A DNA stretch of 64,000 nucleotides, from positions 47,667,028 through 47,731,027 of the forward strand of contig OZ024936.1 of the NCBI GenBank assembly GCA_964017235.1, given 5' to 3'. Shown here piece by piece: positions 1-64,000 of this stretch; position 1 is the stretch's first letter; each line of letters starts with the position of its first letter. The stretch is from Sabellastarte sp. h YS-2021. Taxonomy: Eukaryota > Annelida > Polychaeta > Sabellida > Sabellidae. The notes beneath the pieces were generated by a model. It was not told where the DNA came from and searched no databases. It saw only the letters and a program-made list of their open reading frames with translations. The translations under genes and the position numbers were made by a program.

Positions 1-286
1 CAAGCCTCTGCGGTCAGAAGATTTTGCTGAGCGGTGGTGACGGACGGGTGTACCCAGAAAAACTATTTTTTGACCATGTGACCTTGATAAAGATCAAAGG
101 TCAAATTTAAGCATGTGGAAAAATTTTCCCACGCCTAAGGTATTAACTGTCAAATATGGCTAGAAAGCTTCCAATAATAAGGAAGATATTCAGGGAAGAC
201 CATAATTCAGAAGCAGCAGTGGTAGCTGCAGCGGCGGTGAGGAAACTGAAGTGAAAACAAATAAGGACCCTTTCAGGGATGCTTAA
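1..286 (+). mobile_element. 3' tail of an array-bearing (HINE-like) element
   Basis: The stretch ends in GTGAAAACAAATAAGG, then CCCTTTCAGGGATGCTTAA. Its end resembles the tail of the element at 7378-11547 (hairpin of CCC/GGG type, then ATGCTTAA before T). The region before it resembles the tail of the element ending near 44496 (GGGA(G)ACCATAAT, GTGAAAACAAATAAG). The 5' part lies outside the window. Confidence 0.6.
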
Positions 287-314
287 TTATTTCTAAACAA
301 AGTTACAAAGTGAA

Positions 315-1349
315 CTAGACTTATGCCGCTCGCTTTATTGCGAGCCGGCGGTATATCCTCAAACATAGCAAACATGTAGAAGTAATAATAATAGACATAG
401 AGGCTGAAGATTCATGAAGTTATAAGCATTTTTAAGTTTGGCTGTCGTTTGACCTTGAAAGAGGGGTCCAAGGTCAAATCGGACCACATCAAAAGATTCC
501 CAACCCATGATTTCCTATAAATTGGTTTCACATTGCAAACCTCTTGGATCAATAATAAGCGAGTTATTAGCACTTTTAAATTTGGCTGTCCTCGTTTGAC
601 CTTGACGAGGGGCTCAAGGTCAAATTTGACCACATTAGGAGATTCCTAGCCCATGATTTCCTATATGTTGGTTTCATATTGCAAACCTCTAGGGCCAATA
701 ATAAGTGAGTTATAAGCACTTTAAGTTTTAGCTATCCACTTTGACCTAGAAGAAGGGGCCCAAGGTCAAATCTGACCACATCGGAAGATTCCTAGCCCCT
801 GATTTCCTATAGGTTGGTTTCACATTGCAAACCTGTAGGACCAATAATAAGTGAGTTATAAGCACTTTTAACTTTGGCTATCCTCATTTGACCTTGAAGG
901 AGGGGGCCAAGGTCAAATCGGACCACATCATAAGATTCCAAGCACATGATTTCCTATAAGTTGGTTTACCATCCCAAACTTCTAGGACCAATAATAAGCA
1001 AGTTATAAGCACTTTTAACTTTGGCTATCCTCATTTGACTTTGAAGAAGGGGCCAAAGGTCAAATCGGACCACATCAGAATACCAAAAATGAAACTGTGC
1101 CCTACGGCTTGAACACAAGCAATATTCAAAATTAATCAAAATTGTTGACATTTTTGACTCCCCAGAGCATAATTCTGACTCCTGGGCTACCAAAATAATT
1201 GGGTGGCCAGATCTCTGCCATAGCAAGCCACATGCAAAGTTTAAAAGAAATCCCAAAAGAAATGTAGCTTGTAGGTTGAACACAAGAAAATCTCTGCAGA
1301 CGCGGATGATGACCGTGCGTGATCCATAGTATCCCCGCTTTTCGGGGAT
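315..1349 (+). mobile_element. Array-bearing (HINE-like) element with 146-bp repeats
   Basis: It starts CTAGAC directly after AA and has a 5' hairpin (CGCTCGCTTTATTGCGAGCCG). A tandem array of about 4.5 diverged ~146-bp repeats (about 402-1080) follows; GTTATAAGCACTTTT recurs at 419, 563, 709, 855 and 1002. The 3' tail ends in a perfect hairpin TATCCCCGCTTTTCGGGGATA and then CAA before T. The end lies 27 bp from SNX17 exon 5. No coding sequence was recognised. Confidence 0.6.
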
Positions 1350-1376
1350 ACAATAAAATTGGTGAATAATCTGTAC

Positions 1377-4300
1377 CTCCAACACATCATCCGTTTGGTC
1401 TGTGGACTTAATGTTCACAGTGATCTTGTGACCATTCATCAAGAAGACATCCAAGCTCACATCCTCTGGAGTCTCCTTTTGACTGTGCTGTAATAATAAT
1501 ATACCAATTCTAAACCATGACCTCGAAGGAGCAGGGCAAGACAAATAGCTATGGTATTTACCAATATTTAATAATAGTTTAGAATAGCAATAAATGACTA
1601 TTAATAATATCAAATAATATAACATTATTATTGGTAAACCAAATTATTTCAATACCAAAGATTTACCAATAATATTTCAACCTATACTTGTTACTCAGAC
1701 AACAGGAGATATATCCATGGATAAAGTGTTCACATATTTCATAGATTTTTACTTTACAGAAAACTCCAAAGACAATTCAACTTATCCATATTATGCATAC
1801 AACTGTAGTACTGCCAAAATGTATTGCAACTGTTTATTTGACCCTTTAACAAAACTGTCTAATACTCTGAGAAATGTAACTTCTGTTTCTACTTATGCTA
1901 AGTTAATCCAGATTTCAGTAAGTACAATGTAATTCATTTAACTGCTTCACACAAGTAAATTAACAATTAAGAAGAGAAAAAGTCCATTCATACACAAATG
2001 ATATAGAATACCTGCTGCGCTTGCAAAAGGAAGTCATTGAACACAGGTGAGGTGGAGATTTGAGGGTTCTGACTAACTGAAATGACAAGAACAGAGTCTG
2101 TATTCACTAATATTCGTACACTAAAACAATTGAAATATTAGAAACATGCTTATCATATGAACTGGCAACTCACAGCAAAGTGTTTGGTACACTGAGTTTT
2201 GATTAAAACTGGCTCAATCCTAAGAAAATGAAATATTAATAATGTATGATAGCTTACTAATTGTGAAAATTCAACATAAACACAAATTATATTGCAAATT
2301 AATGACAAAAAAAATAAGGCCTTGATAGAGTGAAAGAGATTATTCTGATGAACTTGCATGAATTTAAGCTCCACAAACCAAGATTAATTCGCAAGTTTGA
2401 CACAAATATTCAACAATTTAAAGTAAAATAAAAGAATTTCCTGTAATATTTCACAAATTTCACATTTTGTACTCAACCATTCACCATACTTACTTAGCTG
2501 TACATATCTTTCTAAATGCCCTCTCCTTTCCTCCAATTGCACTGGACTTAAGGATAGTATCTTTTTGGGTGGGAAGGCTGGCAACCCTTGTGTGGCAAAT
2601 TCTCTTTTTAGCTGAAATGTTAACAGGTAAGTCAATCATCCATTATCATACAATTTGTTATTGACAATTTTATGTGGAATTACTAGTATAAAGTGTTCAG
2701 TCAATTTGATAAGAGCCTATTAAGAGGTTTTGCTTTTAATTTATCAGAAAAAGATTTATTATTCTAATTTTCATACTAAAATTTAGGTATTAATTGATCA
2801 CTTGTACTAAAATGTTGTTTAATGTCATTATATCCATACAAATGCTACTTGTTATGGCTTTAAGATACTTACTTGTTCATTGAAGCTATGAAACAGTTTG
2901 TATCTAACTGAGCAATGATAAACCCCATTGATATGAACATTGAACACCTGAAATGAAAAATTTGTTACATATAACATCAGTTAAACATTAAAAAGTCATT
3001 GATAACATTTCATCCACATAGTAACAGATGTGGCAATCTGTTTAACACCAATCATGTGCTTTGAAATATACAGCCACTGTGAGATACTAATTTATTTATT
3101 TAATCAGGTTTCACATCAGATTTGATATTGTTCAGGTATAATCATGAGTAGTAGTTTTAACTGCCAAAACTGCAATGGTAAAAAACACTGTATCATTATA
3201 AAGACAACTTGTGTTTGAATAGTTGCTTATTACTTCAAAAATAGCATAGTTCTATCAGTTCTTACAGGCAGAAAAATGAATACATGGTGTAACTATCACT
3301 ATGTTACATCCAGAAAAGTACCAATATGGCAGTTGCACAAAATAAATATATTTATATTAGCTTATGTTTGGCCCATTTAATTTAAGATTTCTTTTGATAG
3401 TAGAACTCTGTTACGTGGATTCCTGTAGAGTTGAAGTAAATAATGCAGGTTTCAAAATAACAGTTTCTACTGAAATGTAACTGTATTTCTAAAATGCCTT
3501 AATATATCTTTCTCACACATTTGATATTTGTCTTGAAAGGTCTTAAAATGTTCCAATATGTGACAAACTCACATATATTCTGCAATATACTTAAATAATG
3601 ATGTCAATAATCTGGAAACTCACACATTTAATAATAATTTCTCACAATTCAAAGAAAAACAGCTAACTTGGTATAGCACTTATTTCTATGTTGGATTACT
3701 TAATTCCTGATCTCTCACCCCTCATATATTTTGGAAAAGTAATCTTATACTGCTTTCATGATATCTCTTTTCTATGATTACAAAAAAGCAGAATTATATC
3801 CAATGTAGCATATATTTGGTGTTCTTGTCTAGTGTTGGGTTGTAGACTTCTTTGCTTTCATTATTTTTTTCCTACATTATCCCCATTTACATAAAAATTC
3901 TCATTTTCTATATGGCTGTGAAAATGTTCAGTTCTATTTGCTAAAATGCTTACTGTAAAGAAATGCCCATGAAGGCCATTTTGTTGTCAAGATTTCGTAA
4001 TGATAAAGATATTCTGTGAATTTGAGATCTCTACCTATAATACCGTTTGCTCTAGATGGCCAACAAAACTCCTTGCTGAAAGTCAAAAAATGCCGGTAGC
4101 GGCCATCATATTTTTTTCAAAATGAGGCCAAAAATATTCCCAGCAAGATTTTATGGTTATGAATATATCCTACATTATTTGAGAAGTCTACCTATAATAC
4201 CCTGGCCTGAGTGGCCTCTAGAGAGGTAACGACAAAATCTCTACACACTGTGGCGGCAGCATACTGATGCGTAATCCATAGGATGCTATCTGGTGGATAC

Positions 4301-7300
4301 AATAACTATTCATGTTCATTAACATTTTAAGAGGACATTATGAATCTTTTTGCAGAGTAGGATTTAAAATATATCTGCTTCAGTACACAAAAAGTAAAGA
4401 TAAACATTTCTTGAAGACAAAATGTTCTATGCTTATTAAAGCACGATAGCGAACAATGATATGTGTCAGACCAAATTAACATGACAGAAGAGAAGGAGCA
4501 ATATTTACATGGAGCGTGTTTATAATTGATAATGGAGGCAGAGGGAGGTTATATACACTGAGCAGTTGTGTGATCCATGGGTTAAATTTGCTCCATGACA
4601 AATCTGCTCCTCCTCTGACTGGATTTCCTCTGACCTTATTGAGACTGCAATATTGCAAGATTTTGAAATAGCCCTTTGCTTAAATTAAAATATTTATTTT
4701 ATGTAAATAATCCAAGATCAATGAATGAAACAATTACATTAAAACAAAGAAAGTGACTAAATTTCTGTCGCTCACATTTCTGTTGAGGTCAAACAAAATT
4801 AAGCCAAAGCAGGAGCAAAGTTTTGATGGAGCATATTTTGATACATGGACAATACAATGCTCCACTAGAATTTTTTAACTCCTGCTCCAACCTCCCCATG
4901 CCTTCTTTATTCAACTATAAAAAGGCTTCACGTATACAGTGTTCGCTCTCGTCAAAAATGAATGCGAGACAGACTGTCTCCCTTCACTTGAAAAGGCGAG
5001 ACAACTGTGAAAAAATGCGAGACATGTCTAACTTCAAGATATTTTGAAATATTTAGTTCCAATTTGGGACTGCATAAAATCTTCTTTATTTAAATAATAA
5101 GAAATAGATGCTAAACTAAAAGTTCAAATAAATAAACTATTTAATGCTGTTTTTATTAAATTTTGTCTTTTTTTAAAATTTCACTTCTAAACCAGTAAAC
5201 CACATCTTAATGGCTTATTGGCTGCATGGGTACGTGCTACTGTTTTTTTTATTATTATTCTTTATTTTTTTATTTTACTGTTATCTGGATTCTTGAAATA
5301 AATAAATAAATTGCATTTTTTTCTCTTTTCTTTGAAGAAATATATATATTGTCCCTTCCGATATTAGACGAATTTCTTTGGTCAGTAGTTGTTTCGACTG
5401 TTTCGCCTGTGACACAATATGCAGAAGACGAGTTAAAAATTAGACATAAAGCACGGAAATCTCGTGAGAATGCCCAAATTCTCACGTGAATTACTGTTAG
5501 TTGGATGTATCAAAAAAAATAAACTCACTTTCATGTCTTTCTCACCTATTTCTATGAGGAAATATGTACGTCGTCGCTTCCGATAACAGACAAATTTCTT
5601 TCGTCAATAGTTGTTTCCACTGTTTCGCCTGTGACACTATAAGCAGAAGACGAGTTTTAAAATCGACAAAAAAGCACGGAAATCTCGCGAGAATACAGGA
5701 AATCTCACGTGAATTACTGTTAGTTGGATATATAAAATAAAATAAACTGCTTTTCTCACCCGTTTCTATGAGGAAATATGTACGTTGTCGCTTCCGATAA
5801 TAGACAAATTTCTTCAGTCAGTTTCGAGTGTTTCGCCTGGTAGCGACAGCACAGACGCGTTGGTGAGTTCGTTTTGCGACAACTCGCCCCAGAGTGTGTA
5901 CAAAAATCGCGCTCGAGAGCGAACACTGCGTATATATTGCTCCTTCTCAAACCCTTGTCTGTCATTTTGGTGCCCTGACTGTCAACAATGTTGCTTCAAC
6001 AAATATGGTAGTATATGTTGTCCACAGACAGTGTTTATATCTTTCGCTAATAAAAGACAATATAGATCAAACCTGACAGAAAATCAAAACATTCATATTG
6101 TCCTCTAAAATAGTTGTTAACAAGAAGAGATTTTAAAAACCCTTGTTACATGTATACTAACTTTACTATTACTGTTGCATAGATCAATGAATACTTTATT
6201 ATTAACTTAGCTCAATCAGATTGCCGTGTCGAATGAATAAAAGCATTTTGTAATTTGAAAAATATGTGATTGCAAAAAACTTGTGACATGTAGTAAAATA
6301 TGCTACTTCAGCATGTCCAGTTAAACAAAATAATGCCCTATCTGTAATATAAGTTATTAATACACCATTTGTGGTAGCAAAAGTTTTCCATATAGTCAAC
6401 GCTTAATTGAAGGGCATTATAATTACATAATAATGCGCACAACATGCACTTTTGAAATTGTATAGGCCTATTAATGTAGGATCTTCTAGATCAACATTGC
6501 ATTTCAATTTTTGTTGTATTACTGTAGACAAACGTTTCTAATTGGTGGCATCATGGCTTCACTTAACCTTACCCGCACAACTCAAAAAGTCAATTTTCCC
6601 CAACTTTCTAAAGATTTTCCCAAATTGACCGGACTTTTTCCCTGACCTTTAATTTCCCTGATCACTGGCAACCCTGGGTTAAGAGGATTTTCATTAATTT
6701 TAAAAATCATTATTCTAGAAAATAATGATTCTTTATTCCGCAGAAGAATAATAAAAGACTTGTAAAAGAAAATTCTTGTTCATAATTACCGAAGTGGACA
6801 TTGTGACTGCATTGAAGTCGGAGAAAAAATAGAGCGGAGTCTCAGCTTGGAGAACGGAGTTTTGTAGGTAGGCAACTGCTACCCGATGGAACAGAAACTC
6901 GGTCTGGGTCTAAATTAGACCGAGTTTCTGTCCCGTCACCAATCGCTTTTGATATGTTGATGGATACAATGGCAAGGGATAGAGCTCACATTTGTACCTG
7001 TTTTCTGTGTAAATTTTGAACGGCATATTTGTACACATATTACCACAAGTATAAAGTGTTCTTTGCATTCTTTAAGGTATATGTATATGTGCCGTTCACT
7101 AATATTTCATGCCAATCAAACTGGCTTGTATATATTTGAACCTGTTTTTATAAATGTAAACAAACCTTCGATGTTACAAAGTTATCTACAAAAAAAGTTC
7201 CTGGTTTGCAAAAGCAGTTTAGTTTAACAATATATGTATTGCAAACTGGATACAAGTATATAGACATAAAAAGGACTTTTAAAAGTGACTGCAATGATTT

Positions 7301-10300
7301 TTCACAGTTCGAGATTTACACAGAAAACAGGTACATGTGAACTCTGTCCCTCGGCATTGTGTCCATCAGTATATCAACTAGAGGATCGCTCGCAAAAAAA
7401 AAGATAATGTTTTTGCATAGCAAAAACAAAGCGTCCCGAAAAGGATATAAAGGTGAGTGCTAAAGTATTAAGAAAATGCTTCGTTTCTAGCCTTATACTG
7501 TTGTGGCAACCAAAGTCAGCGCAGTCTGCTCTATCTAGCACGGTTTTCAAGATATAAGCATTTTTGTGTTTTGCAAAAAAGTAAAAAAATTAAAAATGTC
7601 CGCTATATTTGGCGAGACAAAAATATTTTGAAAATTGGCATGGCTACTCTGCAGAGATACCCAGCAGGTCCAAAATTTTGTTGAGTTCGCTCCATATAGC
7701 ACGGTTTTCGAGATATAAGCATTTTTGTGTTTTGCAAAAACTTTGAAAATTCAAAATGGCCACCATTTTTGGGGAGACAAAAATTTTTGTCAAGACCACT
7801 GCCGCGGTGTGTATCTCCCGCCGAGCATTAAAGCAGAAGAAATAGCTTTTCCGAGATATTCACAATTTTTCATTTTCGTGTGTGAAAGCTCTCCCAAAAG
7901 TAGGTGAATGAGTTATTTCAGAAAAATTGGCTATCTGCAATACTATTAAGAGATAATTCACCTTTACTCATTTTCAGTAGGTGAATAATTATCTGTGGGT
8001 CTGAAACTTCACCAAGTGAAAGCTCTCCCAAAAGTAGGTGAATGAGTTATTTGAGAAAAATTGGCTATCTGCAATACTTTTAGAGATCATTCGCATTTAC
8101 TCATTTTGAGTAGGTGAGTAATTAGCTATGGGTCTGAAACTTCACAGAGTGAAAGCTCTCCCACAAGTAGATGAATGAGTATTTGATAAAAATTGGGTAT
8201 CCGCAATACTTTTACAGATAATTAGCATTTACTCATTTTGAGTAGGTGAATAAATAGCTATGGGTCTGAAACTTCACAGAGTGAAAGCTCTCCCAAAAGT
8301 AGGTGAATGAGTTATTTGAGAAAAATTGGCTATCTGCAATACTTTTAGAGATAATTCGCATTTACTCATTTTGAGTAGGTGAGTAATTAGCTATGGGTCT
8401 GAAACTTCACCAAGTGAAAGCTCTCCCAAAAGTAGGTGAATGAGTTATTTGAGAAAAATTGGCTATCTGCAATACTTTTAGAGATAATTCGCATTTACTC
8501 ATTTTGAGTAGGTGAGTAATTAGCTATGGGTCTGAAACTTCACCAAGTGAAAGCTCTCCCAAAAGTAGGTGAATGATTAATTTGAGAAAAATTGGCTATC
8601 TGCAATACTTTTAGAGATAATTCGCATTTACTCATTTTGAGTAGGTGAGTAATTAGCTATGGGTCTGAAACTTCACCAAGTGAAAGCTCTCCCAAAAGTA
8701 GGTGAATGATTAATTTGAGAAAAATTGGCTATCTGCAATACGTTTAGAGATAATTCGCATTTACTCATTTTGAGTAGGTGAGTAATTAGCTATGGGTCTG
8801 AAACTTCACCAAGTGAAAGCTCTCCCAAAAGTAGGTGAATGAGTTATTTGAGAAAAATTGGCTATCTGCAATACTTTTAGAGATAATTCGCATTTACTCA
8901 TTTTGAGTAGGTGAGTAATTAGCTATGGGTCTGAAACTTCACCAAGTGAAAGCTCTCCCAAAAGTAGGTGAATGATTAATTTGAGAAAAATTGGCTATCT
9001 GCAATACTTTTAGAGATAATTCGCATTTACTCATTTTGAGTAGGTGAGTAATTAGCTATGGATCTGAAACTTCACCAAGTGAAAGCTGTCCCAAAAGTAG
9101 GTGAATGAGTTATTTGAGAAAAATTGGCTATCTGCAATACTTTTAGAGATAATTCGCATTTACTCATTTTCAGTAGGTGAGTAATTAGCTATGGGTCTGA
9201 AACTTCACCAAGTGAAAGCTCTGCCAAAAGTAGGTGAATGAGTTATTTGAGAAAAATTGGCTATCTGCAATACTTTTACAGATAATTCGCATTTACTCAT
9301 TTTGAGTAGGTGAGTAATTAGCTATGGGTCTGAAACTTCACCAAGTGAAAGCTCTCCCAAAAGTAGGTGAATGATTAATTTGAGAAAAATTGGCTATCTG
9401 CAATACTTTTAGAGATAATTCGCATTTACTCATTTTGAGTAGGTGAGTAATTAGCTATGGGTCTGAAACTTCACCATGTGAAAGCTCTCCCAAAAGTAGG
9501 TGAATGATTAATTTGACAAAAATTGGCTATCTGCAATACTTTTAGAGATAATTCGCATTTACTCATTTTGAGTAGGTGAGTAATTAGCTATGGGTCTGAA
9601 ACTTCACCAAGTGAAAGCTCTCCCAAAAGTAGGTGAATGAGTTATTTGAGAAAAATTGGCTATCTGCAATACTTTTAGAGATAATTCGCATTTACTCATT
9701 TTGAGTAGGTGAGTAATTAGCTATGGGTCTGAAACTTCACCGAGTGAAACCTCTCCCAAAAGTAGGTGAATGAGTTATTTGAGAAAAATTGGCTATCTGC
9801 AATACTTTTAGAGATAATTCGCATTTACTCATTTTGAGTAGGTGAGTAATTAGCTATGGGTCTGAAACTTCACCATGTGAAAGCTCTCCCACAAGTAGAT
9901 GAATGAGCTATTTGATAAAAATTGGGTATCCGCAATACTTTTACAGATAATTAGCATTTACTCATTTTGAGTAGGTAAGTAATTAGCTATGGGTCTGAAA
10001 CTTCACCATGTGAAAGCTCTCCCAAAAGTAGGTGAATGAGTTATTTGAGAAAAATGGGCTATCTGCAATACTTTTAGAGATAATTCGCATTTACTCATTT
10101 TGAGTAGGTGAGTAATTAGCTATGGGTCTGAAACTTCACCATGTGAAAGCTATTCCAAAAGTAGGTGAATGAGTTATTTGAGAAAAATTGGCTATCTGCA
10201 ATACTTTTAAGAGATAATTCGCATTTACTCATTTTGAGTAGGTGAGTAATCATCTACGGGTCTGAAACTTCACCATGTGAAAGCTCTCCCCAAAGTACAT

Positions 10301-13300
10301 GAATGAGTTATTTGATAAAAATTGGGTATCCGCAATAGTTTTTGAGATAATTAGCATTTACTCATTTTGAGTAGGTGAGTAATTAGCTACGGGTCTGAAA
10401 CTTCACCAAGTGAAAGCTCTTCCAAAAGTAGGTGAATGAGTTATTTGAGAAAAATTGGCCATCTGCAATACTTTTAGAGGTAATTCGCATTTACTCTTTT
10501 TGAGTAGGTGAGCAATTAGCTATGGGTCTGAAACTTCACCAAGTGAAAGCTCTTTGGGATAGCTGCTCTGCAGAGATACCCTGAAGATAAAAAATTTTGT
10601 CGAAATCACTCTATGTAGCACGGTTTTCGAAATATCAGCATTTTTGTGTTTTGCAATTTTTGCGCAAAAATTTGAAAATTCAAAATGGCCGCCATTTTTG
10701 GCAAGACAAATTTTTTTTGAAAATTGGCATGGCTACTCTGCAGAGATACCCTGTGGGTCTAAAATTTCGTCAAAATCGCTCTATCTAGCACGGTTTTCGA
10801 GATATAAGCATTTTTGTGTTTTGCAATTTTGCGAAAAATTCGAAAATTCAAAATGGCTGCCATTTTTTGCGAGAAATTTTTGGTTTGAAAATTGGCATGG
10901 CTACTCTGCAGAGAAACCCTGTGGGTCAAAAATTTCGTCGAAATCGCTCTATCTAGCAGGGTTTTCGAGATATAAGCATTTTTATGTTTTGCAATTTTTG
11001 CGAAAAATTCGAAAATTCAAAATGGCCGCCATTTTTGGCGAGACAAAATTTTTTTGAAAATTGGGATAGCTACTCTGCAGAGATACCCTGTGGGTCAAAA
11101 ATTTCGTCGAAATCGCTCTATCTAGCATGGTTTTCGAGATATAAGCATTTTTGTGTTTTCCTTATTTGGAAAATTCGTAATGATTAATTAATCATTAATT
11201 ACTCGGCCATTTCTTGACCAATCAATGCCAAAATCTAATGATTTCCAGATTTTAATGGAATGAATGTATTTGCCAAGTTTCAGGTGAATTGATAAAATTC
11301 CTTTCAAGTTATCATCCGGACAAGCTTCCCCATCGAAAAAAGACATTTTTGGTCATGTGACCTCTCTGATTGGTTGAAATGTCACTGCAGCATATTCAAA
11401 AAATTTCCCCAAGGCTACTGCCTAAACCTGCCAAATTTGAAAAGAATCCGCCTAACGGTTACAGAGTTATAAGGAAAACAAAATGCGGAGCCGGCGGAGC
11501 CTGAAGCTCTCCCATACACAAACAAGCGTCCCTTGCGGGATGCTTAATAAGCCTTATTGGAGTTCCGTTCGTGGAAAACGTATGTGGATAAACAAACTAC
11601 GTAGATTCAAACCAGGAAGTGATTTTTATGAAATAAAAAATGCAAAATAATGTACTTTTTGTTACATAACAGCCATCACACTTAATTTATTTTTAAAATA
11701 TACACAAAGATGTACGAAACTGTGATTTTTCAATGTGAAAATATATTTAAAAGTATTGTTTTAAGTCTTCTAAGGTGGGCGAAAATAAGGGTTTTTGGAA
11801 ATGCATCAAGCTATATTTTGACTCAATTTTTTTATTTCTTAAAAAAATTATCTACCCCCTTAAAAGGAAAATACTGTATTTGTGGTACTTTTTATTTAAA
11901 CATAATCATAAGGTGTTGACAAATAAATTTTGAAAGTATTTAAAATGCTAGAAAATAGATGTTGAAAAACGATTTTTCACAAGAAAATAACATTCATAAT
12001 TATACTGAAGTAAAATATAATATTAATAGAATTTTGCATACATTTCATTTCATTGTAGTTTTAGTTTACCTTTTATTCAAGGAAATTAGCTTTGTAGTTG
12101 ATAAGAAATGTTATTGTTTGGAACACCTGTGGCATATAACCACTAGACACTAACTAGACACTAACTCATGCATATTCAAACACTAGACACTAACTCATGC
12201 ATATTCACGACTTAATACTATAAATTTAATACTATAACACCAAATCAAATATAAAAATATACCGTAAAACTTTTAAAAACAACTTCACCTATGATATCAC
12301 TATCATGACCTTTACTTTTTCAAATTCATAAAGTAATGAACAATATTCTGGATATTACCATCCAGAGTATCATTAAAATCTATTAATCTAATCCCCTCTT
12401 CATTTTTAAATATTTTTAGCCCAAGATATATATACATATAAAAAGCTGACATATTATTTTGTTTTTCATTTTAAATATAAGTCACATGAAAGTTATTAAG
12501 AGAAAGTTAAAATGTTAATTTTGTTTTGTGAAGGATATTGAAATTTTGAAGTATGTCTGTGGTGTTTTTGTGTCATTGGAGTTTTCATACATAGTTTTTT
12601 CTATGGGTTTCCACGTAAATTATATTGTAATATTGTAAATTTTTATTGTGACTAATATTCCCTTTTATTTATAATTGACGTATTAGTGAAAATAATACTG
12701 AAAATCGAGTTTACAGATGATTGGTGGTTGGCACATTTATTTTCATGTAATAAATGTATGCATAAACTTAAAGAAATTTATGTTTTTGTTGTTATCCCAT
12801 GACACCATGGCTTTGTGATATATATTAATGTACTTAAAGTTATATTTTTATGAAAATATTTATAAAAATTTAAGTCCAGGGCACCTGCAAATGGCTTCAT
12901 TAGTAAATGACATCAAAACTCCACAGTAACGGTTTTGGATTGTCCTTTGTTTTCAAAATCTTTTGGGCCTCAAAATATGAATTAAAATTTAAGAAAAGAA
13001 ATTCTGTCAGGTTGGATACAATAAAATACAAATACAAAATTACATTCACTAAATACAAATTTCCATGCACTAAAAATAATTCAGATTGAAAGGTTATTTG
13101 TTGTAGTGTTTACTGCCAGTGGACATTTTAATAGCATTAAGACTCTGTGGTTCAGCATACTTCAAATTTTCAGTGATAAATTCACTACAAAACCATAAAA
13201 ACACAACAGGAATTTAAATTCTGTGTACTTTATGCTTCAAAACGATGTACAATATCTTAAAATGAAGGAAAAAATTATTTTTTATATGTTTTAACCAGGT

Positions 13301-13806
13301 ATTAGTGAATATTCTTGTTCGCATTCTCGTTTGTAAACAGAGTTGCCGCACATGCGCACTCGGAACTCCAATAAGGCTTAGTGGCTTTCGCCTACCAGTG
13401 AACGCCCACCTTATATATCTTTGTTAGAGGTAAAGGACAAATGCTTCTATAAGTCTACAAAATGGGCGTTCACTGGTATTTCCGGTTTGCGGTAAAAACG
13501 GCCAATAATAGTTAAATTATTAAAATATAAAGCTTCTAAACAAATGTAGCAACATCCACCTGAATTATTAATTGCTGTGTACATCATTTGACAATCTGGT
13601 GGAAGAAGAACAAAATAAAAATCTGTTTATATAATTTAAATTCAATATATTTATTTCTGCATGGGCGTTTACTGGTAGAATGCCACTATAGCAATTGGCG
13701 ACGGGACAGAAACTCGGTCTAGGTCTAAATAACAACAAAGGCATACATGATATGATGTCCCGTTGTCATCGACAACTTGGGAAGTATCTGGTATTGAAAA
13801 ATGCAT
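1377..13806 (-). CDS. SNX17: Sorting nexin-17 (SNX17), 5' five exons, partial
   Basis: SNX17 is an endosomal adaptor. Its PX domain binds PI3P on early endosomes, and its FERM domain binds NPxY/NxxY tails (integrins, LRP1) for recycling by Retriever/Commander; this is family knowledge. Exons in transcript order: 13747-13806 (residues 1-20), 2873-2947 (21-45), 2494-2611 (46-84), 2012-2076 and 1377-1487. All junctions are GT/AG and the phases join (0, 0, 1, 0, 0), giving 143 residues. The start MHFSIPDT is the conserved SNX17 N-terminus. VHINGVYHC, LPAFPPKK, VQLEERR and FNDFLLQAQQ follow the human protein closely. PI3P-pocket basic residues appear kept (R35, K61, R75). The FERM F1 strand SLDVFLMNGHKITVNI and TDQTDDVLE end the visible part; the rest of FERM lies left of position 1. 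Intron 1 (2948-13746) is 10.8 kb of nested repeats. SNX31 and SNX27 are less similar. Confidence 0.93.
2948..4930. other. SNX17 intron 1, 3' part
   Basis: AT-rich intronic DNA with no coding signal. Apart from the element tail near 4188-4309 and the weak 157-bp repeat before it, nothing was recognised. Short ORFs here have no family features and no usable splice context. Confidence 0.5.
4188..4309 (+). repeat. Related element 3' tail fragment
   Basis: AAAATCTCTACACACTGTGG, then GCGTAATCCATAGGATGCTA and GGATACAA, repeat in diverged form the tail at 1287-1349 (AAAATCTCTGCAGACGCGG, GCGTGATCCATAGTATCC). The phrase TCTACCTATAATACC occurs at about 4031 and 4188, hinting at an earlier 157-bp repeat. 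No 5' end was found. Confidence 0.45.
4937..5928. mobile_element. Non-autonomous hAT-like element, 992 bp, with 6-bp TSD
   Basis: The 15-bp terminal inverted repeats CAGTGTTCGCTCTCG (4937-4951) and their exact complement (5914-5928) are flanked on both sides by CGTATA (4931-4936 and 5929-5934). The CAGTG start is typical of hAT ends, although most hATs make 8-bp duplications. Inside are three tandem ~218-bp repeats starting near 5356, 5578 and 5792, each with TTCCGATA and TGTTTCGCCTG. No transposase is present. It sits in SNX17 intron 1. Confidence 0.75.
5935..6914. other. SNX17 intron 1, no assigned feature
   Basis: Unassigned AT-rich sequence. Near 6884-6908 a fragment of the palindromic repeat arm (CAGAAACTCGGTCTGGGTC) runs head to head with the copy that starts at 6915. 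Nothing else was recognised. Confidence 0.4.
6915..7377. mobile_element. Palindromic repeat, left part; right end displaced to 13689
   Basis: A fold-back element. The left arm (TTAGACCGAGTTTCTGTCCC, then GATATGTTGATGGA and TGTTTTCTGTGTAAA) is mirrored by 7300-7377 (TTTACACAGAAAACAGGTAC, TCCATCAGTATATCAA). The rest of the right arm, TAGCAATTGGCGACGGGACA and onward, is found only at 13689-13728. A second copy at 53403-53869 shows the undisturbed order of the arm. Confidence 0.75.
7890..10550 (+). repeat. 133-bp tandem satellite array, about 20 copies
   Basis: Near-identical units recur every 133 bp (for example GTGAAAGCTCTCCCAAAAG at 8281, 8414 and 8547). Each contains TTACTCATTTTGAGTAGGTG and GGTCTGAAACTTCACC. 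Some units carry shared variants (GATTAATTTGAG in place of GAGTTATTTGAG), so local homogenisation is visible. It forms the core of the element at 7378-11547. Confidence 0.92.
10560..11165 (+). repeat. 169-bp tandem repeats, about 3.5 copies
   Basis: CGGTTTTCGA recurs at 10621, 10791, about 10959 and 11128 (168-170-bp spacing). The units contain AAAATGGCCGCCATTTTTGG and are homologous to the big array at 27590-31710, but belong to another subfamily (AGCACGGTTTTCGAGATATAA in place of CGCACGGTTAAGGAGATAG). Confidence 0.88.
11550..13378. mobile_element. TA-flanked DNA element, 1.83 kb, no transposase seen
   Basis: Terminal inverted repeats AGCCTTATTGGAGTTCCG (11550-11567) and CGGAACTCCAATAAGGCT (13361-13378) are flanked by TA. 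The interior is AT-rich with only short ORFs lacking DDE or other motifs. It abuts the 3' end of the HINE-like element. A Tc1/mariner-type origin is suggested only by the TA duplication. Confidence 0.65.
13381..13686. mobile_element. 306-bp MITE flanked by TA
   Basis: The ends GTGGC...TACCAGTGAACGCCCA and TGGGCGTTTACTGGTAGAATGCCAC are imperfect inverted repeats flanked by TA on both sides (13379-13380, 13687-13688). An internal copy, GGGCGTTCACTGGTA (near 13465), gives a further hairpin. It lies about 60 bp from SNX17 exon 1. Confidence 0.65.
13689..13728. mobile_element. Displaced right end of the palindromic repeat
   Basis: TAGCAATTGGCGACGGGACA, then GAAACTCGGTCTAGG, continues the arm that breaks off at 7377. 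It is the reverse complement of the left terminus of the same family at 6915 and 53403. Confidence 0.75.
13747..13806 (-). CDS. SNX17: SNX17 exon 1 with start codon
   Basis: This 60-nt coding part of exon 1 is too short for ORF callers. It reads MHFSIPDT, then a polar stretch VVDDNGTSYH, and stops at a GTATGC donor (GT at 13745-13746) in phase 0. It joins the next exon, which starts VFNVHINGV. The order matches the family: conserved MHFSIP strand, variable linker, then the first PX strand. The end of an old palindromic repeat (about 13728) lies within 20 bp of the donor. Confidence 0.92.
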
Positions 13807-14000
13807 TTTCTGTGGAATCAATTTATTTGTACTTAGTCCAATATTGTATGTCAGTACATAGTTATTTCATAAATTCCTCCCATTTTTAAGCACCATTTTT
13901 TTTTCGTGATCATGTGATCATGTAATTGTTCCGGGATACATGCTAAAAGGGAGAGGCAGACTGTTAACTGTACGGTAAAATCCGGAAATGTACACAGCAT
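13807..14000 (-). promoter_or_regulatory. Probable SNX17 5'UTR/promoter region
   Basis: This is the DNA directly upstream of the SNX17 start codon. It contains a doubled TGATCATG (13907-13922) that forms TCATGTGA, an M-box-like E-box of the kind bound by MiT/TFE factors. It also has a CCGGAA ETS-type core near 13982. No TATA box is convincing. The assignment rests on position; the motifs are short and could occur by chance. Confidence 0.3.
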
Positions 14001-16342
14001 GATGAAAAATAATATCTTTTCCAAATTGTTCTTTTATAGAAACCTCATATTTCATATAAAATGTAATTGCCCTTAAAATGTAAGATGAGAAATAGTATAT
14101 GCTGTCAGTCTAAAGAGTGTACTGTTATGATATTACATAATCCATTTATATACAGCATATCCCACACATTACATCATTGCTATTCCAGACAATGTCTCAT
14201 CCAATATGTATAATACACGTTGCAACAGTCTAGACAATACCAAGTATATAAGCTTATGCAGACACATCTCGCTCTCCTTGGTCAGCAACAACTATTATTA
14301 CTAGCTAAGCGTGAGTTACCAGTAGATTATCAGTGCAGATTTGAGTCTTTTAAAACACAGCATTTTATTGATAGCTGATCCGTGGTCCAATAATGAGTTT
14401 TATTGACTGGGTTCTGATGTCACCAAGTATTTGTTTACAAATATTTACTCTCACTTGAAATCTTTAACTAGCAATATCTCACTTATTACTGCATGCATTT
14501 TCACCAAATAAAAATGAATAAAAGCAGTGTGAAGATGTCCTTCCATTGGTATAATAGAATGTTTTAGTAGGTTAACTGCTCATTACACTTGTTTACGGGA
14601 AAAAAACATAACAAAACCTTTTCAAAACAAAACATCGTGGTGACATATTTTTAGTAGCCTCTACTTATATGATGTCACAACATCATATTTGACTAGCACA
14701 GCATCCAGTTATATAAAATTCAGCTAATAACTTTTGAAAAAGGAGGTGTAACAAGACGACATTACTGCAATAACAGTAGCTCCACTGATAAATTCAAACC
14801 GAATCTTTACAGTACTCAAATTAAAAACCAGAAAATTATTTTTTGCAACAAAAGTGTGTTGTATCTACAGCATGAACATGAGCATACTTGGCGTATACAG
14901 AGTGGTCATTATTTAAGAATCAGACAAGCTTATATTAAAAATAGAGTTTAAACTATGCACATATCAAATGATAATGTACATCCCAAAGAGCAAATCAGAG
15001 ACCAACTATACCAGGAAAAACGTTTTCAAGATGACAATCAATGGCCAAACACGATGATAACTGGTATAATATAATGTATAATATCTGGTATTTGAGTGAT
15101 ATTTGTAATTATTTTTTGTCAATTATATTGGGGCTGTTTTTGAGTCATACCGGAGATCCCAATTAAAAAGATCAGTCACATCACACCAAAATAAGTTGTT
15201 TTGTGAAAAGAATATCTCAGAATCACATAAAGATAAGTTAAATTGTGTCCATCTAGATCTTATGAGCATAAAGATTATTTATGGGAACTGACATTTTTTC
15301 ATGCTACAAGTTCTAGGGAGAACCCCGGTTGAAAATTATAAATAATCCAGGGCCTAGTAAGGTAACAATGATGTTAGGTTTCCCTAAATAAACCTGCTTG
15401 TGTGAGACTCTTTTTACAGTATAAACATAGTGGTACCATCGTCATAAGGTATCAGAAGTAAAATGCCATGAAAGCCACCTGCACTGTGCATGAGTTCCTT
15501 GTGCAATACAGTGCAGATCTCAATACAATGACAGCGTGTACAAAGCCACAGGTACTTGTATAGAGTATGAGTTATTTATGTTAACATACTTTTGAAGAGT
15601 ACGAAATTTCATCAACCTCTCAGAGGAATGAAGAAAATATAAGCTGGACTGGGATATTTGTGGTATGCTTATAATCAAGTTGCGTCATACAGTAGACAAA
15701 AGCTACTGGTGAAGGACAAATGTAAGCTCAAGGCAAGGGATTGAAAGAAAAGATTTAAAGCATGCTTTTTTGCTGTACAGTGTAATTCTCAGCTTCTGCC
15801 AAGCCTTGGTCTGGGTCAGTTGACCTGGGTCTTATGTCCCTGACTGAGCATGCATATTGGCTGCACATGCTGACATCTTCTGTTTTATAATATTGGATGA
15901 ATACAGTAATGATTTTACTAGTGTTGAATTAGCTGGAGACAAGAAGGACAAAAAATAAAACCATATGATAGTCATACTATTTAACAACTTGGCAAGTGCC
16001 TTGTGCTCCTGAGCCTATAGGTTAAATATAAAACTTAATGCCTATAGGCAAAACTTGGCATAAATCTCCTGTGTTGATACACCAAATAACTGGACTGTAG
16101 CGATATTGTATGAGAACAACATGAGGTCAGGCATTACATTTCCTTCCTTTCTTCAAATGAGATCTTCCCCGTATTCCTATACAACTACACTTATGTCTTT
16201 TATGCAAATATACATGCAAGCTGAGTTGAATTTAAGTAACAAAAAAGTTATCAGGATAAACAGGTTCACTGAAGTTGTAACCCATTAACATATAACATGC
16301 AAAATTAACACTAGTGTATCTGTTATACAGCAAAATGTTTTC
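14001..16342. other. Intergenic DNA upstream of SNX17
   Basis: I find no exon with good splice context, no recognisable repeat family and no RNA gene here. ORFs of about 60 codons (for example 16106-16288) lack domains and look random. Confidence 0.45.
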
Positions 16343-16346
16343 TTAA

Positions 16347-18815
16347 AGGGCCACTGCAACCAAATTTACTAAGGTTATTTTTCAGATGAAAAAAAATACA
16401 GGGTGTTATTCATACAACACTACTGATATGAATAACCAAGCCAGAATACGCCCAGTTCTTTATTACCAGTCCTTTTATATGTTTAAATGTTTCTTCCTGC
16501 AACAGACCTTGAGAAATTGGGTTAGGTTACATACTTGTGTCCACACGTCATCTACAGAGGGAGTACTGGCTGTTCTTTTGTTTATGTATGTGGAGAGCAA
16601 TTGCTTTGTCAGTGTATTCTTTAATTTTACACTTATTTTGAACTCCTTTGGAATACTTAACAATGGATGAACTATACTTTGAAAATAGGGATGTAAGTTT
16701 TGTTGATGGGAATATTAGATATCCAGATATACCGCATACAGGAAGTTTGTAAGATGGTGCTAGGGATATCCAGGAAAAACATTAGAATCCCACTCCCTTC
16801 TTGTAATACAGCTGTCATTAGGCATTTGTTGGATTTAAATAGCCACAAATATGAAAACTTCAAATTGACACTGTTTTACATCAACACATGTTTTTATTAT
16901 ACATTAACATTCTGTTGTGAAATTTACAAATTATTTACACAAAAAACAAACAAGCTGTGGGATGTTTGTTTTTCATGCTATTCGTGATATTCCAGCATTG
17001 TTACAATAGCTTTCTTTAATCTAAAGAAACTGACTGTATTTTATCAATTGTGAAATCATTGCTTGTAAGCTTATGATCCATATGTGTGACTGTCAATTAC
17101 AATCATCTTTCAGCTGATCTTTTGTCTGCTATGACTTATTTAATCATTTTATTTCTTTTAAAGATATTTTATGAATAAAGACATATGCATATGTGAGGCC
17201 CAATCCATGAAATTCCCCAATTTGTAAAATAGGCAAGAGTTTTAGTCAAATAAGCCACATGTGCAGTCAAGGTGGGTAAAGGTTAAGGTACTCATAGTAC
17301 TTGCCACAGCCACAAATTTCATGAAAATATGGAAAACCGAAATATACAGGGACTTAAATTGTAAATTATAAACACTGAAGACACTGTTCTAGTACTGTTC
17401 ATACACACTAAATATGTGTTTTAATGTATACCTGATGTTTGACTTAATAAAATACACATTTTATTTTAATTAACTAATAGGAGTATTTCACAACCGTAAT
17501 CCGTCGAATCTAGATTCGTCAGATCAACGGATTCGCTTGTTTTGTGACTTGAATCTGAATCTGGATTATGAATCCGTTGTTCTACCTCTTGAGGTAGATC
17601 AACAGATTCAGTGTCCTTGGATTACCCATAATTCTTTGTAAAACAATGGCAGCAACATGTGGGAAAAAAATTTAACATTTGGGAAATTTTTATTATATTG
17701 TAATATAATAATATTATTTTACTATATACTGGCATATATTAATATATTATATTTATGTTGGTTCATCTTATTTTCATATTTTAGATTCAGATCTATAGAA
17801 AATTGCATTTTACGAATATAGCTAATCCAACGAATCCAAATCTGAATCTAGATTCGACGGATTATGCAGATTCTTGGTTGTGAAATACGCCTAATGTCTT
17901 GTTGTATGAAATATGTCCGTTTTATTACAGATCAAGAACTATGGTTGTCAATTTCTTCAGTAAAATATTATTTTTTGCATAAACATTTGAATACAATGAA
18001 ACATTATTTTTATGTGTGTTCCCACAGTTAGCAGCTAAATTAACACCTTTCATTTAAAATTTTAAACAAATGCTTCAATGCATAGCAAAGCAATAGTTTC
18101 CTTGTTATAATTTGACATCACATTGAAATGTATCCGCAAATAAAACAATACCTTTTAGCTGTAGAAAGTTTCTGTTGTATCAGATAAGTGATTAACAGGA
18201 ATTGATGAAACACAAGCTACATAAAAGATTGACATTGTGGTTATTATATGTTGTTGTATACAAGTCAAGACTTATTTTATTTCTACATACACCAAATACT
18301 TACTATACATATATTTTCGAATTTAGTCTAATTCAAAAATTATTTTGCATTTAGAAAGAAATATATTTTATTATGAGATTGTGATGGTTTTTAAAGACAT
18401 TTTTTGCCATTTTTAAGAACTAAAGTAGTAATTACTTGATTCAGTAACAGAACAGTAGAAGTCCAATTAAAACACTGGTCTGTAATTTTCAGATGCAGAA
18501 CATAAAGATAATACCAAAATATGATGCTATAAATACTTTGTAATTAAGATAATAGAGTTTTTACCTCAAAATACTACACACACTGTTTTTGTACTGTTGT
18601 GTGTACCAGAGATTTGTTGTGTTCATGTGATGACATATGTACACGTTATCCAGGGGTCAAATGTTCAGTGAGGTAGATTTCTGTGGGGAAGCTAAACAAA
18701 AGCACTATTTGTGACTTTCCAAGTGATTATGTGAATATTTATCTACTGTGTTGGGTACTGTGTGTATTGATGAATGTATACTGAGAAAATAGTTTTTTTT
18801 GGTTGTAGTGGCCCT
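16347..18815. mobile_element. TTAA-flanked DNA element, 2.47 kb, transposase-less
   Basis: The inverted ends AGGGCCACTGCAACCAAA (16347) and TTTGGTTGTAGTGGCCCT (to 18815) are flanked by TTAA on both sides (16343-16346, 18816-18819). TTAA targets are used by piggyBac and Kolobok; the AGGG terminus fits Kolobok somewhat better (inference). ORFs of 94-95 codons inside show no transposase motifs. A second element is nested at 17487-17890. Confidence 0.7.
17487..17890. mobile_element. MITE nested in the TTAA element
   Basis: GTATTTCACAACCGTAATCC and CCGTCGAATCTAGATTCG at the left are mirrored at the right by CGAATCTAGATTCGACGG (about 17850), then GGATTATGCAGATTC and GGTTGTGAAATACGCC. A TA probably flanks it. 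AT-rich filler makes up the centre. No ORF. Confidence 0.7.
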
Positions 18816-19219
18816 TTAATCCTTATTGTATCCTTTATAAACAATTTCTCATATAATATTATAATATTCAAGATTTCATTGTGCCATTCCCCTCCAGTAT
18901 TAATTTTAAATGTCTCCTAATAAGTTCACAGGTAAAACAGTACATGAATAACTTTAAATAAATATGTACAGAGTCATTCTTCAGCAAAATTTTCATCAGT
19001 GGCAGTTCAAGCACTTGTCATTATGGCAAACTCCATTATCAAATATTTGCAAACACAATACAATTAAAGTCACCATTGTAACATTTAGATAAAGTCAGAG
19101 TACTGTTATTGATGAGACTTTCACAGCCTTTATCTATGGGTGTTCTCACCATAGGGTATTCAAATACAACTATTTTACATCCTGTAAATACACAACTTCT
19201 TTACATCCACAATTTGGTC

Positions 19220-22200
19220 GCTCAGCTTGACTGGTCTCATGCATGTCCCAGATGATCTTCTTACTGGTATTGATGCAGTCAGTGGTTTCTCTACTGGTGT
19301 ACCAGTAGCATCAGCTTCTAGTGAAGTAGTGCTAGCTTTAGTTTCTTTGACCTCTGCTGACTTATCATGTATAGAAATGGCTTTACAAAAGACGGATTTT
19401 GCCTGTATTGTACAACTGAGTCTGACAAAATGGTATAACCTCTTGCCCTTCTTTTGTTTTCATGGTATAGGGCTCAGATTCAAACCTTGGGTCAAGTTTT
19501 CCCAATGCTCTTGTATTTCTCAGGAGTACTTGGTCACCTGGAGATACATCACATGAACTGGTACGCCGTTTTATGTCAGCGCTTTATTCTCCCTCTACTT
19601 TTCCTCTCCAATCCAAATCATGTTTACCTTCATCAGGTAAACTGTTTTCCTTTCTGAGCTCTGGTAATTTACTCCTCAACTCTCGACCGAACATCAGAAA
19701 AGCTGGGGCAGCCCCTATTTTCACTTGTAGTGTTGTATGATATGCAACAAGGAATTTATAGAGTTCTTCTACACAGTCTTTCCCTTCTACATGGGCAATC
19801 TTTAGTGTTTTCAATATTCTAATGTTCTGTTTTGCCCTTCAACTTCACTATTCACATGTGGTAATAACAGTGGTGAAGTTATGTTCTCCACTCCATGATT
19901 GGTGAGAAATTTCTCAAACTCTACATTCCTGAATGGTGGGCTGTTGTCTGTCTTGATTGGGACCAGGAATTCATATCTAGCAAAAAGGTATCATCACTTT
20001 AATTGATGACTTCTCTAGTTGTGGTAGATCCCATAATAGCCACTTCATAGAATCTACTGTAATAATCCACGACAACCAGCAAACTTTCACATGTAGGCAA
20101 TGGCCCCAGAAAATCCCTTACCAAATCCTGCCATGGCCCTTATGGAGGTTTAAATCTCTTAATTACTGATGGCAATGAATTTCCCCCTACAACCTGACAG
20201 CCACGACAAATTTTGCCAAATCTCGTGACCTCTTTATCCATTTTGTGCCACCATACTTTGATCCTTGGATGACTTTTGATTTTTACTGTTCTTTGGTGTC
20301 TTGTATGAGCTAACTGTAGAACTTCCATTCTAAATAGTTATGGGATGACAACCCTGGATCCCCACAATACCAGTTTCCCAACACAACACAGTTCATCTTT
20401 AATGCTGACAAATGCTGGCACTGGATCCAGTTTCTGGACTGTATATAATGCCTCACTTAATAGACTTCTAGGTCTCCTTCAGATTTAATTTTCACCTGTT
20501 TGGTACTCAGTGCAACAGGAATAAATTTTGTGCCATGAAATGAACCAGGTCAAAATACTCTCCACCAACATCCTTAATTGGGTTTCTTCTGGTTTAATCT
20601 TGATAATGAGTCAGCGATGTTTGTTTTTCCTGGACGATACACCACTTTATAATCCTAGCGCTGTAGTTGTAGAACTAATCTCTCAATTCTAGCCTTTGGT
20701 ATGCCTCCATAAATGTATTTCAGTGGCTTAATGTCTGTTTTGAGCTCGAAGTTTCGACCAAAAACATATAGATTGAACCCTTAACATGCCCATACAAGGG
20801 CCAGTGCCTCTTTCTCAGTATGTGAGTATCAACTCTCAACCTCACTTAGATTTCTTGATGTGTAAGACACTACCCTCCATAAGCCATCCTGCTGTTGAAC
20901 CGAAACAGCCCCAAGACCAGTTAGCCCACAATCAGCAATTATCCTGACCTTGTATTCATTTTTGAAATAGGCTAAAATTTTTGATATGGTAATGAGCTCC
21001 TTGAGTTTTTGGAAGGCCTTTTCTTCCGTGTTTCCCCAAGTGAATGTCTCGTTTTTCCTTTGAGTTTTCTGAGTGGTACACTAATGTTAGCTAAGTCAGG
21101 TATAAAGTTTGCTGAATATTGCACTAAACTCAGAAAGGATCATATTTCAGATGAGCTCTGGCCATACTCTTTTTATCTCTGCAGTATTTTAAACAAGTTT
21201 CTGTCATGATTTGCTTGTCCTGTACCATATATTATCAGGTCATCAGCTATGTTTGTTACACCAGGGTATCATTGTAATACATCCTGAATGATTTTTTATA
21301 TTTCTCAGGTGCTGAAGTTATTCCAAATAACAGTCTTTTGTACCGGTACAACCATTTCTGTGTAATAAATGTAGTCATTTCCCTGGACTTTTTATCCAAC
21401 TCAATCTTCACTTCAGATCCAGACAGAATCTAATATCATGGCTTGACTTGGGTACAGCAAAAAAACATGAGAAACCCACTTTGTTGGTAAACTGTTCACT
21501 ACCTCAATAATGTCTTTTTGCAGTAGTTCATCCAGTTTTCTATCCACTTTATCTGTCATACCAAATGTTAGATCTCCTCACAGCTTGGACCGCAGGTTTG
21601 ACACTTTCATTACTGTGCAGAGACAACTGATAGTCTTTTAATTTCCCCACACCTTTTGTTAATGAGCACACTTTCCTGGTATTATATGGCCAACTCTTAA
21701 AACACCTAGTTTCTCTATGTTTTTTCCTAGTAGTGTTCTGCCTGGACCACCCAGCACAGAAAATTCCCCTCTGTATGTATTTCCACTGTCTGGACAGCAT
21801 ATATCAGTCTCAATTATACCCGGCACGTCTACAGATGTTGTTAGTCCATAGACAAACAGCTTCCTACTACATTTCTGTCAGGAACACTTTATCCCTTGTG
21901 TTTTAACCATATCCACGTGTTTCTGTCCATCAATTCAATGATGCTCCCGAGTCTATTAGTACAGAGGAAAGCTGTACAACTCCAGCCACTAGCTTTATGA
22001 GGCACTGGCTTGGGTTGTACACACTCTCTCCTGTGAAAGAATGGTGAGTCATGTCACTGCAAGCCTATTGTGTGGCACTATTGGTTGTTGATGCTTCTAC
22101 AAAATAAGCTACTAAGCTAAGGTACTCTGGCAAACTGGGCAATTTCTATCCTTAGCAAAATCCCTCTGCCATTACATCTGTAGCATCTGTTGTCTGAACT

Positions 22201-22945
22201 TTCCTTTTCTTGTTCAGTGAATGATTTCTTGCTCCCTCTTTTTGAGCAATTTCTTGTGTAATTTCTTTAGCATGACAGTTCCAGACCTTATGAGAAATTT
22301 GCGCCACAATTTGGAATTGGAGCAACGATCCACTACCTGGTCACAGATAGCTTCATCCACATCTGAAAATTCACATGACTGGACCTTCTGTCCATGATGG
22401 TAGACAAACTGTTCAACTGTTTCACCAGGCAAGTGTTCTATTTGTCTGAACAAATGCCTTTCAAATGTAACATTTTCGTTGGGAATGAAATAACCATCAT
22501 GGAGTTGGATGCTCTCCCAGAAAGACTTATCCTCACCACTACTTAATGTGTAGTTTTACTCCTGAAGATCCATTCCCCCTGTGTATAACACCAAGGCTGA
22601 AGATCCATTCCCCGTGTGTAACACCAAGGCTGTTTTTGTCGATCATCAGTGACCCCTTGTCCTGTTTACATATAAATTAAAAGCTCATTTCCATTTTTTC
22701 CAGCTACTAGATAATGAACTTGGATCTTTGTTGAAACCAGGAAGACTGCTCGTCTCAATCTGTTTGCACAGTAACTACAGGTTGTTGTTCAGAAGCCTCT
22801 CCATTGTTCCCTTCACTATCCTTTACCTGAGCTTCAACTGACATAAATGTACTTTTTGTCTCCTGCTAAAATCACTTTTGAACTGATATATACAGGTTAA
22901 CTAACGTCACAAGAATCTACAAATTTTCATCCTCATCGCCAATGT
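19220..22945 (-). mobile_element. Decayed Ty3/gypsy retrotransposon
   Basis: Reading leftward on the minus strand, the pieces lie in gypsy order. A gag-like ORF at 22214-22453 has PGETVEQFVYHHGQ. Protease/RT remnants lie at about 21.0-21.9 kb, including the RT active-site motif IADDLIIYG at 21225-21251. The integrase zinc finger (H-H-C-C, with VWWHKMDKEV and CRGCQVV) is at 20140-20328. The integrase C-terminal part (FLVAYHTTLQ, FGRELRSKLPEL) is at 19584-19814. Stops and frameshifts break it throughout. A primer-binding-like TGGCGATGAGG lies at 22931-22941. No matching LTR pair was found, so the ends are approximate. Confidence 0.85.
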
Positions 22946-23339
22946 TAAGTTCTCGCATGATGCCCAATTTAAACACAGATTTAACAAGATATATATTTTA
23001 TTCCATTGGGTAACATCCACCAGATTCAACTCATTTCCTCCAAACCCACTTCCTCAGCTCATGTTGTTACAATATTTTTTCAGTGTATTTTTATAATGTA
23101 CACATACAGTTTATCTATTAGTTAACTATGCTGTCTTCGAATAAAAATGATGTCAGACAGTACAAACATGACAAGGCATTACAGATATTAAGTGATCTTG
23201 TGTATGAAGCACCAATGCAACATTTCTACAACGGTAACCCAGATAGCATTCCGCCATCAAACCAATGTTGGGTATTGGTCGCATAATCTGCAGATTTAAG
23301 GCAAACATTGGCCCAACGGTGGCTTGCCAACCACTACTC

Positions 23340-24965
23340 AGGTTAGATATCTCCGACGTTGGGCCAAGATATAGCCCAGACAAGATTTTATTGGTCAAGA
23401 TCACTACAGCAAGCTCAAATCAAGGTCATACCATGACATTGCACACCTACAACCCCTGAGAAATGTCCCTACCAAGTATCAACTTAGTACACTTTACGAT
23501 TTCAGAGATATTGCCCAGACAAAATTTTAAAGGTCATGGCCACTAGGAAAAGATCAAAATTCAAATCAAGGTCACACTTTGACAATGCATGCCGTCAACC
23601 CCCAACCAATATCCCTACCAAGTATTAACTTCCTACACCTTACAGTTTTCAAGATATAGCCCAGACAATACTTCATAGGTCAAGGTAACTAGGGCAAGGT
23701 CAAAGTCACACCTGGACATTGCAAACCTACAACCCCTAAGCAGTGTCCCTACCAAGTATCGATGTCCTACACCTTACGCTTGCCAAGATATAGCCCAGAC
23801 AAGATTTTATAGGTCATGGTCACTATGGCAAGGTCAAATTAAGCTCACACCATGATGTTGCACACCTACAACCCCTAACCAGTATCCCTATCAAGTATCA
23901 ACTTCCCACACCTTACCATTTCTGAGATACAGCTCAGACAAGTTTTTATAGGTCGAGGTCACAACTTCAGGGTCAAAGGTCAAATCAGGGTCACATCATG
24001 ACGTTGCACACCTGCAACCCCCAACCAATGTCCCTGCCAAGTATCAACTTCCTACACCTTACGCTTGCCAAAATATATAGTCCAGGCAAGATTTTATAAG
24101 TCAAGGTTACTACAGCAAGGTCAGATTTGAGATCAAGGTCATACCATGATTTTGTACATCTAACACCCCCAAACAATGTCCTCCCAAGTATCAACTTCCT
24201 ACACCTTACGGTTTCCGAGACATAGCCCGGACAAGATGTTATAGGTCAAGGTCACTATGGCAAAGTCAAAGGTCAAATCAAGGTCACACCATGATGTTGC
24301 ACACCTACAACCCCAACCAATATCCCTACCAAGTATCAACTTCTACACCTTATGGTTTCCGAGATATAGCACGGACAAGATTTTGTAGGTCAAGGTCATT
24401 ATGGCAAGGTCAAATCAAAGTCACACTATGATGTTGCAAACCTACAACCCCCAATCATTGTCCCTACCAAGTATCAACTTCGTACACCTTATGGTTTCCG
24501 AGATATAGCACGGACAAGATTTTATAGGTCAAGGTCACTATGGTAAGGTCATATCAAGGTCACATCATGACATTGCCACCTACAACCACTAACTAATGTC
24601 CCTACCAAGTTTTAACTTCCTACAACTTACAGTTACCGAGATATAGCCCAGACAAGATTTTAAAACTCAAGGTCACTGAGGCAAGGCCAAAGGTCAAAAC
24701 AAGGTCACATCATACTGTTGCTCACCTACAACCCGTAACTCATGTCCCTACCAAGTATCAAGTTCCTACACCTTACAGTTGCCGAGATATAGCCCAGACA
24801 AGATTTTCAAACTCAAGGTCACCGAGGCAAGGTCAATGGTCACATCAAGGTCACACCATGACATTGCACCTACACCGAACCAATGCCCCTACCAAACATC
24901 AACTTCCTACACCTTACAGTTTCTGAGATACAGCCTGGACAAACTTTTTCCCATAAATTTTAATG
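23340..24965 (+). repeat. GGTCA-rich tandem satellite, 134-147-bp unit, about 11 copies
   Basis: Diverged units carry TACCAAGTATCAACTTCCTA, GAGATATAGCCCGGACAAG and ATAGGTCAAGGTCAC. The ACCAAGTAT block recurs at 23471, 23617, 23751, 23890, 24036 and onward. The same family occurs at 41170-42050 and, inverted, at 57115-57485. It ends abruptly near 24965. Confidence 0.88.
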
Positions 24966-26217
24966 CAGATCTTACATGACAGTCAGACAATAACACAAGT
25001 AAATGTCAACTGATTAGTTTTATTTGTAGATAAAATATTTCTGTACAACTTCATAGTCTGTAAAATACAGCACGTAACATGTTGATAACAGATAACATTA
25101 AAATTCATTAAGTAAAAAATACCACCATAATCTTTGGTAAACATAAAAAACACAAAATCACAGAAATATTGCCTTATAATTTATGAAGGATATATTCCAC
25201 ATCACTACAAATAACTATATCACCATCTGACAAACAAATCCAGGGTCACTACTTGTGCAGTAAGATGGCAACAATATCAGAAAACCTATACAGTGCAACA
25301 CTCTATAATACTATAAAAGTTTACAGCAAATGCTTGTGTCTTTATATCTGTAACTTAATTCTAATTCGACTTTTATAGCGCTTAAACTCCACTGAGCAGT
25401 GGACTCTAAGGCGCAACAAGACTATAGCAATATGTAAATTCAAAGTCCAGGGACAGAAATAGGTCAGCACCACAGAGAAGCCATAAGAGAAAATGAGCTA
25501 AGGAGGATATGCCTTTGCGTAGAGATAGGTTTTGAGCTTCTTTCTAAAAGAGGCAATAATGGGTAATGCACAAATGTCTTCAGGAAGTGAATTCCAAAGA
25601 GTGGGAGCATCAAAGGCAAAATGAAGCCAAACCTCTTGTAAGTTTTCATATATTTTATGCAAATCTGGGTAATTTTCATGCTAGAGTATGACAACCTAAT
25701 GCTGCATTTACCTACTTCCTATCTCCACAATCAACATTTGAATCTCTGTGTGTGAGAACCTGAAATGTCAACTTCTTTATAAGAACTGGATGACATTTTA
25801 AATGTAAAATTTTACAATACTCAATATAAAACTAACATACAGTATTAGTTGAAATTATCGCTAAGTATTAATTTTAGCTATTTTAGGTTATCAGCTTGGG
25901 TAGTGAAAATTAATTCCCAGTAAAATTTTAAATCTGTATTAATACCCGAAGTAGAAACTAGCAAGTAGCATAATTAATTAATTAAAGTGAATTTCTTAAA
26001 TGAAAAATTAGTAAAATTATCTTGTGGCAAGTAGTTCTACTTAGACCGTATTTCAGAAGATCAACAACCTTCTATACGTCATAAATACAGATTTAAACTT
26101 CCCACACCTTTCTTAATTATAAAAGCTACTGTTACAGCATGGACACTATTAATTTAAAGTCTTCTTTCATATGAGATTAGTCTAAGACATGTGAGAAAGA
26201 AAACTGCATTAATTGTT
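24966..26217. other. Intergenic DNA 3' of TMEM241
   Basis: AT-rich with no coding signal. Near 25350-25660 is a dispersed-repeat-like patch (CTTTTATAGCGCTTAAACTC, CTCTAAGGCGC, then GGAAGTGAATTCCAAAGAGT), similar in style to retroelement 3' regions seen in many invertebrates. Its family was not identified. Confidence 0.4.
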
Positions 26218-26223
26218 TTTATT
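26218..26223 (-). terminator. Candidate polyadenylation signal for TMEM241
   Basis: AATAAA on the minus strand (TTTATT on plus), about 134 nt past the TMEM241 stop codon. Position and hexamer fit. Other AATAAA copies occur in this AT-rich flank, so the site is a candidate only. Confidence 0.4.
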
Positions 26224-26356
26224 TAACACAAAAACCCAATATTATAACCATAACATAAATCCTTTTAGAACTTACATAGCATTTTATCGAATAAAATACG
26301 ACACCCCTACTGTGTTAACTACTGCTTTCTAAGTACATGAGATTCTGAGTCATGAA

Positions 26357-26465
26357 TTATATGTCTATGCTCGAGCGTTGTTTAAGATCTTTGTCACTCA
26401 GACTGGATTTCATTCCTGTGGAATTGTCTGCCTGAAGGTCTGTAATTAAGGCTCCAGCCAAGAGG
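26357..26465 (-). CDS. TMEM241: TMEM241 terminal coding exon
   Basis: The exon opens after a TTTCTTTAG acceptor. It completes a split TGC codon (phase 2 from exon 11) and reads CLLAGAL, matching CLLLGAL of the human protein at the same place. A hydrophilic tail rich in S, D and K follows to TAA at 26357-26359. It is separated from exon 11 by 5.8 kb, mostly 169-bp satellite. If it is skipped, exon 11 would read straight into TGA after one Trp codon. Confidence 0.85.
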
Positions 26466-29400
26466 CTAAAGAAACACCTAAAATACATATGAAAGGTACT
26501 GTACCATATGTTTATAGTAAGTGCCAATTGCTGGCAATATCTCCTTTGCTACAGGGCTCAAAGTGTTATGTGACCCAACCAGACTGTACAAGTACAGAAC
26601 AAGCTCTGGTAACATACATTCACTTAACCAGAAGACAGAGTCTCAGCAATGACCATCCATCAATGTCCCTGTGATTCTTTAGCCTGCCACTGCAGGAGAG
26701 GACTGACATTTTAAGTGATCATCCAAGTCACCATGTATCTGCTTATAACTGGGATTGAACTGAGGTCCTCAGTGTTCCTGTGTGTGTTTGTGTGTTACCC
26801 ACTTGGCCACAGGTCATGTAAAGATCAAATTTAAGGTCTTTTCATAAATTCTGCTATTCTCTTCAGACAGTCACAAACCTTTTTCAGTTCTGATGATGAA
26901 AGGTGATCAGCGGTGAAGAACACCTGTTTTCACCAGATCTTATAACCTGCTGGAATCAAGCACACTCCTACACTGGTGACCATAGCCTTACCATAGCTAC
27001 AGTTCTCAAACCCAAAACCACAGAGGTTACAATTGTTAGACCATTCACATGATCTGCTGTAGATTGTCAGATATAGAACAAACTGGGCTGCATGTTTTCC
27101 TAACTTTATGGTCTATATTCCACTGCGATTATTTACTGCAGCTTGAACAGTAATCTATTAATTCCTGTTAACACTGTGTAATTTAAATTTATTTTTTCAA
27201 TGACCAAATGAAACCTCATGGTCAATTTTCTTCAATATAAGATATTAAAGGTCAAAGTTAGGGTTTAATGTCCCATTCAAGAGCCAGGGCTATATTGCGA
27301 CAGGGCCATAGCATTTACAATTTTTGCTGTGAAACATACACAGAGACTTTGGTCTGTGATTAGAGAATCAATACAAGACATCAACTAGAAATAGGCCGCC
27401 CTGTTGATAGTAGATGCGAATAGAAACAGGATAGCATAGAAGAACACACATTATCATGTGTAATGTCCACCCATGAACCTTTTGCCCAAATTGTACAGTA
27501 GTCTTACAAGACCCTGTTTCATTTGTAAAATATATCAATGATGCTTAAATATTTGTTAGTGTAGATGTAAATTATTTCAGCTTCATGCCTTTTTGCATTG
27601 GTTGGGTTGAAAATTTTGACGAAATCACTCTATCTTGCACGGTTAAGAAGATAGAAGCAAATTCCTGTTTTTCTATTTTTGGCAAAAATTTGAAAATTCA
27701 AAATGGCCGCCATTTTTGGGAAAAGGAAATTTTTTTGAAAATTGCCAAGAGTACATTTCTTAGATACCCTATGGGTCGAAAATTTCAACAAAATAACTCT
27801 ATTTTGCACGGTTAAGGCCAGTTTGTGTTTTTCCATTTTAAGCAAAAATTCGAAAATTCAAAATGGCTGCCATTTTTGGGGAGGGGAAATTTTTTTGAAA
27901 ATTGCAAAGATTACATTCCTTAGATACCCTGTGGGTTGAAAAATTTCGACGAAATCGCTCTATCTCGCATGGTTAAGGAGATAGAAGCAAATTTGTGTTT
28001 TGCCATTTTTGGCAAAAATTTGAAAATTCAAAATGGCCGCCATTTTTGGGGAGGGGAAAATTTTTGGAAGATTGCAAAGATTGCATTCCTTAGATACCCT
28101 GTAGGTCGAAAATTTCGACGATATCACTCTATCTCGCACGGTTAAGGAGATAGAAGCAAATTTGTGTTTTGCCATTTTTGGCAAAAATTCGAAAATTCAA
28201 AATGGCCGCCATTTTTGGGGAGGGGAAAATTTTTGGAAAATTGCAAATATTACATTCCTTAGATACCCTGTGGGTTGAAAATTTCGACGAAATCGCTCTA
28301 TCTCACACGGTTAAGGAGATAGAAGGAAATTTGTGTTTTGCCATTTTTGGCAAAAATTCGAAAATTCAAAATGGCCGCCATTTTTGGGGAGGGGAAAATT
28401 TTTTGAAAATTGCAAGAGTACACTCCTCAGATACCCTGTGGGTCGAAAATTTTGCCGAAATCGCTCTATCTCGCACGGTTAAGGAGATAGAAGCAAATTA
28501 GTGTTTTGCCATTTTTGGCAAAAATTCGAAAATTCAAAATGGCCGCCATTTTTGGGGAGGGGAAAATTTTTTGAAAATTGCAAAGAGTACACTCCTCAGA
28601 TACCCTGTGGGTCGAAAATTTTGACGAAATCGCTCTATCTCGCACGGTTAAGGAGATAGAAGCAAATTTGTGTTTTGCCATTTTTGGCAAAAATTCGAAA
28701 ATTTAAAATGGCCGCCATTTTTAGGGAGGGGAAAATTTTTTGAAAATTGCAAATATTACATTCCTTAGATACCCTGTGGGTCGAAAATTTCAACGAAATC
28801 GCTCTATCTCGCACGGTTAAGGAGATAGAAGCAAATTTGTGTTTTGCCATTTTTGGCAAAAATTCGAAAATTCAAAATGGCCGCCATTTTTGGGGAGGGG
28901 AAAATTTTTTGAAGATTGCAAAGATTGCATTCCTTAGATACCCTGTGGGTCGAAAATTTCGACAAAATCGCTCTATCTCGCACGCTTAAGGAGATAGAAG
29001 CAAATTTGTGTTTTGCCATTTTTGGCAAAAATTCGAAAATTCAAAATGGCCGCCATTTTTGGGGAGGGGAAAATTTTTTAAAAATTACCAAGAGTACAAT
29101 GCTCAGATACCCTGTGGGTCGAAAATTTCGACGAAATCGCTCTATCTGGCACGGTTAAGGAGATAGAAGCAAATTTGTGTTTTGCCATTTTTGGCAAAAA
29201 TTCGAAAATTCAAAATGGCCGCCATTTTTGGGGAGGGGAAAATTTTTTGAAGATTGCAAAGATTGCATTCCTTAGATACCCTGTAGGTCGAAAATTTCGA
29301 CGATATCACTCTATCTCGCACGGTTAAGGAGATAGAAGCAAATTTGTGTTTTGCCATTTTTGGCAAAAATTCGAAAATTCAAAATGGCCGCCATTTTTGG

Positions 29401-32400
29401 GGAGGGGAAAATTTTTGGAAGATTGCAAATATTACATTGCTTAGATACCCTGTGGGTTGAAAATTTCGACGAAATCGCTCTATCTCGCACGGTTAAGGAG
29501 ATAGAAGGAAATTTGTGTTTTGCCATTTTTGGCAAAAATTCGAAAATTCAAAATGGCCGCCATTTTTGGGGAGGGGAAAATTTTTGGAAAATTGCAAATA
29601 TTACATTCCTTAGATACCCTGTGGGTCGAAAATTTTGCCGAAATCGCTCTATCTCGCACGGTTAAGGAGATAGAAGCAAATTAGTGTTTTGCCATTTTTG
29701 GCAAAAATTCGAAAATTCAAAATGGCCGCCATTTATGGGGAGGGGAAAATTTTTTTAAAATTGCAAAGAGTACACTCCTCAGATACCCTGTGGGTCGAAA
29801 ATTTTGACGAAATCGCTCTATCTCGCACGGTTAAGGAGATAGAAGCAAATTTGTGTTTTGCCATTTTTGGCAAAAATTCGAAAATTTAAAATGGCCGCCA
29901 TTTTTAGGGAGGGGAAAATTTTTTGAAAATTGCAAATATTACATTCCTTAGATACCCTGTGGGTCGAAAATTTCGACGAAATCGCTCTATCTCGCACGGT
30001 TAAGGAGATAGAAGCAAATTTGTGTTTTGCCATTTTTGGCAAAAATTCGAAAATTCAAAATGGCCGCCATTTTTAGGGAGGGGAAAATTTTTTGAAAATT
30101 GCAAAGAGTACACTCCTTAGATACCCTGTGGGTTGAAAATTTCGACGAAATCGCTCTATCTCGCACGGTTAAGGAGATAGAGGGAAATTTGTGTTTTGCC
30201 ATTTTTGGCAAAAATTCGAAAATTCAAAATGGCCGCCATTTTTGGGGAGGGGAAAATTTTTTGAAAATTGCAAAGAGTACACTCCTCAGATACCCTGTGG
30301 GTCGAAAATTTCGACGAAATCGCTCTATCTCGCACGGTTAAGGAGATAGAGGGAAATTTGTGTTTTGCCATTTTTGGCAAAAATTCGAAAATTCAAAATG
30401 GCCGCCATTTTCGGGGAGGGGAAAATTTTTTGAAAATTGCAAAGAGTACACTCCTCAGATACCCTGTGGGTCGAAAATTTCGACGAAATCGCTCTATCTT
30501 GCACGGTTAAGGAGATAGAGGGAAATTTGTGTTTTGCCATTTTTGGCAAAAATTCGAAAATTCAAAATGGCCGCCATTTTTGGGGAGGGGAAAATTTTTT
30601 GAAAATTGCAAAGAGTACACTCCTCAGATACCCTGTGGGTCGAAAATTTTGCCGAAATCGCTCTATCTCGCACGGTTAAGGAGATAGAAGCAAATTAGTG
30701 TTTTGCCATTTTTGGCAAAAATTCGAAAATTCAAAATGGCCGCCATTTTTGGGGAGGGGAAAATTTTTTGAAAATTGCAAAGAGTACACTCCTCAGATAC
30801 CCTGTGGGTCGAAAATTTTGACGAAATCGCTCTATCTCGCACGGTTAAGGAGATAGAAGCAAATTTGTGTTTTGCCATTTTTGGCAAAAATTCGAAAATT
30901 CAAAATGGCCGCCATTTTTGGGGAGGGGAAAATTTTTTGAATATTGCAAAGAGTACACTCCTCAGATACCCTGTGGGTCGAAAATTTTGACGAAATCGCT
31001 CTATCTCGCACGGTTAAGGAGATAGAAGCAAATTTGTGTTTTGCCATTTTTGGCAAAAATTCGAAAATTTAAAATGGCCGCCATTTTTAGGGAGGGGAAA
31101 ATTTTTTGAAAATTGCAAATATTACATTCCTTAGATACCCTGTGGGTCGAAAATTTCGACGAAATCGCTCTATCTCGCACGGTTAAGGAGATAGAAGCAA
31201 ATTTGTGTTTTGCCATTTTTGGCAAAAATTCGAAAATTCAAAATGGCCGCCATTTTTGGGGAGGGGAAAATTTTTTGAAAATTGCAAAGAGTACACTCCT
31301 TAGATACCCTGTGGGTTGAAAATTTCGACGAAATCGCTCTATCTCACACGGTTAAAGAGATAGAGGGAAATTTGTGTTTTGCCATTTTTGGCAAAAATTC
31401 GAAAATTCAAAATGGCCGCCATTTTTGGGGAGGGGAAAATTTTTTGAAAATTGCAAAGAGTACACTCCTCAGATACCCTGTGGGTCGAAAATTTTGCCGA
31501 AATCGCTCTATCTCGCACGGTTAAGGAGATAGAAGCAAATTAGTGTTTTGCCATTTTTGGCAAAAATTCGAAAATTCAAAATGGCCGCCATTTTTGGGGA
31601 GGGGAAAATTTTTTGAAAATTGCAAAGAGTACACTCCTCAGATACCCTGCGGGTCGAAAATTTTGCCGAAATCGCTCTATCTTGCACGGTTAAGGAGATA
31701 CAAGCAAATTACTCAAAAGTAGTACTGAAAATACACAATGAAGTACCTAAATGGCTATTACTCATGTACTGACAAAGCTATCAGTCCCAAATGCAATACC
31801 AAGCGAGCTATGGACATAACAATCTTGTATTCAAAATTGTAGTAAAATATCTTTAATTATTTTGGCTTAAATGCACGGAAACCAATGGGTACTGAAAATA
31901 GCTGTACTTAAGTATTACTCAGTAAGCAAAAGAGGTACAACAGCCAAAAGCAATCCCAAGCAAGCTACTGACCCAATAAGCCTGCATACCAAATTTGGTG
32001 ACAATAGCTCTAATACTTTTCCTTTAAATGAGCGGAAACCATGCGTGACGCCGGACATCGGACGCCGGACGCCGGACATCGGACATCGGACGGCGAAAAA
32101 AGCAAAAATAATATATCCACCCCCCAGGGGGGTGGACATAATACAACACCTGATGAAATATATAGCAAATAATTCCTCTTAATTTTGTGATGGAAATTTA
32201 ACAGTTTGAACAAGAACTACTAGTTCCTCACCATGTGATCTGCCCTATTGTCAACACCGGATTAAACAGAAGCAATGAAATGGCTGCCACAACAAACTGA
32301 AAACAAAAAATAACAAGATTCCCTTTTTAGAAGAGCAGTAATTCATTAAATTGCCAAAAGCTAGTGATAAACATCAGCAGGTTTCCGATTTCAACTTTTT

Positions 32401-35400
32401 AAATACATGCAAATTATTTCTGTACATGAGTGAAAATATCAAGCCCTGTGAAATCATTGCTGTCTTGCTGTACTTAATTAAGTACATCGCAGAAAATTTA
32501 CTAAAACTATTCTGCAGATACTATATGTTACATTACAGCATAAAATTAACACTATAAAGGGAAACAGGGTGGCTTCTGGTTTGGTGAATATACATATCTG
32601 GTGTGTTTATGCCAATGCATCTTTTTAACTAAACAAATGCACAAAATATGTGTAGATTTGCCATGTTAATGACATTAAACATAAAAGACAACACCTAAAT
32701 CTTTAGTAAACTATAGCATCTGACATAATTGCTAAAACTTTACCTTTGCTAATCCAATGGCATCCAGTAGATAAGTGACTGTGTAGGTCTGAATTTTGTC
32801 TGACATTTCCTCAATGTATAGGTTCAGATAGACACCACAGACACCACTTAGAATGCAGCTCACATAGAAGCTGTTTAAAGAACATTTGAAGAATTACCAT
32901 AGGACATGTAAAAATATATTTCCTTCTTTATAGAATTACCAAAAAGAATAAAAATCACCTTTGTTATACAATTCTTTTTCCCTATGTGAATCATATGAAC
33001 ACCTGTACTTATTGCACTACTTATGGTAATACTAGTGGGTAAATTGTTTATCAATATTCATGATATTTATTGTTTTGGGACAGGGTTGCCAATATTGATG
33101 TCTAAAGAAGTACTATATCAATATTGCAATTTTAAGTAAAACTGTAAACTTACACTGCAAATATTTGAAATTAAGCCTACACCTGAAGAAATTGTGTACA
33201 CTATACCTTGTGATTTTGTAGTTTTCAGTTTATATTTTCAATCAAAATTGCTATTGTTTTGTTTTGATACATTTGGCTTCCTGTTAGTGGTTAAGGATAT
33301 GCTAGAATAAAGCGTTTTCGGTATCCCAAATTCGGACATTTTGGTAGACAATATCACCATCCCCCGTCCCCCTTGTTATAGGCCGATATTGAAATATTTT
33401 TACTTTCAATATCGATATGCACACATCCAATCAATTTACCCACTAACTGATACCCTTTTAACAACTTGGGTTACCAATACTACAGGCATCTAGTGTTTAC
33501 TAGACCACAACAGAGTTTAAAGGTCATCTACTGAACACGGTATCCAAAGTAGGCTATTTAAGGATCATATACTGATAAGGGGAGTATCCCACAGAAGCTG
33601 TAAGCACAAGCACAAGAATTTTAGCATGGCGTACAAAAACTGGTCTTAATACAGAACGATGTACTAATTCCCTCAAATATGTTTTTTTTAATATGACCTA
33701 TAAAATAGGGGCAAAATTTCACAATAATTATTGCCAAATGGCCCATATTTCAGTTTTGTTGAGAGCGTCAAACTCTACACATGGGTAACTTTGTTCAATG
33801 GTAAAAGATTGTTAGCTATTCTCAGATGAAGTTCGGGGTGTACCAAATTTCTTCTGTGCTAATGAAATTGAAGGAATAGTTGTATATATTTACCTGTAAT
33901 AGTACCAGAATTCAAAATCTACGGCTGACACTGCATCACCTGAAAATAACCGCAGTACAATTGATTATAACATTTAACAGTCATGTTTTTGCCGTCATAC
34001 ATTCATCATATGTATTTATATTAGTTTTAAAAAAGTTTAAATTGTTGTTTGTCTTCACTGAATTATTGTTTTTTTTTGTGTACAACTAGTAACAGTAATC
34101 ATAGTCAAATCATAGTCTGATATATTTGGTCTAATGCACTTAAAGTTAATTATTTTCCAAGTCAAAAATATAAACATGCATATAGCCTTGTAAGAAATTA
34201 TTGCCAGGTTTGCTAGTAACAGTTTATCTCTGAAAATCAGCAACAATTAGATACAAACTGTGTGTGTAAATGTGAGCAGGCAATATCAAATGAAAATAAT
34301 AAACTAATGTACAACATACCTAAGAACAACGTGGATGGCAAGAGAAGCACTACACTAAATACATAACACAGGTACAGTCGGCAATTTTCACTGAAAAAAA
34401 ACAACAATCATATAGAGGAGTTCATATTTTGCTAAAACTTGCAAATAAACTACTTTGTCTCAGTCAAGATTCACTCCTCAATGACCCCCCTTTATTTTAA
34501 ATTCTGGGAAATTCTGCAAGGCCTCATAATGTAACCTTGGGTAAATTCCTTAGTATAACCTAGGCCTTGATTTACACACAGAAATCAAGCTCAAGTTTGG
34601 CCAAACGTTAACTCAAGTTAAGTTATCCATGAATAAGGAATAAGTTTGTTTTCACAAAGAAGTTGAGTTAATTTTTGACTGAAGATTAGGATTAACTTTT
34701 TTGATACTGACTGAAGGCAAACATTAGCCAAGTCATTTTTTGTAATCTGTTTTGTCTTGTTCTATTTAAGTCAGCTTAATCTTTCTTTGTGAATTATGAC
34801 CCAGGGTTAGATTCTGAGGCCACCACATAGTTACCACCTCCACTAAGAATCTACCCACTTATTCTATTTTCTTTTATTAGCAAAATGCACAAATTCCCCC
34901 ACTAAAATTTTAATAAACTGTGATCTTACTCAGAAAATACAAAGTTACAAAATGATGTACAACAACAAACTAAAAACTCTTTTGATTTGCGTACACACAG
35001 ATACAAATCTAAGTACAAATACTGGACATGCAAACTGAGAAACGAGAATGTTGAGCTGTTGTCACTATAAATGTTCATCTGCATAAAACATATCCATGTA
35101 TGTAATGAAATGAAACTAGAGGATCGCTTGCAAAAAAAAAGATAATGTTTTTGCATAGCAAAAACAAAGCGTCCCGAAAAGGATATAAAGGTGAGTGCTA
35201 AAGTATTAAGAAAATGCTCCGTTTCTAGCCTTATACTGTTGTGGCAACCAAAGTCAGCGCAGTCTGCTCTATCTAGCACGGTTTTCAAGATATAAGCATT
35301 TTTGTGTTTTGCAATTTTTGCAAAAAATTCAAAATGTCCGCTATATTTGGCGAGACAAAAATATTTTGAAAATTGGCATCGCTACTCTGCAGAGATATCC

Positions 35401-38400
35401 AGCAGGTAAAAAATTTTGTTGAATTCGCTCCATCTAGCACGGTTTTCGAGATGTAAGCATTTTTGTGTTTTGCAAAAACTTCGAAAATTCAAAATTGCCA
35501 CCATTTTTGGTGAGACAAAAATTTTTGAAAACAATACCACTGCTGCGGTGTGTATCTCCCGCCAAGCATTAAAGGAGAAGAAATAGCTTTTCCGAGATAT
35601 TCACAATTTTTCATTTTCGTGTGTGAAAGCTCTTCCAAACGTAGGTGAATGAGTTAGTTGAGAAAAATTGGGTATCTGTAATACTTTTACAGATAATTCG
35701 CATTTACTCATTTTGAATAGGTGAGTAATTAGCTATGGGTCTGAAACTTTACCAAGTGAAAGTTCTCCCAAAAGTAGATGAATGAGTTATTTGATAAAAA
35801 TTGGGTATCCGCAATACTTTTAGAGACAATTAGCATTTACTCATTTTGAGTAGGTGAATAATTAGCTATGGGTCTGAAACTTCACAAAGTGAAAGCTCTC
35901 CCAAAAGTAGGTGAGTGAGTTATTTGAGAAAAATTGGCTATCTGCAATACTTTTAGAGATGATTCGCATTTACTCATTTTGAGTAGGTGAGTAATTAGCT
36001 ATGGGTCTGAAACTTGACCATGTAAAAGCTCTTCCATTAGTAGGTGAATTAGTTATTTGATAAAAATTGGCTATCTGCAATACTTTTAGAGATAATTCGC
36101 ATTTACTCATTTTGAGTAGGTGAGTAATTACCAACGGGTCTGAAACTTCACCATCTGAAAGCTCTCCCAAAAGTAGATGAATGAGTTATTTGATAAAAAT
36201 TGGGTATCCGCAATGCTTTTACAGATAATTAGCATTTACTCATTTTGAGTAGGTGAATAATTAGCTACAGGTCTGAAACTTCACCAAGTGAAGGCTCTCC
36301 CAAAAGTAGATGAATGAGTTATTTGAGAAAAACTGGGTATCCGCAATACTTTTAGAGATTATTTGCATTTACTCATTTTGAGTAGGTGAGTAATTAGCTA
36401 TGGGTCTGAAACTTCATCATGTGAAAGCTCTTCCAAAAGTAGGTGAATGAATTATTTGAGAAAAATTGGCTATCTGGAATACTTTTAAGAGATAATTCGC
36501 CATCTAGCACAGTTTTCGAGATATTAGCATTTTTGTGTTTTGCAATTTTTGCGTAAAATACGAAAATTCCAAATGGCCGCCATTTTTGGCGAGACAAAAT
36601 TTCTTTGAAAATTAGCATGGCTACTCTGTAGGGATACCCTAATCTGTAGGGATACCCTGTGGGTCAAAAATTTCGTTGAAAACGCTCTATCTAGCACGGT
36701 TTTCGAGATATAAACATTTTTATGTTTTGCAATTTTTGCGAAAAATTCAAAAATTCAAAATGGCCGCCATTTTTGGCGAGACAAATTTTTTTTCAAAATT
36801 GGGACAGCTACACTGCAAAGGTACCCTGTGGGTCAAAAATTCTGTCGAAATCGCTCCATCTAGCACGGTTTTCGAGATATAAGCATTTTTGTGTTTTCCT
36901 TATTTGGAAAATTCATAATGATTAATTACTCGGCCATTTCTTAACCAATCAATGCCAAAATCTAATGATTTCCAGATTTTAATAGAATGAATGTATTTGC
37001 CAAGTTTCAGGCGAATTGATAAAATCCCTTTCAAGTTATCATCCGGACAAGCTTCCCCATCGAAAAAAGACATTTTTGGTCATGTGACCTCTCTGATTGG
37101 TTGAAATGTCACTGCAGCATATTCAAAAAAATTCCCCAAGGCTAGTGCATAAACCTGCTAAATTTGAAAAGAATCCGCGTAACGCTTACAGAGTTATAAG
37201 GAAAACAAAATGCGGAGCCAGCGGAGCCTGAAGGTCTCCCATACACAAACAAGCGTCCCTTGCGGGATGCTTAATGACTACTTCCGTAATAAGAATTACA
37301 CTTTAAAATTGCATTGGCATCACTCTGACCCAAATCTTTCTGTGTCCACATTACAGGAATTTATTAAATGATTACGATCTCATTGGTTTCAGAAGACATG
37401 CCCATGGTTTACAGCATTACAAGTTATAACGCAAGTTTCCTGCACAACTGACTGATTGACCGATTAATTTTGCGCAGATTGTCTTAGTATATGCTTGACC
37501 TTTAGACACATAAAACAGAATTCAGTGTCATGGTTATAAGAAAAAATAGTCTATGGAGATAGAACCTCTGGACATATATTTCTGATTTTTATTAGTTTAA
37601 GTCCAACACTTCACCACAGATTTTGAAGAGATTTGCCAAAGAGGTGAAAAAAATAGAATGATGAGCTGACTTTATATATTTTTAACATTGATTTTCTTGT
37701 AGTGAAAATCTACTTGATTTATTTATTTAATGTTGCCTAGTATCTTGTTTCAAGTTATACTGTCATGGGAGTACCATTTAAGTGACTAGGTTTCTGCCCA
37801 TACCTGGACCAGAACTCAGAAAGTCACCCATCCATGTACCAACCCAAGCCCAGTGCTGTCCAAATATTGTCACACAGATTCCTAAACAATGTCAACCTAC
37901 TAATAACCTGAAGGAATGAAAATGAAGCTTGTTTATATATTAAAAATGAATGCATCGATTTCTGTATAATTAAACTGATTTTTTATTTAATAAGAATTCT
38001 ACACATACCCCAATGGTGGAATGGAATGACTGAGCTTTGGAAAAATGACTAGAAAAGTAGAACACGCAACATGTAAAGACATCCAACTGTACTGCACTCG
38101 ACTTCTCTGAAAAAAAAATACAAACCCTGTCACATAAAACTCTGACAAATATATTTCATTTTGTGAATAATAAGCTTGGTTATGAGAAGCATTCTCTGGC
38201 CCTTTGAGATTCAACTTTATAGGGTTTAACTCTGGTAATAGTTCATCACTGTGTGGACATTATACAGAACTATAGTCCGAATGGCAGTTTAGTACCACCA
38301 TGACATTAATCTACTCTTAAATGACTTCAATTTATGTTGGCAATACTTGGGTAAACTATTTTATTGAGTTTAATCCAAAGACCAATCAGTTTCACTGACT

Positions 38401-41400
38401 CAAGCATATAAATTTGAATGAATAATGATCAACGTCTCAGCAAAAAACTGGTTTTAAACACATTTTATGCTTTATTATTTAAATTTTTGAATTTAAAAAC
38501 TCATTTCCAATCTCCCAAATTTGTTCTTCAGTATTATTTTACAATAAATGACCTCATCTAGTCTATGATTCCTCGTAGATCTCAATCTCATAACCTGGTT
38601 GGATATTTGATGTTTTACATGAGTGCCTAATCCTTTGAAGTAAGTAAATGTAAAGTTTGACAGTGCCATTGTGAATACTCAACTTTAAAGGAATTTATTC
38701 TCATGTTTCCTTCAATTATGAAGAATTAGAGTAAGAAATCTAAAATTCGCCAGGAATCTAAAATTCGCCACCTCTAAAACCTTAGTTAATTTTATGAAGA
38801 AAATGATGTTTTTGTCCAAAAATTGTTATTTTTCAGTTCAAAAAGCCTTAATTTACTATACAGTCAACAAATCTCACCACAATTCATTTATTTTATTAGT
38901 ATTTTCACATGTGGCGAATTTCAGATATGTGGCGATATGTGGCTTGCACATGCCAAAATGAATATCTATTTTGACAAAGTGGGTGCGAGCAAGTGAATCA
39001 AGCACTCATGAAACTGTTAACATACTCTCTATTTCTACATATAACATGGGTGAAACCTAACATTATTTAGCCAGTTTTATCGACCAATATTTATTTTTGG
39101 CATATCTTATTTTTATTTTCAGACAGTTTACAATTTATTTCAAATAAACTTTACAGAAGTTGCCATATTCTGCATTACTTGGCACCTTTGGTTGGTGAAA
39201 ATTATTTGCACAAGAGACTTGATGTCAGTTTTACTCCATCCAGTACATGTATGTAAAGTAGGTAGTTGCTTACTGATGGTCGGCAGCTTACAGTACAGAA
39301 CCTTGACCAACTGTATATACTGGTATCCTCTGTCCACAAAACTACCCGTCATGATATGACCTGTACAGTGTTGAAAGTGACATACACCCCCAAATCAATA
39401 AATATACTAAATTGAACAAAATGATCAGAGTTTTTAAATAGCAACATTTTAATATTCCAACACTGTCATGAAGTGTAAATTAAGTTTTGAACTATTTCCA
39501 CTGGCTTCAAGAAATAGTTATCCAAAAAACCCGGATATATCTGGCTTGACTTTAACTGACATATAGGTATGCAAAGGGTCACCTGAGCCTCGATAGACAG
39601 GTCAGTGTTTACTATTACTAGAGTCCATTTTATCTACTTGAACACTCACAGCATACTATATTATCACCGCGAAACGAAACGTTTGTGTAAAATATGCCAC
39701 ATTTATGCATTTCCGCCACATAATATCAATTTAAGTTGTGGTTTGGGCTTAAAAATGAATAATTTACTCCATATTCTATAATACCTGGTCAAAAAGAAGA
39801 TGATTTCTTACAGATTTTTGCTACCATTTGTTTACAAAAGACTTCTAATGGTAGACACTAAATCTTGAGATAACTCAAATTCGGGTAGGTTGTCAAAGTG
39901 CGGGTACTCGGGGCTGTTGTTTAGCAACCATCCCAGCCCCATTGATATAACTGTAAAAGCCTGTCTGTCTTTAGCACTACAAGGGTTAATATACCTCCAT
40001 GTCCATTTGTGAGATGAAGAGGGCAGACACCATAATTAAAGTAATCATCAAATACTCCATTGGGTTTAAAATCTAAAAAAAAACAACAACAATATAATGA
40101 AAACAATAAAGTGATCCCAATTGATCTTTTGCATTTAAAAATGTCATTATGTGACATTAGAGTGATGTCTACGGCAAACGAGCAAGCTCCAGTTTCTGCA
40201 GGAAAAATTACAATCAATAGGTAAAGGTCAAAGTAAGGCATTTACATGACATTAAGCAGCCAGCAAAATCAATGGGCAAAAGTGAAGTATTTTTACAGCT
40301 TTTTTATTCATTCTTTAATTATTTATAGACTTCTGTTTTATAAATACGCAAGTAAGAACAAATAAATTTCCTTAATGAAAGCACAGCCCTGAAAAGCATA
40401 TTTATCTGTCTAATGTTTTAATTTTACATTTGATTAAAATCAATAATATAAAATTCATTTTTGGCTACAAAATCTTTCATATTAAAATATATCTCTCAAT
40501 TTGAAAACCTAGTATCTCAATGAATATCTTGCATGTAACCATATATGCATAAAGCACATTGATGTACATATTGAAGAAAGCCATTTGCAATATTAATCAT
40601 AAATAGCATCAGAGATGCCTGTACCCCAAAGCCTGCAGAAATAGTTTTCAACACCCCGAGATATAAAAGAAGTGAAATAGTACACAGATTGGGATCATAC
40701 TTTCAGAGCAGTGTCAGTGTCCAAATAATGTTTAAGTACAGAAAATAACATGTAAGTGATAGAAACTGCATGTAAAGATTAGGATTAAAACAGGACAATT
40801 CAGTAAACTAAAAATTATGAAGCTTTTAAGACTTCTTCCATTTTGATATTCATTTGCAAGGTTGAATTATGGTTTGAATGTTTTGAGTACTACCCATACA
40901 TACAGATGTGGCAATACATGCTTTAATGTGGAGTTGGTCCAAAACCTGTGGCTCACTTGATGCAATACCATCTGTTACAATGGGAAGTTGGAAAAGTAAA
41001 ACAGTTAATAAATTCAAAATGACTTTAACTGTGCTTAATCTACATTAAAAGACACCCAAAGGTGCAACAACCAAGATTCCAGTAAAAATATATAAGAGAG
41101 ATATAAGACAGATAAAATAGTATCAGATATCCGAGTAGAGATATAAAATAGAATCAGATATGCAAGATTGAAGGTCAAATCTAGGCCACATCATGACGTT
41201 GCACACATATAACTCCCGACCAATGTCCCTACCAAATGTCAACTTCCTACACCTTATGGTTTCCGAAATATAGCCCAGACAAGGCAATATAGGTTAAGGT
41301 CACCACTGCAAGGTTAAAGGTCAAATCTCAGTCTCACCATCATGACGTTTTACATGTACACACCCTAGTCAATGTCCCTACTCAGTATCAACTTCCTACA

Positions 41401-44400
41401 CCTTATGGTTTCCAAATTTAAACCTAGACAAGATTTTATAGGTCAAGGTAACTACAGCAAGGTCAAAGGTCAAATCAAGGTCATGCCATGACGTTGCACA
41501 CCTACACCCCCTAACCAATGTCCCTACCACGTATCAACTTCCTACACCGTACGGTTACATCTTATGGTTGCCGAGATATAGCCTGGACAAGATTTTATAG
41601 ATCAAGGTCACTACAGCAAGGTTAAAGGTCAAATCAAGGTCATGCCATGACATTGCACACCTACACCCCCTAACCAATGTCCCTACCACGTATCAACTTC
41701 CTACATCTTATGGTTGCCGAGATATAGCCTGGACAAGATTTTATAGATCAAGGTCACTACAGCAAGGTCAAAGGTCAAATCAAGGTCACACAATGACCTT
41801 GCACACCTACACCCCCTAACCAATGTCCCTATATCAACCTCCTACACCTTACGGTTTCTGAAATATACCCCAAACAAGATTTTATAGGTCAAGGTCACTA
41901 CGGAAAGGGCAAAGGCCAAATTACGGTCACACCATGACCTTGCACACCTACACCCCTAACCAATGTCCCTACCAAGTATCAACTTCCTACACCTTACGGT
42001 TTCCGAGATACAGGCCGGACAAACTTCTTCCCGCCAGGCCTGCTCACCCATCCGAACACCATGGGTAAAAACAATACCCTGACGGTAAGGGCTGTAGGGT
42101 AAAAATGATATAATGTATTACTATTTTGATTAAAGTTGGTATTTATAAGAGCATTTTACAAAATAATGGGGATTTTAAATGTTTTTAAATATTTCCTAAA
42201 ATTCATCCCAATTATAGCAGTGATTTTTGATGTGTGCAATTTTAAAGCCAGCACTATAATCACTTATTTCTTAACTTTTGAAATAAGTGTGAATTGTAAT
42301 GCTTCATGGTTATTCTAGTTTAGTAGAAATACAATGCTTTGACATCCAAATCATGATGGATGGGTTGGGACATCAGATGCAGAGGGTATATTACCTTTAA
42401 CTTGATTTTGTTTCTAATCTGTTGTTCAATTTTTTTCTGCTTTATTTTTGTTCCAATTCTGACCTGTGCTTTATCCGCGTATAAAGTGTACTCTATGTGT
42501 GTATCAATAAATTCTGGCATCTGAACATTAAGAATGAAAAGATAAAATAAAACAAACCAATCAAACTGAAGATCCAACTTAATGATACATTCAACTGGAT
42601 AGCTGACACTACAGATACTTTTACTTACTTTATTGCTAAAGATTGTCCTGTCCAAGATCAGATGAAACACTGAAGTCACATTGTGAAGACTCATGAATAT
42701 TGCAACAGGCTAAAAATTAAGCAAGAAAAAGCAGCATATAAAATGGAGGATGATAAACTTATTTAACAATCAACAGAAATCATGAATGATCTTACACAAG
42801 TTATTACATACAAGAAGCTTCAAATGTCAGCTCTGAGAGACAAAAATAAATAGTTCAATCAATGAATGAATCAATCAAATACAGTTTTGGAAACATTCAT
42901 GTTTGGAGTTTAATTATCATGAATATAGCTTTAACTAGAAAAAGATTTTTGCTGACAAAAAACAAAGCAGCGCTGATGAAAAAGTGCGAAGTCATCCGTA
43001 AAAGATGTCAACATATGCATCATAAGCAATAGAAACTGTGAACTTTATTGCATTGTATATGTTACTTGTCCCTATTTTCATCTTTAATAAGTGTGCAAAA
43101 TTAAACTGAGGTCAGCTGAACAATACAATAGCAGGAGATTAAAAACTCCATAATTTCACAGCAAGGTGGCCATAACTTCATTCATATTGGGACTTTAAGG
43201 TGACCATAAAATAAGAATATCCCTTTTCTCATCCTTTATAAGTGCATAAATGTTAGCTCATGTCAGTTGAACAATAAGATAGCTGGAGGCTGAAAGTTCC
43301 TTTTTCACTGTAAGGTCACCATAACTTCATTCATATTGTGACTTTAAGGTGAGCATAAAATACAAATGTCCCTTTTTTCATCCTTTATAAGTGCATAAAG
43401 TTTAAGCTCAGGTCAGTCGAACAATAAGATAGCTGGAGGCTGAAATTTCCTTTTTACACTGTAAGGTGACCATAACTTCATACGTCTTTTGACTCTAAGG
43501 TGACCATAATATGAGAATGTCCCTTCAATATCAATATATGTTAGATATGGAAAAAGAAAAGGGCCAGATGACTTTATTCAAATATAATGACTTTAGGGGG
43601 GCCATAACACCAATTATATTATTAAAGGTCACCATAAAGTCAGGATAACCCTTTGGTTTTCCATCCATTATAGGTGTGCAAAGTTTAAGTGAGGTCAGTT
43701 GAACAATAAGATACTTGGAGGCTGAAAACCCCCTTATTTCACTTTAAGGTGGCTACAACTGCATTCATATTGAGAGTTAAAGGTGACCATAGGTATTATT
43801 TTTATCTAGTTTAATACCAGTGATAATTAAGATAAAAAAAAATAGAAAAAGAAAGGAGCCAGAGGATATTATTCCATTTTGATGACTTTAAGCAGGCCAT
43901 AGGTCCATTAACATTTTGAGTTTAAGGTCACCATAAAGTCAGGATATTCCTTTGGCAAATGTGAATATATGTGCCAAGTTTAGTTGAAAAAAGTGAAAAA
44001 CTAAGTGAACTGGAGGGCTAATAACCCCTTTTTGACATTAAGGTGACCTTAAGATTGCAGATACAGGGCTAAAACTTCAGCATGTGAAAGATTATCCAAA
44101 AGTAGCTGAATAAGTTATTCCAACGAAACGCTGAAATCCTGTCCGTTTTTGAGATACAGACCAAGTACCCATTTATAGGCATCTATGGTCCGATTGATGA
44201 GAAAATCCTTTCTGACCTTCGAAATTTGGTCTAGAATGTACTTGGTCAATTTTATAGCACAGGTGTTTGTAGTTTTTTCCGAAATGCAATGACGGGGTGT
44301 TTTTGAAAAAAGCTTAAGGTTACCTAAGTAAAGCTTAAGGTCTCCTGAAAGTACCCCCAAAATTTTTCCCACCCCTATAGTTTAAAAGAAAGATAAGAAG

Positions 44401-47400
44401 GAAAGAAAAATTTGAATTTGAAAGCCCAAGAAGTTATTCAAGGGAGACCATAATCCTGCGGCGGCGATCAGTCGAACTTCGGTGAAAACAAATAAGATAT
44501 TGTAGAAATAATCCATGAGTGATCATGGTTTTACACGGCATTTAACCATGGCACTTTCGGTAATAATTTTACGAAGCCGACATTTAAGCTTATTTAAGAG
44601 GTTTTTTTCATTTTTAAAATTTTTTACAAGAAATAAATTGTTTTACGTAGCTTTGTTTACATTGTGGGGACCTTAGCAACCAGCTGTTCCATCCATTGTA
44701 CCTGGAAACCGCAGATTTAAAAATTTCCTGATACAGGAATATTTAATATGAATATAATTTATAATATTTATTATTCAATTAATATTTAATATTCAATCAA
44801 ATATAAATAAAAACAATACAGCAACATTACCAACTCGTTTCTGCGCAGATCGTCATGTTAGAATGATTGATTATTAATTAATTGATTTGCATTAGTTTGG
44901 ATTATTTTATACAGTTTTCAGAGGTAATAGAAACAATACTCACCAAGTGTGACAATGCCACAGATCCTGAATAAATATTTACCACAAACACAAGGAAGTA
45001 AGGCACCCACATGAACAAGGATTTGCTAAAATTAAAATTAGGACTGCAGTATTAATGTCTTTGCACTGCAGTACCTATTTGCCATTATTATACCATTGTA
45101 TGTGTACACTTTTAATCATAAAATACCTACTGTTACAGACCACTTGAAGCATATGAGTTTATTGTACTTTAATCATAACTAAAGTACTCCTAACAAGGAA
45201 AATTACAGTTATTCAAATCTTCTGAAAAAGAATGTACAGACGACCTATAGTTATAATTCCTTTTTGAAGATTTGTAATAGAGGTTTATAATTCCAAGAAA
45301 TAATCAATACTTTAAAATCAAAAACTTCTGAAACAACGTAATTCAACCAAAAGAAACAAAGAATTATTTTATGCAGGTCCAGGTCAAGTACATGGAACCA
45401 AGTACAAGTACTTTGCCAAGCTGCAAGTATTGTTGTCAAGTCTCAAGTACAAGTACTTTGATAAATGGCAAGTACAAGCACTTTTGATACTGTATTTATA
45501 TGGTAATATGTTAGTATTATAGTAAAAGCAGATCATCAAAAACTTGATATTTATTATGATATACAGTTTAAAACAAATAATCAATGAACACTCCAGAACT
45601 CTGCTTAAATTTTCTGGTTACACTCAACGAACATCAGTTTTTCAAAGTTTTTGTCTGTGATGGTACACCGATCAGGATAGAAAACCTTTCCTGCTTCACT
45701 GAAAAGTCTTTCCACGGGTGCATAGGAAGCTGGGACTGCCAAGTACTGTTTGACTATCTTTGCCAAATTTTCATACTCTTGTATTCATTTGTCTTCCAAT
45801 ATCACAACACATCTGTACTCTTGGGAAGCACTAGCTCACTGATGTATTTGTCAACCTCAGCATCAGTTGTGGTCTGAGTGGTATTATCTGGGGAATCCAT
45901 GAAGCCGAACAGGACAAGTGCGTAGGCAGTTCAATGTTGAACTGTTCTTCACATTTGATTTCTTCCTTGTTCACTCTGTCTGGTTGCAAACTCCTATCTT
46001 CAATTCCTCAACCATAACATTTCTGCATATGGTTTGTTTTCATCAGTTTTAGTTTGAACCTTGGTGATTTTTCCCAAGGCAACCTTTAGAATTTCAATTA
46101 TTTTCAGAAGAAAATCTGACTCTCACCTGCTTAATCTACTGAACTCTATATGTAAATTCTTTATCTTGAAAAGAAGTGACATCAAAATAAGGCCAAATAG
46201 AGTTTGCCATCTATAAATACAAGAGAAATTTGAAAGCAAGGATCAGATTAAATAATAACTGAAACAAACAGTTCATAGATTACATAATAGCAAGAGCATT
46301 TAAAACTTGGTGCAAATAACCAATTAATTCTAAATTTCTAATGACATTTTGACATCCTATCTCCACATTGAATATACACAACTAGTTGTTGATTCAATTC
46401 TAAATCATTTAGTTAATTTAGTTCCTCTCTCATTTTGGCTAAACCAATACTACTGTGAATGTCAACTGTAACTTGGAGGTAAAAAAGTATGACCACTGTC
46501 TACAGAGAATTATGCGAATAACAAATTAACAGTCACAATTATAACATTTTCACAAAACTCTATTATAATTTAACCTTATAATACTGTAACATACAACATT
46601 TTACTTACCCTTGAAAAATTGTAGGATATTGAAATTTCAACACTGACAGCACATACTGTAAATTATATAAAATACCGTAAATTTCCACAATAACACCCAG
46701 GTTCAAATAAACGTCTGGTACTAAGCACACTCTTTATAATTAATGCTGTTAATGTTAATAATGTTCTTTTTTTATTTCAAAAGAATGCCCGGTATTTAAG
46801 TTAGACAACAACATGTAAATATTTAACTTTTAGGTTCAACAACAACATGCAAAAAAGTCCACAAATTTTATCTTTTAAGAATAATCTTTCATTTAACACC
46901 ATATTTGAGGCTTATCATAATTATTTTATTGCTTCATTTGAGATTAAAGATTAATGTTGAGATGCCCAATTGAAATTTATATGTACGCCAATATTCACAA
47001 ACATTATCAATTTTAGAATAAAAGCTTGTTTCTCACTCAGAAAATATTCTTAGAATAAGAAAAAACAACAAGATTTTTTTTTTTTTTGCTATTGCACCCA
47101 AACTATCGGTATATGAGCAAATCGCCGACAAGATAACTTGCAGACATCAACTCGCTGACAGATTTTAAGTAAATCAATGACAATTTACCGTAAATTTCCA
47201 AAATAACGCCCAAGTTCAAATAAACGCCTGGTTCCAACTTGAGAAGTTTCATTGTATTTTCTAATTAGAGCCTTTTGTGGCAATATTTCAGTGTTACAAA
47301 AGCTGTATATGTCATTTTTATAAGTAAATAAAACTGCACTAAATAATCTGTCGGCGAGTTGCCATCGGTGAGTTGGCTTGTCGGCGACTTGCAGGTAATT

Positions 47401-47786
47401 CAAACTATCATTATAATCATTAGAAGCAGTCTTAAAATCCTATGAGTTTAAAAATAATGATTCTTAGAAATTGTTCTTATTCTAAGAATTACTCTAAGAA
47501 AATGGTTGTTTTCTCAGAAAATTGTAAGCATAACAATGTTAGTTTTATATGAATCCTTGTTTACTGATGTTTCCAAAAGTTAAGTTTGAAATTAACATAT
47601 TTTGGGAAACTAAAGTACTGACTAAGCAATCCATGTAAAAAAAAAAACTTTAAATTTTATGTTGCATTATATCATGTCTTTATGAGATCTATGAGAAAAA
47701 CAACCCCAAAATCACCTTACCTTGTTGATACTAAAGGTTAAAGTATAAAGTAAACAGAATGTCAGCACTTTCAGCATTTCTTCCAT
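26357..47786 (-). CDS. TMEM241: TMEM241, nucleotide-sugar-transporter-like membrane protein, complete
   Basis: Twelve exons: 47721-47786, 46609-46655, 46127-46210, 44944-45025, 42629-42709, 39995-40072, 38009-38106, 34320-34390, 33894-33939, 32744-32870, 32232-32296, 26357-26465. Every junction is GT/AG, all phases agree, and the sum is 954 nt (317 residues plus stop; human protein about 296). It is hydrophobic throughout, as expected for a drug/metabolite-transporter-fold protein related to yeast Vrg4. Matching stretches along the human protein: NKYVLSVLKFQYPTIFQG, WQTLFGLILMSLLFKI, YSGSVALSHLPVAIFMSLHN, YVFSVVLLLPSTLFLGD, SLLLFNPVLT, CLLAGAL. A polar tail of about 28 residues ends it. Human TMEM241 has been reported as a Golgi UDP-GlcNAc transporter; substrate here is inferred. 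The start MEEM aligns with the human start, and the frame upstream is open only to a likely 5'UTR acceptor at 47802. Repeats sit in most introns. Confidence 0.92.
26680..26815 (-). repeat. tRNA-derived SINE remnant
   Basis: GGGATTGAACTGAGGTCC followed by GTTACCCACTTGGCCAC reads, on the minus strand, as a degenerate pol III A box and B box (GGTTCAATCCC). The body is truncated. It lies in TMEM241 intron 11. Confidence 0.5.
27245..27310 (-). repeat. Fragment of the SINE family found at 50141 and 51971
   Basis: GTTTAATGTCCCATTCAAGA and GCCAGGGCTATATTGCGA match the body of the later SINE copies (TTTACGTCGCGTTCAACAAC, CAGGGTCATATTGCGA). Only this end is kept. Confidence 0.55.
27385..32141 (+). mobile_element. 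HINE-like element carrying the 169-bp array
   Basis: It starts CTAGAAATAGG after CAA, like the other elements, and ends in the long hairpin TATCCACCCCCCAGGGGGG, then TGGACATAA before T. The core is the 169-bp array (27590-31710). The tail (31711-32141) has a run of GGACATC/GGACGCC repeats before the hairpin. It fills most of TMEM241 intron 11 and ends 90 bp from exon 11. Treating the whole as one element is inference. Confidence 0.5.
27590..31710 (+). repeat. 169-bp satellite array, about 24 copies, with 7-monomer order
   Basis: Highly similar 169-bp monomers, each with AAAATTCAAAATGGCCGCCA, TTTTTGGGGAGGGG, GATACCCTGTGGGTCG and CTCGCACGGTTAAGGAGATAG. Diagnostic variants recur about 1183 bp apart (7 x 169): AAATTTAAAATGGCC near 28700, 29883 and 31067; GTAGGTCG at 28101 and 29283; TGGGTTGAAAATTTCGAC near 28271 and 29453 and again near 30130 and 31313. 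The left-most units are most diverged. The 74- and 80-codon ORFs on both strands are by-products of the repeat. Confidence 0.95.
34520..34821. mobile_element. MITE of about 302 bp in TMEM241 intron 7
   Basis: GGCCTCATAATGTAACCTTG and its diverged complement near 34800-34821 (CCCAGGGTTAGATTCTGAGG) form terminal inverted repeats. The interior has TTCACAAAGAA-type stretches like those of the MITEs at 60464 and 61038. No ORF; the duplication is unclear. Confidence 0.45.
35116..37274 (+). mobile_element. Second copy of the 7378-11547 HINE-like element
   Basis: The first 200 bp (CTAGAGGATCGCTTGC, then AACAAAGCGTCCCGAAAAGG) and the last 370 bp (to GCGGGATGCTTAA before T) are nearly identical to the copy in SNX17 intron 1. 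The core differs: only six to seven 133-bp repeats (35625-36500) and two to three 169-bp units (36500-36900). It lies in TMEM241 intron 7. Confidence 0.8.
35625..36500 (+). repeat. 133-bp satellite, 6-7 copies
   Basis: The same monomer as the array at 7890-10550 (TTACTCATTTTGAGTAGGTG, GGTCTGAAACTTCACC). It is more diverged between units, with the TGATAAAAATTGGGTATCCG variant common. Confidence 0.88.
38731..38938. mobile_element. Short MITE, truncated copy
   Basis: It starts GTAAGAAATCTAAAATTCGC and reaches GTGGCGAATTTCAGATATGT before breaking off. The fuller copy at 47872-48066 shows the complementary end ATTTTACATTTCTTAC. It lies in TMEM241 intron 6. Confidence 0.6.
41165..42055 (+). repeat. 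GGTCA-rich satellite, second array, about 6 copies
   Basis: Same family as 23340-24965 (ACCAATGTCCCTACCA, ATCAACTTCCTACACC, GGTCAAGGTCACTACAG). It lies in TMEM241 intron 5. The right end runs into GCCGGACAAACTTCTTCCCG, matching the end form GCCTGGACAAACTTTTTCCC at 24935, so the arrays share a right boundary. Confidence 0.85.
42935..44496 (+). mobile_element. HINE-like element with 150-bp repeats
   Basis: It starts CTAGAAAAAGA after AA. Diverged ~150-bp repeats occupy 43030-44060; CATAACTTCATTCATATT recurs at 43171 and 43320 and in altered form at 43471. One unit related to the 133-bp satellite follows (AACTTCAGCATGTGAAAG near 44072). The tail (GGAGACCATAATCC, GGTGAAAACAAATAAG) matches the tail at 1-286 but lacks the terminal hairpin. 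It lies in TMEM241 intron 4. Confidence 0.6.
45605..45900 (-). pseudogene. hAT transposase C-terminal (dimerisation) remnant
   Basis: On the minus strand, KYISELVLPKSTDVL is followed by a TGA and YWKTNE. After a frameshift, YENLAKIVKQYLAVPAS, ERLFSEAG and FEKLMFVECN follow to a stop at 45605-45607. This is the hAT-C dimerisation domain (W-K-x-N-E, Y-L-x-x-P, E-R-x-F-S) of ZBED-like transposases. It is broken by a stop and a frameshift. It lies in TMEM241 intron 3. Confidence 0.8.
47105..47400. mobile_element. MITE-like inverted repeat in TMEM241 intron 1
   Basis: GCCGACAAGATAACTTGCAG and CAACTCGCTGACAGATT at the left are mirrored near 47350-47396 (AATCTGTCGGCGAGTTGCC, CTTGTCGGCGACTTGCAGG). 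An internal block, TACCGTAAATTTCC...CAAATAAACGCCTGG (47188-47232), is also found at 46675-46712. Confidence 0.55.
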
Positions 47787-47871
47787 TACTGGATGCCAAA
47801 CCTATGAGAATCAAACACACAAAAGACAGTGCTTTGCTACAGGTGAATTATTTCTACTGAGAGTTAGGAAT

Positions 47872-48066
47872 CTAAAATTTACCAGGAATTTAAAATTCGC
47901 CACCTCTACAAACCTTAATTAATCCATGAAAAAAGATGCTATTTTTTTTCAGTGGAAAAAGCCTGAATTTACTATATATACATTCAACAATTCTCACCTT
48001 AATTCATTTATTAGTATTTCCACATGTGGTGAATTTCAGATATGTGGCGAATTTTACATTTCTTAC
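47872..48066. mobile_element. Short MITE, about 195 bp
   Basis: The left end GTTAGGAATCTAAAATTTAC and right end GTGGCGAATTTTACATTTC then TTAC are inverted repeats shared with the copy at 38731. It lies just upstream of TMEM241 exon 1. The ORF reading through it is not a gene. Confidence 0.6.
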
Positions 48067-49570
48067 CCTACATTTGTGAAAAGTACATGGGTTAGCATCA
48101 AGTGGGTCGATTTTTCAAGTTTTTTTCAGCGATGTGTAAAAAGTAAAATTGATAGCAACACTATATTTGGCAGATATACAGAAGAAAGTAATACAGTAGC
48201 AACATAATGTAAAATTGATTCATACCTTACATCTTTCAGCTGTAAAATTGCACAAAATCTTTTAAAAATAGCTGCACAGAACATTAATGAAGTAGGTCGA
48301 TTCGTTTGTTAAAAATCTTCTCCGATACTCATACTTTGACCATATCAGTGTTTTTTTTTAATTTATTGTTTTTAAAATTCCACAAAAAGTGTTTACAAGG
48401 AAGAAAATACCAATAAACTAATGATTAGTTGACCTGGTTAATAAATGTCATGATGCAATTGCAGTCAGGCCTTTTCCTCTCATGACAAGGGCAAAAAAAT
48501 TCAACTTAACTTTAACAGATATCAAAACATCCATATCTAATCTTTTATGTAACGAAAAGGCTGTAAAACTTACAGTATACATACATGTACTTTTATTTAC
48601 AGTGGCAGAAATTCTTGAGAAATTGGCCCACTTCATGAAATAACCCACGTCAGGCTAACCTTTGTAAATGGTTACAAATGCTAGACAAGTTCCAATAAAA
48701 TAGGTACTCCCCTTAGCTTTGGTTGTGTTTTGAAACACCCTTACATTTATCACAACCCCAAAATAGAGTGTGTTTGTAGGGTTTTGGTTTTTGGACTGAG
48801 TCCATACATTCTTCTCTGTGGTGGATGTTAAGTTAAACTATGTGTACTATGTTAGGTCTCATCCTCAAACAAACTGAGGATTACATCCTTTGTGAATGAC
48901 ATTGTTTACAAACCTTTGTTTACCTGTGTATGTTTAAACATGAGATAACTGAAACTGGAATCACTAACCCCAATTAATAATTTATTACTGCACTTCTATA
49001 TTTCGATTCTAATTTGCTACACTAGCCATGATAAGATTAAATTGCAAAAAAAGTTAAATTCCGAAAATGTTTAATCAAATTTAATCAATTGGTTTATGTG
49101 TTTTTAAAGAAAAACAATGAAAGAATCAGTTGTTTTAAAATAAAAATGTTGTAGAAACATTGTGGCATATAAATTTAGATTCAAGTATGTTTCCCTCCAT
49201 TTTTTTACAGTTATACCATTGTTTATGATATATATGATCCACATTAGATTAGATTAGATTTATTGTGTAACTGTGTTATGTATCATTTAGTTAGTGGGCT
49301 TTTGTATTGCGGTATTTTCTACTGCAGGTTTTCAAAGGCTTTTTTTCTGCTAGAGATTTTTCAGTTTACTTGACCATCAGTATCATATATTAAGTGTTTA
49401 GATAAGATTGGCATTTTGCCCTCCTTGTCCCTTAAAATGGCCAGCATTTTGTCCCCCCCCCTTGCAATATTAACTGGCGTTTTGTCCCCCAGGATTTTGT
49501 CCGCCGACATTTTGTCCGAATTTGCGTTATCCCATACTAATGGAGGCCAGTGTCTCACATAACATTCTAT

Positions 49571-49664
49571 AATGGTGGTGGATCAGTTCACGCCCGGGTT
49601 TTGGATAAATTTAGGGGTAGGTGTGAATTAGTACCCGGGCGTGAACTGGTCCACCACCACTATT
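49571..49664. repeat. GC-rich hairpin with 29-bp arms
   Basis: AATGGTGGTGGATCAGTTCA followed by CGCCCGGGT (49571-49599) pairs with ACCCGGGCG followed by TGAACTGGTCCACCACCAC (from 49633), with one mismatch over most of its length and a loop of about 33 nt. It stands out from the AT-rich surroundings. A tiny MITE or fold-back element is likely. Confidence 0.7.
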
Positions 49665-49796
49665 AGGGCGGGGGGGGGGGGGGGGGGAGGGAGAGATTTT
49701 CCGTCGGTTTGCCGAGCGGCGCCTCTATCTTTACTTGTCCCGAATTATTTCTGTAAATAGAGGAATAAATTTGGGAACTAATCGGCTTTGTTTTAC

Positions 49797-49870
49797 CTTA
49801 TCAATGCAAGTAGGTCACTTTTAACGCGTTACCGGACAGAAGAATGACATGGCGCCAAAGAATACTACGT
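49797..49870 (-). promoter_or_regulatory. Possible TMEM241 5'UTR exon and promoter
   Basis: TMEM241 exon 1 appears to begin at an acceptor (minus-strand ...CTCATAG before 47801), so an upstream non-coding exon is expected. A GC-richer patch containing GGCGCC ends, on the minus strand, in AAG followed by GTAAAA (GT at 49795-49796), a usable donor. It holds only a nine-codon ORF. No other evidence supports it. Confidence 0.25.
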
Positions 49871-49902
49871 ATATTATCGCCCAAAATATTTTTGCCTTAC
49901 TT

Positions 49903-50528
49903 TATCACGCTTTCCAAATGTATTTCACTCACGTTAAAAATATGCAGCAACCAGTAGAAATACACTGAATTTTACTCTGTCATATTGTACACACAACCTT
50001 TGACACATAAAAGTAAAAAAAAACACCTCCAATCTTAACCCGTTACCACAAACCGATTGGGATACATACTACGTGTATATCACAGATATAACTGTTCCGG
50101 AAATCGGGATAGTATTGAGTAGAAGCATAGAATTTATAGCTTAGATTTAGATTTAGTTGTTGTTTTACGTCGCGTTCAACAACCAGGGTCATATTGCGAG
50201 GGGTAGTTTACAGATGGAGGAAACCAGTGCATACTGCACTGTAAACCATCAGGCATCAGCAAGTAACTACCAACTTTCCAACATGAAGGACCCGGCCCGA
50301 GATACGAACCAGCGGCCTCAGAGGTTGGAGGCAAGAACTCTAATCTCTACACCACTGAGCCCCCTAGAATTTATAGCATTTTTAAAAGTAATTGGCCGAA
50401 CTTAAAAATCAGGGCTGTTTTAAATCCAACTAAGTGTAATCTTCCCTAGAAGAGATCACAATTTTGATTCTACCTAGAGAAATTTAAAGCATCCAAGCAA
50501 AATTAAATTTTGATTTTGCTATAGGCAA
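49903..50528 (+). repeat. Duplicated block, copy 1
   Basis: CACGCTTTCCAAATGTATTT through TTTTGATTTTGCTATAGGCA is repeated at 51743-52351 with scattered substitutions and small indels (for example loss of ACGTG near 50071). It includes the SINE at 50141-50364 and that SINE's target-site duplications. Confidence 0.85.
50141..50364 (-). repeat. tRNA-derived SINE with 13-bp TSD
   Basis: Minus orientation. The head GGGGGCTCAGTGGTGTAGAG has an A-box-like TGGTGTAGAGATTAGAGT and a B-box-like GGTTCGTATCTCGGG. The body has TTTACGTCGCGTTCAACAAC and CAGGGTCATATTGCGA. It is flanked by TAGAATTTATAGC at 50128-50140 and 50365-50377. Confidence 0.85.
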
Positions 50529-51742
50529 CATTAAACATTTATAAGTTCATTTAGTAAAACTTTAATCTTGCTCAGTCAACAATATTTGCATTGGCAAAAA
50601 TTAAAGTTTTAAAGTTCATCTTATAAACATGTAATGTGGTGTTGCTGGAATTTAAAACTTGATTTTGTCTATTGAAATGAACATCCTAAAGCTAATTAAA
50701 CATGATATATGTAACTGGGTAGATTTTAAGTTGTTGTATAACCTATACTCTCTATGCTCAAATGGTTGGGGGTATGGGTGATATGTGAAGTCTCTGGAAA
50801 GTTTAACACTACATGGACTTTGATTTTCCTTGATAAATTAGCTGGGGGAGAATGAATTTTTCACAGGGTATATTAATTACCTAATAGCATGGTGATTTTC
50901 CTCTTATCATCAAACCCAGCAAGGGGAACCTGTTTTGGTCCTTGAGCATGAAGTGTCTAGTTTGAAGTGGGAACTACATTGAAACCATTTTCTTCAAAAT
51001 TTACCACCATAGATGAGGGGAATAGAGTGTTCTGTCACCTTGGTAGCTACTCTTTAAAAAAATAAAACTCTTTTTTTTTGCTGGGACCTTCCTGACTGTG
51101 TTGGTACCATTCTGTTCAGAAGAGACTTAGCCCAGTTCTTGGAGATATTGACAGAGCCCCCAAACTCTGCTATTAGACTACTGTTTTGATCCTTTAAGAT
51201 CGCTGTAGCTGTGTTATTACAATAGTGTCATTAATGACCCCTGCCTCTTCTCTGATAGCCTGCAAATGTTGAATAATAGCCTGGACACTGTCCTAGAATC
51301 AGTAGCTGCCTCTCTTGTTGGGTGGTAATGAGTCTATATCTACTTATAGTTGGCTGCCTTTGTAGCTCCTTCTGATAAGCTTTTACCATCCTACAGACAG
51401 TTGACTAGTTCCATTGTGGGCCTTATACTTTCTAATCTTCAGTCTTAACTCAGGTGACTGAGTACCATATTTTCCCCTCTTTTTTGACTATTTGGGTTTG
51501 TGACAAATAATATCTCCTTATTGGCAGCAAAACACTGTTGAGTCCTCTCTGGTTTAGCACACTTGTTGGGATCTGATAAGCCCTTTGCAGCAGTAAACTC
51601 TTCACATGTAGCAATTATGCAAAACAACTACTGTGAAATGTTCAGGGGATTTATATGCAAAAATTAATTCCTTCAGTTTATTCATCAAAGAAATTACTTT
51701 CTGTTGAATTTCACCTAGCAAGGTTTAATCTTTGAGCAGGTT
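50529..51742. other. Spacer between the duplicated blocks
   Basis: Moderately complex sequence with no intact ORF above 60 codons. The minus strand has short open stretches (for example 51445-51627) without recognisable motifs. A decayed retroelement is possible but unsupported. Confidence 0.35.
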
Positions 51743-52351
51743 TCACGCTTTCCAAATGTATTTTACTCACATTAAAAATATGCAGCAACAAGTAGAAATA
51801 CATTGAATTTTACTCTGTCATATTGTATACACAACCTTTCACACATAAAAGTAAAAAAAAACCTCCATTCTTAGCCCATTACTACAAACTGATTGGGATA
51901 CATACTATATCACGGATATAACTGTTCTAGAAATCGGGATAGAATAGAGTAGAAGCATACAATTTATAGCTTAGATTTAGTTGTTGTTTTACGTCGCGTT
52001 CAACAACCAGGGTCATATTGCGATGGGTAGTTTATAGATGGAGGAAACCAGTGCACACTGCACTGTAAACCACCGGGCATCGGCAAATAACCACCAACTT
52101 TCCAACATGCGCCAGGCCCGAGATGCGAACCGGCGGCCTCAGAGGTTGGAGGCATGAACCCTAACCACTACACCACCGAACCCCCTAGAATTTATCGCAT
52201 TTTTTAAAGTAATCGGCCGAACTTAAAAATCAGGGCTGTTTTAAATCCAACTAAGCGTAATCTCCCCTGGAAGAGATCACAATTTTGATTCTACCTAGAG
52301 GGATTTAAAGCATCAAAGACAAAATTAAAATTTTGATTTTGCTATAAGCAA
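51743..52351 (+). repeat. Duplicated block, copy 2, with SINE at 51971-52185
   Basis: Second copy of 49903-50528. The SINE here has the same flanks in diverged form (ACAATTTATAGC before 51971, TAGAATTTATCGC at 52186-52198), so the block was duplicated after the SINE inserted. A poly-C run follows at about 52507-52528. Confidence 0.85.
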
Positions 52352-52784
52352 CAAAATACAAAAGAATACAAAGGACGTAGGTTCAAACTCAGGTACAGGT
52401 AGATATGTAGTGGCTTGGATGAACAGTAAAAATGGTCGTCCTCTGTCATTGGGCCCTATCTGCAGTGGCAGGCTAAAAAACCTCAAAGATATCGATGAAT
52501 GGTCATCCTTAACCCCCCCCCCCCCCCCCACATGTACAGGCAGATTAGTTAAATACAGCTTTGAGGTTTGTTGTATGTAGAGACACTGCGCTGAGTATAA
52601 AATACACAATAAAATATACAACAGCAAATTTCAGACAGCCATGCTTTCGGTCGGAGCTCACAACATTTAGTATGTCTCAAAAATAAAGCTGTTGTAGTTT
52701 TTTTGGGGGAATGTAAACAAACAAATTGATCTCTACAGTACAGTGGGGGTATAAAATAACTGCTGATTATTCAATAAAGTCATA
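52352..52784. promoter_or_regulatory. Region upstream of the pyrophosphokinase-like gene
   Basis: This holds the poly-C run and then AT-rich DNA up to the start codon at 52785. No TATA box or clear initiator was seen. Assigned as 5' flank or 5'UTR by position only. Confidence 0.25.
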
Positions 52785-55700
52785 ATGCTGCGCCCACCGA
52801 GTATGAATGCCAGTTGGAGAAATCCTATATGGGTATATGCCCATCCAACAATGGAAGAACTAGCAGAAAAAATTGTGGAAACTTGTATTGAAAATTGCCC
52901 TGACACCCCTGTAAATGAATCAGTGAGTATTTTCATTGAAAAGAGAAACTGGTACTAATAAGGTGCCCTGAAAATTGAAGGTGAAAATGACAAAGAGATA
53001 AACAATAAAATGAAAAAAGTAATTGAAAAAAAAGATGAATTTTGTTGTAATTATTATAATTTTTGCAAATTTCAGTTGTTTTGGTGACTTAATGGTGGAT
53101 TCAGTTATTGTCATTTTCCTTGAATTATACTGATGCAGTAGACAGTCTGTTGTCTAACTTTTTGAAGATAAAATAATGCATTGAATAATTTGGTTTCATG
53201 TAAACATAGTGTCAAATTGCTGCAAAATTGTATCTATATTGGTGATCGAATAGACTTCTATGCAATTCTAAATGTTTTACACATTCCTTTTTCAACGCAT
53301 AGATATATTTTCATATTTTTATGTTTCTGTTGTGTCAGATTATTGGTGAGCATTTGTAGCTGGGCTTCATTGAAATGTTATTTAATACAAGCTAGACTCA
53401 CATTAGACCGAGTTTCTGTCCTGACGCCAATTGCTATTGATATGTTGATGGACACAAAGGCGAGGGACAGAGTTCACATGTACTAGTTTTCTGTGTAAAT
53501 CTCGAACTGTGGAAAATTATTTTCTTTACTTTACAAAGTAATTATTATGTCCATGTAGCTGTATCCGGTTTACAGTACATATGCTGTTTAACTAGGCTGA
53601 TTTTACAAGCAAAAAATTTCTTTTATAGATAATTATGTACTGTTGACGGTTTGTTTACATTTTAAAATCAGGTTGAAATACATGCATACCAGTTTGATTG
53701 GCATTTAAATATTAGTGAACGGCACATAAACATAAAAAAAGAATTCAAATAACACTTTATACTTGTTGTAATATGCCCAGAAATATGCCGTTCAAAATTT
53801 ACAAAAAAAACAAGTACATGTGAGCTCTGTCCCTCGCCATGGTGTCCATCAACATATCAATAGCAATTATTTATAACATTGCATGAAACACCATGTAAGA
53901 CTTACATGGTGTTTCATGCAATGTTCAAATATAAAAGTTAATACTATTTAGTACTTACCATGTATGTACTAAGTAGTATTAATTTTTAAATTACCTTTAT
54001 TAATTACATTGTAAGTACTAAGTAGTATTAATTTTTAAATTACATTTATTAATTAGTGAGGAGACCTCGCATATTGCTGAAATTATGTCCTTTGATTGGC
54101 TAGCATTTAAACACCATAACTGGATAGGCTACCTAGATCTGATTATCTTAAACTGTTTTTGAAATTACATCTGTTTAGATCTTTACATCTTTATTCATAA
54201 TGAAGTGAGAGTGTGAGAAGATAAATGGAATAAATGTGTAAGAAAAATGATTATTGGGTAATTATTAGTCGAATCTTGGATTTGAGTTATGTACTGGGTT
54301 CTGGTTGTTATTTAAAAACGCCATTTTATCCTATAGAAGCTAAAGGTATATGCAATATCTATACACATATATTAATTATAAGAGGTACTGTATATACTCT
54401 GTCATTTTGTTTTTTGTTTAATATTTTCTTTAATGTGCAGTTTATGAAATGAATACACTGTCTAGCCTTTGTCTAGCTTCTTGCAAAATACCAGGATGTA
54501 GAAAATCTTTTGTGTATTTCTTTGTTATCTGGTGCTCATTCGAGTAATTTTCCCCAATATAAATGTCTGGTTCTTCAACACATGACTTCCAGACATGTCT
54601 TCCAAACATACTAAAAGGTTCAATAGACAATATTCAATAAACAGTCTTTTATGCTTGTGTTGGTGATTATTCAAAACACTGGTAGAAACACCATTTACAT
54701 ATTTGGAAGTGGCAGTATTAAAAATGTGGGTGCAAGTTTTTGCAGAAATAAAAGTTTAGAAAAGTGATCTTTGTCATGAATACAAAGTCAGAAACTTAAT
54801 TGAAAATGGTTTACAAGAAAGTCATGGGGTGTGTGATATATAACGTTATACATATGTACAGAATTAGTTTAAATTGTTTCTAGTTGTTATAGATCACACC
54901 TTGTCCTTTAAACTTGTAATTGATGAAATACCGTAATTCATTCAATTGACACCCAGGGAAATTCACTTAATTATGGGGAGGCCCCAGATAACATTCTACT
55001 ATCTACAAAACACTAGAGAATAGTCATAAAACATTAACATTATGTTTTTACTTTGGGTGAATGCTAACGTAACAGTGACTACAGTAGGCAACATATTTTT
55101 TTTGATTAGATTTTGTTTAATATCAAGTAAAGTTTCCATCATATATGTCAACCATGGTAATATTAAGCAGAACCTTTACAATGTAACTTGTCGGAGTTGA
55201 ACCAGTAGAACCAAAATAGTGACATTAGTATTGGCCCTAGCTCTAGTACAAATGTAACTTTTACAACAGACAAGGCAATAAATCAATCTTTGTTATGTGC
55301 AACATGTAAATTTTTGCAGTTGCAAGTGAATGTGAAGATATAAATTGTCTTCTGTTTTGTGCAAAGTCAAGGCATTTTCCAAGTTACAGTTTGAAGCATT
55401 AGACAGCCCAAAAATCTGTCTTTCATTAGCCATGTTAAGACAACTTAAGTCCAATTTAAGTACTAATTGGAAAGGCGTTGGTCTAATATTCACTTGCATC
55501 ATTGTATAGGTAATCTTTGAATGTGGAAAGGGAAGTAAAACATATATGCCCATGAATCCCAAGGCAAGCAAGTACCAACCTTATGACAATACATGATGAA
55601 ATGGACAAAACTAACATTTGACTTATGATGTAATCTTAGAACAAGGCCTTCACATTGTTTCTCTTACTGATCATATAATATTTATAAATTTTGTTTTATT

Positions 55701-58700
55701 TAATAATTTAAAGTCAATTATATTATTCATGCAAGGTAACCATATAGAAATAAAAGACAAATTTACCTTTAGCTCTTGTATCAGAAATCTACTTATAATT
55801 TTGATATTGAGAACTATGATTTATAGCTCGCCCACCATTTCTCCTATAATCTTATTTTACAAATTTGAAGCTTACTTCACAACCTTCAGCTTTTCACCTG
55901 CAGTGTCTCATCCTTAATAATTACTGATCTCTGAATTTTCTTGTTTGATGTTCCTCAGAATCTACTTCAACCCAGTAACTGTATTCAGATAGAGATTAAA
56001 TACTAGAGAAATACCATTAGAGTTAGAATTACCTAGTGTTGATTACTCTGCAAATAGACGCAACTGAAACTGAGCCAGCTATATGTCTTTAAAGTGTCAT
56101 GTATACATCCAAATCTTAACTAACTGTATGTAACATGTGTCAACGAAATCCCATGCATTCAGCATCTACCATAAATGAGGCAGAAATTAAAACACATGAT
56201 TCAAAGAATTTTGGCTCATAGTGAATCAGAAGTTAGCATGGAACAGTGTTGTCTTGTGTATTAATCACAGACACTCTCATTATAAATTTGGTAGTAAAGT
56301 AAAGGGGCGTGAATTAGAAAATATATGGTATATGTAAAGATCAGTATTAATCTTCATTTGTAGGTCACTGTTTAAAATGTACAATGAAAAAGTCATGCAT
56401 GGGGATTATATGTCTTTATGATGAGATACAGTTTATTTTGGATCACAAAAAAGTATTCATCTGGTGGCTCTACACATGAAAGCATGTGGGCAGTGACAGT
56501 TTCATAGCATGGCAAACACCACATGACCAATTTAATAAATTTGTTTGGGTTCTGCAAATCTATTTAGAATTTCTCCCTCAGAAAAGGTTATTGCCTTCTC
56601 TGTTAGGATTTTCATTTGTAAAGCTATCATAAAAACACATTTTAACAGTCTTGGTAAATGACATTATTCTATTCAAAAACACTATTAAACATCTTGAACG
56701 TTATTGGGTACTAATGAGCTCTCTCCTTGTTACTCATGTGGTATATTGTTATCTAAGTACAATTATTCTGGGTTTAACTCAACTTTAATATAAGATTCGA
56801 CTTTGTGGTTGTCTGAAAGACAGCCACTGTTCCCTTGTTGATGTATGTTCTGATACAAAATATTAATAAGAAAATAATTTGTATGAATTTTTCCTTTTAG
56901 GTTAAATATCAGGTAGGGTTAGTTTTTTGTATGTGTAAAGATTGCTTTTTATTGTTTGCAATTGCTTTATAAAATGTGGTATTGTAGGTTGATATTTTTA
57001 TTTGCTCAGTTGAACAAAATAGTGGAAAATACATTTTGTTTTATGATATTCGTTATAATTCCTTTACCAATGTTTGTCTGTTTTCAGACACATCCCTGAA
57101 ATAACCCAGTTTTAATCAATAGTTTTAATAGGTGTAGGAAGTTAATACTTGGTTAGGCCATTGGTTGGGGCGGGGGATGTAGGTGTGCAACGTCATGGTG
57201 TGACCTTGATTTGACCATTGACCTATAAAATCTTGTCCGGGCTATATCTTGGAAATGTAATGTGTAGGAAGTTGACACTTAGTAGGGACATTACTTAGGG
57301 GTTGTAGATGTGCAACATCATGGTGTGATCTTGATTTGACCTTGTTGTAGTGACCACGAGTTTTAACATCTTGTCCGGGCTATTTTTTGGATTCCGTAAG
57401 GAGTAGAACATTGACACGTGGTAGGGATATTGGTTAGGGTGTGTAAGTGTGCATCATGGTGTGCCCTTTAACTTTTTCTTTGCCAAAGTGTGTTCACCTA
57501 CCATATGTGAGACATATTTGTCTTATGACAAAGACATATGGATTGCTGCAACTGAATATTATAATATTATGTACTTTTACATAATTGTACTATTTCCATT
57601 GACAGCTATTCTCCAGTTAATAAATTTGACAGCTTCATAATTTTTAATTTACTGATTAATGCTGTCATCTTGCTATTGGATTGTCTTGTTTTTAATACAC
57701 TATCTTCACATACATTTTGTGTCTCTTAGAAGTTATTTTATCGACATAATTTAGACCTTTATAAACCTGACACTGCTCTGAAAGTATCCCCGATCTTTGT
57801 ACTGTTTCACTACTTCTATGTCTCATGGTGTTGAAAATTATTTCCCCAGGCTGTGGGGTACGGGCATCTCCGATGCTATTTTTCTATGATGCAATAGGCT
57901 ACATTATTAATTATCTCTACTTCTTTTGTGTGACTACACATATTTGAAATGAAGTGTGACATACACTGTGAGCTTTTATCATGGCATGTGTATAAAGTGA
58001 AAATGCGATTTCCAGTACGTACAAGGAAAATTTCATTTTATGCATGAAATATGTAAACCTAGAATGTATTTCAGCATGCTGTATACTTTGATATATTCTT
58101 GTTGCAAAATTACCAGGTTTGCATGGGTAACAAGAACCTGAAGTCCTGTCAAAATATTGTGTAATATATTGAAGTATTTTCATGTAAAAATTAATGAGGG
58201 TTTTAAATTTTGAATGATTATGTTAAATATAAATTTAGCATCCAGATGAATCTATGTGTCTATCTAGGTTGTTCAAATTAATTGCTTGTTATTTGCTGTG
58301 GTATTTTGCTATGCCTTTTTGGAAAACTAGTTTGTTCATTAGCAGTGTGTAATAAAGACTGAGTGTTGGTGCTTTTTGTTTGGTAACTGTTTATCCCATT
58401 TATGCTTGAAGGATGCAAGGTATTCAATTTCAGGAAATGATATGACCACATGTGATGCAGTTGAATACATCTTGTTTTCTTGTCCATTACAGGTTAATTT
58501 GAGTATGCAAAATGTATAAAAGAAAAAGAAAACTTTGATGAGATATCCAAGAAATCCTTTCAGATCTAATTTGTAATTTTTTAAATAAGACAAGCTATCC
58601 TTGTATGTTCAGTTGAAATATTACTAAATGTTGAGGTGACCTGTTGAGATGACCTTGAAATTGGTGCCAATAAATAAAATATTATTGTGTAATTGTTACA

Positions 58701-59839
58701 TGACATATATATATATAGAAAGTGTAGCTGTCATGCAAGAGTGTTTTACTATTATATTACTTTCCTCTTGCTGGACTATTGTCTGAAGACAAATAGTAAT
58801 TTTCATTTAACAGTTCTTATGTTGTTTATCAAGTTTAGGTCAACTAGCATTCATAAATTTTGGATGAAACAGTACCAAAAAATTATTTTTCTTCTGCTTG
58901 ATTAACTGTACTCTTAAGGAAATGTCCCTGTTACTATTTCCTCTTTTCTAAGTCGCTATGTGTTTTATTTAGGAATGGTTTCGGATAAAAAGAAAGCCAG
59001 AATTTAGAAAGACAATTCAGTGGGGGAAGTTCAGTGATGGGTTCCCAAATCTTTTTATTGAAGATGTTAAAGAGATGGCTGGAAAGGATGGTAAGTGCGC
59101 CAATTTAATTTCAGAAGATATTTAAAGTATTGTAAAATCTGCCATAGTATGTGAACTGTCCACCCAAATAAGTCTCCTTGACCTCTTTAAACAGAACTTT
59201 GTTTTAGTAAAAGAGTTTGGAATTCTCCAGAGTGTTTGAAATTTGTCACTAATAATGGGACATTAGCTAAAATTAATAGAAAAGAGCCAATTTTGGGGCA
59301 CCAATGTCATGTAAAAATTACGTCATGGTCCTTAACAAAGTTACACAGGTGGTAAGTAAATGGTCATAGAGATAAAAAGTCTTCAAACTTTTCACCTCTA
59401 GGTGGTGTATTAATAACAAAATTGTACACACGTAGTGACAAAATGTACCTAAACAATGATTGCCATGACATTTGTTTTTTGTTATATCACCCTTTAACCA
59501 TTTTTTGGTGTGATAATTTTTGAAGACTGTGTATCTGTATGACTGTTTTTCTCAGTGAGCACCTGTGTAATAAGGTGGTGATTTATTTGTGTAAAGGCTG
59601 TAACTTATACACAGATTGTAAGGTTTGCTTGTGTCGATGCTTATTTTATCAAAAGAAATCCAGGTTAACTTCCACAAAACAGTTGAAAGTAGTAATTTAT
59701 GTTTCACTTTTGCTAAGGTATGAAGGGGACAATACTTCTTTAATAATGAAATGGTGTTGTTTTCAGTAATCTTTCTGGCTAGTTTCCATTCTCCAGAGGT
59801 TATATTTGAGCAGCTGTCTGTAATCTACGCAATGCCAAG
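52785..59839 (+). CDS. Ribose-phosphate pyrophosphokinase-like protein, 5' three exons, partial
   Basis: PRPP synthetases make phosphoribosyl pyrophosphate from ribose-5-phosphate and ATP. Exons: 52785-52922 (46 codons, GTGAGT donor, phase 0), 58973-59090 (GTAAGT donor, phase 1) and 59767-59839 (GTAATG donor, phase 2). Together they give about 109 residues. The conserved N-terminal half-domain is clear: QWGKFSDGFPNLFIEDVK aligns with the FSDGE.. region of bacterial enzymes. KDVIFLASFHSPEVIFEQ and LSVIYAMP then match the divergent PRPP-synthetase class that includes plant PRS4 and related invertebrate proteins, rather than PRPS1/2. An in-frame TGA at 52764-52766 precedes the first ATG (52785); a second in-frame ATG at 52803 could also start. 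I see no fourth exon before 64000. Activity cannot be judged from this part. Confidence 0.83.
53403..53869. mobile_element. Palindromic repeat, second copy
   Basis: The left arm TTAGACCGAGTTTCTGTCCT, then ATTGATATGTTGATGGACAC and GGCGAGGGACAGAG, is mirrored on the right by CTCTGTCCCTCGCC, GTGTCCATCAACATATCAAT and AGCAATTA. The right arm stops there. It lies in intron 1 of the pyrophosphokinase-like gene and gives the undisturbed reference for the split copy at 6915/13689. Confidence 0.75.
53875..53925. repeat. Perfect 25-bp palindrome with 1-nt centre
   Basis: Positions 53875-53899 (AACATTGCATGAAACACCAT then GTAAG) are exactly complementary to 53901-53925, around a single A. It begins 6 bp after the truncated right arm of the palindromic repeat. 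A 54-bp direct repeat (GTACTAAGTAGTATTAATTT) follows at about 53967-54055. Confidence 0.9.
53926..57114. other. Intron 1 of the pyrophosphokinase-like gene
   Basis: AT-rich DNA. ORFs of 92-99 codons (55293-55571, 55618-55917) are hydrophobic by composition only and lack splice signals or domains. Nothing else was recognised. Confidence 0.4.
57115..57485 (-). repeat. GGTCA-rich satellite, inverted fragment, about 2.5 copies
   Basis: TAGGAAGTTAATACTTGGT, GTGCAACGTCATGGTGTGAC and ATAAAATCTTGTCCGGGCTA are the reverse complement of the 23340-24965 monomer. The last unit decays near 57485. Confidence 0.85.
57486..58972. other. Intron 1 of the pyrophosphokinase-like gene, 3' part
   Basis: AT-rich, no repeats or exons recognised. 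It ends in a usable acceptor (GTTTTATTTAG at 58972). Confidence 0.4.
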
Positions 59840-60463
59840 GTAATGTGGATAACCTCAGGTTATATTACCTTATTTGTATTTATATATCACTTTTCTTTGA
59901 AACATTTTGTGGGATCACACTGATGATTAATATCTGATGTAATAAGAACTTAACCCTTACCTTTTAAAAAGTTTACTAATTGTGAAATTTCACACAAATT
60001 ATACAAAAGTAACATAATGGCAGAACATTATTTAAAGCTTTATCAGGGTTATGGTTCATTGTGACATTTTATTTCAATGTTGCATGAGTGTTTACTGTAT
60101 GTTTATTGATAGACAGTGTCATTCATTGAGGAAAGCCAATCAAATTTCAATAAGTAAAAATGCTAGAGAAAGATACCACAGAGAAAGACATGATGCAATG
60201 TTCCTTTCTCTTTCATCATTCTGTTTGCATTGTAATATTGATTATAGTTTTATAAGGTGCTAATTTTTCCCAATTTTAGAATTCCAATAACTGTACTTCA
60301 TTGTAAAAAAGAACATTATTTATAATCTGTTATGAGTAATTGATAATGTTTCATTGATTTCATCATTGTTTTAAGACAACAGCTTTGCAAACTCAAAGAA
60401 AGTGACCAGAAAAAATACAGGCATATATCTGACAGGTTATATTGCCTAAAACTAAAATATCAG

Positions 60464-61037
60464 TGCCCGTATTCATGAAAGGTCTTGGCCAGGGCTTAGG
60501 CTTAAAGTTGAGACTTTTGTCTCAAGTTTCTACCCCGAAACTGCTTAAACTTTTGTTTTAGGCTTAGTCGCATTCACAAAGAATTTAAGACCAGTCTTAG
60601 GCTTAGCCAAGGGCTCAACTTTAAGACTGGTTGGTAGTGGGCTTAAATTTTGTAAAGAGGACTTAAATATGGCCACCTTAAACTTTTCCCCACTTCAAAA
60701 TTTGAAATGGCTGTAAATAAAGTACAATTACACAGAACACCTCACTAAAGCAGTCTTTGGGAATTTATATGTGGTAACAAGGTTTTCCATTTCAAAACAG
60801 CACTTTTCCTTAGATAAAATGCATTAAATAAAGGATATATATCACTAATAGTATAGTTTGAATAGAAAAGAAAGGTCACATGACACAGAAAACCACTGTG
60901 GTTATTTGGACTTAGCTAAGTCACCCTTTGTGAATACATTTTTAAGACAAAACTTAGCTGAGACAAAAGTCTTAACTTTAAGACTGGATTTAAGCCCAAG
61001 ACCTGGCTAAGTCTAAGACCTTTCGTGAATACCGGCC
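60464..61037. mobile_element. MITE, about 570 bp
   Basis: The left end GCCCGTATTCATGAAAGGTC and right end GACCTTTCGTGAATACCGGC are inverted repeats that continue inward for tens of bases as AAGACTTAGCC/GGCTTAGTC-type stretches. There is no ORF. It abuts the next element. Confidence 0.7.
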
Positions 61038-61595
61038 CAGGGGCTGATTTACAAAGGGTCTTAAGACTTAGCCAAGTTTTTAGCTAAGTCAGGGACTTAA
61101 ATCTTACACTTGGGTCCTGGTTATATCTGGGACTTAAATGGATTTCACAAAGGGTAACTTAGCCAAGTCCAAATTATCAAATAACCACAGCGGTGTTCTG
61201 TGTCATGTCAAGCTTTTTTTTTGTTCAAGATAGACTATTGGTGACATATATCCTGTGAGTGACATATTTTATGTCATGCAAAATGCTCTTTTGCAAAGAC
61301 CTTGTAATATAAAAACTCCACAAAGACTGTTTTAGGGTGGTGTTCCATATATTTGTACTTTATTGCCATTTCAAAGTTTGAATTGGAGAAAATTTATGGC
61401 AGTCATATTTAACTCTTTGTTTATAAAATTAGGCACACTCCCAGGTGGAATTACTGTTGAGCTCAAGACTTAGCCAAAGCATAGAGTGTGCTGCTTTGTG
61501 AAATCCGCTAGACCACAGACTAAGCCTGAGTTTAACGCAAAGTCTTAACTTTAAGGTTAAGTCCAGACTAAGTCCCAATGTGAAACCCGCCCCTG
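61038..61595. mobile_element. MITE, about 558 bp, related and adjacent
   Basis: The ends CAGGGGCTGATTTACAAAGG and CCAATGTGAAACCCGCCCCTG are diverged inverted repeats. An internal block (AACCACAGCGGTGTTCTGTG) is the inverted counterpart of CACAGAAAACCACTGTGGTT in the neighbour, so the two share a family. Confidence 0.65.
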
Positions 61596-61746
61596 ATAGA
61601 CATATCTGTATCAATTTTTTAACTGCACTGTATCTTTATACTGATGAAATACAGCATTTAATAGCTATTGGAAACATTGGTTTGTTTTTTTTGTGTTTTT
61701 TTATCTCACGCCGGGCTTTAGCCCGGGAGGGAGATTATGAAATGAT

Positions 61747-61795
61747 GCCTGTGTGTGCGTGCGTGCATGCGTGTGTGCGTGCGTGCGTGCGTTAG
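61747..61795. repeat. GTGC/GTGT microsatellite
   Basis: An irregular run of GTGT and GCGT units (GTGTGTGCGTGCGTGCATGC and onward). An ORF reads CVHACVRACVR through it; this is repeat translation, not protein. Confidence 0.85.
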
Positions 61796-61979
61796 TTAGT
61801 CACGCAGATTCCTCCAAAACTACTACAACTACAGATTTTTTGTAAATTAATTGTCCCAATGAATTTTCACGCCCTCGAAAATTTTTTTGGTTTTATGGAC
61901 TTAGGCCTAAAGATAACTGAGTAATAGCTATCTTAGCTACTTGGAGTAAAGGGCTCATAACTCAAAAACTATTGCAGTT

Positions 61980-63384
61980 ACAACTTTTTCTTCAAATATG
62001 TTGTTCAGCTACTTTGTCCTTAGCTATAAGATGGTACATAGTTTGGGGTCCCATTGCATGCCATAAGTGAGTAATAGCTATTTTCTCATTTGTAGCTAAA
62101 TAACAAAAGGAGTAAATGTCAAATATCTTCAAAAGTATTAGAGTTACAGAAATCTTTTCAAATATGTTGTTCATCTACTTTTTGGTAAGCTATCACATAG
62201 TAAAGTTTTAGACCTGTTGCACCTTGGATAGCTGAGTAATAGCTACTTTGAAATTCTGACTGTTGAGTAAAGCCATTGTAACTCCAAAACTATTGCAGTT
62301 AGAGTGTTTTCCTAAAATATGTTGTTCAGCTACTTTGTCCTTAGCTATAAGATGGTACATAGTTTGGGGTTCTATTGCATGCCATAAGTGAGTAATAGCT
62401 ATTTTCTCATTTGTAGCTAAATAACAAAAGAAGTAAATGCCAAGTATCTTCAAAAGTATTACAGTTACAGAAATCTTTTCAAATATGTTATTCATCTACT
62501 TTTGGGTAAGCTATCACATAATAAAGTTTCAGACCTGTTGCACGTGGATAGCTGAGTAATAGCTACTTTCAAATTCCGACTGTTGAGTAAAGCCATTGTA
62601 TCTCCAAAACTATTGCAGTTAGAGTGTTTTCCTAAAATATGTTGTTCAGCTACTTTGTCCTTAGCTATAAGATGGTACATAGTTTGGGGTTCTATTACAT
62701 GCCATAAGTGAGTAATAGCTATTTTCTCATTTGTAGCTAAATAACAAAAGAAGTAAATGCCAAATATCTTCAAAAGTATTAGAGTTACAGAAATCTTTTC
62801 AAATATGTTATTCATCTACTTTTGGGTAAGCTATCACATAGTTAAGTTTCAGACCTGTTGCACCATGGATAGCTGAGTAATAGCTACTTTCAAATTCCGA
62901 CTGTTGAGTAAAGCCATTGTATCTCCAAAACTATTGCAGTTAGAGTGTTTTCCTAAAATATGTTGTTCAGCTACTTTGTCCTTAGCTATAAGATGGTACA
63001 TAGTTTGGGGTTCTATTGCATGCCATAAGTGAGTAATAGCTATTTTCTCATTTGTAGCTAAATAACAAAAGAAGTGAATGTCAAATATCTTCAAAAGTAT
63101 TAAAGTTAGGGAAATCTTTTAAAATATGTTGTCCATCTACTTTTTGGTAAGCTATCACATAGTAAAGTTTCAGACCTGTTGAATCTTTGATAGCTGAGTA
63201 ATAGCTACTTTGAAATTCTGACTGTTGAGTAAAGCCATTGTAACTCCAAAACTATTGCAGTTAGAGTGTTTGCCTAAAATATGTTGTTCAGCTACTTTGT
63301 CCTTAGCTATAAGATGGTACATAGTTTGGGGTTCTATTGCATGCCATAAGTGAGTAATAGCTATTTTCTCATTTGTAGCTAATT
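61980..63384 (-). repeat. 321-bp dimeric tandem repeat, about 4.4 copies
   Basis: TTGTTCAGCTACTTTGTCCT recurs at 62001, 62322, 62642, 62963 and 63284 (320-321 bp). Each unit consists of two diverged ~160-bp halves (CAAATATGTTGTTCATCTAC against AAAATATGTTGTTCAGCTAC). The 60- to 107-codon minus-strand ORFs here are repeat translations. Confidence 0.9.
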
Positions 63385-64000
63385 GAGAGCTTTCACTTGG
63401 TGAAGTTTCAGACACTTAGCTAATTACTCACCTACTCAAAATGAGTAAATGCGAATTATCTCTAAAAGTATTGCAGATAGCCAATTTTTCTCAACTCATT
63501 CACCTACTTTTGGAAGAGCTTTCACATGGTCAAGTTTCAGACCCGTAGCTAATTACTCAAAATGAGTAAATGCTAATTATCTCTAAAAGTATTGCAGATA
63601 GCCAATTTTTCTCAAATAACTCATTCACCTACTTTTGGAAGAGCTTTCACTTGGTGAAGTTTCAGACCCGTAGCTAATTACTCACCTGCTCAAAATGAGT
63701 AAATGCGAATCATCTCTAAAAGTATTGCAGATAGCCAATTTTTCTCAAATAACTCATTCACCTACTTTTGAGAGAGCTTTCACTTGGTGAAGTTTCAGAC
63801 CTCTAGCTAATTATTCACCTACTCAAAATGAGTAAATGCTAATTATCTCTAAAAGTATTGCAGATAGCCAATTTTTCTCAAATAACTCATTCACCTACTT
63901 TTGAAAGAGCTTTCACTTCGTGAAGTTTCAGACCCGTAGCTAATTATTCACCTGCTGAAAATGAGTAAATGCTAATTATCTCTAAAAGTATTGCAAGTAG
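63385..64000 (-). repeat. 133-bp satellite, minus orientation, more than 4 copies
   Basis: GAGCTTTCACTTGGTGAAG, CACCTACTCAAAATGAGTAA and TCTCTAAAAGTATTGCAGAT are the reverse complement of the 7890-10550 monomer. The array is cut by the window edge. Confidence 0.92.

Follow-up and report, generated by a model that had tools for sequence, protein, structure and literature searches.

Satellite-carrying elements with CTAG 3' ends at A|TT sites in Sabellastarte sp., probable HINE-kind rolling-circle transposons with mixed Helitron/Helentron ends

What kind of element carries tandem satellites of quite different monomers between similar short termini is the question raised by the window, by which we mean the whole stretch of 64,000 nucleotides analysed here, a part of contig C14 in a 1.79-Gb assembly. 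The preliminary description had placed CTAGA directly after AA at 315, 7378, 27385, 35116 and 42935, and all five are present in the sequence. It had drawn CTAGA as the start of the elements. Since AA|CTAGA is a CTAG 3' end standing before a TT target, that start is the 3' end in the rolling-circle convention, and the drawing has to be reversed, with the elements read on the minus strand. Read in this way, they are very probably non-autonomous rolling-circle transposons of the HINE (Helentron-associated) kind, with mixed Helitron/Helentron ("proto-Helentron") ends. The features are as follows, with arrays delimited by Tandem Repeats Finder.

1..286, minus strand: element cut off by the window edge, 5' part only; TTAAGCATCCC end at 286
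315..1353, minus strand: family A, complete element (146-bp satellite); 3' CTAG at 315-318, 5' TTGTATCCCC hairpin ending at 1353
418..1080, minus strand: family A core, 146-bp tandem array, 4.5 copies
4169..4302, minus strand: probable 5' end of another element; begins TTGTATCC, hairpin imperfect
7378..11547, minus strand: family B, complete element (133-bp then 169-bp satellite); 3' CTAG at 7378, 5' TTAAGCATCCC hairpin at 11547
7882..11159, minus strand: family B core, 133-bp array (20.1 copies) followed by a 169-bp array (3.6 copies)
27385..32141, minus strand: family C, complete element (169-bp satellite); 3' CTAG at 27385, 5' TTATGTCCACC hairpin at 32141
27603..31710, minus strand: family C core, 169-bp array, 24.4 copies
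35116..37274, minus strand: family B, second complete copy; both ends common with the 7378 element
42935..44486, minus strand: family D, satellite of about 151 bp; 3' CTAG at 42935, no 5' hairpin, body stopping at about 44486

The five CTAG ends of the preliminary description are real. They represent four families instead of five, because the elements at 7378 and 35116 have both ends in common, and family D has no 5' hairpin. The hairpin ends before T given in that description hold at 11547, 32141, 37274 and 286, while the end given as 1349 lies at 1353 and that given as 4309 lies at 4302, where the hairpin is imperfect. Arrays of 146 bp, 133 plus 169 bp and 169 bp were as described, and the monomer of about 150 bp is given here as about 151 bp. 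In the family B element at 7378 the 133-bp array occupies 7882-10553 and is followed by 169-bp monomers up to 11159. The core of the 35116 element is also a 133-bp array (35623-36500), and that of family D is a 151-bp array at 43067-43525. No genes were seen within the CTAG elements. The tail ending at 286 and the remaining 5' part of family D share three short stretches in the same order (19-41 bp, 78-89% identity). For the element ending at 4302, a 3' end was not located, and its alignment with family A is limited to 17 bp.

On the minus strand, each complete element opens with TT right after A, followed by a hairpin, and closes with a palindrome and then CTAG immediately before TT. The arms of the 5' hairpins in the complete elements are TTGTATCCCCG..CGGGGATAC, TTAAGCATCCC..GGGACGCTT and TTATGTCCACCCCCC..GGGGGGTGGA. 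When seven 5' ends were tested for the complementary 8-mer that forms the hairpin, six had it with at most one mismatch, among them families A, B, C and a related copy on contig C11 described below, and the tail at 286 had it with two. The 3' palindrome is present in families A, B and C by inspection. In family A it reads GCCGGCTCGC..GCGAGCGGC and is followed by 10 bases ending in CTAG, the arrangement of Helitron1, in which CTRR has a palindrome about 11 bp upstream; in family B it is set further inside from the 3' end.

We then asked how well the 5' arm recurs as a subterminal inverted repeat (subTIR). The first 11-mers of a 5' end were reverse-complemented and matched to the final 130 bases of the 3' end, and the match was judged against 2000 shuffles. 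The C11 copy has an exact subTIR 26 bp from its end, which no shuffle equalled (0/2000). Family C has one with a single mismatch 76 bp from the end, and so does the family A copy L044 at 37 bp; in each case 4 of 2000 shuffles were as good. In family B the match had two mismatches 50 bp from the end, with 59 and 46 of 2000 shuffles as good. The tail at 286 set against the 42935 end, two ends that come from different copies, also gave two mismatches (56/2000). The window's own family A copy had three mismatches and was at chance level, 549 of 2000 shuffles being as good. Three cases thus show a clear subTIR signature, and in the others it is weak or missing. In HINEs the 3' subTIR lies about 38-60 bp from the 3' terminus. 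The terminal design is A|TT-(subTIR + IR hairpin)-satellite array-(subTIR, palindrome)-CTAG|TT, and, as the preliminary description had it, one such design is common to several families with different satellite cores.

These ends bear directly on the strongest alternative, in which the elements are canonical Helitrons (Helitron1) with a CTAG 3' end and the usual hairpin, and the 5' hairpin is incidental. The CTAG end, the palindrome before it, the insertion between A and T and the lack of a clear duplication, the last two documented below, would all fit this reading. The 5' ends of the window, however, read TTGT, TTAA and TTAT, not the TC of canonical Helitrons. Moreover, a complementary 8-mer follows the 5' ends, and in three cases its arm is found again close to the 3' end, well beyond the level of the shuffles; such a hairpin and recurring arm are Helitron2/Helentron features and argue against Helitron1. 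We regard the Helitron1 reading as unlikely. The end features of proto-Helentrons, namely a 5' TT, a 3' CTAG and insertion between A and T, were all found.

A different reading is that the satellite arrays spread by recombination or as circles, and that the common ends are hitchhiking repeats. It gains from the fact that arrays account for a large share of the elements and differ in length, and from the frequency of the terminal motif: the window has 11 copies of AACTAGA where 10.94 are expected, so that the motif by itself is no evidence, and we discarded it as a stand-alone argument. The pattern AACTAGAAACTAGA gave no information either. What speaks against satellite dispersal is the behaviour of the copies elsewhere in the genome, since homology among the scored copies, which come from many contigs, ends at the same termini. 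At the 27385 end, all 39 other rows among the best 40 of 258 candidates begin 4-25 bp before CTAG. At the 42935 end, the starts of 39 of 39 other rows (best 40 of 1934) range from 15 bp before the first base of CTAG to 2 bp after it. Rows stop 1-9 bp after the 37274 end in 39/39 other rows (best 40 of 1439 candidates), and 3-16 bp after the 32141 end in all 39 full rows of the best 40 of 335, one partial row being left out. Each of these sets is the best 40 by score for its query, a selection that favours chance matches in the flank; read-through of the 59-60 bp query flank was seen in none of the scored rows at the four ends. At these four ends, the scored genome copies lose homology at the boundaries of the preliminary description.

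The sequence next to the ends was scored in two ways. With the family A hairpin end, 30 score-ranked loci were collected from the genome, and A stands before TTG in 29 of them. In nine of the 30 the match extends across the entire 3' end, with lengths of 1040-1555 bp; TT follows the 3' end in 9/9, and the end itself reads CTAG in eight and CCAG in one. Two further loci, L046 and L064, match to 14 bp before the end, where L064 continues to TTAG|TT and L046 has no recognisable CTAG end. In the remaining 19 of the 30, a 3'-end match was not found within the stretch of DNA examined. The second approach was a mismatch-tolerant scan over the collected loci and the window, in which an end was scored only if it had not been used for retrieval. 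For 3' ends, TT came next in 21 of 22 distinct matches, five of the 21 being sites of the preliminary description; only L056, a poorly matching end with CTAC, departs from this. This count leaves out the end-retrieved family B ends, a second listing of L055, the L039 listing of the window copy and position 1505 of L001, the last because the locus was retrieved by a pattern containing that end, and it includes L070 and L076, one duplicated site, twice. For 5' ends, A preceded 14 of 15 distinct matches, four of the 14 already described; L025 follows T, and L035, preceded by A, starts with CT. Nine matches read from the inner side of the hairpin and the query-chosen family A ends were left out here. 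By inspection, and outside the scan count, the ends at 286 and 4302 are also preceded by A. The insertion site is A|TT rather than T|T. HINEs as first defined favour TT targets, and this counts against the HINE reading, as do the weak or missing subTIRs of family B, of the 286/42935 comparison and of the window's family A copy, the loci L046 and L064, and the 5' matches L025 and L035.

Evidence for a precise insertion came from an element of about 4.06 kb with related ends at C11:69204161-69208216, located inside a Helentron-like gene. Its junctions are CCAAAA|CTAGATTGGG on the left and GGGGATATAA|TAAACAATG on the right. The uninterrupted sequence CCAAAATAAACAATG is present at loci of C2, C3 and C4 with 100% identity, and at one more locus of C3 with 93%. 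The C11 copy sits between A and T, and no target sequence was lost. The AA (TT) at the junction may either belong to the element end or represent a duplication of 2 bp, and there is no other duplication; apart from this ambiguous dinucleotide, a target-site duplication is absent at the one complete empty site, as in HINEs. This clean site already contradicts satellite dispersal. It is the sole full empty site with identical flanks, and it belongs to a related family outside the window. Joined flanks were spanned in three other comparisons, L068 against L013, L052 against L014, and L058 against repeats of the 321-bp type; with 67-82% identity these matches do not fix the breakpoint. In the window, an inverted repeat at 6870-7378 flanks the 7378 element, and homology of its arm stops exactly at AA|CTAG. 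The right flank of that element did not align to the inverted arm, so this is half an empty site only.

The cores were compared among the same family A loci. At least four matches to the 146-bp monomer were present in 19 of the 30, and other loci carried arrays related to the 133-bp, about 155-bp, 146/159-bp (41397-type) or 169-bp repeats; L043, L047 and L050 had no match to the window monomers. Different satellite cores behind one 5'-end type are thus shown. All listed monomer matches in the family A loci have one orientation relative to the 5' end, which again speaks against satellite dispersal and leaves that reading very improbable. The 169-bp monomers of families B and C, one monomer taken from each, are 80% identical while the termini differ, and the 133-bp monomer has 74% identity with a segment of the 321-bp repeat (61958-63382). 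In at least three loci (L048, L049 and L053) a second element lies inside the 146-bp sequence of the first, with insertion points TTATTA|TT in L048 and L049 and CTTA|TT in L053. These observations support core exchange or shared descent, partly through nesting. With one 5'-end type standing before several satellites, the entry and exit of satellites can be tested by comparing copies.

Several further repeats were observed. The nested elements of L048 and L049 occupy the same monomer position, possibly a preferred target. At 61958-64000 of the window, a 321-bp array (4.4 copies) is directly followed by a 133-bp array whose orientation is opposite to that of the 7882 and 35623 arrays; the pair may be another element leaving the window. 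Related 146/159-bp arrays at 23367-24942 and 41248-42022 have no hairpin or CTAG ends at their edges by inspection. A 24-bp perfect inverted repeat with a 3-base loop lies at 53875-53925.

A cut-and-paste transposase moving MITE-like or foldback elements would account for terminal hairpins and short inverted repeats, but the inverted repeats are subterminal and asymmetric, there is no duplication beyond the ambiguous dinucleotide and CTAG stands at one end only, so that this reading is hardly tenable.

If the elements are HINE-kind transposons, a Rep/helicase made elsewhere would nick at the 5' TT and peel off one strand. Peeling would stop at the 3' palindrome and CTAG, and the product would be joined at an A|T site. 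Array length would change by slippage or unequal recombination, and cores would be swapped when elements nest or recombine. Where would the Rep/helicase come from? HINEs share their ends with an autonomous Helentron that encodes Rep, helicase and endonuclease, and the preliminary description had asked for an autonomous Rep/helicase relative with the same ends. Helitron_like_N gave 24 matches in the genome, and the 24 Rep-bearing loci, screened for CTAGTT with a palindrome of at least 7 bp in the preceding 45 bases, included none. The screened loci are about 3.2-3.6 kb each and hence mostly partial elements. Two of them, L070 and L076, lie on different contigs, are 99% identical and share one nested family D end. 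This 3' end lies about 1.3 kb from Rep, yet the element points away from Rep; because of this orientation, and because the loci are 99% copies of each other, we take it as a nested insertion and not as the partner. L073, with a family A-like 5' end downstream of Rep, was judged independent, and the homology edges of L081/L082, L078/L083 and L088/L089 are unlike transposon ends.

Among the Rep-bearing loci, identity is about 99% between L074, L075 and L077, and a part of L072 reaches the same level. The 2245-aa frame of L075 matches Helitron_like_N (91 bits) and DUF6570 (53 bits); at the end of this frame Exo_endo_phos scores 18.6 bits, short of the curated cut-off of 24.5. The 3' part of this Helentron-like family (L094, 300-1160) was compared with the genome, and among the best 40 of 3890 candidates the 39 other rows, on many contigs, have 97-100% identity; 38 of these 39 reach CTTG and then T, and seven of the 39 start near one internal point, as deletion derivatives would. 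Such similarity suggests recent activity of this CTTG|T family. Its CTTG|T 3' terminus has no recognisable similarity to the ends in the window. That different satellites are picked up and spread, as had been proposed, is plausible. A single machinery behind this is putative, an autonomous element with these ends not having been found among the loci examined, and this negative result also counts against the HINE reading. More tentatively, the CTAG lineage might be served by an unseen autonomous element of the proto-Helentron type, which would carry a Helentron-type Rep/helicase and no endonuclease, and this lineage, not the recently active, endonuclease-bearing Helentron of the same genome, might be the main disperser and exchanger of the satellites (146, 133/160, 151 and 169 bp), its members nesting at A|TT in each other's arrays.

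The exact ends can be used for genome-wide annotation, and a clean empty site is supplied with them. Among published systems, Cg_HINE of the Pacific oyster is the closest in architecture, and the likeness to bivalve HINE/pearl elements seen in the preliminary description is borne out. As far as the available part of that report goes, Cg_HINE is likewise non-autonomous, with a 5' subTIR plus complementary IR and a 3' subTIR plus palindrome, and carries a satellite-like array in its centre, the monomers mostly measuring 140-180 bp and two arrays in a row occurring in some elements (PMC7492417). Related flanks with unrelated cores, a fixed array orientation and an autonomous partner that was not identified are further points in common, while the reported insertion preference is TT and CTAG is absent from the text; a 5' microsatellite is typical there (PMC7492417). 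Bivalve pearl elements, likened here by their arrays alone, have short arrays of about 160-bp monomers (cited in PMC7492417, available in part). CTAG is also absent from two other texts (PMC8268682 and PMC11136912).

The termini are closest to those of the oyster Helitron/Helentron mixed elements, which, in the available part of their description, share the CTAG 3' end with a palindrome and insertion between A and T in 86%, with subTIRs in 257/751 and a 5' IR in 33% of those (PMC7992393). They begin with TC, whereas the elements here begin with TT, and the accessible text mentions satellite cores only through the Cg_HINE work and calls the mixed elements possible evolutionary intermediates (PMC7992393). 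The proto-Helentron of Phytophthora infestans, so far as its report is available, has the same 5' TT, 3' CTAG and A|T insertion without target duplication, but it is autonomous, about 14 kb long and encodes Rep/helicase, and the available part describes no satellite array (PMC4067079). Helitron2-type elements of Fusarium share the 5' hairpin and an arm recurring 38-51 bp before the 3' end, and differ in their ends (TCAG...ATTTT or TGCCT...CTCCTGT) and target, according to the accessible part of their description (PMC5148889). Because the oyster papers already report CTAG ends, A|T insertion, subTIRs and exchangeable cores, the kind of element is already known, and AA|CTAGA ends with interchangeable cores do not make the undescribed subfamily that had been suggested, being contained in the available parts of both reports (PMC7992393, PMC7492417). 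The particular families described here may be new, as judged from the literature search made here. The range of HINEs that carry satellites, end in CTAG and insert at A|T is thereby extended from oysters to another large genome.
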